This document shows, one piece after another, positions 1 to 64,000 of a DNA stretch of 64,000 bases. The notes under the pieces are model-generated. The model ran no database searches. It was not told where the DNA came from and saw nothing but the letters and a program-made list of their open reading frames with translations. Source of the DNA: Chrysaora quinquecirrha (Eukaryota > Cnidaria > Scyphozoa > Semaeostomeae > Pelagiidae); assembly GCA_014526335.1 (NCBI GenBank), contig JACTAT010000042.1:879541-943540 (forward strand). Direction: 5' to 3'. A program made the translations under genes and the position numbers. Numbering within the stretch: the first letter of the stretch is position 1; every line of letters starts with the position of its first letter.

Positions 1-2418
1 TCACAGGATACTCATTTCAAGATTTTGATAATAATACAACATGATGCACTTGCATTTACATTAATACTAATGAGAAAATAAAGTTTACAATATCAAAATG
101 AATTATAAACCAACTATCTCACAAAAAAATAACAACAACAATATTTTCATAAGTTGGGGATGGGAAAGAATTTGTTGCTGCTAGAAGGCATATCTGACTC
201 AAGGAACTTACAATATAACACCAGAAGTATATGACAATCATATTGTTCTTGAGATTTAAAAATGGTTTTGCCTGCTCCAAGAGGGGTACTTCCAATGTTG
301 AATATACCAGACAAGCCACCCAAATGCAGGTTACATTTTCAGCAACAACTTCCCTACATGCTGGTCTGAGATGCTGGTCTGCTGGTCTGGCTCATGCAAA
401 GAATCTCTACACATGGTTAGTACAATCCATGAAATTGATTGTGGGTTCTTTTTGAAGGCCAGGCTATAGTTTTGCCTTTTGAGTCAATTAAATGGTGAAA
501 ATTGGTTAAATGTATTTCGTTATTAGGGCAAATGCATTTCCACCATATTTAGAGTGTCCTCAGTTGTTAAACAGCACTTAAATTAGGCCGAAAAATTTGA
601 GATATTGCTATAAATGGGTAAAAACTTTAACTGTTTAACTTTATCTGTAAATGAATGGGTTTGGAAAATGGGCTGTACGTCTGGTATTTTGAACAATGAA
701 GTACCCCCCATAGGTATCTATTTTGTGCTTTTTTATCCATATAAATTTGCTCCATCCTCTGCCTTATGCATTCTCCAGATGCCATTGCTCTTCTAAGAAA
801 AACCATCTAGCTATATGAACGATATGAACTTTTTAACTCTGACTTTGTTGCTGGCAGGACATCAGCTTTTTCCTAAGCAAAGAAGGACAAGATTTTAGAT
901 AGTTTTGCCAGTGCAACCACACCCTGAGATGAAAGCTCAAGTTTTCAACAGGCTAATTCGGTTAATTCGCATCCCTTTCCAATTCATACCGGTACCTACC
1001 TTGTCTATATCACTAATATCCTAATATTTCCATCATGCTTCCATCTGGCCATGGCCTAAACGCTTCGACGAAGTTGCAGCAAAAGTAATCACAAGGTCCT
1101 ATCATAAAAGTGGACTGACATTTCTTGCCTCGTTTCCATAATTCTATTCGATTGAAGATACTGCGACCCCCTGACAAAAATCTCTCTCATCTCACTTTTT
1201 GCTGCTCGGCTCAACTCCGCTGAAAAAAATTTGTTTCAACAAATTTGTTCGATTGCTAATTGAAACAAATAAAACTATTTATCGGCAAAGCAGCTATTAT
1301 TCTAAAAATTGAAAAAACAAATACACTTTATCTATTCTATTCTTCGCTTACCGAAAACTAAATCATAACTCTTTCCTCGTAATAATTGTATTACTCAAGT
1401 AGATGTAAGACATGAATGGCCAAAGTTTATGCAATATTTTTACCAATGCGGGCAGAAAAACGTCAAGGCAAAAGACATGAAATATCAAAACAAACTAATG
1501 CGATTCTTGTTAACGTTAACATAATTTCCGCTATACATTTTAAATTTTATGGGTAGCACATATTAAAGGACGGCTACTATCTAAACAAAAGTTAACAAAC
1601 AAAAATCTAGATTTTCTGGTCGATTCAATGCGCGATTCAATGCGACAAATTTTAAATTGCAAATTTGATTCAACTTCTATTTTCTAGCGGTGAACGAATA
1701 CCTATAAGGACATAAAGTCAAAATTACGGATAATGCAACAAAATGTATGTGAGGGCTCGGGGCAGCTAGACAGCCTTTATACAGCCTTTTTGTTCTGTGC
1801 AGTTTTTGACGAAGAAAGTTTGAGAGCGGAGACTTTGGAACTCAAAACCAGAAAAAACCGTGGAGAATCTTAAACAAAATGTCAGGAAGCTGAATCAACT
1901 TCAACTTTCTACTACAGGCACTTAAAGCATCTACAAAAGAAATTTTCTCGATGATACAATAAAGTTCAGAAATATTTACTGTTGCAGTTCCTTTGACTTG
2001 ACGGCTTTCAGTTCAGGCTTTCAGCTTCAGTCTGTGTTTGAATCCAAAAATTTAAAAGGAAAAACTTCTTTTACACTCCAAATTTAAACAGCGTAGAGAC
2101 ATCATCTATTGAAAACACTGTATCGCAAAGTTGAATTGAAAAATGCCTTGCAAGACCCTCAACTTTTTGATTTACATCATTTGTTGCAGAGCCTGTGCGA
2201 AGCTGTGATGAAGTTTTCCCTCCATTGCCAGCCAAAGATCTCTTGTAATCCAGGGGGCTCGCAGTTTTATACAAACAAACCGAAGTTTTATATGTCGAAA
2301 TCAACTTTCAAAGACTGAAGCAATGAAATGAATTAATCAACTTTAATTAAACAAAACTACAGAATCAATAAAGGTTTTGCAATATACTGGTACAAAATAT
2401 AAATCATTTAAACCTACT
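1..2418. other. AT-rich flank without recognised genes
   Basis: I see no convincing gene here. Open frames are all under 80 codons, have no recognisable motif and lie on both strands at random. The only structure seen is a short inverted repeat at 1229-1270 with 11-bp arms (ATTTGTTTCAA and its complement) around a 20-bp loop, which could be the core of a small MITE or chance in AT-rich DNA. Confidence 0.6.
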
Positions 2419-3530
2419 CTAGGATACTTGAAGTTTTTCTGTTTTCGTTTTCAAACTTTTCCATATAAAAGATGAAACAAATTGAAGACAATTCAGATCT
2501 TCTTGGCTAAGTAGCCAAATAAATTTGTTCCTAACACTTAAATGACTAACTGAGGGATAAAGACGTTCTACTTTATCGAGAAGCTCTGTTCTTTCTTCAT
2601 CTAAAAATGGACACAACATAAGAAAATGAAGCTCATCCCCTAAAAGATTGTTACCGAGTGTTGTGCACTAGTTACAATATCTTTCTTCCCTAGGTATTTT
2701 GTTCTTACCGAATCTTCCAACTTCAATTTCTAAATTGTGCGCGCTCATTCTTAACTTAGAGAGAGATTGTCTCCTTTTAAAATCACTTATCGAATCAAGA
2801 TAACTTTCAAATTTAAATACGGACTTTACTTCAGCGTAGGTCGAGAGTTTTTTATTTTCTTTTAGATGCTCGTTCAGACTAGACATGATCAAATTTGCGA
2901 AATAGTTTCTAACCTTAGTCTTCATAGAAGAACCGTTATCAGTCGATAGAACACCGTATCTGTTTCGTAAATCACATGCTTTAGAAACCCAGTTCGCGCC
3001 ATCAAACTCATGTTGGTTGCAGAGAAATCTAAAAGACTTGCAGACGTATCTGTTTGGTTCCGAATCATTTAAAAATTCTAACCTGGCAAGGAATTTGAGA
3101 ATATTAATATGTCTCTTTAGTTGCAAAGTGTTCCTACCCAATTCGGCATAGATGGCTTCTGTGTTCGTTGTCGACTTAACTCCTAGTATATATTTACAAG
3201 CAGATAAGTGTAATCGTTCTAAATTAACATGTTCGTCAAAACCCCAGATTTCCGAAGCAAAATTAAGAATTGGGACAATAGTTTGGTCAAAAAGGTAAAG
3301 AAATAAGCTAGGTTGCAAGCCATCGAATTCCCTACATTTATTGATAAGTGCAAAATATGCTTTACTAGCTTTTTCTTTAATTATGTTTACATGTTCACTG
3401 AAAGAGCCATTAGATTTTATAGTAACCCCTAGGTATTTGTAAAAGTTACATTCTTTTATTTCTTTTGAACCGAGATGCCAGTTTGAAGTTTTATTACTTT
3501 TCCTTTTATTAGTTTTAAGTGCTTGTTAGT
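2419..3530 (-). mobile_element. 5'-truncated LINE (non-LTR retrotransposon) relic, C-terminal RT region
   Basis: Read on the minus strand, the frame from about 3504 to 2419 has the layout of the region after the catalytic core of a non-LTR reverse transcriptase. It shows a YKYLGV motif (about 3448-3431), then a FALINKCREFDG-type helix, a QTIVPILNFASEIWGF motif, a LERLHLSACKYILGV motif, and a final HFLMLCPFLDEER segment. A single in-frame TAG just before 2641 splits the ORF into 3318-2668 and 2619-2419, which are in the same frame. The polymerase active site and endonuclease are absent because the copy is 5'-truncated, near 3530. The position of the 5' junction is approximate, and I do not assign the clade. 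It is a dead copy. Confidence 0.8.
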
Positions 3531-4028
3531 TGGCAGCGTTCGCGTTCGCGCCCTTTCATTTCTGTTTTTCCCATGGTTTTCTTTGCCTGTTTTGCTTCAT
3601 CTAGTTTCTGTGTGCGGGTCATAAGGCATCTTGCGCGCCTTATTAGCATGGCTCATGTGTCGCTGGCTCCTCGTTATTCAGTTTATTAGGCACCTTTAGT
3701 TTTTATCATGTTTAGCTTATTCTTTTCTATATTTGTAACAATGCTTTGTTTTTCTTCTTTGCCAATTCGGCTAGACGCTTCATTTGTGTATTTTAGTTCG
3801 CTCTTTCATCAGTTTATTTAACTTATACTTAACAGTTGAGTTCATCGGATATGAGTTTGTGAAAATTATATCCAAATGTTTTACTGTGTGTTGTCAGCGG
3901 CGCTCATTAGGTGCTTGTGAAAGACCTAAATGGAGTTTGCCTGTCGTGAGGATGGGTTTGGTGCCCCTTTAAGCAGCAACAGCATGTGTTTTCGGCCAAA
4001 TTTTGGGCAACCGAATTACATCAGAAAG
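3531..4028. other. flank between LINE relic and Polinton
   Basis: T-rich sequence with no gene that I can support. The short open frames across 3784-4175 run into the Polinton terminal repeat, so they are chance frames. A similar chance frame appears at the other end of the element because the terminal repeat is duplicated there. Confidence 0.5.
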
Positions 4029-4034
4029 GAATTT
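4029..4034. repeat. left target-site duplication of the Polinton
   Basis: GAATTT lies immediately before the left terminus (AGTAGG...) and is repeated exactly at 23508-23513 after the right terminus (...CCTACT). A 6-bp duplication is the hallmark of Polinton integration. Confidence 0.95.
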
Positions 4035-4289
4035 AGTAGGTTGCAAGGTCGGCTCCGGGCTAGCACAGGGGTACGGCTGTCAGTGACGTCATCAGTGACG
4101 TCATCATGTCGCGCTATAGTGCGACGGTTTTTAACCGGTTTCTCCAACCTCGTTTTCAAGAGTCCCAGATCCTAGCGCACGCCGCTCCTACTACCAATAA
4201 CGTCATAAGGTCACGCTATAGTGCAAAGAGTTTCTCCAACCTTAACCGTTAACCTCGTTTCCGATTTAACAATCTAGAACTTTCCAGAA
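4035..4289 (+). repeat. left terminal inverted repeat of the Polinton
   Basis: Matches the reverse complement of 23253-23507 over 255 bp with only a handful of mismatches, mostly near the AACGTCAT and CTATAGTGC segments. It contains two perfect CRE palindromes, a near-palindrome around GCTATAG, an AACCGGTT palindrome, and at its inner edge the start of a heat-shock-element array. Confidence 0.95.
4084..4103. promoter_or_regulatory. two perfect CRE palindromes in the left terminal repeat
   Basis: TGACGTCA occurs at 4084-4091 and again at 4096-4103, twelve bases apart. This is the consensus site of the CREB/ATF bZIP family. The mirror pair lies in the right terminal repeat at 23439-23446 and 23451-23458. 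Whether it is used for transcription or only as a structural palindrome cannot be seen. Confidence 0.6.
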
Positions 4290-4480
4290 GTTTCGAGAAG
4301 TTTCCAGAAATCCTACAATCTGATTGGTTAGAACTTTCCAGAAAGTTCCAGAAAGTTCCACAAGATTCTAGAAACGAGAAATCCTGCAATCTGATTGGCT
4401 AATTATGATAGCGTAATAATTCGAACGCGACGTTCGAATCGTTTATGAAAATCGAGGCGTAAAGCGAAATCAGTTCAGTT
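4277..4480 (+). promoter_or_regulatory. promoter A: two heat-shock-element arrays, two NF-Y boxes, TATA-like and initiator motifs
   Basis: Array 1 has seven alternating GAA/TTC units spaced exactly 5 bp (first bases 4277, 4282, 4287, 4292, 4297, 4302, 4307). Array 2 has nine positions from 4331 to 4371 at the same spacing, only the seventh (CAA at 4361) being degenerate. This is the nGAAnnTTCn architecture bound by heat-shock factor. CTGATTGGTTA (4320-4330) and CTGATTGGCTA (4391-4401) match the NF-Y consensus. A palindrome with 9-bp arms lies at 4419-4439, then TTATGAAAA near 4443 and a doubled TCAGTT initiator-like motif at 4470-4480, about 28 bp downstream. The gene starts at 4492. Confidence 0.75.
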
Positions 4481-4491
4481 AGAAATTAATC

Positions 4492-5169
4492 ATGAAGAGA
4501 AGTAGTCAAGAAGCAGGTTTTCAACCAACTTCATCGAAGAAGAGAATTCGATTTTCTTGTCATGTTTGTCAGAAACACTTTAGCTCAAGAATCAAAATGA
4601 GATGCCACATGATGTCTATACATTCAACTCCATCTATTCTATCAACTTCTCAAATTATACGTTGTGGAAAGTATTTACAACTACCTACATACATCAAAAA
4701 CAAGCGAGCCGTCATCAATGTACAGAACGAAGACGATAAATGCTTCATCTGGGCAATTCTATCCGCTCTACATCCACCAGCAGGAAATCCACATAGAGTT
4801 GCAAAGTATCGTCCATACTTAGATGAACTTAACTGTGAAGGATTGACATATCCAGTAAAAGCATCCGATAAAAAGATGATTGATACATTTGAAGTCAACA
4901 ACAACATTTCAATCAACATCTATATGGATGAAGATGGTGAAATTGTACCAGTAAGAATAACTGGAAACAAACGTGAAAAACATGTGCATTTGCTATTGGT
5001 ATTCAATGACGATGGTGAGAGTCACTATTGCTGGATAAAGGACTTGAGTCGTCTTTTTGCAGGTCGAGATGGCTACAAACATAACCGAAAACGTTTTATC
5101 TGTCCTCTATGCTTATCGTCGTGTAGAACTCAAGAAAATTTGGAAAAGCATGAAAAGTTGTGTAAATAA
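4492..5169 (+). CDS. stand-alone OTU-like domain protein with two zinc fingers, derived from the polymerase N-terminus
   Basis: A 225-aa intact protein closely similar to the N-terminal part of the polymerase encoded at 15906-19714 in this element. Residues 23-44 form a C2H2 finger (C23, C26, H39, H44). DDKCFIWAI (81-89) and ESHYCWI (176-182) resemble the D-x-x-C and H-Y catalytic signatures of OTU-family cysteine proteases, giving candidate residues D81, C84 and H178. Residues 204-224 form a C2HC finger. Compared with the polymerase it lacks about 140 residues between the first finger and the OTU-like part, and everything after the second finger. An AATAAA signal overlaps the stop codon (5165-5170). 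A second, broken copy lies inverted at 20183-20891. Deubiquitinase activity is an inference; a DNA-binding role through the fingers is the alternative. Confidence 0.75.
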   Translation: MKRSSQEAGFQPTSSKKRIRFSCHVCQKHFSSRIKMRCHMMSIHSTPSILSTSQIIRCGKYLQLPTYIKNKRAVINVQNEDDKCFIWAILSALHPPAGNPHRVAKYRPYLDELNCEGLTYPVKASDKKMIDTFEVNNNISINIYMDEDGEIVPVRITGNKREKHVHLLLVFNDDGESHYCWIKDLSRLFAGRDGYKHNRKRFICPLCLSSCRTQENLEKHEKLCK

Positions 5170-5359
5170 AAGACATGTTTTTAATTTCCTCGAAACATTC
5201 GTTTAAATACTAACATTAGAATATCTATAAATTGTTTTAAAGTTGTTGTAAGTTCTATAGAAATTGTTATTATTCAATTACTCAAGATTAACAAGAGTTT
5301 AATTACTAAAGACTCCTCCTCCTCAGCGTTAGATTCATAGCGTTAAAAATTATGTAAGA
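5170..5359 (+). other. 3' flank of the OTU-like gene
   Basis: AT-rich sequence after the AATAAA at 5165-5170, without an open frame of note. It is mirrored in reverse complement at about 19975-20182, as part of the extended inverted repeat. Confidence 0.6.
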
Positions 5360-5670
5360 ACCCTGCAATCTGATTGGCTAGAACTTTCCAGAAGTTTCGA
5401 GAAGTTTCCAGAAATCCTACAATCTGATTGATTATGATGGCGTAATAATAATTCGAACGCGACGTTCGAATCGTTTATGAAATAAAATAACACAATAATC
5501 CTGCAATCTGGATAACTAGAACTTTCCAGAAACTTCCAGAATGTTCCACAAGATTCTAGAAACGAGAAATCCTACAATCTGATTGATTAATAATTCAAAC
5601 GTCACGCCTGATTTAACAGAGAATCTCCATAGTATAGCTATATAAATCGAGAAGAAGCAACAGTCTGGTC
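5360..5670 (+). promoter_or_regulatory. promoter B: two heat-shock-element arrays, NF-Y box, TATA box
   Basis: The NF-Y match CTGATTGGCTA is at 5370-5380. Heat-shock array 1 has seven perfect 5-bp-phased units, 5381-5413. The 9-bp-arm palindrome is at 5451-5471. Array 2 has nine positions, 5519-5561, again with one degenerate CAA unit in the same place as in promoter A. A clear TATATAAA is at 5639-5646, 47 bp before the Bcl-2-like start codon. It probably drives the tight four-gene group 5693-7410. Confidence 0.75.
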
Positions 5671-5692
5671 ATACCACTCGATAGATGCGAAG

Positions 5693-6181
5693 ATGATTTC
5701 ACTAGCTTACCTCATATTCAACGCTGTGAAGAAAGAGCGGGAATTAACTAGAAAGAATCTAGTTGCATATTCTTTGGAGAGGAACTATGAATGTCGCAAT
5801 TTAGAAGTTATATCTTTCGAGAGACAATCAATCCCCATCAACAGTTCATACTATTATTGGATGCGAGATCTTCTAACATATGTAAGAGCTAGCTCTAATA
5901 ACTCAATAAAGTCCCGAGTAGAACAACATCAAGTCTTATCCAAGCTAGAAGCTAAAGACCTAGTTTGTGAACTTTTTTCAATTATGGATAAAGAAGGAAA
6001 TTGGGGAAGAATGGCTGTGTTAATGATTTTTATTGAAGAACTTGCTGATGGTTTAATGAAATATCATGATAGGACTGTAGCAACATCATTCATAGAAGAA
6101 ATAAAAGAAGAAATCAATGATAAAGCATTAGGAGATTGGGGTGAAAAACTACTAATTGACTCTGATTCTTTCATGATATAA
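5693..6181 (+). CDS. Bcl-2-like protein (putative apoptosis regulator)
   Basis: A 162-aa protein. The key signature is ELFSIMDKEGNWGR (93-106): the NWGR tetrapeptide preceded by an E-L-F helix is the BH1 hallmark of the Bcl-2 family. A BH2-like GDWGEKL segment follows near the C-terminus (147-153, W149) at about the spacing seen between BH1 and BH2 in family members. BH3 and BH4 are not clear, and there is no C-terminal membrane anchor, so the protein is probably cytosolic, as in several viral members. The family controls mitochondrial outer-membrane permeability; viral members usually block host cell death. The start is the first ATG in frame after the TATA box. The next gene begins 10 bp after the stop. 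Pro- versus anti-apoptotic function cannot be told from sequence. Confidence 0.72.
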   Translation: MISLAYLIFNAVKKERELTRKNLVAYSLERNYECRNLEVISFERQSIPINSSYYYWMRDLLTYVRASSNNSIKSRVEQHQVLSKLEAKDLVCELFSIMDKEGNWGRMAVLMIFIEELADGLMKYHDRTVATSFIEEIKEEINDKALGDWGEKLLIDSDSFMI

Positions 6182-6191
6182 GTTGTCTTAA

Positions 6192-6701
6192 ATGACTACA
6201 TTCAATTATATAGAAATAATGCTAAATTCAATTAATGAAACGGAAAATGAAGTTGGTGATTTACATGATGCCTCTATCTATTTGAAAACTATTAGAGAAT
6301 ATACCAATCGATTAACAATTAGTATAATAAAAGAAGCGCATTCCTTTATCATATATGAAAACTATGGCGAATTTGCGCAAAACCCTCGAATAACATGTTT
6401 CAATGAAGAATACTTTGAATATTGTAAACCTGAAGATATTGAGAAAGAACTTGCTAAACTCTTAGATGATAGAACTATTCAACCTCATGAATTTCTGCGA
6501 AAGTTTTTACAAATACATCCTTTTCCGGATGGTAATGGTAGACTGGCGAAACTCTTGTATTGTTTTCTGTCTAATAAATGTGTAATATGGGAAGATCAAG
6601 AAAAGTATATAAAGGCTTTAAGAAAATCTGATAAAAGTTTACAAGAATATCTAAGTCATCTCAAATCTCTTATAAATACAATACATGCACCTAGTAATTA
6701 A
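6192..6701 (+). CDS. Fic-domain protein (putative AMP-transferase)
   Basis: A 169-aa protein with a canonical Fic core HPFPDGNGR at residues 109-117. The histidine is the catalytic base and the GNGR loop binds the nucleotide phosphates. Fic enzymes usually transfer AMP from ATP to hydroxyl side chains of target proteins. The protein is little more than the Fic fold: no signal peptide, membrane segment or TPR domain is visible, unlike animal FICD. The inhibitory (S/T)xxxE(G/N) helix motif is not present in exact form; S13 with E18-N19 is one residue off, so it may be unrestrained or use a variant. It sits 10 bp after the Bcl-2-like gene and 2 bp before the next ORF, so it is presumably co-expressed with them. 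The target is unknown. Confidence 0.88.
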   Translation: MTTFNYIEIMLNSINETENEVGDLHDASIYLKTIREYTNRLTISIIKEAHSFIIYENYGEFAQNPRITCFNEEYFEYCKPEDIEKELAKLLDDRTIQPHEFLRKFLQIHPFPDGNGRLAKLLYCFLSNKCVIWEDQEKYIKALRKSDKSLQEYLSHLKSLINTIHAPSN

Positions 6702-6703
6702 AG

Positions 6704-6997
6704 ATGGGTAAGCGTAAGAGGCAGGATAGAAAGAAACAGCGTACAAAGCGACGACGCATAAAGAGAATTAGAGGTAAAGGTCTTTTTAAAAACCTACAAA
6801 ATTGGATTGTCAAAACAGCGATTGGCATTACACCATTACCAGGCTTACAGCGCGAATTGAAACCGAGAATTAGGAAAAAGGGGTGGAAAAAAGATAAACC
6901 TTTACAATTTATCCCTAGAGAAGTCTGGAGAGCTGCGGGGGTACCAAAGAAAACGCTAGATAAATTCGCATATGCTAAAAAATCCGATTTCAAATAA
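6704..6997 (+). CDS. small highly basic protein, virion core-like
   Basis: A 97-aa protein whose first 26 residues are dominated by Lys/Arg, followed by a moderately hydrophobic stretch (about 27-48) and a second basic segment. This resembles in composition the DNA-binding core proteins of adenovirus-like particles, but I see no specific family signature. IRGKG (22-26) fits the adenain cleavage consensus (I/L/M)-x-G-x-G and would remove the basic N-terminus. Its TAA stop overlaps the next start codon (TAATG at 6995-6999). Assignment as a core protein is an inference from composition, the cleavage site and context. Confidence 0.6.
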   Translation: MGKRKRQDRKKQRTKRRRIKRIRGKGLFKNLQNWIVKTAIGITPLPGLQRELKPRIRKKGWKKDKPLQFIPREVWRAAGVPKKTLDKFAYAKKSDFK

Positions 6998-7410
6998 TGG
7001 CATCATTAGCAGGAACTATTATTGCTTCAATGATTATTGATGATATGTTAAAAAATGATGGCGGACAGGAAGCATTCGAGTTGATGGGAGGTGGCTATAA
7101 AAGGAAGTCAACATTAGAAAATTCTAGAAAGATGGGGTCCGCATTAGCGCGAGCAGCAGTTAGACAAGCAATTAAGCAAGGAGGAAGAGCAGTGACTAGA
7201 AATATTAGCAAACAAGCCGTAAAGAAATTCGCGTTAAAAGGAGCAAAAGCAGCTGCAAAAGGCGGTGCCATAGCTGCAACTGGTTTAGGTGTTGAGACTG
7301 GTTTAAGAAAATTAGCTGGCGGCGGTGTGAGAAGAAAGCGTAGAAAGCGACTTAATGGTGGTAGGAAAACAACCAGAAAACATAGACGAAAGAAGAGAAA
7401 AATTCGCTAA
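6997..7410 (+). CDS. basic Gly/Ala-rich core or minor capsid protein with three adenain-type sites
   Basis: A 137-aa protein: a hydrophobic N-terminus (1-18), an Ala/Lys helical middle, and a very basic C-terminus (110-137). Three sites match the adenain consensus (I/L/M)-x-G-G-x: LMGG|G (cleavage after 32), LAGG|G (after 109) and LNGG|R (after 122). Their positions would release an N-terminal peptide and one or two basic C-terminal peptides, as with adenoviral precursor core proteins. The element encodes its own adenain-like protease at 15304-15789, which supports the reading. The start codon overlaps the previous stop by 1 bp. I cannot name an exact orthologue. Confidence 0.68.
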   Translation: MASLAGTIIASMIIDDMLKNDGGQEAFELMGGGYKRKSTLENSRKMGSALARAAVRQAIKQGGRAVTRNISKQAVKKFALKGAKAAAKGGAIAATGLGVETGLRKLAGGGVRRKRRKRLNGGRKTTRKHRRKKRKIR

Positions 7411-7439
7411 TCTGATTTTCAAAAAAAAAACGTAATAAT

Positions 7440-7675
7440 CCAGCAATCTGGGTAACTAGAACTTTCCAGAAAGTTCCATTCCAGAACTTTCCAGAATGTT
7501 CCTAAAATGACGTAATAATCCTGCAATCTGATTGGTTGGAATTTTCCAGAACTTTCCAGAAAGTTCCACAAGATTCTAGAAACGAGAAATCCTGCAATCT
7601 GATTGGTTAATAATTCGAACGTCACGTTCGATCAAACTATAAAACCGATGCGTAAAATCAAATCAGTTCAGTTGT
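7440..7675 (+). promoter_or_regulatory. promoter C: two heat-shock-element arrays, NF-Y boxes, TATA box, initiator
   Basis: Array 1 spans 7459-7501 and array 2 spans 7539-7581, each with nine positions at 5-bp phasing. Array 1 has one TTC-TTC step at 7474/7479, and array 2 has the familiar degenerate CAA unit at 7569. NF-Y matches lie at 7529-7539 and 7599-7609. The palindrome starts at 7613, TATAAAA is at 7638-7644, and the doubled TCAGTT initiator-like motif is at 7663-7673, 25-30 bp downstream of the TATA box. The ATG of the 327-aa gene is at 7722. Confidence 0.8.
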
Positions 7676-7721
7676 AACAAGTCGTCGTAGAGTGCGGAGC
7701 TTAAAAAATCACTAAAGAGTC

Positions 7722-8705
7722 ATGGCTGCAATTTATGAAGTTAGAGATGAAGAGGGCCTAATCAAGTCATCATTTGGTGTCCAACCCGGTTCTAACAAAT
7801 GGTTGTTAGTGGTGAAAGATACAATTAAAGATGGATTAGCTGTTAAATCAATGGCTATTTCTCATGCAGCACTGGCTCGTCTCTTGGAAATAGTTGGTGA
7901 AAACATAAACGATCAATTCCAGTTCCGCGGAGAAGATGCTGAAAGTCTGTTTGAGAAGAACAAAGCACACATTCAATCAAAGCAGTACTTTGGCAGAATC
8001 ACACAGTTTCTAACACTATACACTGAAGTTTTGAGCAAAGAAGAAGCGTATGAGGATAAGCTGGAAATCTATTTGCAGAAAAATGGTGATTTCCCTCTAC
8101 GACTCTGTCTTGGAATTCGAAGATGGAAGAATGAGAAGCCATCAAAGACGGGAATAAATCTGAAAGAAGAAATGCTGAAAGCATTATATGAAAAGGTTGC
8201 TGATCTGAAAATGCTTCCACAACCATCCCGAAAAAGACCAGCGAGTGATGATGATGAACAGATTCAAAAGAAGAAAAAGAAACAAGAAGAAGAAGATCCG
8301 ACAAAGATTGATGTTCAAGTGCAAGAAGCATATGCCGAACTTCTCCTGAAATATATTTTCAACAAAGCAAAAGAGTATTGTGAAAAGTGTGCAACTACAG
8401 AGATGTGGGCAAAACAAATTGATGCTGCTGATCATAAGCAAGATTGTATGATACATAATGCTTTTAGATTTCTAACATTTCACATTAGTTATGTCAACTC
8501 CGACATGCTGGCTGAAGGGAAAGAATCGTTTAAGAAATCAATGTTTGATGAGCTGAAGAAGAAGAATGGCCGACTGAATCAAACAATCAAATTCAGAGTT
8601 GAAAATCTGCATGATGAATTATCTCATCCAAGGCTCTTCACATCGATGTATCTGTTGCAAATATTGAGCAGAATAATAAACAATTTAATCATGGCATTTG
8701 CCTAG
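7722..8705 (+). CDS. unknown 327-aa protein, probably nuclear
   Basis: I do not recognise a family. The protein is intact and has its own well-formed promoter. The N-terminal 140 residues look globular. A basic-acidic-basic linker around residues 169-195 (SRKRP then a run of five lysines) resembles a bipartite nuclear localisation signal. The C-terminal 130 residues are predicted from composition to be mainly helical and contain a CEKCATTEMW segment and several His and Cys residues, but no standard zinc-finger spacing. It lies between the accessory genes and the decayed ATPase. A role in DNA binding or early regulation is possible but unproven. Confidence 0.7.
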   Translation: MAAIYEVRDEEGLIKSSFGVQPGSNKWLLVVKDTIKDGLAVKSMAISHAALARLLEIVGENINDQFQFRGEDAESLFEKNKAHIQSKQYFGRITQFLTLYTEVLSKEEAYEDKLEIYLQKNGDFPLRLCLGIRRWKNEKPSKTGINLKEEMLKALYEKVADLKMLPQPSRKRPASDDDEQIQKKKKKQEEEDPTKIDVQVQEAYAELLLKYIFNKAKEYCEKCATTEMWAKQIDAADHKQDCMIHNAFRFLTFHISYVNSDMLAEGKESFKKSMFDELKKKNGRLNQTIKFRVENLHDELSHPRLFTSMYLLQILSRIINNLIMAFA

Positions 8706-8746
8706 ACTGAACGTTGTTATTCATGAGATGTTTAAAATTAGTGAAC

Positions 8747-8826
8747 ATTAGTTTGGTGTTATAGATATTAGTTTGATGTTATAGATATTAGTTCAATGTT
8801 ATAGATATTATTTCAATGTTGTAGCT
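8747..8826. repeat. 20-bp tandem repeat, about four units
   Basis: Units like ATAGATATTAGTTTGATGTT recur every 20 bp with small changes. They lie between the end of the 327-aa gene and the ATPase remnant, where the ATPase N-terminus would be expected, so this may mark the deletion that removed it. Confidence 0.75.
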
Positions 8827-8858
8827 AGATGTAAGCGGAGTAACAATATTCCAATCTT

Positions 8859-9392
8859 ATGTGGATCTCGGGAACAAATCAACCGGAATTGTTTGAGTGC
8901 ATTAAAAAAAGTTTTAACGGGAATTGTAGATTTATTACTGAGCTACCTGAAAACTTGTACGAAGAAATCGAAAAATCAGACAAAAGATTAACTATTGTTG
9001 TCGATGGTTTAATGCATTAAATTGCCAACTTTAAAGTTTTGGGAAAATTGTTCACAAAAAGAAGATCTCATCTAAACATCAACGTCATTGTTATGATGCA
9101 AAACCCTTTTCCAAGAGGAACAGAAATGAGAAATTTGGCTCTAAATACTCAATATCAAGTTCTTTTCAAGAATCCTTGCGATAGAAGTCAAATTAGATCT
9201 CTTGCATGACAAATTATACCCTCATCTCCAAAAACATTCCTTGACATTTACATAGATGCAACAGCAAGAATGTACGGGTACTTACTTTGTGATTTCACAC
9301 AATCGATTGGAGAAGATATGAGGTTTTGCACCAATATTTTCCCTAATGAAGCTCTTTTAGTGGTGCACAAATCTAAAAAAGACTATAAATAG
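8859..9392 (+). pseudogene. decayed packaging ATPase (FtsK/HerA, A32-like) lacking Walker A
   Basis: A single frame of 178 codons from the ATG at 8859 to TAG at 9390-9392, interrupted by TAA at 9018-9020 and TGA at 9207-9209. Family motifs remain: TIVVDGLM is the Walker B strand (with DG where DD or DE is usual), NVIVMMQNPFP is the sensor-like strand with its conserved Q-N, and MRNLALNTQYQVLFKNP and the final GYLLCDF segment are typical of Polinton genome-packaging ATPases. The N-terminal 50-60 residues that should hold the Walker A loop are missing, with a short tandem repeat in their place. The protein would power DNA entry into the capsid; here it cannot be functional. Confidence 0.85.
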
Positions 9393-9421
9393 ACATCAAC
9401 AATTCAGTAAAAACATTGAAA

Positions 9422-9602
9422 ATGGATTCTTTTGAGAAGATAGTCATGGAACCAAGCAAATCTGACGATGAACCAGTGAAGAAAAAGCCTAAAAAGGTTA
9501 TAAATAAATATAAATAAAGGAAGAAAGTATAAGAAAAGAAAGCGACGAAGAAAAAAGTGTACAACTGTTAAATTGTTAGAATTGTTAATTGATTTATTAT
9601 GA
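9422..9602 (+). pseudogene. small basic ORF, apparently frameshifted
   Basis: An ATG at 9422 opens a 31-codon frame ending in TAA (9515-9517) with an acidic start and a basic end (KKKPKKV). In another frame the following sequence continues with a strongly basic stretch (KYKKRKRRRKK) and stops at TGA 9600-9602, which overlaps the integrase ATG at 9599. This looks like one small basic protein gene with a frameshift near 9505-9517. No function is recognisable. Confidence 0.4.
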
Positions 9603-10657
9603 GTTTAGAAAAGTTATATTCTGATCCTTCTGTTCCGGGCTCTCTGGGGGGTTTGGATAAAGCGTATAGGGAATTCAAAAAAGTGATTCCTAATTTGAAA
9701 AGGAAAGATGTTGAAGAGTGGAGTAAAACTAGTCTTGCATATTCACTGCACAAACCAAGTAGGAGGAACTTTAAACGAGAGTGGATACTAACCAATAACA
9801 CTGATTATTTGTAGGAATGTGATCTTGTTGATATGATGCAATTGTAATAATAAAACGACAACATTACATTCCTATTATGCTGTATTGATACTTTTAGCAA
9901 GGAATGCGTGGGTAAAGCCTCTAAAATGAAAAACTGCAAAAGAATTGTCAATGCGTTTAAAAGAAATTTTATCGGAAAGAAAACCTAAAAAGGTACGATC
10001 CGATAAAGGCATTTAGTTTATAAACAAAGAATTCCAAGCTTTGTTAGAGAAAAACAATATTGGGTTTTACACTGCAAATAACGAAGAAAAGGCAGCAATT
10101 GTTGAACGATTTAACAGAACATTAAAAGGACGAATGTATAGATACTTTACAGCACGAAATACGTTGAGATACATTGATAATTTACAAGATTTTGTCGACT
10201 CATACAATAATACATACTACAGATCTATTGGTATAAGACCTTTTGAAGTCAACCAAGACAATGTCGACGCTGTTTGAAAAGACTGTTTAAAAAGAAACGA
10301 AAAAATAAAAAGCTTTTCAAAAATGGAGATTATGTAAGGTTGAGTTTGAAAAAGAGAATGTTTAAGAAAGATTACCTGCAAAATTATACTGAAGAAATAT
10401 TCAAGTTCAGTAAAGTCTTTAAAGAAAGATATCCAGTAATGTATGAAATTGAAGATCTACAAGGTGAAAAGATAGTTGATTATTTTTACAAAGAAGAGCT
10501 ACAGCGTGTGTATCTTCCAAAAACATTTGTTGTCGAGCAAGTGTTGAAAACTAAGAAAAAAGGAGGCAAAGACTTCTATTTAATCAGATGGCGAGGTTAT
10601 CCTACACAATTTGATGAGTGGGTAGCTGTACCTGTACGTCAATTAGAGACAATATGA
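9599..10657 (+). pseudogene. decayed Polinton integrase with C-terminal chromodomain
   Basis: The N-terminus (9599-9814) has the usual Polinton integrase opening: DPSVPGSLGGLDKAY, then a helix, then AYSLHKPSRRNF. A TAG (9812-9814), a run of TAA codons (9845-9853) and shifts near 9985 and 10275 break the gene. The three catalytic regions of the DDE core can still be found: a DLVDM segment (about 9821), RSDKG (about 9997) and the EKAAIVERFNRTLK segment with the glutamate (about 10090). The last part (10274-10657) has an SH3-like stretch and a chromodomain (FVVEQVL, then YLIRWRGYP, then FDEWV). The intact protein would insert the element and make the 6-bp duplication; the chromodomain would guide it to chromatin. 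The stop overlaps the next ATG (ATGA). Confidence 0.9.
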
Positions 10658-11460
10658 GTGATGAAGAATTTGATTTGGTTCTTCCTTCGGGATTTGCTAC
10701 TGATTGCTTACTTGGGGCATATACGACCTTTTTAATGAAAAATCTACCTTGATAAAGAAATTATTGAAACAGGCGATAATACTCTCATGTATTATGAATT
10801 CAAAAGGCTTTTCAATGATAGTGTATTGAATTTCTCTGAGTTTGGTTATCAGTTGAAAAACATGTTATCAGTATCATTGATTGTTGCAAAGATACAGTTT
10901 GAAATGAAAGATAATTTGAAATCATTAGGATAGGAGAGCAACTGAAATTTACCAGTGCACTTCTCATAAAATTTCCAAGACCTTTGGCCCATTTCCTCGG
11001 CTTGGAAGATCAAATGAATCACACTTTGCCAAATGGTTCAATGACGAAATACTTTGAATACAAGACTTCTGATAGAATACAACCTCATCAGGCTATGTAT
11101 CTGATTGTATATAAGAAGAAGGCAGATGGTGATCCGTTAACCGGAGGGAAGATCAACTGTTTGAGTAGAATAAAGGACAGTGTTCATCTAAATGAACATA
11201 GATCTATAATTATAGAATGCGATTTATTGGAAAGCAACTACCTTGGTGGTATTGAGAAAAGGCGAGTTTTGAGAAAACTAACATTTTACGATACAGATCT
11301 TGATACACATGTTAGATATTATGCTCCAAAGAATATAATTTTTACACCACTGGAGAGGTTACAGTTTCAACAAACTTGAATAAAATTGGTAGATGATGAT
11401 GGGAATCCTATAAAATTAACATATCTCTATTCCGCAAAGCAATCTATTGGAGGAACATGA
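10654..11460 (+). pseudogene. decayed Polinton structural protein, copy 1
   Basis: Opens with MSDEEFDLVLPSGFATD, the F-x-L-x-L-P-S beginning of a widespread Polinton protein, then stops at 10750-10752. The reading continues in another frame to about 10934 and then returns to frame at 10984-11379 (FLGLEDQ, then a CDLLESNYLGG segment). A further in-frame TGA at 11377-11379 precedes the last 26 codons. The CDLL segment aligns with CSLLDYQVVG in the neighbour at 11824-12773, so the two are tandem relatives. The family is thought to be virion-associated; its exact place in the particle is not known to me. Confidence 0.6.
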
Positions 11461-11486
11461 CTAACAGTTAGAATTAGGCCGGTAAT

Positions 11487-11831
11487 ATGAATTTTACTTT
11501 AAATAATAGACGTGTACCAGTGGATACCAGTTGGAAATGTAGTATGATTGCTTGCACGCTATATCGAAAAGAAAAAGATGAGAATGAAAAAGTGTTTGCT
11601 GCTTGCTGTGATTTTATTATAAGTAAGGATGCTGTTCCTCTATTTGGCTTAATTATTGATGATTTGAAATATATTCACAGATCAACTATAAATCCTGCAT
11701 CATATACAGTAACAAGATCTGATATAAAATCATTTGATATCAAAATCATAAACTGGGAAACGTTGGAAGATATATCAGATAAATTTGAAGACAATTGTCA
11801 GATTGACTTGTATTTCAGCAAAGATGATTAA
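11487..11831 (+). CDS. small unknown protein (114 aa)
   Basis: An intact 114-aa frame between the two structural-protein copies. It is rich in beta-type residues (DFIISKDAVPLFGLII, then a C-terminal QIDLYF strand) and has no charged tail, membrane segment or motif that I recognise. Its stop overlaps the next start codon by 8 bp (ATG at 11824), so the two were probably translated from one message. It could be a small capsid-associated protein or a fragment of a third relative of its neighbours. Confidence 0.5.
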   Translation: MNFTLNNRRVPVDTSWKCSMIACTLYRKEKDENEKVFAACCDFIISKDAVPLFGLIIDDLKYIHRSTINPASYTVTRSDIKSFDIKIINWETLEDISDKFEDNCQIDLYFSKDD

Positions 11832-12773
11832 TGACTTTTATCTTACATGTTCCAACGATTCGGATTCAGCAATAAAACTTAAAGAACAATTACATTTGCA
11901 TGGAAAATGGGAGGTGGCATTAGTGGAAATGGTCTACGAACTGAGCGATAGGTTTGTATTTGCAGAATTCAAATATGGGACATATGAACCCTGGCGAATG
12001 ATGGGAGTTTTCCAAATTGGTACTGACAAGGTTGGTTTTGAAGATTTGAATGTGAGATTGGTAATATCCGATGAATATACAAAGAAATGGAATCAAGCAG
12101 CTGATAAGTGCAAGTATTATGTACGTCTTATTCACTTTATTGGTGAAATCTCAGCTGGAGATGCCGTTCATAAATTAACCATGAGAGAAATTGTTTCAAT
12201 TATGAATGAAGACATTCGCACACAAGAGGGAAGAGTAAAAGAATATGTAAAAGAATTAGGTTTGCCTTACAAAGGTCTGCCACAGTTTTCAATTGTAGAT
12301 TCAAAATCAAGATAACCTTTCCAAAGTATGTTAAAAGAGTTGCATTGGGAAAAGATTTGTGCAAATTGTTTGGATTCGTTGAAGCTACAGAAGAATATAA
12401 TAATAACATGAATAATGTTTATTACAGAGATGTGAGATGGACACCATGTCCATTTACTGGAACTTATCTAGACAAACCATTAACAGATTATGTATTCAAC
12501 GCAATCGAAAGAACGACTGATGTGGTGGGTGATGACCATTTCCAAGTCAATGCAGAAGGGAAGAATATGTTTATATATTGCTCGCTATTAGACTATCAAG
12601 TAGTTGGAAAAATAAGCATGCCACTTCTACGCTTCATTACGTTGAAAATTAACAAGCACATTGTAAATTTTGTGGAATTTGAAAATTTGTTTTACTATCC
12701 ATTGTTATACAACGATATCAACGAATTTACTATAAAAGTCTACATCAAGTTGGGAAAAGAGGAAAATTTCTAA
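11824..12773 (+). pseudogene. Polinton structural protein, copy 2, one frameshift
   Basis: Starts MINDFYLTCSNDSDS and has HGKWEVALVEMVYE (about residues 25-38), matching the G-x-W-E-V-A-L-x-E signature of the Polinton family also seen in copy 1. The first frame ends at 12315. The second part, open to 12773, holds KDLCKLFGF and CSLLDYQVVG near the C-terminus. The two frames differ by a single-base shift at about 12298-12310. Copies 1 and 2 probably arose by tandem duplication. The first frame could also be read from a TTG at 11785, but the ATG at 11824 fits the family start. Confidence 0.7.
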
Positions 12774-12813
12774 AAAGCAAAGACAACATTCTTGCTACAC
12801 TTTACAAGGAAAC

Positions 12814-13266
12814 ATGTATGATTTCCCAATTTACAAATCAACTCTGTATTTTTAAACCTACAAGCGTGGAAGAGGAGTAGGTAGTATTTTCAGGAAAGCT
12901 GGATCTATTTTTAAAAGAGCTGTTAAAGCTGCAATGCCAACTTTAAAGAAGCAAGGTGTAAAAGCTGCGGAGAAAATTTTGAAACCTGTTTTAGAAGAAG
13001 AAGTAGAGAAGGTAGGTGATCGGATATTAGCTGGTGAGAATGTTGGAGAAGTTGTAAAAATACTGCCAAAGTCACCTGCTGGTAAGAAATCGACTGCTGG
13101 TAAGAAATCAAGAGTTCGTCCTAAAAGATCTATAAAAGAAAGCACCATGAGAGGGATATTCATACCTAAGCAGCCGGTGAAGAAGAGAAGAGCTAAGAAA
13201 GCTAAGAAACCTGATTTGAAAAAAACTTTGTTGAAGAAACTGTTGAAGAAGAATTTGCAACAATGA
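12814..13266 (+). pseudogene. pVI/pX-like minor virion protein with premature stop
   Basis: The frame starts at the ATG at 12814 (MYDFPIYKS), meets a TAA at 12853-12855, then stays open in the same frame to 13266. The body has RGRGVGSIFRKAG and a helical AVKAAMPTLKKQG stretch, then a Lys-rich C-terminus with two SPAGKKS/STAGKKS repeats. A Gly-Arg start, an amphipathic middle and a basic tail placed just before the capsid gene are typical of the Polinton proteins likened to adenovirus pVI/pX. Translation from the internal ATG at 12934 would skip the first 40 codons. Its stop overlaps the capsid start (ATGA, 13263-13266). Confidence 0.6.
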
Positions 13267-14582
13267 GCATAAAGCCAGAATATACTGAATGTCCTAGTGA
13301 AAGTTTGGATTTATTCTGCCCACCAGTAATTCAAAACGATGTCAAGTATTTTAAAGATGTTGAATATTTTCCACAAACTGCTGCTCTCAATGCCTCAAAA
13401 CAAACTGTTGTGTTTGACATTCCTGCTCAGCCTGATCATATGATTGACTTGAATCATTCTTATTTCGTCTCGACTCTGGCTATTAAAAGAGTCGATGGAA
13501 GTAATATTGGAAAAACCACTGCAGAATTTGCTGGAGTAATAAATAATATTGGCCAATCCATGTGGAAGCAGATAGAGCTGGTTTTGAATGACACTCCCGT
13601 CACAGAAGCAAATGGAATGTATGCCTACCAATCTTACTTGGAAACAATTCTGACGTTTGATGAAACCAGAGCTAAAAACTATTTGAAAATGACAAACTGG
13701 GTCAGTGATACGATTGGGAAAGAAAATGTTGGTTTTCCAACAACAGCATCAGTAAAAAATCTGGGTTTAAATGCAAGATCTGCACCATTTGACGAGAGTG
13801 AAAAGGTTAAAGTGTTGACAAAACCTCATGTCAACATTTGCAATCAAAGCAAATACTTGCTGCCTGGTGTTCGTCTTCAATGGCGATTGAGTCCAAACAG
13901 TGATGTGTTTTGTTTGATGAGAAAAGCTGGAACCACTTCGCGCTTATACATTTCCGAAGTGAAACTGGTGCTTCGTCACATACATCTTAAAGATGATGTA
14001 TTGAAAGGAATTGAAAGAACACTGATGAAAACGAATGCGGTTTACCCAGTCTGTCAACCTCACATGGCAAGCTACTTAATCAATGCTGCAACAACCAACT
14101 GGGTTCAAGATAATGTATTCAACGGAAAGATTCCAAACAGATTGTTTTTTGCGCTGGTTGATAATTCATCATTCAATGGAGCGGATGAAGGAAATCCTTT
14201 TGAGTTTGAACATGCTTCTGTTTCTGCCATTCAAGTGACTGTTGACAATCAGGAAATTACCCCACCTCTAAGATTGAATTATGATGATGATGATTACTTT
14301 GATGCCTACAGCCGCTTGGTGACCAGCTTGAATAATTCACCTAGTCTAATTGATTATGATAGATTCAAACAAGGATCAGCAATCTATGGGTTTGATTTGA
14401 CACCAAAAGGAAACTGTGCAGATGAGCAATATTTGCTTAAAAGAGAGGGTAACCTGAGAATCAGTATAAATTTTGCAAACGCTGTTGACAGTTTGATGAA
14501 CATTGTAATTTTGGGTGAATTTGATAGAGTCATTCAAATTGATAGTCATAAAAACATCATTCGAGATCAGGGGCGCAAATGA
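13263..14582 (+). CDS. major capsid protein (double jelly-roll type)
   Basis: A 439-aa open protein. The opening (ESLDLFCPPVIQNDV), the FDIPAQPDHMIDLNHSYF strand, the SMWKQIELVLNDTPV strand, AYQSYLETIL, and the end (EGNLRISINFANAVD, NIVILGEFDRVIQID) match the Polinton major capsid layout, which is a double jelly-roll that forms the hexon-like trimers of the shell. Position before the adenain-like protease and after the pVI-like gene agrees. The final four codons and the stop come from a hAT MITE inserted at 14568; the pre-insertion frame on the far side would have ended one codon later (TGG TAA at 15296-15301), so only the extreme C-terminus is altered. Compared with many Polinton capsids it is on the short side. 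Confidence 0.85.
   Translation: MSIKPEYTECPSESLDLFCPPVIQNDVKYFKDVEYFPQTAALNASKQTVVFDIPAQPDHMIDLNHSYFVSTLAIKRVDGSNIGKTTAEFAGVINNIGQSMWKQIELVLNDTPVTEANGMYAYQSYLETILTFDETRAKNYLKMTNWVSDTIGKENVGFPTTASVKNLGLNARSAPFDESEKVKVLTKPHVNICNQSKYLLPGVRLQWRLSPNSDVFCLMRKAGTTSRLYISEVKLVLRHIHLKDDVLKGIERTLMKTNAVYPVCQPHMASYLINAATTNWVQDNVFNGKIPNRLFFALVDNSSFNGADEGNPFEFEHASVSAIQVTVDNQEITPPLRLNYDDDDYFDAYSRLVTSLNNSPSLIDYDRFKQGSAIYGFDLTPKGNCADEQYLLKREGNLRISINFANAVDSLMNIVILGEFDRVIQIDSHKNIIRDQGRK
14560..14567. repeat. left 8-bp target duplication of the hAT MITE
   Basis: TTCGAGAT, repeated exactly at 15288-15295. An 8-bp duplication is diagnostic of hAT transposition. Confidence 0.93.
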
Positions 14583-15287
14583 GGGGGGGTGTGGGGGGGT
14601 GTGACACCCCCCCAATAATTTTGCCAACCGGTCCCAGTAGCTACTTTATAGTGATAAAGTCGGTCCCGATCCGGCTCTGAACTAAATTATTTCCATTTTC
14701 AATAGTAATAAACAGAGTTGTACCCGAAACCCAAAGAAAAATCGGTAAAAAATTGCTCTCATGCAGATCATTGAACATTGAACTTAATTCACCACGCTGT
14801 TTTGCATAGCAGGAGATAGTGATGATGTTTTCTTGAAAGAACAAATTAGCAAACAAAAGGGCCAGAGCAGCTAGGCGGGACAACTTTCGGCCAATTGCAA
14901 CCCAATCCCTTCATGACAGTACAATGTATTGGTAGTCAATACTGCCGTTAGTCAGGAGATGCCTAGCTGTACAACAAAGACAAGTTGTGTCAGCCATTTC
15001 TGGCCTTATTTTTTATGTTTCTGGACAATTCCGGGCGTCAGGCGACAACATCGACATAAATTTTGACAAAACTTGTTGTTTCTTAGGTTTTCTTCAACAG
15101 CTGGGCTGCGCAAAAAATACATTAAAAGAGTCCTGAAATGGTCACCAGAGCGATTCTAGCAACCCAATTTTTCAAAATTTTCCGGGGGAGCAACCTAGGT
15201 GGGTGCGATTTTCGGCACACAAAGACCAATACCCTTCGGTCCCACTTCATGACACCCCCCCAATAATTTTTTCGATTTGCGCCCCTG
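14568..15287. mobile_element. 720-bp non-autonomous hAT transposon (MITE)
   Basis: Begins CAGGGGCGCAAAT and ends with its exact reverse complement (13-bp terminal inverted repeats), flanked by the 8-bp duplication TTCGAGAT. Just inside both ends lie G7/C7 runs with a TGACACCCCCC motif and an AATAATTTT segment that extend the inverted symmetry. There is no transposase; the longest frames are under 85 codons and random. It landed in the last codons of the capsid gene and inside the gap before the protease gene, without disturbing either reading frame. Confidence 0.95.
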
Positions 15288-15303
15288 TTCGAGATTGGTA
15301 ATT

Positions 15304-15789
15304 ATGGATGATATAACGATTAATAACTTACTTGTAAAACGTGAAAAGCTACCTCATTTCCATGGTGTATTTGGGAAAGATGAAATCAAAAACATCGACA
15401 TTCATTCTCTACCTTGTTCATTTATTTTCAACGAAGATAATTTTACTGGTAAAGGAACCCACTGGGTAGCTGTCTATATTGCTGATGATGGTCGATTGGA
15501 TTTCTATGATTCGTTTGGTGAACCTCCTATGTTGAAAGAATTTCTACATTTTATTAGACCGTTTCAGCTCACTTATAACAAGGTTCAAGTTCAATCCTAT
15601 GAGAATGCTACATGTGGACAACATTGCATATTCTTTCTAATCAATAGAACAAAAAACGTTTCAATGAACTCGATGGTTAATAAATATTTCAACATTCATA
15701 ATAAGTTAGATAACGATTTATTTGTTTACAACTATGTTAAACGAAGATATAATTTAAGTTTGTTAAAACAATTTGTTACAGCAATTTAG
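15304..15789 (+). CDS. adenain-like cysteine protease
   Basis: A 161-aa protein with every catalytic element of the adenovirus protease family: THWVAVYI with H53, FYDSFGEPP with D69 (third member of the triad), and QSYENATCG with Q97 for the oxyanion hole and C104 as nucleophile. The Q-to-C spacing of seven equals that of adenain (Q115/C122). The enzyme matures capsid and core precursors; matching sites are present in the basic proteins at 6704-7410. The ATG at 15304 is chosen because it is the first in frame after the MITE and its target duplication. Gene length is a little shorter than adenain (about 204 aa), as is usual for Polintons. Confidence 0.93.
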   Translation: MDDITINNLLVKREKLPHFHGVFGKDEIKNIDIHSLPCSFIFNEDNFTGKGTHWVAVYIADDGRLDFYDSFGEPPMLKEFLHFIRPFQLTYNKVQVQSYENATCGQHCIFFLINRTKNVSMNSMVNKYFNIHNKLDNDLFVYNYVKRRYNLSLLKQFVTAI

Positions 15790-15900
15790 AATAATGTTAC
15801 AACAGTTTGTTAAAATAGTTTAGAATAATGTTACAACAGTTTAGTTTAGAATATTGTTACAACAGTTTAGTTTAGAATATTGTTAAAATAGTTTGTTAAA
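15790..15900. repeat. AT-rich tandem repeat between convergent genes
   Basis: Units such as TTTAGAATAATGTTACAACAG recur about four times with a period of roughly 26-34 bp. It fills the space between the stop codons of the protease (plus) and polymerase (minus) and may carry both 3' ends. No clear terminator hairpin is seen. Confidence 0.65.
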
Positions 15901-15905
15901 ACAGT

Positions 15906-18900
15906 TCAATCAATGTTTTCTTCTTCGCAGCGTCTTTCTAGCGAATAATGTCCATATGGCAGCGTGTTAAATCCATCATCAAGAATGTATCTTTTATCGT
16001 CAAAGGGATTCAGCGATGCCTTTTTTCTTTCCGTAGTGTAGATGGTGTGACAGTGTGATTCAATGTTGCGTTGAATGTGCGCATCTGCTCTCATTTCCAT
16101 CAAACATTTCACATAATCTTCATGCTTCATTTGCTTCTTCACAACATACTTTTTGATTCCTTTCGCTTTTTTGATCGTATTTCCATCATTGATTTGACAG
16201 CTATACATCTTTGATCTTAATCCAACAAATTCTTTCATTCCCACACCACCAAGCTCGTCTTTCATTTTCCCAATAACTTTCTTGTTTCTTGTAGAGTAAT
16301 TTGGATGTTCTTTATCATAATTGCTGAAATCGAATCCATCTTCGTGATCTTTCAATACTTTATCAACTTGATCTTTAGACATTGGTATGTCGTAGATGAA
16401 ACTATCAGTATCCATGTAGCATAGCTCAACATTTGGAAGGTTTGGCTTTGCAAAGTTATAGTGGAAATCATACATCAATGTTTTGCTAATATCTAATATG
16501 CTGAAACCAATATACATTGGTTTGTTGAGTGTAACTTTCTTCTTCTTTTTCTCAACCAAAAGCGTGTCTTCGTTGATTTCAATTACTCCGTAAAAGTTTG
16601 GATTTCTTACCCATTTTCTCAAGACTTCTGCATCAGTACAGATTTCAAAACGCCGATGATTTCGAACATTTTCCATCGTCTTCCCGAACACGGAATTGTT
16701 CATCAACTTGAACAGATCTTTTTCAAAGTCGTTTCTTGCACGAGTTCTCTTCTGAGTATTAAAATCAATGTATTCTTTCAACCATAGACTTTGCTTGAAT
16801 TCAATGATTTCATGAACTTTTGTCAGCTTCAAACCCAATTCCAAACACTGCTTCAAATTTCTTTCATGTATGAGGTATTCTTCTTTGTTGAATAGATTTG
16901 GTATTAGCTTTGGTGTTGACTTAAACTTTTTTCCATCGAAAAGTTCTTCGTGAGCGTTCCTTTGATGTTCAGATAACATGTCTTCTTGAACTTGAAATCT
17001 TTGCGGCGCTAATGGTAGATCTGCATGATGATCGTGTAATTCGGCTGGATATTCCAAGTCGACTTTGAGAATATAACCAACATCTTCATTCGATCTTGTC
17101 AGCAAAGCGTGGATGTTTGTATTTCTGATTTCTTCTTGTGTAAACTGCTTGAAACCACCATACGGCATTGGTTGCGACATTGCCCAACCATAAAGATTGT
17201 TTGCATCCAGATACATCAGCGTGTTGTTTTCTGTTGATTTAGCATGCCGTTTCACTGCTATCGAGACACCACCACGAATACCATCTTCAATCATAAGGAG
17301 AATGTCCTTCTTTTCTTCAGATAACAATTCCAGCTTCACACCAGTCATCTTCAGCATCGCATCCCAGGCCAGCGAAGGAGCAGTTAGATAATGTGCAGGA
17401 TCGAGTCCGTAGAATTCCAGACTTTGTGCTCTGAACGACTCGAATATATCAGCCAACAGCAACACATCGGTTTTCAAGTATAGTTCATGATAATCTTGAA
17501 AAGTCCGACAGTTGAAGTATCGCCAAACCTGCTGAGCATGTTCATAATCTTCATTGCTGATGTCAGAATCACAGAGTTTGTTGTAAAATGCTTCTTTCGG
17601 TGGTAGAGATGTTTCTTCCATTTTCGCTGCACTGTCCATCCAATCGTAGGGATAAACACCTTTTCTTGTCAGCAACTCAAATGCTCTCTCAACTTCTTCA
17701 GCTTCAGCATCTGTCAAATCTCTCCTCGATGGTATTTTCCAATTTCTATAATCTAGAACATCTTCATCTTTAAACGGGTTTTTACATGCTACACCAGGCT
17801 CAAACATTCCTTGACGTTCTCTTTTCAATTCTGCAACTCTTTCCTGCTCATTTCTCGGTACACTAGGGTACTGCTGTTGAGTAATCTCATCATGTAGGTG
17901 ACCTTTGATAGAGACAAATTGTTCTTTCGGTAGGTTGCCTGCTAGTGTTGCCAAACTTGTACTCAGAAATGCAAAGGAGTCAATGTATTTGATCCCATTG
18001 ACATTTCTTTCCTTACCATCTTCATTCACATCAGTATGAGAACCAATCTGTGCAGTCATGATCTTTTCTTTCGAATTGGCAATGATCTTTGTATTTCTAC
18101 CTTTCAAATTCTTCAGAACATGATGCATGTCATACCCTTTGAGATTGTGGAAGACGATCGGGATCGTGTGAGTGTTTGCTATTATATCTAGATGATTAAA
18201 GTTGCAATACTTGCAAGCTGGTCCTCTGTATTTTCCAGTTATGTGGCAATGATCTTTGACTTTTCTTCTATTGTTACCATCAAATAGCTGCTTGCAGCAA
18301 TAGCAGTGTGTAGCCATATCATGTCTTGCATTTTCTTCGGGTGTTAATCTAATCATCGGCATGGTTTTCTTGAACACTGCTCGGATTTCCTCATTCAATT
18401 CATCTAGGCGATTCATCAACACCTCCATGCAGTCTTCACCAGTATAGCATTCCAACGGTTGTTGCCATCTATCATCGATTGATTTGACATAAATGCAATA
18501 ACTGATCGGCTTGTGTTCTTGATAAGCAGCTCTTTTGTTTGAGCTTTTCAGAATGGATTCAGTATCTGCATAGATGATAAATGGTAGCCAGCACTGATGT
18601 TTGAAATGTTCAAACTTTAATTCTGTATCTTGAGGATATTCAACAGCTTGAGTGGTCTGGCATAGCTTTTCATGCTTTTCCAAATTTTCTTGAGTTGTAC
18701 ATCCTGATAAGCATAGAGGACGTAAAAACGTTTTCCGTGATGTTTGTGACCATCTCGACCTGCAAAAAGACGGCTCAAGTTCTTTATCCAGCAATAGTGG
18801 CTCTCACCATCGTCATTGAATACTAATAGCAAATGCACATTATTTCCAGTTATTCTTACTGGTACAATTTTGCCATCTTCATCCATATAGATGTTGATTG

Positions 18901-19714
18901 AAATGTTGTTGTTTATTTCAAATGTATCAATCATCTTTTTATCAGATGCATTTACTGGATATGTCAATCCTTCACAGTTAAATTCATGTAAGTATCGCCG
19001 GTACGGTGCGGCTCTCTCTGCATGTGTTGATTGGGGATGTAGACGGGATAGGATTGCCCAGATGAAGCATTTATCGTCTCTGTTCTGTACATTGAGAATG
19101 GCTTGCTTGTTTTTGATGTATGTAGGTAGTTGTAAATACGTTCCACCACGAATTGCATCATAATCAAACATCTTCACTTGTAGTTGGGTAAACTTTGTAA
19201 ATATCCAACCACTTCCATTCTCCAAGAATTCTTCAACCTTGTCTCGCAGTGTGTTGATAGCTTCAACTACCTGATCTTCAACATAGTCATACTCTGCCTT
19301 TAACAACGTCTGCACGGTGGTTCTGAATGTGGGTGGTGGTTCTGTAACGATAAGCTTATCACCATACTTTTTAAATTCTACATCGATAGTGATATAATAC
19401 TTTATCCCCTGCTTGTGGTTTGGCAATTCTTCTTTAATTTCTCGAATAGTATGCTGTGTGATTCTAGTCCAGTCTTTGATATCTTCTTCTTCGGTATATA
19501 TCCTGAATGCTTTCTTATCCATCTTGTTCATGTTCTTACCTTCACCGACTAATTTATTTTGTTCTGCTGCTGACGGATGTATATCATGTGCTGTTCGCTT
19601 ATGTGATGCGAGATTTAACAATCTGTCAAACAATTTCCCACATACATCACAAGCGATTTTTCTTCGCTTACTATTATTGGTAGCTGAGCTCTCCTCTTCG
19701 TGTGACCTCTTCAT
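15906..19714 (-). pseudogene. polB: protein-primed DNA polymerase B, split by one frameshift
   Basis: Two overlapping minus-strand frames: 19714-18617 (N-terminal) and 18794-15906 (962 aa, main body). Comparison with the two OTU-like copies places a 1-base deletion at about 18718-18728. N-terminal part: C2H2 finger (C22, C25), extra 140-residue region, OTU-like DDKCFIWAI (213-221) and ESHYC. Main body: C2HC finger, exonuclease motifs I (D77, E79), II (N217, Y221-D222) and III (Y439, D443), a Cys/His cluster at 181-199, polymerase motifs A (D530, LDANNLYGWAM), B (K696, FKLMNNSVFG) and C (YMDTDS, D795/D797), and the thumb EFVGLRSKMYS. All catalytic residues are kept, so the frameshift appears recent. 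Full length would be about 1,270 codons, usual for the family. It replicates the element from protein-primed ends. Confidence 0.92.
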
Positions 19715-19734
19715 GATTAATTTCCAACTAGGCT

Positions 19735-19965
19735 GATTTCGCCTTACGCTTCGATTTTATAGATTGATCAAATGTGACGTTCGAATTATTACACCATCGT
19801 AATTAATCAATCAGATTTCTCGTTTCTAGAATCTTGTGGAACTTTCTGGAAACTTCTGGAAAGTTCCAACCAATCAGATTGCAGGATTTCTCGTTTCTAG
19901 AATCTTGTGGAAGTTTCTGGAAATTTCTGGAAAGTTCTAGTCATCCAGATTGCTTGATTATTACA
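19735..19965 (-). promoter_or_regulatory. promoter D (polymerase): two heat-shock-element arrays, CCAAT, TATA box
   Basis: On the plus-strand numbering, array 1 runs 19824-19866 and array 2 runs 19895-19937, each with nine positions at exact 5-bp phasing and one degenerate unit. A CCAATCAG (NF-Y type) lies between them. TATAAAA reads on the minus strand at 19761-19755, 41 bp from the polymerase ATG, preceded by the same TTCGAACGTCAC half-palindrome as in promoter C. Confidence 0.78.
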
Positions 19966-20042
19966 TCATTTTAGCGCTGCGAATCTAACGCTGAGGAGGA
20001 GGAGTCTTTAGTAATTAAGCTCTTGTAAATCTTGAGTAATTG

Positions 20043-20142
20043 AATTATAGCAATTTCTATAGAACTTACAACAACTTTAAAACAATTCATAGAATTATAG
20101 CAATTTCTATAGAACTTACAACAACTTTAAAAAAATTCATAG
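20043..20142. repeat. 50-bp tandem duplication
   Basis: The segment beginning ATTATAGCAATTTCTATAG occurs twice in a row with one substitution. The left arm of the inverted repeat has a single copy. Confidence 0.85.
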
Positions 20143-20182
20143 ATATTCTAATGTTAGTATTTAAACGAATGTTTCGGGGAAA

Positions 20183-20891
20183 TTAAAAACATGTCTTTAA
20201 TTTACAAAACTTTTTGTGCTTTTCCAAATTTTCTTGAGTTCTACACGACGATAAGCATAGAGGACAGATAAAACGTTTTCGGTTATGTTTGTGACCATCT
20301 TGACCTGCAAAAAGACGACTCAAGTCCTTTATCCAGCAATAGTGGCTCTCACCATCGTCATTGAATACTAATAGCAAATTCACATGTTTTTCGCGTTTAT
20401 TTCCAGTTATTCTTACTGGTACAATTTCGCCATCTTCATCCATATAGATGTTGATTGAAATGTTGTTGTTTATTTCAAATGTATCAATCATCTTTTTATC
20501 AGATGCATTTACTGGATATGTCAATCCTTCACAGTTAAGTTCCTCCCAGTATGAGTAATACTTTGCAACTCTCTGCGGATTTTTTGCTTGTGGATGTAGG
20601 GCGGATAGAATTGCCCAGATGAAGCATTTATCGTCTTCGTTCTGTACATTGATGATGGCTTGCTTGTTTTAATATACGTAGGTAGTTGCAAATACTTTCC
20701 ATTCCACAACGTATAATTTGAGAAGTTGATAGAATAGATGGAGTTGAATGTATAGACATCATGTGACATCTCATTTTGATTCTTGAGCTAAAGTGTTTCT
20801 GGCAAACATCACAAGAAAATCGAATTCTCTTCTTTGATGAAGTTTGTTGAAAACCTGCTTCTTGACTACTTCTCTTCATGATTAATTTCAA
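20183..20891 (-). pseudogene. broken second copy of the stand-alone OTU-like / zinc-finger gene
   Basis: The start (MKRSSQEAGFQ) and first C2H2 finger are open in frame 20891-20628. The reading then passes into a second frame (to about 20521) and a third (20524-20183), so at least two small indels break it. The OTU-like cysteine segment falls in the shifted part, while the ESHYCWI segment and the second finger are intact. The original stop codon has changed, adding four residues. It shares with 4492-5169 the same internal deletion relative to the polymerase, so both copies come from one truncated ancestor duplicated in inverted orientation. Confidence 0.88.
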
Positions 20892-21115
20892 ACTGAACTG
20901 ATTTCGCTTTATGTCTCGATTTTCATAAACGATTCGAACAACGCGTTCGAATTATTTTTACGCCATCACAATTAATCAATCAGATTATAGGATTTCTCGA
21001 AACTTCTGGAAACTTCTGGAAAGTTCTAACCAATCAGATAAGGATTTCTTAGGGATGCTCTGGAACTTTCTGGAAACTTCTAGAAAGTTCTAGTCAATCA
21101 GATTGCAGGCGAAAA
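20880..21115 (-). promoter_or_regulatory. promoter E: two heat-shock-element arrays, CCAAT, palindrome
   Basis: Array 1 spans 20994-21026 (seven units) and array 2 spans 21063-21090 (six units), all at 5-bp phasing, with CCAATCAG between. A GTTTATGAAA TATA-like motif and AACTGAACTGATTT (the doubled initiator in reverse) precede the broken OTU-like copy. It is the counterpart of promoter A. Confidence 0.7.
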
Positions 21116-21265
21116 CGAGGCGTCACGTGACGAGGATTTTATCGCGGGAAAAATTAAAATTGGCGTCACGTCAGCAAATGCAAACACTCTTGGAAAATTT
21201 TTCTCGAAGTCGGTGAGTGCTTTTAACTTTTCTCTAATTTTCTTGAAAAAGTGTTCGAAACGAGG

Positions 21266-21612
21266 TTTTCTTACCATTTAAACTTATAATAAATGTTTCT
21301 TGCTTATTTAAGGATGTTTTATTTTTATTTACCCGGTCAAAACTTGTTCCAAAAGCCGTGAAACTTATGAAGCTTCGAGACCCGACCGGGCCTAAGAATC
21401 TTGGCTTCAATTCTTCGTTTCAACTCTTACTTTTTTCATAGAAATGTAGTTTTCTTACCAGTTAAACTTATAATAAATGTTTCTTGCTTATTTAAGGATG
21501 TTTTATTTTTATTTACCCGACCAAAACTTGTTCCAAAAGCCGTGAAACTTATGAAGCTTCGAGACCCGACCGGGCCTGAGAATCTTGGCTTCAATTCTTT
21601 GTTTCAACTCTT
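21266..21612. repeat. tandem duplication, period 184 bp
   Basis: TTTTCTTACCA...AATTCTTCGTTTCAACTC at 21266-21433 recurs at 21450-21612 with few differences, both copies including GAAGCTTCGAGACCCGACCGG. It lies in what would be the first intron of the small gene downstream. Confidence 0.9.
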
Positions 21613-21823
21613 TCAACTAAATTTCTAATTCTTTATTTTTTAGTTGTGCATAGAAGAAATAAGGTATGTATTTTTATTACATATGCTGCTCATCAAAGCC
21701 CCGTTAAGTTCGTGTTTTATTATTCGATCTTTTTGATGAACTAGGATAGTAAACATGCTTTGAACCACCCCTATTAATTTCAGCAATTTTTTAACGTCTT
21801 TTATTCCACCTTGTTTTTCTAGA

Positions 21824-22289
21824 ATGACTAGAATAGCCTTAATGGATATTGAATATGTGCAGACCTTGGGTGAAATAACAGAACAGCAAGATCATACGCA
21901 GTGTACGAGGAAGATTGCTATATTGTTAGATGATGGTATAACAAGCTTTGTAAGGGAGTACAAGCCATGTATTGACGAAAAAAAAGCTGGAGCCCAAGTG
22001 GAGGGGAGCATATAAGTGGTGCTATCATAACCTTCACGGTCTTGAATATGAACCAAAGGGAGCACTTAAATGCAACGAATCACCATCTATCATTAAAGAC
22101 ATTCTAACATGGAATGGAGTTACAATGGTATATTATAAAGGTGGACAGGTCGAGCGAGATCTTTGTCAGCGAATTGGGATGGCTAGCCAAAATATTGAAG
22201 AATTTGGGGCGCCAAAGGTCACATCACACGATCCTCTTCAAGAACTACAAGAACATTATAAATTTTTACAAGGTAAAAATTTAATATAA
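21824..22289 (+). pseudogene. small nuclease-like gene (possible DEDD type), shifted at an A8 run
   Basis: Frame 1 starts at ATG 21824 (MTRIALMDIEYVQ) and frame 2 continues from 21972 to 22289. They differ by one base at a run of eight A (about 21978-21985), so this is one product of about 150 codons if slippage or an indel is allowed. D8-x-E10 near the N-terminus and a SHDPLQEL segment near the C-terminus are reminiscent of DEDD-type 3'-5' exonucleases, but this is weak. Splice-like signals precede it: donor GTGAGT at 21213, acceptor TTTTTTAG ending 21643, donor GTATGT at 21664, acceptor TTTTTCTAG ending 21822, and a donor-like GTAAAA at about 22272. It appears unrelated to Polinton core genes. 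Confidence 0.45.
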
Positions 22290-22313
22290 TTAGTTTTAAT
22301 CTTGTAGTTCTAT

Positions 22314-22560
22314 CTAATGTTCTTGTAGTTCTTTTAGAGGGTTGTGTGTGTGTGTATAATGCCCCGGCGTCTTAAATTCCTTATTTAGGCTGGTCATCCC
22401 GATTCGCTCATACAGGTCTCGTTCAACTTGTCGACCTTTAAAAACACTGACTCGATCCCATTCCATGTTAAGATGTTCTTTATTATTTAAACTGGATAGA
22501 TGCATTAAAATGCTGCTCCCTTTGGCTCATATTCTAGGTTGTGAATAAAAATAACCATCG
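22314..22560 (-). pseudogene. inverted, degenerate partial copy of the nuclease-like gene
   Basis: Minus-strand frame with GRQVERDLYERIG, LKELQEH and an upstream YEPKG remnant, matching GGQVERDLCQRIG, LQELQEH and YEPKG of the plus-strand gene at 21972-22289. The two copies point tail to tail with about 25 bp between them, so a transcript across both could fold into a long imperfect hairpin. Confidence 0.7.
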
Positions 22561-22980
22561 TCTAATTATTAGCTTGCCCTCCCCATTGTCCAACAGAATC
22601 GTGATTTTCATATACAATATAGACTAGATTTCTAGATTTCCCTTGCAATTTAGGCTCTAAAAATATAACCCCGGTTCTCGTCAAATAGACCATTTGTTAA
22701 TTTTTGGAATTTGATTGAACAAGTTTCAGCTTTATATGTTTTTCCAACTGATACAATATTTCTGGAAAACACTTGCCCCAGTTCTCTTCTGAGTATCGAA
22801 ATGAAAGATACCGCCAGATAGCGTTCGATGGTCAGGAGTGACGGGTGGTGTTGAATGGGTGAGTTCTTAGTAGGTGTTCCATCGCTAACGCTATCTGAGG
22901 GTAGACCCCTGATTCTGTCTCTTCTCTATCGGTGTTCCGTTGGTGCTCTGATAGCATGCCTTCATGTTATTAAACATGAA

Positions 22981-23105
22981 TGTTTCTTTCCATACCATCT
23001 TCATTTAAAATGAATTGGTATTAGCTTTGGTGTTGACTTAAACTTTTTCCATCGAAAAGTTCTTCGTGAGCGTTCTTTTGATATCTAGATAACATGTCTT
23101 CTTGA
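22981..23105 (-). pseudogene. polymerase B gene fragments
   Basis: 23012-23105 is nearly identical to polymerase DNA at about 16896-16990 (same strand sense, with a 1-base deletion), and 22981-23006 resembles about 18003-18029. The two pieces are joined although they lie 1 kb apart in the real gene, so this is debris from an internally deleted polymerase copy. Confidence 0.8.
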
Positions 23106-23252
23106 TGGTAATCGTTTCTTGCCCTTGAATTAAATATTGAATTGAATTGTATTGTTGAATTGTATTGTTAAATTGAATTAAATTGCTGAATTGAATTGAA
23201 CCTCTTTATTATTTAACATCTGCGTTATGACTTGATGACGTCATCTGGAACA

Positions 23253-23507
23253 TTCTGGAAAGTTCTAGATTGTTAAATCGGAAACGAGGTTAACGGTTAA
23301 GGTTGGAGAAACTCGTTGCACTATAGCACGACCTGATGACGTTATTGATAGTAGGAGCGGCGTGCGCTAGGATCTGGGACTCTTGAAAACGAGGTTGGAG
23401 AAACCGGTTAAAAACCGTCGCACTATAGCGCGACATGATGACGTCACTGATGACGTCACTGACAGCCGTACCCCTGTGCTAGCCCGGAGCCGACCTTGCA
23501 ACCTACT
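23253..23507 (-). repeat. right terminal inverted repeat of the Polinton
   Basis: Reverse complement of 4035-4289. It contains the paired CRE palindromes (23439-23446, 23451-23458). A further TGACGTCA at 23236-23243 and a four-unit heat-shock element (GAA 23248, TTC 23253, GAA 23258, TTC 23263) sit at its inner edge. Confidence 0.95.
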
Positions 23508-23513
23508 GAATTT
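23508..23513. repeat. right target-site duplication of the Polinton
   Basis: GAATTT, identical to 4029-4034. Confidence 0.95.
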
Positions 23514-23829
23514 GATTGGCCAGTAAAACAATATCTTATGTAAAAAACACAATGGTCTATTGTTAAAAACTCAAATACTGCTCTCTGATTGGTGCACTAA
23601 TTTTCTGGGTGCAAAGTGGAAAATTTTTGCCACTTTCAGACACGCATTTAAACAAGTCCCTCACTGAAGCGAACAGAAACAACATCAATTCAATTAATTG
23701 CGAGTGAAAGTTAGGGACTTGGGACAAGTCTAGTAAAAACACATGAACCAAGCAAAGCAAGACTGAGACGACTTCATGTTAGAATCACAGAACTCCTGAA
23801 ATAAAAATACAACAAAAAACCTATCATGT
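23514..23829. other. flank between Polinton and satellite
   Basis: Single-copy-looking AT-rich DNA with no gene or repeat that I can support. Confidence 0.5.
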
Positions 23830-24036
23830 CCTAGGGAGAATATTGTTGGCGTCCATTTGGCACATTTCTTATCAACTCTTGTCGTTTTGAAAATCATGCG
23901 ATGTACAATAGGCAAACGGCCTTTTGACTCTTGTTGTGGGGAAATTTTGTCGACGTCCGTTTGGCACATTTCCTCTCAACTCTTGTCGTTGGGAAAATCA
24001 TGCAACGTCCAATGGGCCAACTGCCTATTGACTCTT
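23830..24036 (+). repeat. first two, divergent satellite monomers
   Basis: Two head-to-tail 104-bp units with more substitutions than those further in, as expected at the edge of an array. The second is cut within GACTCTT by the LINE insertion that follows. Confidence 0.9.
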
Positions 24037-25214
24037 TGAATCTTTGAATCTTTGAATCTTTATGTCGCCCTCTTTATTGTTTCAACAATAAGTACCTATG
24101 CGAACTTAGTGCAAGGCTTAAGTTGTTCTCATACAATATAGTCATCTCTTCTCTATTTTCTTTTCCAAAAATTCATTTACTTTCCTTATTTTCTCCAGGT
24201 TATTTGTCTCTTTTAACCAATCTAATTTAACTTTACCCTCTTATAGATATTTCTCGCAAGTAATCAGATGTTCTGATGTGTCTTTTTCCCCACACTTGCA
24301 TTTCCTTCCATTTCCCATATTATTTTTAATATCTAACATTTCTAGTCTTCTTTTGCTACCGTCTCCTATTTTCTTTTCCTTCAGGTACCTTTTCCTTTCA
24401 AATTTTTGGTCTGCTTGATGTCTCATTTTCTTAAATTCTTGTTTTTTCCCGAGCCTCCTTTTCTACCTTATCCTCTATTCTTTCCTTTAATAGTCTTTTC
24501 CAACTCTCTTTTCCATTTCTGTCACCCAATCTAACTTAACTGACAGCTCCTTTGCAATTTTTTCTGATTCATGATACCAGCAATTTTTTCTTCCACTTCT
24601 AGCCTGTTCCATCATTACTATCCTTCCCACCAATCTCATTTCATCTGACTTCATTAGGTTCTGGTACAGCAAGCCTCTGGTATCGTATTATTTCCCTCAA
24701 TGGCCACACCCCGATTTCCTTTAACAATCCCCAAGAAAGTGTTGTGCTTGGCAATCTTAGTATCCCCTTTAATATCTTTCCCTGTATCTTCTCTAATCTT
24801 TCCATTTGCCCTTCATCAATCATTGACCAACACTCCAGGTTGTATGTCAATGTTGGTGTTAACTGTCTTTTTATATCACTAGCCTTGCTTCTGTCGACAG
24901 CTTTCCCATGATCTCCTCCTTTCCTATTCTTGTTATTTCCACCATCATTCCATTACTTCTCTTCAATATGTCATTTATCTGTTCATCTATATTTCCTTTC
25001 TCCCCTAGCAAGTTTCCAAAGTACTTACATTTCTAAACCCTTTCGATTTTCCCTTTCTTCACTTCTATCTCTGGCTCCTTAACTTTCTCTTTTCCTGTGT
25101 GGATTACCATGGTATTAGTCTTCTCTGTATTGAAGGCCATTGAAGGTGTACCTTTTGTTCTTCTTCATTTCTCTTAATTTTTCACCACTTCTCTAATTGC
25201 ATTTAATGACCCAG
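24037..25214 (-). mobile_element. 5'-truncated LINE relic inserted in the satellite
   Basis: Minus-strand frames carry YFGNLLGEKGNID, LTYNLECWSMIDE, ERLEKIQGKILKGILRLP and WPLREIIRYQRL, then a CKCGEKDTSEHLITC zinc-knuckle-like end, all usual for the region after the catalytic core of a non-LTR reverse transcriptase. Several stops and shifts break it. The 3' end is an octamer tail (AAAGATTC repeated three times, minus strand, 24037-24061). CTCTT flanks both ends (24032-24036 and 25215-25219), giving a short target duplication within the monomer sequence GACTCTTGTTG. The clade is not assigned. Confidence 0.85.
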
Positions 25215-27387
25215 CTCTTGTTGGGGGGAAATATTGTCGGCGTCCATTTGGCACATTTCTTATAAACTCTTGTCATTGGGAAAATCATGCAACGTCCAAT
25301 AGGGAAACTGCCTGATGACTCTTGTTGCGGGGAAATTTTGTCAGCGTCCATTAGGTACCTTTCTTATCAACTCTTGTCATTGGGAAAATCATGCGACGCC
25401 CGAGAGGAAACCTGCATGTTGACTCTTGTTGTGGGGAAATATTGTCTGCGTCAAATAGGCACATTTCTTATCGACTCTTGTCATTGGGAAAATCATGCGA
25501 CGTCCAATAGGCAAACTGCCTTTTGACTCTTGCTGTAGGTAAATTTTATTGGCGGCCATTTGGCACATTTCTTACAACTCTTGTCGTTGGGAAAATCATG
25601 CAACGTCCAATAGGCAAACTGCATGTCGACTCTTGTTGTGGGGAAATTTTTTCGGCGTTCATTAGGTACATGGCTTATCAACACTTGTCATTGGGAAAAT
25701 CATGCAACGTCCAATAGGCAAACTGCCTATTGACTCTTGTTGTGGGGAGATATTGTCGGCTTCCATTAGGCACATTTACTATCAACTATATTCATTGCGA
25801 AAGTCATGCGACGTCCAATAGGCCAACTGCCTGTTGAATCTTGCTGTGGGGAAATTTTATCAGCGTCCATTTGGAACATTTCTTATCAAATTTTGTCATT
25901 GGGAAAATCATGCAACGTCCAATAGGACAACTGCCTGTTGACTCTTGTTGTGGGGAAACTTTGTCGGAGTCCATTAGGCACATTTCTTATCGCCTCTTGT
26001 CATTCGGAAAATCATGCGACGTCCAATAAGCAAACTGCCTGTTGACTCTTGTTGTGGGGAAACTTCGTCAACGTCCATTAGGCACATTTCTTATCAACTC
26101 TTGTTGGGAAAATCATGCGACGTCCAATAGGCCACCTGCCTATTGACTCTTGTTGTAGGGAAATTTTGTCGACGTCCATTGGGTACATTTCCTATCAATT
26201 TTGTTGTTAGCAAAACCAGGCAACGTCAAATAGGCAAACTGCCAATTGACTCTTGTTGTGGGGAAATTTTGTCCACGTCCAATAGGCACCTTTCTTATCA
26301 ACTCTTGTCATTGGGAAAATCATGCGATGCCCAATAAGCAACCTGTCTATTGACTATTGTTGTGGGGAAATTTTATAGGCGTCCATTAGGCACCTTTCCT
26401 ATCAACTCTTGTCGTTGAGAAAATCATGTGACGTCCAATAGGCCAACAGTCTGTTGACTGTTGTTGTGGGGAATTTTGTCCACGTCCAATAGGCACCTTT
26501 CTTATCAACTCTTGTCATTGGGAAAATCATGCGATGTCCAATAGGCAACCTGTCTACTGACTCTTGTTGTGGGGAAATTTTATAGGCGTCCATTAGGCAC
26601 CTTTCCTATCAACTCTTGTCGTTGAGAAAATCATGTGACGTCCAATAGGCCAACAGTCTGTTGACTGTTGTTGTGGGGAATTTTGTCCACGTCCAATAGG
26701 CACCTTTCTTATCAACTCTTGTCATTGGGAAAATCATGCCATGTCCAATAGGCAACCTGTCTACTGACTCTTGTTGTGGGGAAATTTTATAGGCGTCCAT
26801 TAGGCACCTTTCCTATCAACTCTTGTCATTGAGAAAATCATGCAACGTCGAATAGGCCAACTGCCTATTGACTCTTGTTATGGGGAAATTTTGTCGGCGT
26901 CCATGAGGCACATTTCTTATCAACACTTGTCGTTGGGAAAATCATTCGACGTCGAATGGGCGAACTGCCTGTTGACTCTTTTTGTGGGGAAATATTGTTG
27001 GCGTCCATTTGACACATTTCTTATCAACTATTGTCATTGGGAAAATCATGCGACGTCCAATAGGCAAACTGCCTGTTGACTCTTGTTGTGGGGAAATATT
27101 GTTGGCGTCAATTAGGCACATTTCTTATCAGCTTTTGTCTTTGGGAAAATCATTCGACGTCGAATCGGCGAACTGCCTGTTGACTCTTGTTGTGGGGAAA
27201 TATTGTTGGCGTCCATTTGGCACATTTCTTATAAACTCTTATCATTGGGAAAATCATGCAACGTCGAATGGGCGAACTGCCTGTTGACTCTTGTTGTGGG
27301 GAAATATTGTTGGCGTCAATTAGGCACATTTCTTATCAACTTTTGTCTTTGGGAAAATCATTCGACGTCCAATAGGCAAACTGCCTT

Positions 27388-30300
27388 TTGACTCTTGCTG
27401 TAGGTAAATTTTATTGGCGGCCATTTGGCACATTTCTTACAACTCTTGTCGTTGGGAAAATCACGCAACGTCCAGTAGGCAAACTGCATGTCGACTCTTG
27501 TTGTGGGGAAATTTTGTCGGCGTTCATTAGGTACATGGCTTATCAACACTTGTCATTGGGAAAATCATGCAACGTCCAATAGGCAAACTGCCTATTGACT
27601 CTTGTTGTGGGGAGATATTGTCGGCTTCCATTAGGCACATTTCTTATCAACTATATTCATTGCGAAAGTCATGCGACGTCCAATAGGCCAACTGCCTGTT
27701 GAATCTTGCTGTGGGGAAATTTTATCAGCGTCCATTTGGAACATTTCTTATCAAATTTTGTCATTGGGAAAATCATGCGACGTCCGAGAGGCAACCTGCC
27801 TATCAACTCTTGTTGTGGGGAAACTTTGTCGGCGTCCATTAGGCACATTTCTTATCTTCTCTTGTCATTCGGAAAATCATGCAACGTCAAAGAAGCAACC
27901 TGCCTATCAACTCTTGTTGTGGGGAAACTTTGTCGGCGTCCATTAGGCACATTTTGTTATCGACTCTTGTCATTCGGAAAGTCATGCGACGTCCGAGAGG
28001 CAACCTGCCTATTGACTCTTGTTGTGAGGAAACTTTGTCCGCGTTCATTAGGCACATTTCTTATCAACTCTTGTTGGGAAAATCATGCGACGTCCAATAG
28101 GCCACCTGCCTATTGACTCTTGTTGTAGGGAAATTTTGTCGACGTCCATTGGGTACATTTCCTATCAATTTTGTTGTTAGCAAAATCATGCAACGTCAAA
28201 TAGGCAAACTGCCAATTGACTCTTGTTGTGGGGAAATTTTGTCCACGTCCAATAGGCACCTTTCTTATCAACTCTTGTCATTGGGAAAATCATGCGATGC
28301 CCCATAAGCAACCTGTCTATTGACTATTGTTGTGGGGAAATTTTATAGGCGTCCATTAGGCACCTTTCCTATCAACTCTTGTCGTTGAGAAAATCATGTG
28401 ACGTCGAATAGGCCAACAGTCTGTTGACTGTTGTTGTGGGGAATTTTGTCCACGTCCAATAGGCACCTTTCTTATCAACTCTTGTCATTGGGAAAATCAT
28501 GCGTTGTCCAATAGGCAACCCGTCTACTGACTCTTGTTGTGGGGAAATTTTATAGGCGTCCATTAGGCACCTTTCCTATCAACTCTTGTCATTGAGAAAA
28601 TCATGCAACGTCGAATAGGCCAACTGTCTATTGACTCTTGTTATGGGGAAATTTTGTCGGCGTCCATTAGGCACATTTCTTATCAACTCTTGTCGTTGAG
28701 AAAATCATTCGACGTCGAATGGGCGAACTGCCTGTTGACTCTTTTTGTGGGGAAATATTGTTGGCGTCCATTTGACACATTTCTTATCAACTATTGTCAT
28801 TGGGAAAATCATTCGACGTCCAATAGGCAAACTGCCTTTTGACTCTTGCTGTAGGTAAATTTTATTGGCGGCCATTTGGCACATTTCTTACAACTCTTGT
28901 CGTTGGGAAAATCATGCAACGTCCAATAGGCAAACTGCATGTCGACTCTTGTTGTGGGGAAATTTTGTCGGCGTTCATTAGGTACATGGCTTATCAACAC
29001 TTGTCATTGGGAAAATCATGCAACGTCCAATAGGCAAACTGCCTATTGACTCTTGTTGTGGGAGATATTGTCGGCTTCCATTAGGCACATTTCTTATCAA
29101 CTATATTCATTGCGAAAGTCATGCGACGTCCAATAGGCCAACTGCCTGTTGAATCTTGCTGTGGGGAAATTTTATCAGCGTCCATTTGGAACATTTCTTA
29201 TCAAATTTTGTCATTGGGAAAATCATGCGACGTCCGAGAAGCAACCTGCCTATCAACTCTTGTTGTGGGGAAACTTTGTCGGCGTCCATTAGGCACATTT
29301 CTTATCTTCTCTTGTCATTCGGAAAATCATGCAACGTCAAGGAAGCAACCTGCCTATCAACTCTTGTTGCGGGGAAACTTTGTCCGCGTTCATTAGGCAC
29401 ATTTCTTATCGCCTCTTGTCATTCGGAAAATCATGCGACGTCCAATAAGCAAACTGCCTGTTGACTCTTGTTGTGGGGAAACTTCGTCAACGTCCATTAG
29501 GCACATTTCTTATCAACTCTTGTTGGGAAAATCATGCGACGTCCAATAGGCCACCTGCCTATTGACTCTTGTTGTAGGGAAATTTTGTCGACGTCCATTG
29601 GGTACATTTCCTATCAATTTTGTTGTTAGCAAAATCATGCAACGTCAAATAGGCAAACTGCCAATTGACTCTTGTTGTGGGGAAATTTTGTCCACGTCCA
29701 ATAGGCACCTTTCTTATCAACTCTTGTCATTGGGAAAATCATGCGATGCCCCATAAGCAACCTGTCTATTGACTATTGTTGTGGGGAAATTTTATAGGCG
29801 TCCATTAGGCACCTTTCCTATCAACTCTTGTCGTTGAGAAAATCATGTGACGTCGAATAGGCCAACAGTCTGTTGACTGTTGTTGTGGGGAATTTTGTCC
29901 ACGTCCAATAGGCACCTTTCTTATCAACTCTTGTCATTGGGAAAATCATGCGTTGTCCAATAGGCAACCCGTCTACTGACTCTTGTTGTGGGGAAATTTT
30001 ATAGGCGTCCATTAGGCACCTTTCCTATCAACTCTTGTCATTGAGAAAATCATGCAACGTCGAATAGGCCAACTGTCTATTGACTCTTGTTATGGGGAAA
30101 TTTTGTCGACGTCCATTAGGCGCATTTCTTATCAACTCTTGTCGTTGAGAAAATCATTCGACGTCGAATGGGCGAACTGCCTGTTGACTCTTTTTGTGGG
30201 GAAATATTGTTGGCGTCCATTTGACACATTTCTTATCAACTATTGTCATTGGGAAAATCATTCGACGTCCAATAGGCAAACTGCCTTTTGACTCTTGCTG

Positions 30301-33050
30301 TAGGTAAATTTTATTGGCGGCCATTTGGCACATTTCTTACAACTCTTGTCGTTGGGAAAATCATGCAACGTCCAATAGGCAAACTGCATGTCGGCTCTTG
30401 TTGTGGGGAAATTTTGTCGGCGTTCATTAGGTACATGGCTTATCAACACTTGTCATTGGGAAAATCATGCAACGTCCAATAGGCAAACTGCCTATTGACT
30501 CTTGTTGTGGGGAGATATTGTCGGCTTCCATTAGGCACATTTCTTATCAACTATATTCATTGCGAAAGTCATGCGACGTCCAATAGGCCAACTGCCTGTT
30601 GAATCTTGCTGTGGGGAAATTTTATCAGCGTCCATTTGGAACATTTCTTATCAAATTTTGTCATTGGGAAAATCATGCGACGTCCGAGAAGCAACCTGCC
30701 TATCAACTCTTGTTGTGGGGAAACTTTGTCGGCGTCCATTAGGCACATTTCTTATCTTCTCTTGTCATTCGGAAAATCATGCAACGTCAAGGAAGCAACC
30801 TGCCTATCAACTCTTGTTGCGGGAAAACTTTGTCCGCGTTCATTAGGCACATTTCTTATCGCCTCTTGTCATTCGGAAAATCATGCGACGTCCAATAAGC
30901 AAACTGCCTGTTGACTCTTGTTGTGGGGAAACTTCGTCAACGTCCATTAGGCACATTTCTTATCAAGTCTTGTTGGGAAAATCATGCGACGTCCAATAGG
31001 CCACCTGCCTATTGACTCTTGTTGTAGGGAAATTTTGTCGACGTCCATTGGGTACATTTCCTATCAATTTTGTTGTTAGCAAAATCATGCAACGTCAAAT
31101 AGGCAAACTGCCAATTGACTCTTGTTGTGGGGAAATTTTGTCCACGTCCAATAGGCACCTTTCTTATCAACTCTTGTCATTGGGAAAATCATGCGATGCC
31201 CCATAAGCAACCTGTCTATTGACTATTGTTGTGGGGAAATTTTATAGGCGTCCATTAGGCACCTTTCCTATCAACTCTTGTCGTTGAGAAAATCATGTGA
31301 CGTCGAATAGGCCAACAGTCTGTTGACTGTTGTTGTGGGGAATTTTGTCCACGTCCAATAGGCACCTTTCTTATCAACTCTTGTCATTGGGAAAATCATG
31401 CGTTGTCCAATAGGCAACCCGTCTACTGACTCTTGTTGTGGGGAAATTTTATAGGCGTCCATTAGGCACCTTTCCTATCAACTCTTGTCATTGAGAAAAT
31501 CATGCAACGTCGAATAGGCCAACTGTCTATTGACTCTTGTTATGGGGAAATTTTGTCGGCGTCCATTAGGCACATTTCTTATCAACTCTTGTCGTTGAGA
31601 AAATCATTCGACGTCGAATGGGCGAACTGCCTGTTGACTCTTTTTGTGGGGAAATATTGTTGGCGTCCATTTGACACATTTCTTATCAACTATTGTCATT
31701 GGGAAAATCATTCGACGTCCAATAGGCAAACTGCCTTTTGACTCTTGCTGTAGGTAAATTTTATTGGCGGCCATTTGGCACATTTCTTACAACTCTTGTC
31801 GTTGGGAAAATCATGCAACGTCCAATAGGCAAACTGCATGTCGACTCTTGTTGTGGGGAAATTTTGTCGGCGTTCATTAGGTACATGGCTTATCAACACT
31901 TGTCATTGGGAAAATCATGCAACGTCCAATAGGCAAACTGCCTATTGACTCTTGTTGTGGGGAGATATTGTCGGCTTCCATTAGGCACATTTCTTATCAA
32001 CTATATTCATTGCGAAAGTCATGCGACGTCCAATAGGCCAACTGCCTGTTGAATCTTGCTGTGGGGAAATTTTATCAGCGTCCATTTGGAACATTTCTTA
32101 TCAAATTTTGTCATTGGGAAAATCATGCGACGTCCGAGAAGCAACCTGCCTATCAACTCTTGTTGTGGGGAAACTTTGTCGGCGTCCATTAGGCACATTT
32201 CTTATCTTCTCTTGTCATTCGGAAAATCATGCAACGTCAAGGAAGCAACCTGCCTATCAACTCTTGTTGCGGGAAAACTTTGTCCGCGTTTATTAGGCAC
32301 ATTTCTTATCGCCTCTTGTCATTCGGAAAATCATGCGACGTCCAATAAGCAAACTGCCTGTTGACTCTTGTTGTGGGGAAACTTCGTCAACGTCCATTAG
32401 GCACATTTCTTATCAACTCTTGTTGGGAAAATCATGCGACGTCCAATAGGCCACCTGCCTATTGACTCTTGTTGTAGGGAAATTTTGTCGACGTCCATTG
32501 GGTACATTTCCTATCAATTTTGTTGTTAGCAAAATCATGCAACGTCAAATAGGCAAACTGCCAATTGACTCTTGTTGTGGGGAAATTTTGTCCACGTCCA
32601 ATAGGCACCTTTCTTATCAACTCTTGTCATTGGGAAAATCATGCGATGCCCAATAGGCAACCTGTCTATTGACTCTTGTTGTGGGGAAATTTTATAGGCG
32701 TCCGTTAGGCACCTTTCCTATCAACTCTTGTCGTTGAGAAAATCATGTGACGTCCAATAGGCCAACAGTCTGTTGACTGTTGTTGTGGGGAAATTTTGTC
32801 CACGTCCAATTGGCACCTTTCTTATCAACTCTTGTCATTGGGAAAATCATGCAACGTCGAATAGGCCAACTGCCGATTGACTCTTGCTATGGGGAAATTT
32901 TGTCGGCGTCCATTAGGCACATTTCTTATCAACTCTTGTCGTTGGGAAAATCATGCGACGTCGAATGGGCAAACTGCATGTTGACTCTTGTTGTGGGGAA
33001 ATATTGTTGGCGTCAATTAGGCACATTTCTTATCAACTTTTGTCATTGGG
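27388..33050 (+). repeat. higher-order repeat of 14 monomers, about 1,450 bp, four copies
   Basis: The marker monomer with GACTCTTGCTGTAGGTAAATTT begins copies near 27388, 28839, 30288 and 31738, spacings of 1451, 1449 and 1450 bp. Copies 2-4 are nearly identical. Copy 1 differs by a swapped monomer block. Copy 4 diverges towards its end near 33 kb. An earlier marker at 25523 begins a longer variant (1,865 bp) with extra monomers. Confidence 0.9.
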
Positions 33051-34736
33051 AAAATCATTCGACGTCGAATGGGCGAACTGCCTGTTGACTCTTTTTGTGG
33101 GGAAATATTGTTGGCGTCCATTTGGCACATTTCTTATAAACTCTTGTCATTGGGAAAATCATTCGACGTCGAATGGGCGAACTGCCTGTTGACTCTTGTT
33201 GTGGGGAAATATAGTTGGCGTCCATTTTGGCACATTTCTTATAAACTCTTGTCATTAGGAAAATCATTCGACGTCGAATGGGCGAACTGCAGGTTGACTC
33301 TTGTTGTGGGGAAATATTGTTGGCGTCCATTAGGCACATTTCTTATCAACTCTTGTCATTGGGAAAATCATTCGACGTCGAATGGGCGAACTGCAGGTTG
33401 ACTCTTGTTGTGGGGAAATATTGTTGGCGTCCATTTGGCACATTTCTTATAAACTCTTGTCATTGGGAAAATCATGCAACGTCGAATAAGCGAACTGCAT
33501 GTTGACTATTGTTGTGGGGAAATATTGTTGGCGTCCATTTGGCACATTTCTTATCAACTCTTGTCATTGGGAAAATCATGCAACGTCGAATGGGCGAACT
33601 GCATGTTGACTCTTGTTGTGGGGAAGTATTGTTGGCGTCCATTTGGCACATTTCTTATAAACTCTTGTCATTGGGAAAATCATGCAACGTCGAATGGGCG
33701 AACTGCATGTTGACTCTTGTTGTGGGGAAATATTGTTGGCGTCCATTTGGCACATTTCTTATAAACTCTTGTCATTAGGAAAATCATTCGACGTCGAATG
33801 GGCGAACTGCCTGTTGACTCTTGTTGTGGGGAAATATTGTTGGCGTCCATTAGGCACATTTCTTATCAACTCTTGTCATTGGGAAAATCATTCGACGTCG
33901 AATGGGCGAACTGCAGGTTGACTCTTGTTGTGGGGAAATATTGTTGGCGTCCATTTGGCACATTTCTTATAAACTCTTGTCATTGGGAAAATCATGCAAC
34001 GTCGAATGGGCGAACTGCATGTTGACTCTTGTTGTGGGGAAATATTGTTGGCGTCCATTTGGCACATTTCTTATCAACTCTTGTCATTGGGAAAATCATG
34101 CAACGTCGAATGGGCGAACTGCATGTTGACTCTTGTTGTGGGGAAATATTGTTGGCGTCCATTTGGCACATTTCTTATAAACTCTTGTCATTGGGAAAAT
34201 CATGCAACGTCGAATGGGCGAACTGCATGTTGACTCTTGTTGTGGGGAAATATTGTAGGCGTCAATTAGGCACATTTCTTATCAACTTTTGTCTTTGAGA
34301 AAATCATTCGACGTCGAATGGGCGAACTGCCTGTTGACTCTTGTTGTGGGGAAATATTGTTGGCGTCCATTTTGGCACATTTCTTATAAACTCTTGTCAT
34401 TGGGAAAATCATTCGACGTCGAATGGGCGAACTGCCTGTTGACTCTTGTTGTGGGGAAATATTGTTGGCGTCCATTTTGGCACATTTCTTATAAACTCTT
34501 GTCATTGGGAAAATCATTCGACGTCGAATGGGCGAACTGCAGGTTGACTCTTGTTGTGGGGAAATATTGTTGGCGTCCATTTTGGCACATTTCTTATCAA
34601 CTCTTGTCATTGGGAAAATCATGCAACGTCGAATGGGCGAACTGCCTGTTGACTCTTGTTGTGGGGAAATATTGTTGGCGTCCATTTGGCACATTTCTTA
34701 TAAACTCTTGTCATTGGGAAAATCATTCGACGTCGA

Positions 34737-35490
34737 ATGGGCGAACTGCAGGTTGGCTCTTGTTGTGGGGAAATATTGTTGGCGTCCATTTGGCACATTT
34801 CTTATAAACTCTTGTCATTGGGAAAATCATGCAACGTCGAATGGGCGAACTGCATGTTGACTCTTGTTGTGGGGAAATATTGTTGGCGTCCATTTGGCAC
34901 ATTTCTTATCAACTCTTGTCATTGGGAAAATCATGCAACGTCGAATGGGCGAACTGCATGTTGACTCTTGTTGTGGGGAAATATTGTTGGCGTCCATTTG
35001 GCACATTTCTTATAAACTCTTGTCATTGGGAAAATCATGCAACGTCGAATGGGCGAACTGCATGTTGACTCTTGTTGTGGGGAAATATTGTTGGCGTCCA
35101 TTTGGCACATTTCTTATCAACTCTTGTCATTGGGAAAATCATGCAACGTCGAATGGGCGAACTGCATGTTGACTCTTGTTGTGGGGAAATATTGTTGGCG
35201 TCCATTTGGCACATTTCTTATAAACTCTTGTCATTGGGAAAATCATGCAACGTCGAATGGGCGAACTGCATGTTGACTCTTGTTGTGGGGAAATATTGTT
35301 GGCGTCCATTTGGCACATTTCTTATCAACTCTTGTCATTGGGAAAATCATGCAACGTCGAATGGGCGAACTGCATGTTGACTCTTGTTGTGGGGAAATAT
35401 TGTTGGCGTCCATTTGGCACATTTCTTATAAACTCTTGTCATTGGGAAAATCATGCAACGTCGAATGGGCGAACTGCATGTTGACTCTTG
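34737..35490 (+). repeat. dimeric sub-array, period 208 bp
   Basis: Monomers alternate between CTTATAAACTC and CTTATCAACTC forms, so the true repeating unit is a 208-bp dimer. Similar alternating runs occur around 38.1-39.1 kb. Confidence 0.8.
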
Positions 35491-38400
35491 TTGTGGGGAA
35501 ATATTGTAGGCGTCAATTAGGCACATTTCTTATCAACTTTTGTCTTTGGGAAAATCATTCGACGTCGAATGGGCGAACTGCCTGTTGACTCTTGTTGTGG
35601 GGAAATATTGTTGGCGTCCATTTGGCACATTTCTTATAAACTCTTATCATTGGGAAAATCATGCAACGTCGAATGGGCGAACTGCCTGTTGACTCTTGTT
35701 GTGGGGAAATATTGTTGGCGTCAATTAGGCACATTTGTTATCAACTTTTGTCTTTGGGAAAATCATTCGACGTCGAATGGGCAAACTGCCTGTCTACTCT
35801 GTTGTGGGGAAATATTGTTGGCGTTCATTTGGCACATTTCTTATCAACTCTTGTCATTGGGAAAATCATGCAACGTCCAATAGGCAAACTGCATGTCGAC
35901 TCTTGTTGTGGGGAAATTTTGTCGGCGTTCATTAGGTACATGGCTTATCAACACTTGTCATTGGGAAAATCATGCAACGTCCAATAGGCAACCTGCCTAT
36001 TGACTATTGTTGTGGGGAAATATTGTCGGCTTCCATTAGGCACATTTCTTATCAACTATATTCATTGCGAAAATCGTGCGACGTCCAATAGGCCAACTGC
36101 CTGTTAAATCTTGCTGTGGGGAAATTTTATCAGCGTCCATTAGGAACATTTCTTATCAAATTTTGTCGTTGGGAAAATCATGCAACGTCGAATGGGCGAA
36201 CTGCCTGTTGACTCTTGTTGTGGGGAAATATTGTTGGCGTCAATTAGGCACATTTCTTATCAACTTTTGTCTTTGGGAAAATCATTCGACGTCGAATGGG
36301 CAAACTGCCTGTCTACTCTGTTGTGGGGAAATATTGTTGGCGTTCATTTGGCACATTTCTTATCAACTCTTGTCATTGGGAAAATCATGCAACGTCCAAT
36401 AGGCAAACTGCCTTTTGACTCTTGCTGTAGGTAAATTTTATTTGCGGCCATTTGGCACATTCCTTACAACTCTTGTCGTTGGGAAAATCATGCAACGTCC
36501 AATAGGCAAACTGCATGTCGACTCTTGTTGTGGGGAAACTTTGTCGGCGTTCATTAGGTACATGGCTTATCAACACTTGTCATTGGGAAAATCATGCAAC
36601 GTCCAATAGGCAACCTGCCTATTGACTATTGTTGTGGGGAAATATTGTCGGCTTCCATTAGGCACATTTCTTATCAACTATATTCATTGCCAAAATCATG
36701 CGACGTCCAATAGGCCAACTGCCTGTTAAATCTTGCTGTGGGGAAATTTTATCAGCGTCCATTAGGAACATTTCTTATCAAATTTTGTCATTGGGAAAAT
36801 CATGCGACGTCCGACTGGCAACCTGCCTATTGACTCTTGTTTTGGGGAAACTTTGTCGGCGTCCATTAGGCACATTTCTTATCGAGTCTTGTCATTTGGA
36901 AAATTATTCGACGTCCAAGAGGCAACCTGTCTATTGACTATTGTTGTAGGGAAACTTTGTCGGCGTCCATTAGGCACATTTTGTTATTGACTCTTGTCAT
37001 TCGGAAAATCATGCGACGTCCGAGAGCCAACCTGCCTATTGACTCTTGTTGTATGGAAATATTGTTGGCGTCCATTTGGAACATAGCTTATCAACTCCTG
37101 TCATTTGGAAAATCCTGCGATGTCCAATAGGCAAACTGCCTGTTGACTCTTGCTGAGGAGAAATGTTGTCGGCGTCCATTATAAGCACATTTCTTATCAA
37201 CTCTTGTTGTTGGGAAAATCATGCAACGTCCAATAGGCCAACAGTCTGTTGACTGTTGTTGTGGGGAATTTTGTCCACGTCCAATAGGCACCTTTCTTAT
37301 CAACTCTTGTCATTGGGAAAATCATGCGATGCCCAATAGGCAACCTGTCTATTGACTCTTGTTGTGGGGAAATTTTATAGGCGTCCATTAGGCACCTTTC
37401 CTATCAACTCTTGTCGTTGAGAAAATCATGTGACGTCCAATAGGCCAACAGTCTGTTGACTGTTGTTGTGGGGAATTTTGTCCACGTCCAATAGGCACCT
37501 TTCTTATCAACTCTTGTCATTGGGAAAATCATGCGATGTCCAATAGGCAACCTGTCTACTGACTCTTGTTGTGGGGAAATTTTATAGGCGTCCATTAGGC
37601 ACCTTTCCTATCAACTCTTGTCATTGAGAAAATCATGCAACGTCGAATAGGCCAACTGCCTATTGACTCTTGTTATGGGGAAATTTTGTCGGCGTCCATT
37701 AGGCCACATTTCTTATCAACACTTGTCGTTGGGAAAATCATTCGACGTCGAATGGGCGAACTGCCTGTTGACTCTTTTTGTGGGGAAATATTGTTGACGT
37801 CCATTTGACACATTTCTTATCAACTATTGTCATTGGGAAAATCATGCAACGTCCAATAGGCAAACTGCCTGTTGACTCTTGTTGTGGGGAAATATTGTTG
37901 GCGTCAATTAGGCACATTTCTTATCAACTTTTGTCTTTGGGAAAATCATTCGACGTCGAATGGGCGAACTGCCTGTTGACTCTTGTTGTGGGGAAATATT
38001 GTTGGCGTCCATTTGGCACATTTCTTATAAACTCTTGTCATTGGGAAAATCATTCGACGTCGAATGGGCGAACTGCAGGTTGACTCTTGTTGTGGGGAAA
38101 TATTGTTGGCGTCCATTTGGCACATTTCTTATAAACTCTTGTCATTGGGAAAATCATGCAACGTCGAATGGGCGAACTGCATGTTGACTCTTGTTGTGGG
38201 GAAATATTGTTGGCGTCCATTTGGCACATTTCTTATCAACTCTTGTCATTGGGAAAATCATGCAACGTCGAATGGGCGAACTGCATGTTGACTCTTGTTG
38301 TGGGGAAATATTGTTGGCGTCCATTTGGCACATTTCTTATAAACTCTTGTCATTGGGAAAATCATGCAACGTCGAATGGGCGAACTGCATGTTGACTCTT

Positions 38401-39207
38401 GTTGTGGGGAAATATTGTAGGCGTCAATTAGGCACATTTCTTATCAACTTTTGTCATTGGGAAAATCATTCGACGTCGAATGGGCGAACTGCCTGTTGAC
38501 TCTTTTTGTGGGGATATATTGTTGGCGTCCATTTGGCACATTTCTTATAAACTCTTGTCATTGGGAAAATCATTCGACGTCGAATGGGCGAACTGCCTGT
38601 TGACTCTTGTTGTGGGGAAATATTGTTGGCGTCCATTTGGCACATTTCTTATAAACTCTTGTCATTGGGAAAATCATGCAACGTCAAATGGGCGAACTGC
38701 CTGTTGACTCTTGTTGTGGGGAAATATTGTTGGCGTCCATTTGGCACATTTCTTATAAACTCTTGTCATTGGGAAAATCATTCGACGTCGAATGGGCGAA
38801 CTGCAGGTTGACTCTTGTTGTGGGGAAATATTGTTGGCGTCCATTTGGCACATTTCTTATAAACTCTTGTCATTGGGAAAATCATGCAACGTCGAATGGG
38901 CGAACTGCATGTTGACTCTTGTTGTGGGGAAATATTGTTGGCGTCCATTTGGCACATTTCTTATCAACTCTTGTCATTGGGAAAATCATGCAACGTCGAA
39001 TGGGCGAACTGCATGTTGACTCTTGTTGTGGGGAAATATTGTTGGCGTCCATTTGGCACATTTCTTATAAACTCTTGTCATTGGGAAAATCATGCAACGT
39101 CGAATGGGCGAACTGCATGTTGACTCTTGTTGTGGGGAAATATTGTAGGCGTCAATTAGGCACATTTCTTATCAACTTTTGTCTTTGGGAAAATCATTCG
39201 ACGTCGA

Positions 39208-42200
39208 ATGGGCGAACTGCCTGTTGACTCTTGTTGTGGGGAAATATTGTTGGCGTCCATTTGGCACATTTCTTATAAACTCTTATCATTGGGAAAATCA
39301 TGCAACGTCGAATGGGCGAACTGCCTGTTGACTCTTGTTGTGGGGAAATATTGTTGGCGTCAATTAGGCACATTTCTTATCAACTTTTGTCTTTGGGAAA
39401 ATCATTCGACGTCGAATGGGCAAACTGCCTGTCTACTCTGTTGTGGGGAAATATTGTTGGCGTTCATTTGGCACATTTCTTATCAACTCTTGTCATTGGG
39501 AAAATCATGCAACGTCCAATAGGCAAACTGCCTTTTGACTCTTGCTGTAGGTAAATTTTATTGGCGGCCATTTGGCACATTCCTTACAACTCTTGTCGTT
39601 GGGAAAATCATGCAACGTCCAATAGGCAAACTGCATGTCGACTCTTGTTGTGGGGAAATTTTGTCGGCGTTAATTAGGTACATGGCTTATCAACACTTGT
39701 CATTGGGAAAATCATGCAACGTCCAATAGGCAACCTGCCTATTGACTATTGTTGTGGGGAAATATTGTCGGCTTCCATTAGGCACATTTCTTATCAACTA
39801 TATTCATTGCGAAAATCATGCGACGTCCAATAGGCCAACTGCCTGTTAAATCTTGCTGTGGGGAAATTTTATCAGCGTCCATTAGGAACATTTCTTATCA
39901 AATTTTGTCATTGGGAAAATCATGCGACGTCCGAGAGGCAACCTGCCTATTGACTCTTGTTTTGGGGAAACTTTGTCGGCGTCCATTAGGCACATTTCTT
40001 ATCGAGTCTTGTCATTTGGAAAATTATTCGACGTCCAAGAGGCAACCTGTCTATTGACTATTGTTGTAGGGAAACTTTGTCGGCGTCCATTAGGCACATT
40101 TTGTTATCGACTCTTGTCATTCGGAAAATCATGCGACGTCCGAGAGCCAACCTGCCTATTGACTCTTGTTGTGGGGAAATATTGTTGGCGTCCATTTGGA
40201 ACATAGCTTATCAACTCCTGTCATTTGGAAAATCCTGCGATGTCCAATAGGCAAACTGCCTGTTGACTCTTGCTGAGGAGAAATGTTGTCGGCGTCCATT
40301 ATAAGCACATTTCCTATCAACTCTTGTCTTTGGGAAATCATGCAACGTCCAATAGGCCAACAGTCTGTTGACTGTTGTTGTGGGGAATTTTGTCCACGTC
40401 CAATAGGCACCTTTCTTATCAACTCTTGTCATTGGGAAAATCATGCGATGCCCAATAGGCAACCTGTCTATTGACTCTTGTTGTGGGGAAATTTTATAGG
40501 CGTCCATTAGGCACCTTTCCTATCAACTCTTGTCATTGAGAAAATCATGCAACGTCGAATAGGCCAACTGCCTATTGACTCTTGTTATGGGGAAATTTTG
40601 TCGGCGTCCATTTGGCACATTTCTTATCAACACTTGTCGTTGGGAAAATCATTCGACGTCGAATGGGCGAACTGCCTGTTGACTCTTTTGTGGGGAAATA
40701 TTGTTGACGTCCAATTGACACATTTCTTATCAACTATTGTCATTGGGAAAATCATGCGACGTCCAATAGGCAAACTGCCTGTTGACTCTTGTTGTGGGGA
40801 AATATTGTTGGCGTCAATTAGGCACATTTCTTATCAACTTTTGTCTTTGGGAAAATCATTCGACGTCGAATGGGCGAACTGCCTGTTGACTCTTGTTGTG
40901 GGGAAATATTGTTGGCGTCCATTTGGCACATTTCTTATAAACTCTTATCATTGGGAAAATCATGCAACGTCGAATGGGCGAACTGCCTGTTGACTCTTGT
41001 TGTGGGGAAATATTGTTGGCGTCAATTAGGCACATTTCTTATCAACTTTTGTCTTTGGGAAAATCATTCGACGTCCAATAGGCAAACTGCCTTTTGACTC
41101 TTGCTGTAGGTAAATATTATTGGCGGCCATTTGGCACATTTCTTACAACTCTTGTCGTTGGGAAAATCATGCAACGTCCAGTAGGCAAACTGCATGTCGA
41201 CTCTTGTTGTGGGGAAATTTTGTCGGCGTTCATTAGGTACATGGCTTATCAACACTTGTCATTGGGAAAATCATGCAACGTCCAATAGGCAAACTGCCTA
41301 TTGACTCTTGTTGTGGGGAGATATTGTCGGCTTCCATTAGGCACATTTCTTATCAACTATATTCATTGCGAAAGTCATGCGACGTCCAATAGGCCAACTG
41401 CCTGTTGAATCTTGCTGTGGGGAAATTTTATCAGCGTCCATTTGGAACATTTCTTATCAAATTTTGTCATTGGGAAAATCATGCGACGTCCGAGAGGCAA
41501 CCTGCCTATCAACTCTTGTTGTGGGGAAACTTTGTCGGCGTCCATTAGGCACATTTCTTATCTTCTCTTGTCATTCGGAAAATCATGCAACGTCAAAGAA
41601 GCAACCTGCCTATCAACTCTTGTTGTGGGGAAACTTTGTCGGCGTCCATTAGGCACATTTTGTTATCGACTCTTGTCATTAGGAAAGTCATGCGACGTCC
41701 GAGAGGCAACCTGCCTATTGACTCTTGTTGTGAGGAAACTTTGTCCGCGTTCATTAGGCACATTTCTTATCAACTCTTGTTGGGAAAATCATGCGACGTC
41801 CAATAGGCCACTTGCCTATTGACACTTGTTGCAGGGAAATTTTGTCGACGTCCATTGGGTACATTTCCTATCAATATTGTTGTTAGCAAAATCATGCAAC
41901 GTCAAATAGGCAAACTGCCAATTGACTCTTGTTGTGGGGAAATTTTGTCCACGTCCAATAGGCACCTTTCTTATCAACTCTTGTCATTGGGAAAATCATG
42001 CGATGCCCCATAAGCAACCTGTCTATTGACTATTGTTGTGGGGAAATTTTATAGGCGTCCATTAGGCACCTTTCCTATCAACTCTTGTCGTTGAGAAAAT
42101 CATCTGACGTCCAATAGGCCAACAGTCTGTTGACTGCTGTTGTGGGGAATTTTGTCCACGTCCAATAGGCACCTTTCTCATCAACTCTTGTCATTGGGAA

Positions 42201-45200
42201 AATCATGCGATGTCCAATAGGCAACCTGTCTACTGACTCTTGTTGTGGGGAAATTTTATAGGCGTCCATTAGGCACCTTTCCTATCAACTCTTGTCATTG
42301 AGAAAATCATGCAACGTCGAATAGGCCAACTGTCTATTGACTCTTGTTATGGGGAAATTTTGTCGGTGTCCATTAGGCACATTTCTTATCAACTCTTGTC
42401 GTTGAGAAAATCATTCGACGTCGAATGGGCGAACTGCCTGTTGACTCTTTTGTGGGGAAATATTGTTGGCGTCCATTTGACACATTTCTTATCAACTATT
42501 GTCATTGGGAAAATCATGCGACGTCCAATAGGCAAACTGCCTGTTGACTCTTGTTGTGGGGAAATATTGTTGGCGTCCATTTGACACATTTCTTATCAAC
42601 TATTGTCATTGGGAAAATCATTCGACGTCCAATAGGCAAACTGCCTTTTGACTCTTGCTGTAGGTAAATTTTATTGGCGGCCATTTGGCACATTTCTTAC
42701 AACTCTTGTCGTTGGGAAAATCATGCAACGTCCAATAGGCAAACTGCATGTCGACTCTAGTTGTGGGGAAATTTTATCAGCGTCCATTTGGAACATTTCT
42801 TATCAAATTTTGTCATTGGGAAAATCATGCGACGTCCGAGAGGCAACCTGCCTATCAACTCTTGTTGTGGGGAAACTTTGTCGGCGTCCATTAGGCACAT
42901 TTCTTATCTTCTCTTGTCATTCGGAAAATCATGCAACGTCAAAGAAGCAACCTGCCTATCAACTCTTGTTGTGGGGAAACTTTGTCGGCGTCCATTAGGC
43001 ACATTTTGTTATCGACTCTTGTCATTAGGAAAGTCATGCGACGTCCGAGAGGCAACCTGCCTATTGACTCTTGTTGTGAGGAAACTTTGTCCGCGTTCAT
43101 TAGGCACATTTCTTATCAACTCTTGTTGGGAAAATCATGCGACGTCCAATAGGCCACTTGCCTATAGACACTTGTTGCAGGGAAATTTTGTCGACGTCCA
43201 TTGGGTACATTTCCTATCAATATTGTTGTTAGCAAAATCATGCAACGTCAAATAGGCAAACTGCCAATTGACTCTTGTTGTGGGGAAATTTTGTCCACGT
43301 CCAATAGGCACCTTTCTTATCAACTCTTGTCATTGGGAAAATCATGCGATGCCCCATAAGCAACCTGTCTATTGACTATTGTTGTGGGGAAATTTTATAG
43401 GCGTCCATTAGGCACCTTTCCTATCAACTCTTGTCGTTGAGAAAATCATCTGACGTCCAATAGGCCAACAGTCTGTTGACTGCTGTTGTGGGGAATTTTG
43501 TCCACGTCCAATAGGCACCTTTCTCATCAACTCTTGTCATTGGGAAAATCATGCGATGTCCAATAGGCAACCTGTCTACTGACTCTTGTTGTGGGGAAAT
43601 TTTATAGGCGTCCATTAGGCACCTTTCCTATCAACTCTTGTCATTGAGAAAATCATGCAACGTCGAATAGGCCAACTGTCTATTGACTCTTGTTATGGGG
43701 AAATTTTGTCGGTGTCCATTAGGCACATTTCTTATCAACTCTTGTCGTTGAGAAAATCATTCGACGTCGAATGGGCGAACTGCCTGTTGACTCTTTTTGT
43801 GGGGAAATATTGTTGGCGTCCATTTGACACATTTCTTATCAACTATTGTCATTGGGAAAATCATGCGACGTCCAATAGGCAAACTGCCTGTTGACTCTTG
43901 TTGTGGGGAAATATTGTTGGCGTCCATTTGACACATTTCTTATCAACTATTGTCATTGGGAAAATCATTCGACGTCCAATAGGCAAACTGCCTTTTGACT
44001 CTTGCTGTAGGTAAATTTTATTGGCGGCCATTTGGCACATTTCTTACAACTCTTGTCGTTGGGAAAATCATGCAACGTCCAATAGGCAAACTGCATGTCG
44101 ACTCTAGTTGTGGGGAAATTTTGTCGGCGTTCATTAGGTGCATGGCTTATCAACACTTGTCATTGGGAAAATCATGCAACGTCCAATAGGCAAACTGCCT
44201 ATTGACTCTTGTTGTGGGGAGATATTGTCGGCTTCCATTAGGCACATTTCTTATCAACTATATTCATTGCGAAAGTCATGCGACGTCCAATAGGCCAACT
44301 GCCTGTTGAATCTTGCTGTGGGGAAATTTTATCAGCGTCCATTTGGAACATTTCTTATCAAATTTTGTCATTGGGAAAATCATGCGACGTCCGAGAGGCA
44401 ACCTGCCTATCAACTCTTGTTGTGGGGAAACTTTGTCGGCGTCCATTAGGCACATTTCTTATCTTCTCTTGTCATTCGGAAAATCATGCAACGTCAAGGA
44501 AGCAACCTGCCTATCAACTCTTGTTGTGGGGAAACTTTGTCCGCGTTCATAAGGCACATTTCTTATCGCCTCTTGTCATTCGGAAAATCATGCGACGTCC
44601 AATAAGCAAACTGCCTGTTGACTCTTGTTGTGGGGAAACTTCGTCAACGTCCATTAGGCACATTTCTTATCAACTCTTGTTGGGAAAATCATGCGACGTC
44701 CAATAGGCCACCTGCCTATTGACTCTTGTTGTAGGGAAATTTTGTCGACGTCCATTGGGTACATTTCCTGTCAATTTTGTTGTTAGCAAAATCATGCAAC
44801 GTCAAATAGGCAAACTGCCAATTGACTCTTGTTGTGGGGAAATTTTGTCCACGTCCAATAGGCACCTTTCTTATCAACTCTTGTCATTGGGAAAATCATG
44901 CGATGCCCAATAGGCAACCTGTCTATTGACTCTTGTTGTGGGGAAATTTTATAGGCGTCCATTAGGCACCTTTCCTATCAACTCTTGTCGTTGAGAAAAT
45001 CATGTGACGTCCAATAGGCCAACAGTCTGTTGACTGTTGCTGTGGGGAAATTTTGTCCACGTCCAATTGGCACCTTTCTTATCAACTCTTGTCATTGGGA
45101 AAATCATGCAACGTCGAATAGGCCAACTGCCTATTGACTCTTGCTATGGGGAAATTTTGTCGGCGTACATTAGGCACATTTCTTATCAACTCTTGTCGTT

Positions 45201-47092
45201 GGGAAAATCATGCGACGTCGAATGGGCAAACTGCATGTTGACTCTTGTTGTGGGGAAATATTGTTGGCGTCAATTAGGCACATTTCTTATCAACTTTTGT
45301 CATTGGGAAAATCATTCGACGTCGAATGGGCGAACTGCCTGTTGACTCTTTTTGTGGGGATATATTGTTGGCGTCCATTTGGCACATTTCTTATAAACTC
45401 TTGTCATTGGGAAAATCATTCGACGTCGAATGGGCGAACTGCCTGTTGACTCTTGTTGTGGGGAAATATTGTTGGCGTCCATTTGGCACATTTCTTATAA
45501 ACTCTTGTCATTGGGAAAATCATGCAACGTCAAATGGGCGAACTGCCTGTTGACTCTTGTTGTGGGGAAATATTGTTGGCGTCCATTTGGCACATTTCTT
45601 ATAAACTCTTGTCATTGGGAAAATCATTCGACGTCGAATGGGCGAACTGCAGGTTGACTCTTGTTGTGGGGAAATATTGTTGGCGTCCATTAGGCACATT
45701 TCTTATCAACTCTTGTCATTGGGAAAATCATGCAACGTCGAATGGGCGAACTGCATGTTGACTCTTGTTGTGGGGAAATATTGTAGGCGTCAATTAGGCA
45801 CATTTCTTATCAACTCTTGTCATTGGGAAAATCATGCAACGTCGAATGGGCGAACTGCATGTTGACTCTTGTTGTGGGGAAATATTGTAGGCGTCAATTA
45901 GGCACATTTCTTATAAACTCTTGTCATTGGGAAAATCATGCAACGTCGAATGGGCGAACTGCATGTTGACTCTTGTTGTGGGGAAATATTGTTGGCGTCC
46001 ATTTGGCACATTTCTTATAAACTCTTGTCATTGGGAAAATCATTCGACGTCGAATGGGCGAACTGCAGGTTGACTCTTGTTGTGGGGAAATATTGTAGGC
46101 GTCAATTAGGCACATTTCTTATCAACTCTTGTCATTGGGAAAATCATGCAACGTCGAATGGGCGAACTGCATGTTGACTCTTGTTGTGGGGAAATATTGT
46201 TGGCGTCAATTAGGCACATTTCTTATCAACTCTTGTCATTGGGAAAATCATGCAACGTCGAATGGGCGAACTGCATGTTGACTCTTGTTGTGGGGAAATA
46301 TTGTAGGCGTCCATTTGGCACATTTCTTATAAACTCTTGTCATTGGGAAAATCATGCAACGTCCAATAGGCAAACTGCCTGTTGACTCTTGTTGTGGGGA
46401 AATATTGTAGGCGTCAATTAGGCACATTTCTTATCAACTTTGTCTTTGGGAAAATCATTCGACGTCGAATGGGCGAACTGCCTGTTGACTCTTGTTGTGG
46501 GGAAATATTGTTGGCGTCCATTTGGCACATTTCTTATAAACTCTTGTCATTGGGAAAATCATTCGACGTCGAATTGGCGAACTGCCTGTTGACTCTTGTT
46601 GTGGGGAAATATTGTTGGCGTCCATTTGGCACATTTGTTATCAACTCTTGTCATTGGGAAAATCATGCAACGTCGAATGGGCGAACTGCCTGTTGACTCT
46701 TGTTGTGGGGAAATATTGTTGGCGTCCATTTGGCACATTTCTTATAAACTCTTGTCATTGGGAAAATCATGCAACGTCGAATGGGCGAACTGCATGTTGA
46801 CTCTTGTTGTGGGGAAATATTGTAGGCGTCAATTAGGCACATTTCTTATCAACTTTTGTCTTTGGGAAAATCATTCGACGTCGAATGGGCGAACTGCCTG
46901 TTGACTCTTGTTGTGGGGAAATATTGTTGGCGTCAATTAGGCACATTTCTTATCAACTCTTGTCATTGGGAAAATCATGCAACGTCGAATGGGCGAACTG
47001 CATGTTGACTCTTGTTGTGGGGAAATATTGTAGGCGTCAATTAGGCACATTTCTTATCAACTTTTGTCTTTGGGAAAATCATTTGACGTCGA
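39208..47092 (+). repeat. super-repeat copy A, about 7.9 kb
   Basis: The order of marker monomers from 39208 repeats from 47093 onward with a constant offset of about 7,886-7,891 bp (for example 39818/47704, 41377/49266, 43995/51885, 44719/52610, 45638/53528). Confidence 0.85.
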
Positions 47093-50000
47093 ATGGGCGA
47101 ACTGCCTGTTGACTCTTGTTGTGGGGAAATATTGTTGGCGTCCATTTGGCACATTTCTTATAAACTCTTATCATTGGGAAAATCATGCAACGTCGAATGG
47201 GCGAACTGCCTGTTGACTCTTGTTGTGGGGAAATATTGTTGGCGTCAATTAGGCACATTTCTTATCAACTTTTGTCTTTGGGAAAATCATTCGACGTCGA
47301 ATGGGCGAACTGCCTGTCTACTCTTGTTGTGGGGAAATATTGTTGGCGTTCATTTGGCACATTTCTTATCAACTCTTGTCATTGGGAAAATCATGCAACG
47401 TCCAATAGGCAAACTGCCTTTTGACTCTTGCTGTAGGTAAATTTTATTGGCGGCCATTTGGCACATTTCTTACAACTCTTGTCGTTGGGAAAATCATGCA
47501 ACGTCCAATAGGCAAACTGCATGTCGACTCTTGTTGTGGGGAAATTTTGTCGGCGTTCATTAGGTACATGGCTTATCAACACTTGTCATTGGGAAAATCG
47601 TGCAACGTCCAATAGGCAACCTGCCTATTGACTCTTGTTGTGGGGAAATATTGTCGGCTTCCATTAGGCACATTTCTTATCAACTATATTCATTGCAAAA
47701 ATCATGCGACGTCCAATAGGCCAACTGCCTGTTAAATCTTGCTGTGGGGAAATTTTATCAGCGTCCATTAGGAACATTTCTTATCAAATTTTGTCATTGG
47801 GAAAATCATGCGACGTCCGAGAGGCAACCTGCCTATTGACTCTTGTTTTGGGGAAACTTTGTCGGCGTCCATTAGGCACATTTCTTATCGAGTCTTGTCA
47901 TTTGGAAAATTATTCGAGGTCCAAGAGGCAACCTGTCTATTGACTATTGTTGTAGGGAAACTTTGTCGGCGTCCATTAGGCACATTTTGTTATCGACTCT
48001 TGTCATTCGGAAAATCATGCGACGTCCGAGAGCCAACCTGCCTATTGACTCTTGTTGTGGGGAAATATTGTTGGCGTCCATTTGGAACATAGCTTATCAA
48101 CTCCTGTCATTTGGAAAATCCTGCGATGTCCAATAGGCAAACTGCCTGTTGACTCTTGCTGAGGAGAAATGTTGTCGGCGTCCATTATAAGCACATTTCC
48201 TATCAACTCTTGTCTTTGGGGAAATCATGCAACGTCCAATAGGCCAACAGTCTGTTGACTGTTGTTGTGGGGAATTTTGTCCACGTCCAATAGGCACCTT
48301 TCTTATCAACTCTTGTCATTGGGAAAATCATGCGATGCCCAATAGGCAACCTGTCTATTGACTCTTGTTGTGGGGAAATTTTATAGGCGTCCATTAGGCA
48401 CCTTTCCTATCAACTCTTGTCATTGAGAAAATCATGCAACGTCGAATAGGCCAACTGCCTATTGACTCTTGTTATGGGGAAATTTTGTCGGCGTCCATTT
48501 GGCACATTTCTTATCAACACTTGTCGTTGGGAAAATCATTCGACGTCGAATGGGCGAACTGCCTGTTGACTCTTTTTGTGGGGAAATATTGTTGACGTCC
48601 AATTGACACATTTCTTATCAACTATTGTCATTGGGAAAATCATGCGACGTCCAATAGGCAAACTGCCTGTTGACTCTTGTTGTGGGGAAATATTGTTGGC
48701 GTCAATTAGGCACATTTCTTATCAACTTTTGTCTTTGGGAAAATCATTCGACGTCGAATGGGCGAACTGCCTGTTGACTCTTGTTGTGGGGAAATATTGT
48801 TGGCGTCCATTTGGCACATTTCTTATAAACTCTTATCATTGGGAAAATCATGCAACGTCGAATGGGCGAACTGCCTGTTGACTCTTGTTGTGGGGAAATA
48901 TTGTTGGCGTCAATTAGGCACATTTCTTATCAACTTTTGTCTTTGGGAAAATCATTCGACGTCCAATAGGCAAACTGCCTTTTGACTCTTGCTGTAGGTA
49001 AATATTATTGGCGTCCATTTGGCACATTTCTTATCAACTCTTGTCGTTGGGAAAATCATGCAACGTCCAGTAGGCAAACTGCATGTCGACTCTTGTTGTG
49101 GGGAAATTTTGTCGGCGTTCATTAGGTACATTTCTTATCAACACTTGTCATTGGGAAAATCATGCAACGTCCAATAGGCAAACTGCCTATTGACTCTTGT
49201 TGTGGGGAGATATTGTCGGCTTCCATTAGGCACATTTCTTATCAACTATATTCATTGCGAAAATCATGCGACGTCCAATAGGCCAACTGCCTGTTGAATC
49301 TTGCTGTGGGGAAATTTTATCAGCGTCCATTTGGAACATTTCTTATCAAATTTTGTCATTGGGAAAATCATGCGACGTCCGAGAGGCAACCTGCCTATCA
49401 ACTCTTGTTGTGGGGAAACTTTGTCGGCGTCCATTAGGCACATTTCTTATCTTCTCTTGTCATTCGGAAAATCATGCAACGTCAAAGAAGCAACCTGCCT
49501 ATCAACTCTTGTTGTGGGGAAACTTTGTCGGCGTCCATTAGGCACATTTTGTTATCGACTCTTGTCATTGGAAAATCATGCGACGTCCAAGAGGCAACCT
49601 GCCTATTGACTCTTGTTGTGAGGAAACTTTGTCCGCGTTCATTAGGCACATTTCTTATCAACTCTTGTTGGGAAAATCATGCGACGTCCAATAGGCCACT
49701 GCCTATTGACTCTTGTTGTGGGAAATTTTGTCGACGTCCATTGGGTACATTTCCTATCAATATTGTTGTTAGGAAAATCATGCAACGTCAAATAGGCAAA
49801 CTGCCAATTGACTCTTGTTGTGGGGAAATTTTGTCCACGTCCAATAGGCACCTTTCTTATCAACTCTTGTCATTGGGAAAATCATGCGATGCCCCATAAG
49901 CAACCTGTCTATTGACTATTGTTGTGGGGAAATTTTATAGGCGTCCATTAGGCACCTTTCCTATCAACTCTTGTCGTTGAGAAAATCATCTGACGTCCAA

Positions 50001-53000
50001 TAGGCCAACAGTCTGTTGACTGCTGTTGTGGGGAAATTTTGTCCACGTCCATTAGGCACCTTTCTCATCAACTCTTGTCATTCGGAAAATTATACGACGT
50101 CCAAGAGGCAACCTGTCTATTGACTCTTGTTGTGGGGAAATTTTGTCGACGTCCATTAGGCACATTTCTTGTCAACTCTTCTCATTGAGAAAATCATGCA
50201 ACGTCGAATAGGCCAACTGCCTATTGACTCTTGTTGTGGGGAAATTTTATCGGCGTCCATTAGGCACATTTCTTATCAACTCTTCTCATTGAGAAAATCA
50301 TGCGACGTCGAATAGGCCAACTGCCTATTGACTCTTGTTGTGGGGAAATATTGTTGGCGTCCATTTGACACATTTCTTATCAACTATTGTCATTGGGAAA
50401 ATCATGCGACGTCCAATAGGCAAACTGCCTGTTGACTCTTGTTGTGGGGAAATATTGTTGGCGTCCATTTGACACATTTCTTATCAACTATTGTCATTGG
50501 GAAAATCATTCGACGTCCAATAGGCAAACTGCCTTTTGACTCTTGTTGTGGGGAAATTTTATTGGCGTCCATTTGGCACATTTCTTATCAACTCTTGTCG
50601 TTGGGAAAATCATGCAACGTCCAATAGGCAAACTGCATGTCGACTCTAGTTGTGGGGAAATTTTATCAGCGTCCATTTGGAACATTTCTTATCAAATTTT
50701 GTCATTGGGAAAATCATGCGACGTCCGAGAGGCAACCTGCCTATCAACTCTTGTTGTGGGGAAACTTTGTCGGCGTCCATTAGGCACATTTCTTATCTTC
50801 TCTTGTCATTCGGAAAATCATGCAACGTCAAAGAAGCAACCTGCCTATCAACTCTTGTTGTGGGGAAACTTTGTCGGCGTCCATTAGGCACATTTCTTAT
50901 CGACTCTTGTCATTAGGAAAATCATGCGACGTCCGAGAGGCAACCTGCCTATTGACTCTTGTTGTGAGGAAACTTTGTCCGCGTTCATTAGGCACATTTC
51001 TTATCAACTCTTGTTGGGAAAATCATGCGACGTCCAATAGGCCAACTGCCTATAGACTCTTGTTGTGGGGAAATTTTGTCGACGTCCATTGGGTACATTT
51101 CCTATCAATATTGTTGTTAGGAAAATCATGCAACGTCAAATAGGCAAACTGCCAATTGACTCTTGTTGTGGGGAAATTTTGTCCACGTCCATTAGGCACC
51201 TTTCTTATCAACTCTTGTCATTGGGAAAATCATGCGACGTCCCAATAAGCAACCTGTCTATTGACTCTTGTTGTGGGGAAATTTTATAGGCGTCCATTAG
51301 GCACCTTTCCTATCAACTCTTGTCGTTGAGAAAATCATCTGACGTCCAATAGGCCAACAGTCTGTTGACTCTTGTTGTGGGGAAATTTTGTCCACGTCCA
51401 ATAGGCACCTTTCTCATCAACTCTTGTCATTGGGAAAATCATGCGATGTCCAATAGGCAACCTGTCTACTGACTCTTGTTGTGGGGAAATTTTATAGGCG
51501 TCCATTAGGCACCTTTCCTATCAACTCTTGTCATTGAGAAAATCATGCAACGTCGAATAGGCCAACTGTCTATTGACTCTTGTTATGGGGAAATTTTGTC
51601 GGTGTCCATTAGGCACATTTCTTATCAACTCTTGTCGTTGAGAAAATCATTCGACGTCGAATGGGCGAACTGCCTGTTGACTCTTGTTGTGGGGAAATAT
51701 TGTTGGCGTCCATTTGACACATTTCTTATCAACTATTGTCATTGGGAAAATCATGCGACGTCCAATAGGCAAACTGCCTGTTGACTCTTGTTGTGGGGAA
51801 ATATTGTTGGCGTCCATTTGACACATTTCTTATCAACTATTGTCATTGGGAAAATCATTCGACGTCCAATAGGCAAACTGCCTTTTGACTCTTGTTGTGG
51901 GGAAATTTTATTGGCGTCCATTTGGCACATTTCTTATCAACTCTTGTCGTTGGGAAAATCATGCAACGTCCAATAGGCAAACTGCATGTCGACTCTTGTT
52001 GTGGGGAAATTTTGTCGGCGTTCATTATGGCATTTCTTATCAACACTTGTCATTGGGAAAATCATGCAACGTCCAATAGGCAAACTGCCTATTGACTCTT
52101 GTTGTGGGGAAATATTGTCGGCGTCCATTAGGCACATTTCTTATCAACTATATTCATTGGGAAAATCATGCGACGTCCAATAGGCCAACTGCCTGTTGAA
52201 TCTTGCTGTGGGGAAATTTTATCAGCGTCCATTTGGAACATTTCTTATCAAATTTTGTCATTGGGAAAATCATGCGACGTCCGAGAGGCAACCTGCCTAT
52301 CAACTCTTGTTGTGGGGAAACTTTGTCGGCGTCCATTAGGCACATTTCTTATCTTCTCTTGTCATTCGGAAAATCATGCAACGTCAAGGAAGCAACCTGC
52401 CTATCAACTCTTGTTGTGGGGAAACTTTGTCCGCGTTCCATTAGGCACATTTCTTATCGCCTCTTGTCATTCGGAAAATCATGCGACGTCCAATAAGCAA
52501 ACTGCCTGTTGACTCTTGTTGTGGGGAAACTTCGTCAACGTCCATTAGGCACATTTCTTATCAACTCTTGTTGGGAAAATCATGCGACGTCCAATAGGCC
52601 ACCTGCCTATTGACTCTTGTTGTGGGGAAATTTTGTCGACGTCCATTGGGTACATTTCTTATCAATTTTGTTGTTAGCAAAATCATGCAACGTCAAATAG
52701 GCAAACTGCCAATTGACTCTTGTTGTGGGGAAATTTTGTCCACGTCCAATAGGCACCTTTCTTATCAACTCTTGTCATTGGGAAAATCATGCGATGCCCA
52801 ATAGGCAACCTGTCTATTGACTCTTGTTGTGGGGAAATTTTATAGGCGTCCATTAGGCACCTTTCCTATCAACTCTTGTCGTTGAGAAAATCATGTGACG
52901 TCCAATAGGCCAACAGTCTGTTGACTCTTGTTGTGGGGAAATTTTGTCCACGTCCATTGGCACCTTTCTTATCAACTCTTGTCATTGGGAAAATCATGCA

Positions 53001-55508
53001 ACGTCGAATAGGCCAACTGCCTATTGACTCTTGCTATGGGGAAATTTTGTCGGCGTACATTAGGCACATTTCTTATCAACTCTTGTCGTTGGGAAAATCA
53101 TGCGACGTCGAATGGGCAAACTGCATGTTGACTCTTGTTGTGGGGAAATATTGTTGGCGTCAATTAGGCACATTTCTTATCAACTTTTGTCATTGGGAAA
53201 ATCATTCGACGTCGAATGGGCGAACTGCCTGTTGACTCTTGTTGTGGGGATATATTGTTGGCGTCCATTTGGCACATTTCTTATAAACTCTTGTCATTGG
53301 GAAAATCATTCGACGTCGAATGGGCGAACTGCCTGTTGACTCTTGTTGTGGGGAAATATTGTTGGCGTCCATTTGGCACATTTCTTATAAACTCTTGTCA
53401 TTGGGAAAATCATGCAACGTCAAATGGGCGAACTGCCTGTTGACTCTTGTTGTGGGGAAATATTGTTGGCGTCCATTTGGCACATTTCTTATAAACTCTT
53501 GTCATTGGGAAAATCATTCGACGTCGAATGGGCGAACTGCAGGTTGACTCTTGTTGTGGGGAAATATTGTTGGCGTCCATTAGGCACATTTCTTATCAAC
53601 TCTTGTCATTGGGAAAATCATGCAACGTCGAATGGGCGAACTGCATGTTGACTCTTGTTGTGGGGAAATATTGTAGGCGTCCAATTAGGCACATTTCTTA
53701 TCAACTCTTGTCATTGGGAAAATCATGCAACGTCGAATGGGCGAACTGCATGTTGACTCTTGTTGTGGGGAAATATTGTAGGCGTCCAATTAGGCACATT
53801 TCTTATAAACTCTTGTCATTGGGAAAATCATGCAACGTCGAATGGGCGAACTGCATGTTGACTCTTGTTGTGGGGAAATATTGTTGGCGTCCATTTGGCA
53901 CATTTCTTATAAACTCTTGTCATTGGGAAAATCATTCGACGTCGAATGGGCGAACTGCAGGTTGACTCTTGTTGTGGGGAAATATTGTAGGCGTCCAATT
54001 AGGCACATTTCTTATCAACTCTTGTCATTGGGAAAATCATGCAACGTCGAATGGGCGAACTGCATGTTGACTCTTGTTGTGGGGAAATATTGTTGGCGTC
54101 AATTAGGCACATTTCTTATCAACTCTTGTCATTGGGAAAATCATGCAACGTCGAATGGGCGAACTGCATGTTGACTCTTGTTGTGGGGAAATATTGTAGG
54201 CGTCCATTTGGCACATTTCTTATCAACTCTTGTCATTGGGAAAATCATGCAACGTCGAATGGGCGAACTGCATGTTGACTCTTGTTGTGGGGAAATATTG
54301 TAGGCGTCAATTAGGCACATTTCTTATAAACTCTTGTCATTGGGAAAATCATGCAACGTCGAATGGGCGAACTGCATGTTGACTCTTGTTGTGGGGAAAT
54401 ATTGTTGGCGTCCATTTGGCACATTTCTTATAAACTCTTGTCATTGGGAAAATCATTCGACGTCGAATGGGCGAACTGCAGGTTGACTCTTGTTGTGGGG
54501 AAATATTGTAGGCGTCAATTAGGCACATTTCTTATCAACTCTTGTCATTGGGAAAATCATGCAACGTCGAATGGGCGAACTGCATGTTGACTCTTGTTGT
54601 GGGGAAATATTGTTGGCGTCAATTAGGCACATTTCTTATCAACTCTTGTCATTGGGAAAATCATGCAACGTCGAATGGGCGAACTGCATGTTGACTCTTG
54701 TTGTGGGGAAATATTGTAGGCGTCCATTTGGCACATTTCTTATAAACTCTTGTCATTGGGAAAATCATGCAACGTCCAATAGGCAAACTGCCTGTTGACT
54801 CTTGTTGTGGGGAAATATTGTAGGCGTCAATTAGGCACATTTCTTATCAACTTTTGTCTTTGGGAAAATCATTCGACGTCGAATGGGCGAACTGCCTGTT
54901 GACTCTTGTTGTGGGGAAATATTGTTGGCGTCCATTTGGCACATTTCTTATAAACTCTTGTCATTGGGAAAATCATTCGACGTCGAATTGGCGAACTGCC
55001 TGTTGACTCTTGTTGTGGGGAAATATTGTTGGCGTCCATTTGGCACATTTGTTATCAACTCTTGTCATTGGGAAAATCATGCAACGTCGAATGGGCGAAC
55101 TGCCTGTTGACTCTTGTTGTGGGGAAATATTGTTGGCGTCCATTTGGCACATTTCTTATAAACTCTTGTCATTGGGAAAATCATGCAACGTCGAATGGGC
55201 GAACTGCATGTTGACTCTTGTTGTGGGGAAATATTGTAGGCGTCCATTAGGCACATTTCTTATCAACTTTTGTCTTTGGGAAAATCATTCGACGTCGAAT
55301 GGGCGAACTGCCTGTTGACTCTTGTTGTGGGGAAATATTGTTGGCGTCCAATTAGGCACATTTCTTATCAACTCTTGTCATTGGGAAAATCATGCAACGT
55401 CGAATGGGCGAACTGCATGTTGACTCTTGTTGTGGGGAAATATTGTAGGCGTCCAATTAGGCACATTTCTTATCAACTTTTGTCTTTGGGAAAATCATTT
55501 GACGTCGA
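47093..55508 (+). repeat. super-repeat copy B, about 8.4 kb
   Basis: Second tandem copy. Between the equivalents of 45638 and 45938 the offset jumps from 7,890 to 8,413 bp, equal to five extra monomers in copy B. A third, partial copy starts at 55509 (for example 47704/56121) and loses register near 57 kb. Much of copy B is more canonical in sequence than copy A. Confidence 0.8.
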
Positions 55509-58500
55509 ATGGGCGAACTGCCTGTTGACTCTTGTTGTGGGGAAATATTGTTGGCGTCCATTTGGCACATTTCTTATAAACTCTTGTCATTGGGAAAATC
55601 ATGCAACGTCGAATGGGCGAACTGCCTGTTGACTCTTGTTGTGGGGAAATATTGTTGGCGTCCATTAGGCACATTTCTTATCAACTTTTGTCTTTGGGAA
55701 AATCATTCGACGTCGAATGGGCGAACTGCCTGTTGACTCTTGTTGTGGGGAAATATTGTTGGCGTCCATTTGGCACATTTCTTATCAACTCTTGTCATTG
55801 GGAAAATCATGCAACGTCCAATAGGCAAACTGCCTTTTGACTCTTGTTGTAGGGAAATTTTGTTGGCGTCCATTTGGCACATTTCTTATCAACTCTTGTC
55901 GTTGGGAAAATCATGCAACGTCCAATAGGCAAACTGCATGTCGACTCTTGTTGTGGGGAAATTTTGTCGGCGTTCATTAGGTACATTTCTTATCAACACT
56001 TGTCATTGGGAAAATCATGCAACGTCCAATAGGCAACCTGCCTATTGACTCTTGTTGTGGGGAAATATTGTCGGCGTCCATTAGGCACATTTCTTATCAA
56101 CTATATTCATTGGGAAAATCATGCGACGTCCAATAGGCCAACTGCCTGTTGAATCTTGCTGTGGGGAAATTTTATCAGCGTCCATTAGGAACATTTCTTA
56201 TCAAATTTTGTCATTGGGAAAATCATGCGACGTCCAAGAGGCAACCTGCCTATTGACTCTTGTTGTGGGGAAATTTTGTCGGCGTCCATTAGGCACATTT
56301 CTTATCGAGTCTTGTCATTTGGAAAATCATTCGACGTCCAAGAGGCAACTGCCTATTGACTCTTGTTGTGGGGAAATTTGTTGGCGTCCATTAGGCACAT
56401 TTCTTATCGACTCTTGTCATTGGGAAAATCATGCGACGTCCAATAGGCCAACCTGCCTATTGACTCTTGTTGTGGGGAAATATTGTTGGCGTCCATTTGG
56501 AACATTTCTTATCAACTCTTGTCATTTGGAAAATCATGCGACGTCCAATAGGCAAACTGCCTGTTGACTCTTGTTGTGGAGAAATGTTGTCGGCGTCCAT
56601 TATAAGCACATTTCTTATCAACTCTTGTCGTTGGGAAAATCATGCAACGTCCAATAGGCAACTGCATGTCGACTCTTGTTGTGGGGAAATTTTGTCGGCG
56701 TCCATTAGGCACATTTCTTATCAACTATATTTCATTGGGAAAATCATGCGACGTCCAATAGGCCAACTGCCTGTTGAATCTTGTTGTGGGAAAATTTTAT
56801 CGGCGTCCATTAGGAACATTTCTTATCAAATTTTGTCATTGGGAAAATCATGCGACGTCCAATAGGCAAACTGCCTGATGACTCTTGTTGTGGGAAATTT
56901 TGTCACCGTTCATTAGGCACATTTCTTATCAACTCTTGTCATTGGGAAAATCATGCGACGTCCAATAGGAAACCTGCCTGTTGACTCTTGTTGTGGGGAA
57001 ATATTGTCTGCATCAAATAGGCACATTTCTTATCGACTCTTGTCATTGGGAAAATCATGCGACGTCCAATAGGCAAACTCCCTGTTGACTCTTGCTGTGG
57101 AGAAATGTTGTCGGCGTCCATTATAAGCACATTTTTTATCAACTCTTGTCGTTGGGAAATCATGCAACGTCCAATAAGCAAACTGCCTTTTGACTCTTGC
57201 TGTAGGTAAATTTTATTGGCGGCCATTTCGCACATTTCTTACAACTCTTGTCATTGGGAAAATCATTCGACGTCGAATGGGCGAACTGCCTGTTGACTCT
57301 TGTTGTGGGGAAATATTGTAGGCGTCAATTAGGCACATTTCTTATCAACTCTTGTCATTGGGAAAATCATGCAACGTCGAATGGGCGAACTGCATGTTGA
57401 CTCTTGTTGTGGGGAAATATTGTAGGCGTCAATTAGGCACATTTCTTATCAACTTTTGTCTTTGGGAAAATCATTCGACGTCGAATGGGCGAACTGCCTT
57501 TTGACTCTTGTTGTGGGGAAATATTGTTGGCGTCAATTAGGCACATTTCTTATCAACTTTTGTCTTTGGGAAAATCATTCGACGTCGAATGGGCGAACTG
57601 CCTGTTGACTCTTGTTGTGGGGAAATATTGTTGGCGTCAATTAGGCACATTTCTTATCAACTTTTGTCTTTGGGAAAATCATTCGACGTCGAATGGGCGA
57701 ACTGCCTGTTGACTCTTGTTGTGGGGAAATATTGTTGGCGTCAATTAGGCACATTTCTTATCAACTCTTGTCATTGGGAAAATCATGCAACGTCGAATGG
57801 GCGAACTGCATGTTGACTCTTGTTGTGGGGAAATATTGTAGGCGTCAATTAGGCACATTTCTTATCAACTTTTGTCTTTGGGAAAATCATTCGACGTCGA
57901 ATGGGCGAACTGCCTGTTGACTCTTGTTGTGGGGAAATATTGTTGGCGTCAATTAGGCACATTTCTTATCAACTCTTGTCATTGGGAAAATCATGCAACG
58001 TCGAATGGGCGAACTGCATGTTGACTCTTGTTGTGGGGAAATATTGTAGGCGTCAATTAGGCACATTTCTTATCAACTTTTGTCTTTGGGAAAATCATTC
58101 GACGTCGAATGGGCGAACTGCCTGTTGACTCTTGTTGTGGGGAAATATTGTTGGCGTCCATTTGGCACATTTCTTATAAACTCTTGTCATTGGGAAAATC
58201 ATTCGACGTCGAATGGGCGAACTGCCTGTTGACTCTTGTTGTGGGGAAATATTGTTGGCGTCCATTTGGCACATTTCTTATAAACTCTTATCATTGGGAA
58301 AATCATGCAACGTCGAATGGGCGAACTGCCTGTTGACTCTTGTTGTGGGGAAATATTGTTGGCGTCAATTAGGCACATTTCTTATCAACTTTTGTCTTTG
58401 GGAAAATCATTCGACGTCGAATGGGCGAACTGCCTGTCTACTCTTGTTGTGGGGAAATATTGTTGGCGTTCATTTGGCACATTTCTTATCAACTCTTGTC

Positions 58501-61500
58501 ATTGGGAAAATCATGCAACGTCCAATAGGCAAACTGCCTTTTGACTCTTGTTGTAGGTAAATTTTATTGGCGGCCATTTGGCACATTTCTTACAACTCTT
58601 GTCGTTGGGAAAATCATGCAACGTCCAATAGGCAAACTGCATGTCGACTCTTGTTGTGGGGAAATATTGTCGGCTTCCATTAGGCACATTTCTTATCAAC
58701 TATATTCATTGCGAAAATCATGCGACGTCCAATAGGCCAACTGCCTGTTAACTCTTGTTGTGGGGAAATTTTATCAGCGTCCATTAGGAACATTTCTTAT
58801 CAAATTTTGTCATTGGGAAAATCATGCGACGTCCGAGAGGCAACCTGCCTATTGACTCTTGTTTTGGGGAAACTTTGTCGGCGTCCATTAGGCACATTTC
58901 TTATCGAGTCTTGTCATTTGGAAAATTATTCGACGTCCAAGAGGCAACCTGTCTATTGACTATTGTTGTAGGGAAACTGTGTCGGCGTCCATTAGGCACA
59001 TTTTGTTATCGACTCTTGTCATTCGGAAAATCATGCGACGTCCGAGAGCCAACCTGCCTATTGACTCTTGTTGTGGGGAAATATTGTTGGCGTCCATTTG
59101 GAACATAGCTTATCAACTCCTGTCATTTGGAAAATCCTGCGATGTCCAATAGGCAAACTGCCTGTTGACTCTTGCAGAGGAGAAATGTTGTCGGCGTCCA
59201 TTATAAGCACATTTCTTATCAACTCTTGTCGTTGGGAAAATCATGCAACGTCCAATAGGCAACTGCATGTCGACTCTTGTTGTGGGGAAATTTTGTCGGC
59301 GTTCATTAGGCACATGGCTTATCAACTATATTTATTGCGAAAATCATGCGACGTCCAATAGGCCAACTGCCTGTTGAATCTTGCTGTGGGAAAATTTTAT
59401 CGGCGTCCATTAGGAACATTTCTTATCAAATTTTGTCATTGGGAAAATCATGCGACGTCCAATAGGCAAACTGCCTGATGACTCTTGTTGTGGTGTAATT
59501 TTGTCACCGTTCATTAGGCACATTTCTTATCAACTCTTGTCATTGGGAAAATCATGCGACGCCCGAGAGGAAACCTGCATGTTGACTCTTGTTGTGGGGA
59601 AATATTGTCTGCGTCAAATAGGCACATTTCTTATCGACTCTTGTCATTGGGAAAATCATGCGACGTCCAATAGGCAAACTCCCTGTTGACTCTTGCTGAG
59701 GAGAAATGTTGTCGGCGTCCATTATGAGCACATTTCTTATCAACTCTTGTCGTTGGGAAATCATGCAACGTCCAATAGGCCAACTGCCAGTCGACTCTTG
59801 TTGTGGGGAAAACTTGTCGGGGTTCATTAGGCACATGGCTTATCAACTCTTGTCATTGGGAAAATCATGCGACGCCCGAGAGGAAACCTGCATGTTGACT
59901 CTTGTTGTGGGGAAATATTGTCTGCGTCAATTAGGCACATTTCTTATCGACTCTTGTCATTGGGAAAATCATGCGACGTCCAATAGGCAAACTGCCTATT
60001 CACTCTTGTTGTGGTGTAATTTTGTCACCGTTCATTAGGCACATTTCTTATCAACTCTTGTCATTGGGAAAATCATGCGACGCCCGAGAGGAAACCTGCA
60101 TGTTGACTCTTGTTGTGGGGAAATATCGTCTGCGTCAAATAGGCACATTTCTTATCGACTCTTGTCATTGGGAAAATCATGCGACGTCCAATAGGCAAAC
60201 TGCCTGTTGACTCTTGCTGAGGAGAAATGTTGTCGGCGTCCATTATAAGCACATTTCTTATCAACTCTTGTCGTTGGGAAATCATGCAACGTCCAATAGG
60301 CAAACTGCCTTTTGACTCTTGCTGTAGGTTAATTTTATTGGCGGCCATTTCGCACATTTCTTACAACTCTTGTCGTTGGGAAAGTCATGCAACGTCCAAT
60401 AGGCAAACTGCCTATTGACTCTTGTTGTGGGGAAATATTGTCGGCTTCCATTAGGCACATTACTTATCAACTATATTCATTGCGAAAGTCATGCGACGTC
60501 CAATAGGCCAACTGCCTGTTAAATCTTGCTGTGGGGAAATTTTATCAGCGTCCATTAGGAACATTTCTTATCAAATTTTGTCATTGGGAAAATCATGCGA
60601 CGTCCGAGAGGCAACCTGCCTATCAACTCTTGTTGTGGGGAAATATTGTTGGCTTCCATTAGGCACATTTATTATCAACTATATTCTTTGCGAAAATCAT
60701 GCGACGTCCAATAGGCCAACTGCCTGTTGAATCTTGCTGTGGAGAAATTTTATCAGCGTCCATTAGGCACATTTCTTATCGACTCTTGTCATTCGGAAAA
60801 TCAGGCGACGTCCAAGAGGCAACCTGTCTATTGACTCTTGTTGTAGGGAAACTTTGTCGGCGTCCATTAGGCACATTTTGTTATCGACTCTTGTCATTCG
60901 GAAAATCATGCGACGTCCGAGAGCCAACCTGCCTATTGACTCTTGTTGTGGGGAAATATTGTTGGCGTCCATTTGGAACATAGCTTATCAACTCCTGTCA
61001 TTTGGAAAATCATGCGATGTCCAATAGGCAAACTGCCTGTTGACTCTTGCTGAGGAGAAATGTTGTCGGCGTTCATTATAAGCACATTTCTTATCAACTC
61101 TTGTCGTTGGGAAAATCATGCAACGTCCAATAGGCAAACTGCATGTCGACTCTTGTTGTGGGGAAATTTTGTTGGCGTTCATTAGGCACATGGCTTATCA
61201 ACACTTGTGATTGGGAAAATCATGCAACGTCCAATAGGCAACCTGTCTATTGACTCTTGTTGTGGGGAAATATTGACGGCTTCCATTAGGCACATTTCTT
61301 ATCAACTATATTTATTGCGAAAATCATGCGACGTCCAATAGGCCAACTGCCTGTTGAATCTTGCTGTGGGAAAATTTTATCGGTGTCCATTAGGAACATT
61401 TCTTATCAAATTTTGTCATTGGGAAAATCATGCCACGTCCGAGAGGCAACCTGCCAATTGACTCTTGTTGTGGGGAAACTTTGTCGGCGTCCATTAGGCA

Positions 61501-64000
61501 CATTTCTTATCGACTCTTGTCATTCGGAAAATCATGCGACGTCCAAGAGGCAACCTGCCTATTGACTCTTGTTGTGGGGAAACTTTGTCGGCGTCTATTA
61601 GGCACATTTCTTATCGACTCTTGTCATTCGGAAAATTATGCAACGTCCAAGAGGCAACCTGCCTATTGACTCTTGTTGTGGGGAAACTTTGTCGGCTTCC
61701 ATTAGGCACATTTACTATCAACTATATTCTTTGCGAAAATCATGCAACGTCCAATAGGCCAACTGCCTGTTGAATCTTGCTGTGGGGAAATTTTATCAGC
61801 GTCCATTAGGAACATTTCTTATCAAATTTTGTCATTGGGAAAATCATGCCACGTCCGAGAGGCAACCTGCCTATTGACTCTTGTTGTGGGGAAACTCTAT
61901 CGGCGTCCAATAGGCACATTTCTTATCCACTATTGTCATTGAGAAAATCATGCAACGTCGAATAGGCAAACTGCCTATTGACTCTTCTTATGGGGAAATT
62001 TTGTCGGCGTCCATTAGGCACATTTCTCATCAACTCTCGTCGTTGGGAAAATCATGCGACGTCGAATGGTCGAACTGCCTGTTGACTCTTGTTTCTGGCG
62101 AAATTTTGTTGGCGTCCATTTGGCACATTTCTTATAAACTCTTGTCATTGGGAAAATCATGCAACGTCCAATAGACAAACTGCCTGTGGGGAAATATTTT
62201 CGGCGTCCAATAGGCACATTTTTTATCAATTCTTTGACCTTTGCTGTTAGGAAATTTTGTCAGCGTCCATTAGGCATACATCTTATCAACTCTTTTCATT
62301 GGAAAAATCATGCGACGTCTATGGGGCAAACTGCCTATTGACTCTTGTTTTGGGGAAATATTGTTGGCGTCCATTTGGCACATTTCTTATAAACTCTTGT
62401 CATTGGGAAAATCATGCAACGTCGAATGGGCGAACTGCTTGTTGACTCTTGTTGTGGGGAAATATTGTTGGCGTCCATTTGGCACATTTCTTATAAACTC
62501 TTGTCATTGGGAAAATCATTGGACGTCGAATGGGCGAACTGCCTGTTGACTCTTGTTGTGGGGAAATATTGTTGGCGTCCATTTGGCACATTTCTTATAA
62601 ACTCTTGTCATTGGGAAAATCATTCGACGTCGAATGGGCGAACTGCCTGTTGACTCTTGTTGTGGGGAAATATTGTTGGCGTCCATTTTGGCACATTTCT
62701 TATAAACTCTTGTCGTTGGGAAAGTCATGCGACGTCCAATAGGCCAACTGCCAGTCGACACTTGTTGTGGGGAAAACTTGTCGGCGTTCATTAGGCACAT
62801 GGCTTATCAACTCTTGTCATTGGGAAAATCATGCGACGCCCGAGAGGAAACCTGCATGTTGACTCTTGTTGTGGGGAAATATTGTCTGCGTCAAATAGGC
62901 ACATTTCTTATCGACTCTTGTCATTGGGAAAATCATGCGACGTCCAATAGGCAAACTGCCTGTTGACTCTTGCTGAGGAGAAATGTTGTCGGCGTCCATT
63001 ATAAGCACATTTCTTATCAACTCTTGTCGTTGGGAAATCATGCAACGTCCTATAGGCCAACTGCATGTCGACTCTTGTTGCGGGGAAAACTTGTCGGCGT
63101 TCATTAGGCACATGGCTTATCAACTCTTGTCATTGGGAAAATCATGCGACGCCTGAGAGGAAACCTGCATGTTGACTCTTGTTGTGGGGAAATATTGTCT
63201 GCGTCCATTATTAGCACATTTCTTATCAACTCTTGTCATTGGGAAAATCATGCGACGTCCAATAGGCAAACTGCCTTTTGACTCTTGCTGTAGGTAAATT
63301 TTATTGGCGGCCATTTGGCACATTTCTTACAACTCTTGTCGTTGGGAAAATCATGCAACGTCCAATAGGCAAACTGCATGTCGACTCTTGTTGTGGGGAA
63401 ATTTTGTCGGCGTTCATTTGGCACATGGCTTATCAACACTTGTCATTGGGAAAATAATGCGACGTCCGAGAGCCAACCTGCCTATTGACTCTTGTTGTGG
63501 GGGAATATTGTTGGCGTCCATTTGGAACATAGCTTATCAACTCCTGTCATTTGGAAAATCATGCGATGTCCAATAGGCAAACTGCCTGTTGACTCTTGCT
63601 GAGGAGAAATGTTGTCGGCGTCCATTATAAGCACATTTCTTATCAACTCTTGTCGTTGGGAAAATCATGCAACGTCCAATAGGCAAACTGCATGTCGACT
63701 CTTGTTGTGGGGAAATTTTATCGGCGTTCATTAGGTACATGGCTTATCAACACTTGTCATTGGGAAAATCATGCGACGTCCAAGAGGCAACCTGCCTATT
63801 GACTTCTGTTGTGGGGAAATATTGTCGGCTTCCATTAGGCACATTTATTATCAACTATATTCTTTAAGAAAATCATGCGACGTCCAATAGGCCAACTGCC
63901 TGATGACTCTTGCTGTGGGGAAACTCTATCGGAGTCCATTAGGCACATTTCTTATCGAGTCTTGTCATTTGGAAAATTATGCGACGTCCAAGAGGCAACC

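What the first reader, a model, noticed from the sequence alone, without database searches (positions are those of the whole stretch)
4277..21090. Ten phased heat-shock-element arrays in the promoters of a Polinton
Seen directly: five intergenic regions each hold two arrays of alternating GAA/TTC units at an exact 5-bp pitch, six to nine positions long (4277-4309, 4331-4373, 5381-5413, 5519-5561, 7459-7501, 7539-7581, 19824-19866, 19895-19937, 20994-21026, 21063-21090). A further four-unit element adjoins the right terminal repeat. Known: nGAAnnTTCnnGAAn is the binding site of heat-shock factor, and three units already suffice. The arrays are interleaved with NF-Y consensus boxes, the combination found in hsp70 promoters, and followed by TATA and initiator motifs at normal spacing. 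Inference: transcription of polymerase, OTU-like, Bcl-2-like/Fic and 327-aa genes is tied to host proteotoxic stress. I know of no description of this for Polintons.
Basis: partly seen in the sequence, partly recalled or inferred. Interest (0 to 1): 0.92.

Follow-up and report, generated by a model that had tools for sequence, protein, structure and literature searches.

The report
Heat-shock switches inside a Polinton
A virus-like mobile element in what appears to be an animal genome carries paired, well-formed heat-shock binding arrays in front of its replication and cell-survival genes, which suggests that it switches on when its host cell is under protein-damaging stress.

Summary
The window carries a decayed 19.5-kb Polinton (4035-23507) with ten phased GAA/TTC arrays in five promoters and a four-unit one in the right terminal repeat. 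The element has 9 exact runs of at least 6 units; 200 dinucleotide and 200 trinucleotide shuffles of it gave none of 5 or more, and the other 44.5 kb has no run of 3.

Evidence for heat-shock factor (HSF): in all 11 module copies the core of units 1-4 is invariant while spacers vary; TTCnnGAA spacers are pyrimidine-purine in 22 of 25, above the window background of 8 of 19; in three promoters the arrays lie 84-206 bp upstream of initiator-like motifs.

Corrections: the arrays are duplicates of one module; the 'OTU-like' gene is a copy of the polymerase N-terminus; TATA and initiator are not in every promoter; the orientation is the less common one in Drosophila. Expression is untested. Seventeen distant polymerase relatives, mostly short contigs, have no array. 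C. elegans Helitron1_CE is a proven HSF-driven transposon, so this is a new variant; my searches found no report for Polintons.

The parts
4035..23507 (.). Polinton/Maverick element, decayed copy
   Evidence: Termini AGTAGG...CCTACT and GAATTT on both sides; gene content
4035..4298 (+). Left terminal inverted repeat; inner edge holds the first four HSE units of array A1
   Evidence: Inverted-repeat pair I3, 97% complementary; 8 mismatches of 263 (frame off by one base)
23244..23507 (-). Right terminal inverted repeat
   Evidence: sequence
4277..4309 (+). HSE array A1, 7 exact units
4331..4373 (+). HSE array A2, 6 exact units + 1 defective + 2
5381..5413 (+). HSE array B1, 7 exact units
5519..5561 (+). 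HSE array B2, 6 exact units + 1 defective + 2
7459..7501 (+). HSE array C1, 4 + 5 exact units in one 5-bp register
7539..7581 (+). HSE array C2, 6 exact units + 1 defective + 2
19824..19866 (-). HSE array D2 (proximal to PolB gene), 6 exact units + 1 defective + 2
   Evidence: D1 and D2 lie in a 71-bp tandem duplication 19814-19953
19895..19937 (-). HSE array D1 (distal), 6 exact units + 1 defective + 2
20994..21026 (-). HSE array E2, 7 exact units
21063..21090 (-). HSE array E1, 6 exact units; units beyond 6 decayed
23248..23265 (-). Four-unit HSE at inner edge of right TIR; TIR partner of A1 units 1-4
4321..4329 (-). NF-Y-type CCAAT box between A1 and A2 (consensus recalled)
   Evidence: 7 RRCCAATSR sites in the element, all in these promoters, 1 outside
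7600..7608 (-). NF-Y-type CCAAT box downstream of C2 (others at 4392, 5371, 7529, 19868, 21028)
7638..7644 (+). TATAAAA of promoter C (also 5641 in B, 19755 minus strand in D; A and E have TTTATGAAAA instead)
7663..7673 (+). Initiator-like TCAGTTCAGTT of promoter C (also 4470 in A and 20891 minus strand in E); motif name recalled
4420..4438 (+). TTCGAACG..ACGTTCGAA palindrome downstream of the arrays (exact copy at 5452; degenerate copies in C, D, E); factor unknown
4492..5169 (+). ORF225: copy of parts of the N-terminal region of the PolB protein, under promoter A
   Evidence: Inverted repeats I2, I6, I13 with the PolB 5' end and I1, I4 with the second copy; 41% identical over 191 aligned columns to residues 195-385 of PolB relative P0002
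5693..6181 (+). Bcl-2-like protein, under promoter B; contains NWGR (BH1-type motif, recalled)
   Evidence: Pfam Bcl-2 E 7.5e-5, 23.6 bits, below the cut-off of 31.4; no PDB match up to E 1
6192..6701 (+). Fic-domain protein with HPFPDGNGR motif
   Evidence: Pfam Fic E 5e-11; best PDB match a Fic-domain protein 1.5e-5, then FICD 2.8e-4
7722..8705 (+). ORF327, under promoter C; N-terminal half possibly a tandem PC4-like fold (weak)
   Evidence: 7 homologues up to E 1e-3; Pfam PC4 E 0.044; low-confidence model with two bbbba units, pLDDT 43; no PDB profile match up to E 1
15906..19714 (-). PolB gene under promoter D, split by loss of frame into ORFs 15906-18428 (stop-to-stop frame 15909-18803) and 18617-19714
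   Evidence: relative P0002 (1237 aa) matches the first at 62% over 99% and the second at 38% over 393 columns from residue 1
20186..20879 (-). Second, frame-broken copy of ORF225 under promoter E
8844..10654 (+). Remains of ATPase and integrase in broken frames (by inspection), ending in a chromodomain
   Evidence: Pfam Chromo E 4.4e-6; of six pieces searched one gave rve_3 E 0.024 behind two unrelated weak hits
11014..15789 (+). Capsid-region genes (by inspection) and protease; no HSE run of >=3 units in 8703-15910
   Evidence: Pfam Peptidase_C5 E 0.009, below cut-off, for 15304-15786
4084..4103 (.). Two TGACGTCA (CRE/ATF-type, name recalled) sites in left TIR; partners 23439 and 23451, a fifth at 23236 beside the right HSE
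   Evidence: 5 sites in the element, 0 outside

Best explanation
The arrays are genuine multi-unit heat-shock elements that serve as the main upstream activator sites of a Polinton's promoters. Trimeric host HSF, active under proteotoxic stress, would bind the two arrays of each promoter cooperatively, with NF-Y on the CCAAT boxes between and beside them. It would switch on the polymerase, ORF327 and a Bcl-2/Fic cassette, so that the integrated element replicates when its host cell is stressed while delaying that cell's death. Shown: arrays, statistics, core-versus-spacer conservation, position upstream of ORFs, gene identities as stated. Inferred: HSF binding, start sites, inducibility, role of NF-Y, benefit to the element.
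For: Far above chance and specific to GAA/TTC at pitch 5. Core columns of units 1-4 invariant in all 11 module copies (0 of 12 variable) against 4 of 6 spacer columns, Fisher p 0.005; 0 of 7 minimum changes in the core, binomial p 4.6e-4. A search with 18 flank pieces free of array letters gave 5 hits outside the known regions, each 13-21 bp, so no decayed module was left out. TTCnnGAA spacers pyrimidine-purine in 22 of 25, above the background of 8 of 19 isolated dyads (p 0.0025), as stated for HSEs in PMC8379338 (passages). Six to nine positions where three define an HSE, and more units go with a stronger response (PMC2871787 passages). In A, C and E arrays lie -206 to -84 from the A of TCAGTT. 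7 NF-Y-consensus boxes, all in these promoters. Precedent: Helitron1_CE (PMC6765114, PMC6927752 passages).
Against: No expression or binding data. Copies are related by duplication, so the p-values overstate. The low pyrimidine-purine share of GAAnnTTC (3 of 33) does not differ from background (0 of 10), so only half of the spacer asymmetry is informative. All ten promoter arrays begin distally with nGAAn, the less common class in Drosophila (157 of 393). 17 distant PolB relatives (100,630 bp, mostly short contigs) contain no run of >=3. The five long arrays are identical after unit 6, spacers included: homogenisation or another constraint. TATA or initiator is missing in some promoters. An HSE can also repress (human UBC proximal HSE, PMC4552642 passages). 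This copy is dead.
Confidence: 0.65

Rival explanations
1. The arrays are bound by HSF, but the benefit is germline or early-embryo expression and not stress. The element would use HSF to be transcribed in the cells where transposition is inherited.
For: The same sequence evidence as for the main reading. Active HSF sites in Drosophila are mostly at non-heat-shock genes (title of PMC3021535, listing); HSF roles in gametogenesis are recalled.
Against: Long arrays go with strong heat-shock response. The Bcl-2 and Fic cargo suggests a stressed or infected cell.
Confidence: 0.22
2. The arrays are a neutral tandem or dispersed repeat that spread by duplication and has no regulatory role.
For: Modules are clearly duplicated, including a 71-bp tandem pair, and spread with the PolB 5' end into three copies.
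Against: Spacers and flanks have diverged while the cores of units 1-4 have not. All runs of >=4 units lie in non-coding DNA, ten arrays upstream of genes and one in the TIR.
Confidence: 0.08
3. The arrays are binding sites for an element-encoded protein (integrase, replication initiator or viral activator), used for replication or transposition.
For: One array lies at the inner edge of each TIR. The element encodes candidate DNA-binding proteins (zinc fingers, ORF327).
Against: Ten of eleven are in gene promoters in fixed orientation to the gene, with CCAAT boxes and, in most, TATA or initiator. The motif is exactly the host HSF site.
Confidence: 0.1
4. The arrays bind another dyad factor such as STAT (TTCC..GAA-like).
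For: TTCCAGAA resembles a STAT-type dyad (recalled).
Against: STAT sites have a 3-4 bp spacer (recalled) and do not come in alternating runs at 5-bp pitch; the GAAnnTTC half would be unexplained.
Confidence: 0.03

Closest known systems
Helitron1_CE of Caenorhabditis elegans (HSF-1-driven DNA transposon; PMC6765114, PMC6927752, passages seen)
   Same: A DNA transposon whose own gene promoter carries many HSEs (14 upstream of the Rep-helicase gene F33H12.6), bound by HSF-1 and induced by heat in an HSF-1-dependent way.
   Different: A rolling-circle element with a Rep-helicase. Here a virus-like element has the module repeated in five promoters, including Bcl-2-like and Fic cargo. Function is proven there and inferred here.
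Metazoan Polintons/Mavericks with Endonuclease VII-type PolB (best 120 of 7985 hits listed; mostly unnamed ENA, named: Montipora foliosa, Gigantopelta aegis, Bradybaena similaris)
   Same: PolB architecture; TIRs and target duplication of the Polinton kind (recalled).
   Different: HSE arrays are not in the 17 PolB-bearing loci I could read; those are 32-51% identical in the best segment and mostly short.
hsp70-type promoters of animals
   Same: HSEs of 3 or more units within about 400 bp of the start; CCAAT boxes next to them (recalled); TATA in some.
   Different: Arrays of 6-9 positions in two blocks per promoter, inside a mobile element.
Latent viruses that use HSF (KSHV and EBV lytic-switch promoters and HSF2; PMC12047821, search listing and start of abstract only)
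   Same: A host HSF regulates viral lytic-switch genes.
   Different: Herpesviruses, through chromatin at switch promoters, not arrays in five promoters of one element.
ONSEN retrotransposon of Arabidopsis (recalled, nothing seen)
   Same: Heat-activated element with HSF sites in its LTR.
   Different: LTR retrotransposon of a plant.

Membership tests
Heat-shock element (HSE) | At least three alternating inverted nGAAn units at 5-bp pitch (PMC8379338) | tested here: met
   11 arrays of 4-9 positions; 9 exact runs of >=6
Heat-shock element (HSE) | Pyrimidine-purine in TTCnnGAA spacer, unrestrained GAAnnTTC spacer | tested here: met
   22 of 25 against background 8 of 19; GAAnnTTC 3 of 33, not different from background 0 of 10
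Heat-shock element (HSE) | Core conserved, spacers free | tested here: met
   Units 1-4 in all 11 copies: 0 of 12 core and 4 of 6 spacer columns vary; the units 1-6 version uses 9 copies chosen for having them and is partly circular
Heat-shock element (HSE) | Binds HSF and confers stress induction | not testable with these tools
   Needs binding and expression data from the host
Polinton/Maverick | About 15-25 kb, TIRs, 6-bp target duplication (recalled) | tested here: met
   19.5 kb; TIRs 97%; GAATTT on both sides
Polinton/Maverick | Protein-primed family B polymerase | tested here: met
   By relatives: 840-aa part 62% identical over 99% to P0002; 6 of the 120 listed hits carry PF03175 (DNA_pol_B_2, name recalled). 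The window protein itself gave only Endonuclease_7 in Pfam
Polinton/Maverick | Retroviral-type integrase, packaging ATPase, adenain-like protease, capsid proteins | tested here: inconclusive
   Chromodomain E 4.4e-6; Peptidase_C5 E 0.009; rve_3 E 0.024 on one piece; ATPase and capsid identity by inspection only; no PHROG hits
HSF-driven transposon (Helitron1_CE kind) | HSEs in the element's own gene promoters | tested here: met
   Five promoters, two arrays each
HSF-driven transposon (Helitron1_CE kind) | HSF-dependent induction by heat | not testable with these tools
   No expression data; host not identified
HSF-driven transposon (Helitron1_CE kind) | HSEs shared by sibling copies | tested here: inconclusive
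   Own-genome search not answered; 17 distant relatives have none

The most novel reading that the evidence does not exclude
An animal integrated DNA virus has wired its replication and survival genes to the host's HSF, giving a eukaryotic counterpart of prophage induction. Proteotoxic stress (heat, or another infection) triggers genome replication under Bcl-2 protection, while the capsid-region genes, which lack arrays, follow by another route. The Fic protein, distantly similar to the chaperone-modifying FICD (function recalled), might act back on the chaperone system that HSF controls.
Probability: 0.35. Interest if true: 0.88.

Novelty: new variant of a known kind. Interest (0 to 1): 0.7.

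Why it matters
What triggers Polintons to leave the genome or make particles is, as far as I know (recalled), an open question. A promoter set wired to HSF gives a direct hypothesis and a simple test: heat the host and measure transcripts and free element DNA. If true, it extends HSF-driven mobilisation from a rolling-circle transposon to a virus-like element that carries cell-survival genes, and would link heat waves to activation of endogenous viral elements. It could also make new insertions portable heat-shock enhancers for neighbouring host genes, as Helitrons do in C. elegans (PMC6927752, passages).

Tried and rejected
Sibling elements: PolB as a single protein found nothing in IMG/VR. 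The PolB profile confirmed 2 loci there (of 72 pattern matches) and 15 in GTDB contigs (of 115; MAG titles are bacterial or archaeal, so mis-binned eukaryotic or viral DNA is my inference); none of the 17 has a run of >=3 units. The 439-aa capsid-region protein and ORF327 found no relatives in IMG/VR.

Array patterns in IMG/VR: a six-unit pattern matched 15 stretches, several with the same array sequence; each fetched stretch has a single run of >=4. I printed larger ORFs of 6 of the 15: those I could recognise look like phage genes by inspection; the other 9 were not annotated. An 18-base module pattern matched 3 stretches with one four-unit run each. I take all 18 as unrelated, by inference.

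Host identity: the RT-type ORF beside the element has 102 hits, mostly ENA and unnamed; the only organism named is a bacterial MAG. The organisms I saw named among the 120 listed PolB hits are two gastropods and a coral at 42-50% identity. Host left open.

Structure models of ORF327 (pLDDT 43) and the Bcl-2-like protein (pLDDT 40) are too weak for fold searches; none was run. PDB sequence searches with the ORF327 profile and the Bcl-2-like protein found nothing up to E 1. PHROGs gave nothing for 7 proteins.

A core/spacer test on 9 copies and units 1-6 (0 of 18 against 7 of 10 columns) was partly circular, because those copies had exact six-unit runs; two of 11 copies (C1, TR) were dropped from it. 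I rely on units 1-4 in all 11. Mismatch rates over all BLAST pairs (core 0.016, spacer 0.285, flank 0.119) include register-shifted pairs, which inflate the spacer value. The flank search used 45-base flanks that held letters of neighbouring arrays; it was repeated cleanly.


Full report
Observation. I recounted alternating GAA/TTC units at 5-bp pitch over the whole window. Exact runs are 7, 6, 7, 6, 4+5, 6, 6, 6, 7, 6 and, at the right terminal repeat, 4 units; the nine-position spans contain one defective unit (ACAAG). In 19,471 bp of element there are 13 runs of >=3 and 9 of >=6; 200 dinucleotide and 200 trinucleotide shuffles averaged 0.55 and 0.745 runs of >=3 and produced none of >=5. 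Shuffling the promoter stretches alone (500 each) gave on average 0 and 0.002 runs of >=5. The other 44,529 bp has none of >=3 (all). Other reverse-complementary triplet pairs at pitch 5 reach at most 3 runs, and GAA/TTC at seven other pitches at most 2.

The element. Termini are AGTAGG and CCTACT at 4035 and 23507, with GAATTT on both sides. TIR arms are 97% complementary. The 840-aa PolB part is 62% identical over 99% to a 1237-aa relative, and the upstream ORF 18617-19714 matches the N-terminus of the same relative (38%), so the gene is split between two frames. A chromodomain (E 4.4e-6) and a weak adenain-like protease match (E 0.009) were found by Pfam. ATPase, integrase core and capsid proteins rest on inspection; the first two are broken into pieces, and Pfam gave one of six pieces rve_3 at E 0.024, behind two unrelated weak hits. 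This copy is therefore dead. Pfam shows no OTU family up to E 0.1 for the 4492 ORF, for 18617-19714 or for P0002.

Anatomy of the promoters. Five promoters (A 4240-4491, B 5340-5692, C 7410-7721, D 19715-20000 minus, E 20880-21130 minus) align. Each has a distal and a proximal array flanked by CAATCTGATTGG or degenerate forms of it; six exact copies of that 12-mer are in the window. On the other strand it reads CCAATCAG, an NF-Y-type box (recalled). The consensus RRCCAATSR occurs 7 times in the element, all in these promoters, and once elsewhere. Downstream come a TTCGAACG-type palindrome, a TATA box in B, C and D, and TCAGTT in A, C and E. From the A of TCAGTT, the arrays of A, C and E lie between -206 and -84; in B and D they lie -312 to -132 and -223 to -110 from the ATG. 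There is no run of >=3 units in 8703-15910, the block of ATPase, integrase, capsid-region and protease genes.

Duplication and selection. The arrays are copies of one module; D1 and D2 are a 71-bp tandem pair. Ten arrays are not ten independent origins. Using all 11 copies in register over units 1-4, 0 of 12 core columns and 4 of 6 spacer columns vary (Fisher p 0.005; binomial p 4.6e-4). Eighteen flank pieces free of array letters find only five 13-21-bp hits outside the known regions, so decayed modules were not silently excluded. Against my reading: beyond unit 6 E1 has decayed, C1 has lost a unit, and the five long arrays are identical after unit 6 including spacers, which needs recent homogenisation or another constraint.

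Specificity for HSF. In passages of PMC8379338, HSEs are at least three alternating nGAAn units, the TTC-GAA step often has a pyrimidine-purine spacer and the GAA-TTC step is unrestrained. In the 12 runs of >=4 units, 22 of 25 TTCnnGAA spacers are pyrimidine-purine against 3 of 33 GAAnnTTC spacers. Isolated dyads in the window give 8 of 19 and 0 of 10. So the TTCnnGAA excess stands out (p 0.0025), the GAAnnTTC value does not (p 1.0), and the background itself is asymmetric (p 0.027). Passages of PMC2871787 say that unit number relates to the size of the response, that HSEs lie typically within 400 bp upstream, and that gapped HSEs are common, which fits the ACAAG gap; they also say that arrays starting with nTTCn are preferred (236 of 393), whereas all ten promoter arrays here start with nGAAn.

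Genes behind the promoters. D: PolB. A and E: copies of part of its N-terminus. B: a Bcl-2-like protein (Pfam E 7.5e-5, below the gathering score; NWGR present) followed by a Fic protein (E 5e-11; FICD among PDB relatives, E 2.8e-4) and two basic proteins. C: ORF327, with seven homologues found, perhaps tandem PC4-like on weak evidence. On this evidence the HSE-bearing promoters serve replication and host-cell survival.

Relatives. Seventeen loci with PolB relatives (32-51% identity in the best segment, 100,630 bp) have no run of >=3 units; most are short contigs that may not include promoters. In IMG/VR a six-unit array occurs in 15 stretches, one each, and 3 more matched a module pattern. 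The host genome could not be searched because that tool did not complete (seven attempts).

Prior work. Helitron1_CE in C. elegans has HSEs bound by HSF-1 and HSF-1-dependent heat induction (PMC6765114 passages), and one copy of its Rep-helicase gene has 14 HSEs in its promoter (PMC6927752 passages). Searches Polinton + heat shock (26 papers, 20 listed), Maverick + heat shock + transposon (25, 20 listed), Polinton + promoter motif (11, 10 listed), adintovirus + Bcl2 + promoter (0) and Polinton + Bcl-2 + sponge (0) showed no title about HSF control of a Polinton; I saw listings only. In passages of PMC6505742 a sea-anemone transcript matching Polinton-2_PH is up 5.95-fold in acidified seawater, where an Hsp70 transcript is up 146-fold. 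That is only a lead: two other transcripts in the same table of transposon hits carry the identifiers of Hsp90 and Grp94, so the table includes false matches. The library lacks most subscription journals.

Changes on checking. After the background control for spacers and the orientation result I lowered the main reading from 0.77 to 0.65, the germline rival from 0.30 to 0.22 and the novel case from 0.40 to 0.35; the readings overlap and need not add to one.

Verdict. A real, non-random, HSE-type cis-regulatory design in a Polinton; the regulatory inference is strong on sequence and untested in function. New variant of a known kind.

Noticed in passing
25215-62187 (and 23834-24036, 62250-63998): A 104-bp satellite of about 356 copies fills most of the window right of the element; the longer ORFs printed there look like reading frames of this repeat.
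   Followed up: partly
4084, 4096, 23236, 23439, 23451: Five exact TGACGTCA palindromes (CRE/ATF type, recalled), in or beside the TIRs, none elsewhere in the window: a second stress-related factor family may act at the element ends.
   Followed up: partly
4420-4438, 5452-5470, 7614-7632, 19767-19785, 20933-20951: TTCGAACG..ACGTTCGAA palindrome, exact or degenerate, between arrays and start in the promoters; no factor assigned.
   Followed up: no
6192-6698: Fic-domain protein beside a Bcl-2-like protein; PDB matches include FICD, which modifies an HSP70 chaperone (the chaperone link is recalled).
   Followed up: partly
14580-15250: Non-coding stretch between capsid-region and protease genes bounded by similar C-rich sequence, perhaps an inserted small transposon (by inspection).
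   Followed up: no
21265-21612: 184-bp direct duplication (96% matches) between promoter E and the right TIR; a 111-codon open frame follows at 21954-22286.
   Followed up: no
2671-3525: Reverse-transcriptase-type ORF on the minus strand beside the element; 102 relatives, mostly in unnamed ENA records.
   Followed up: partly
L004, L006, L015: IMG/VR stretches with single 8- or 10-unit GAA/TTC alternating arrays overlapping reading frames of G+C-rich contigs (L004 and L015 share one array); reason unknown.
   Followed up: no
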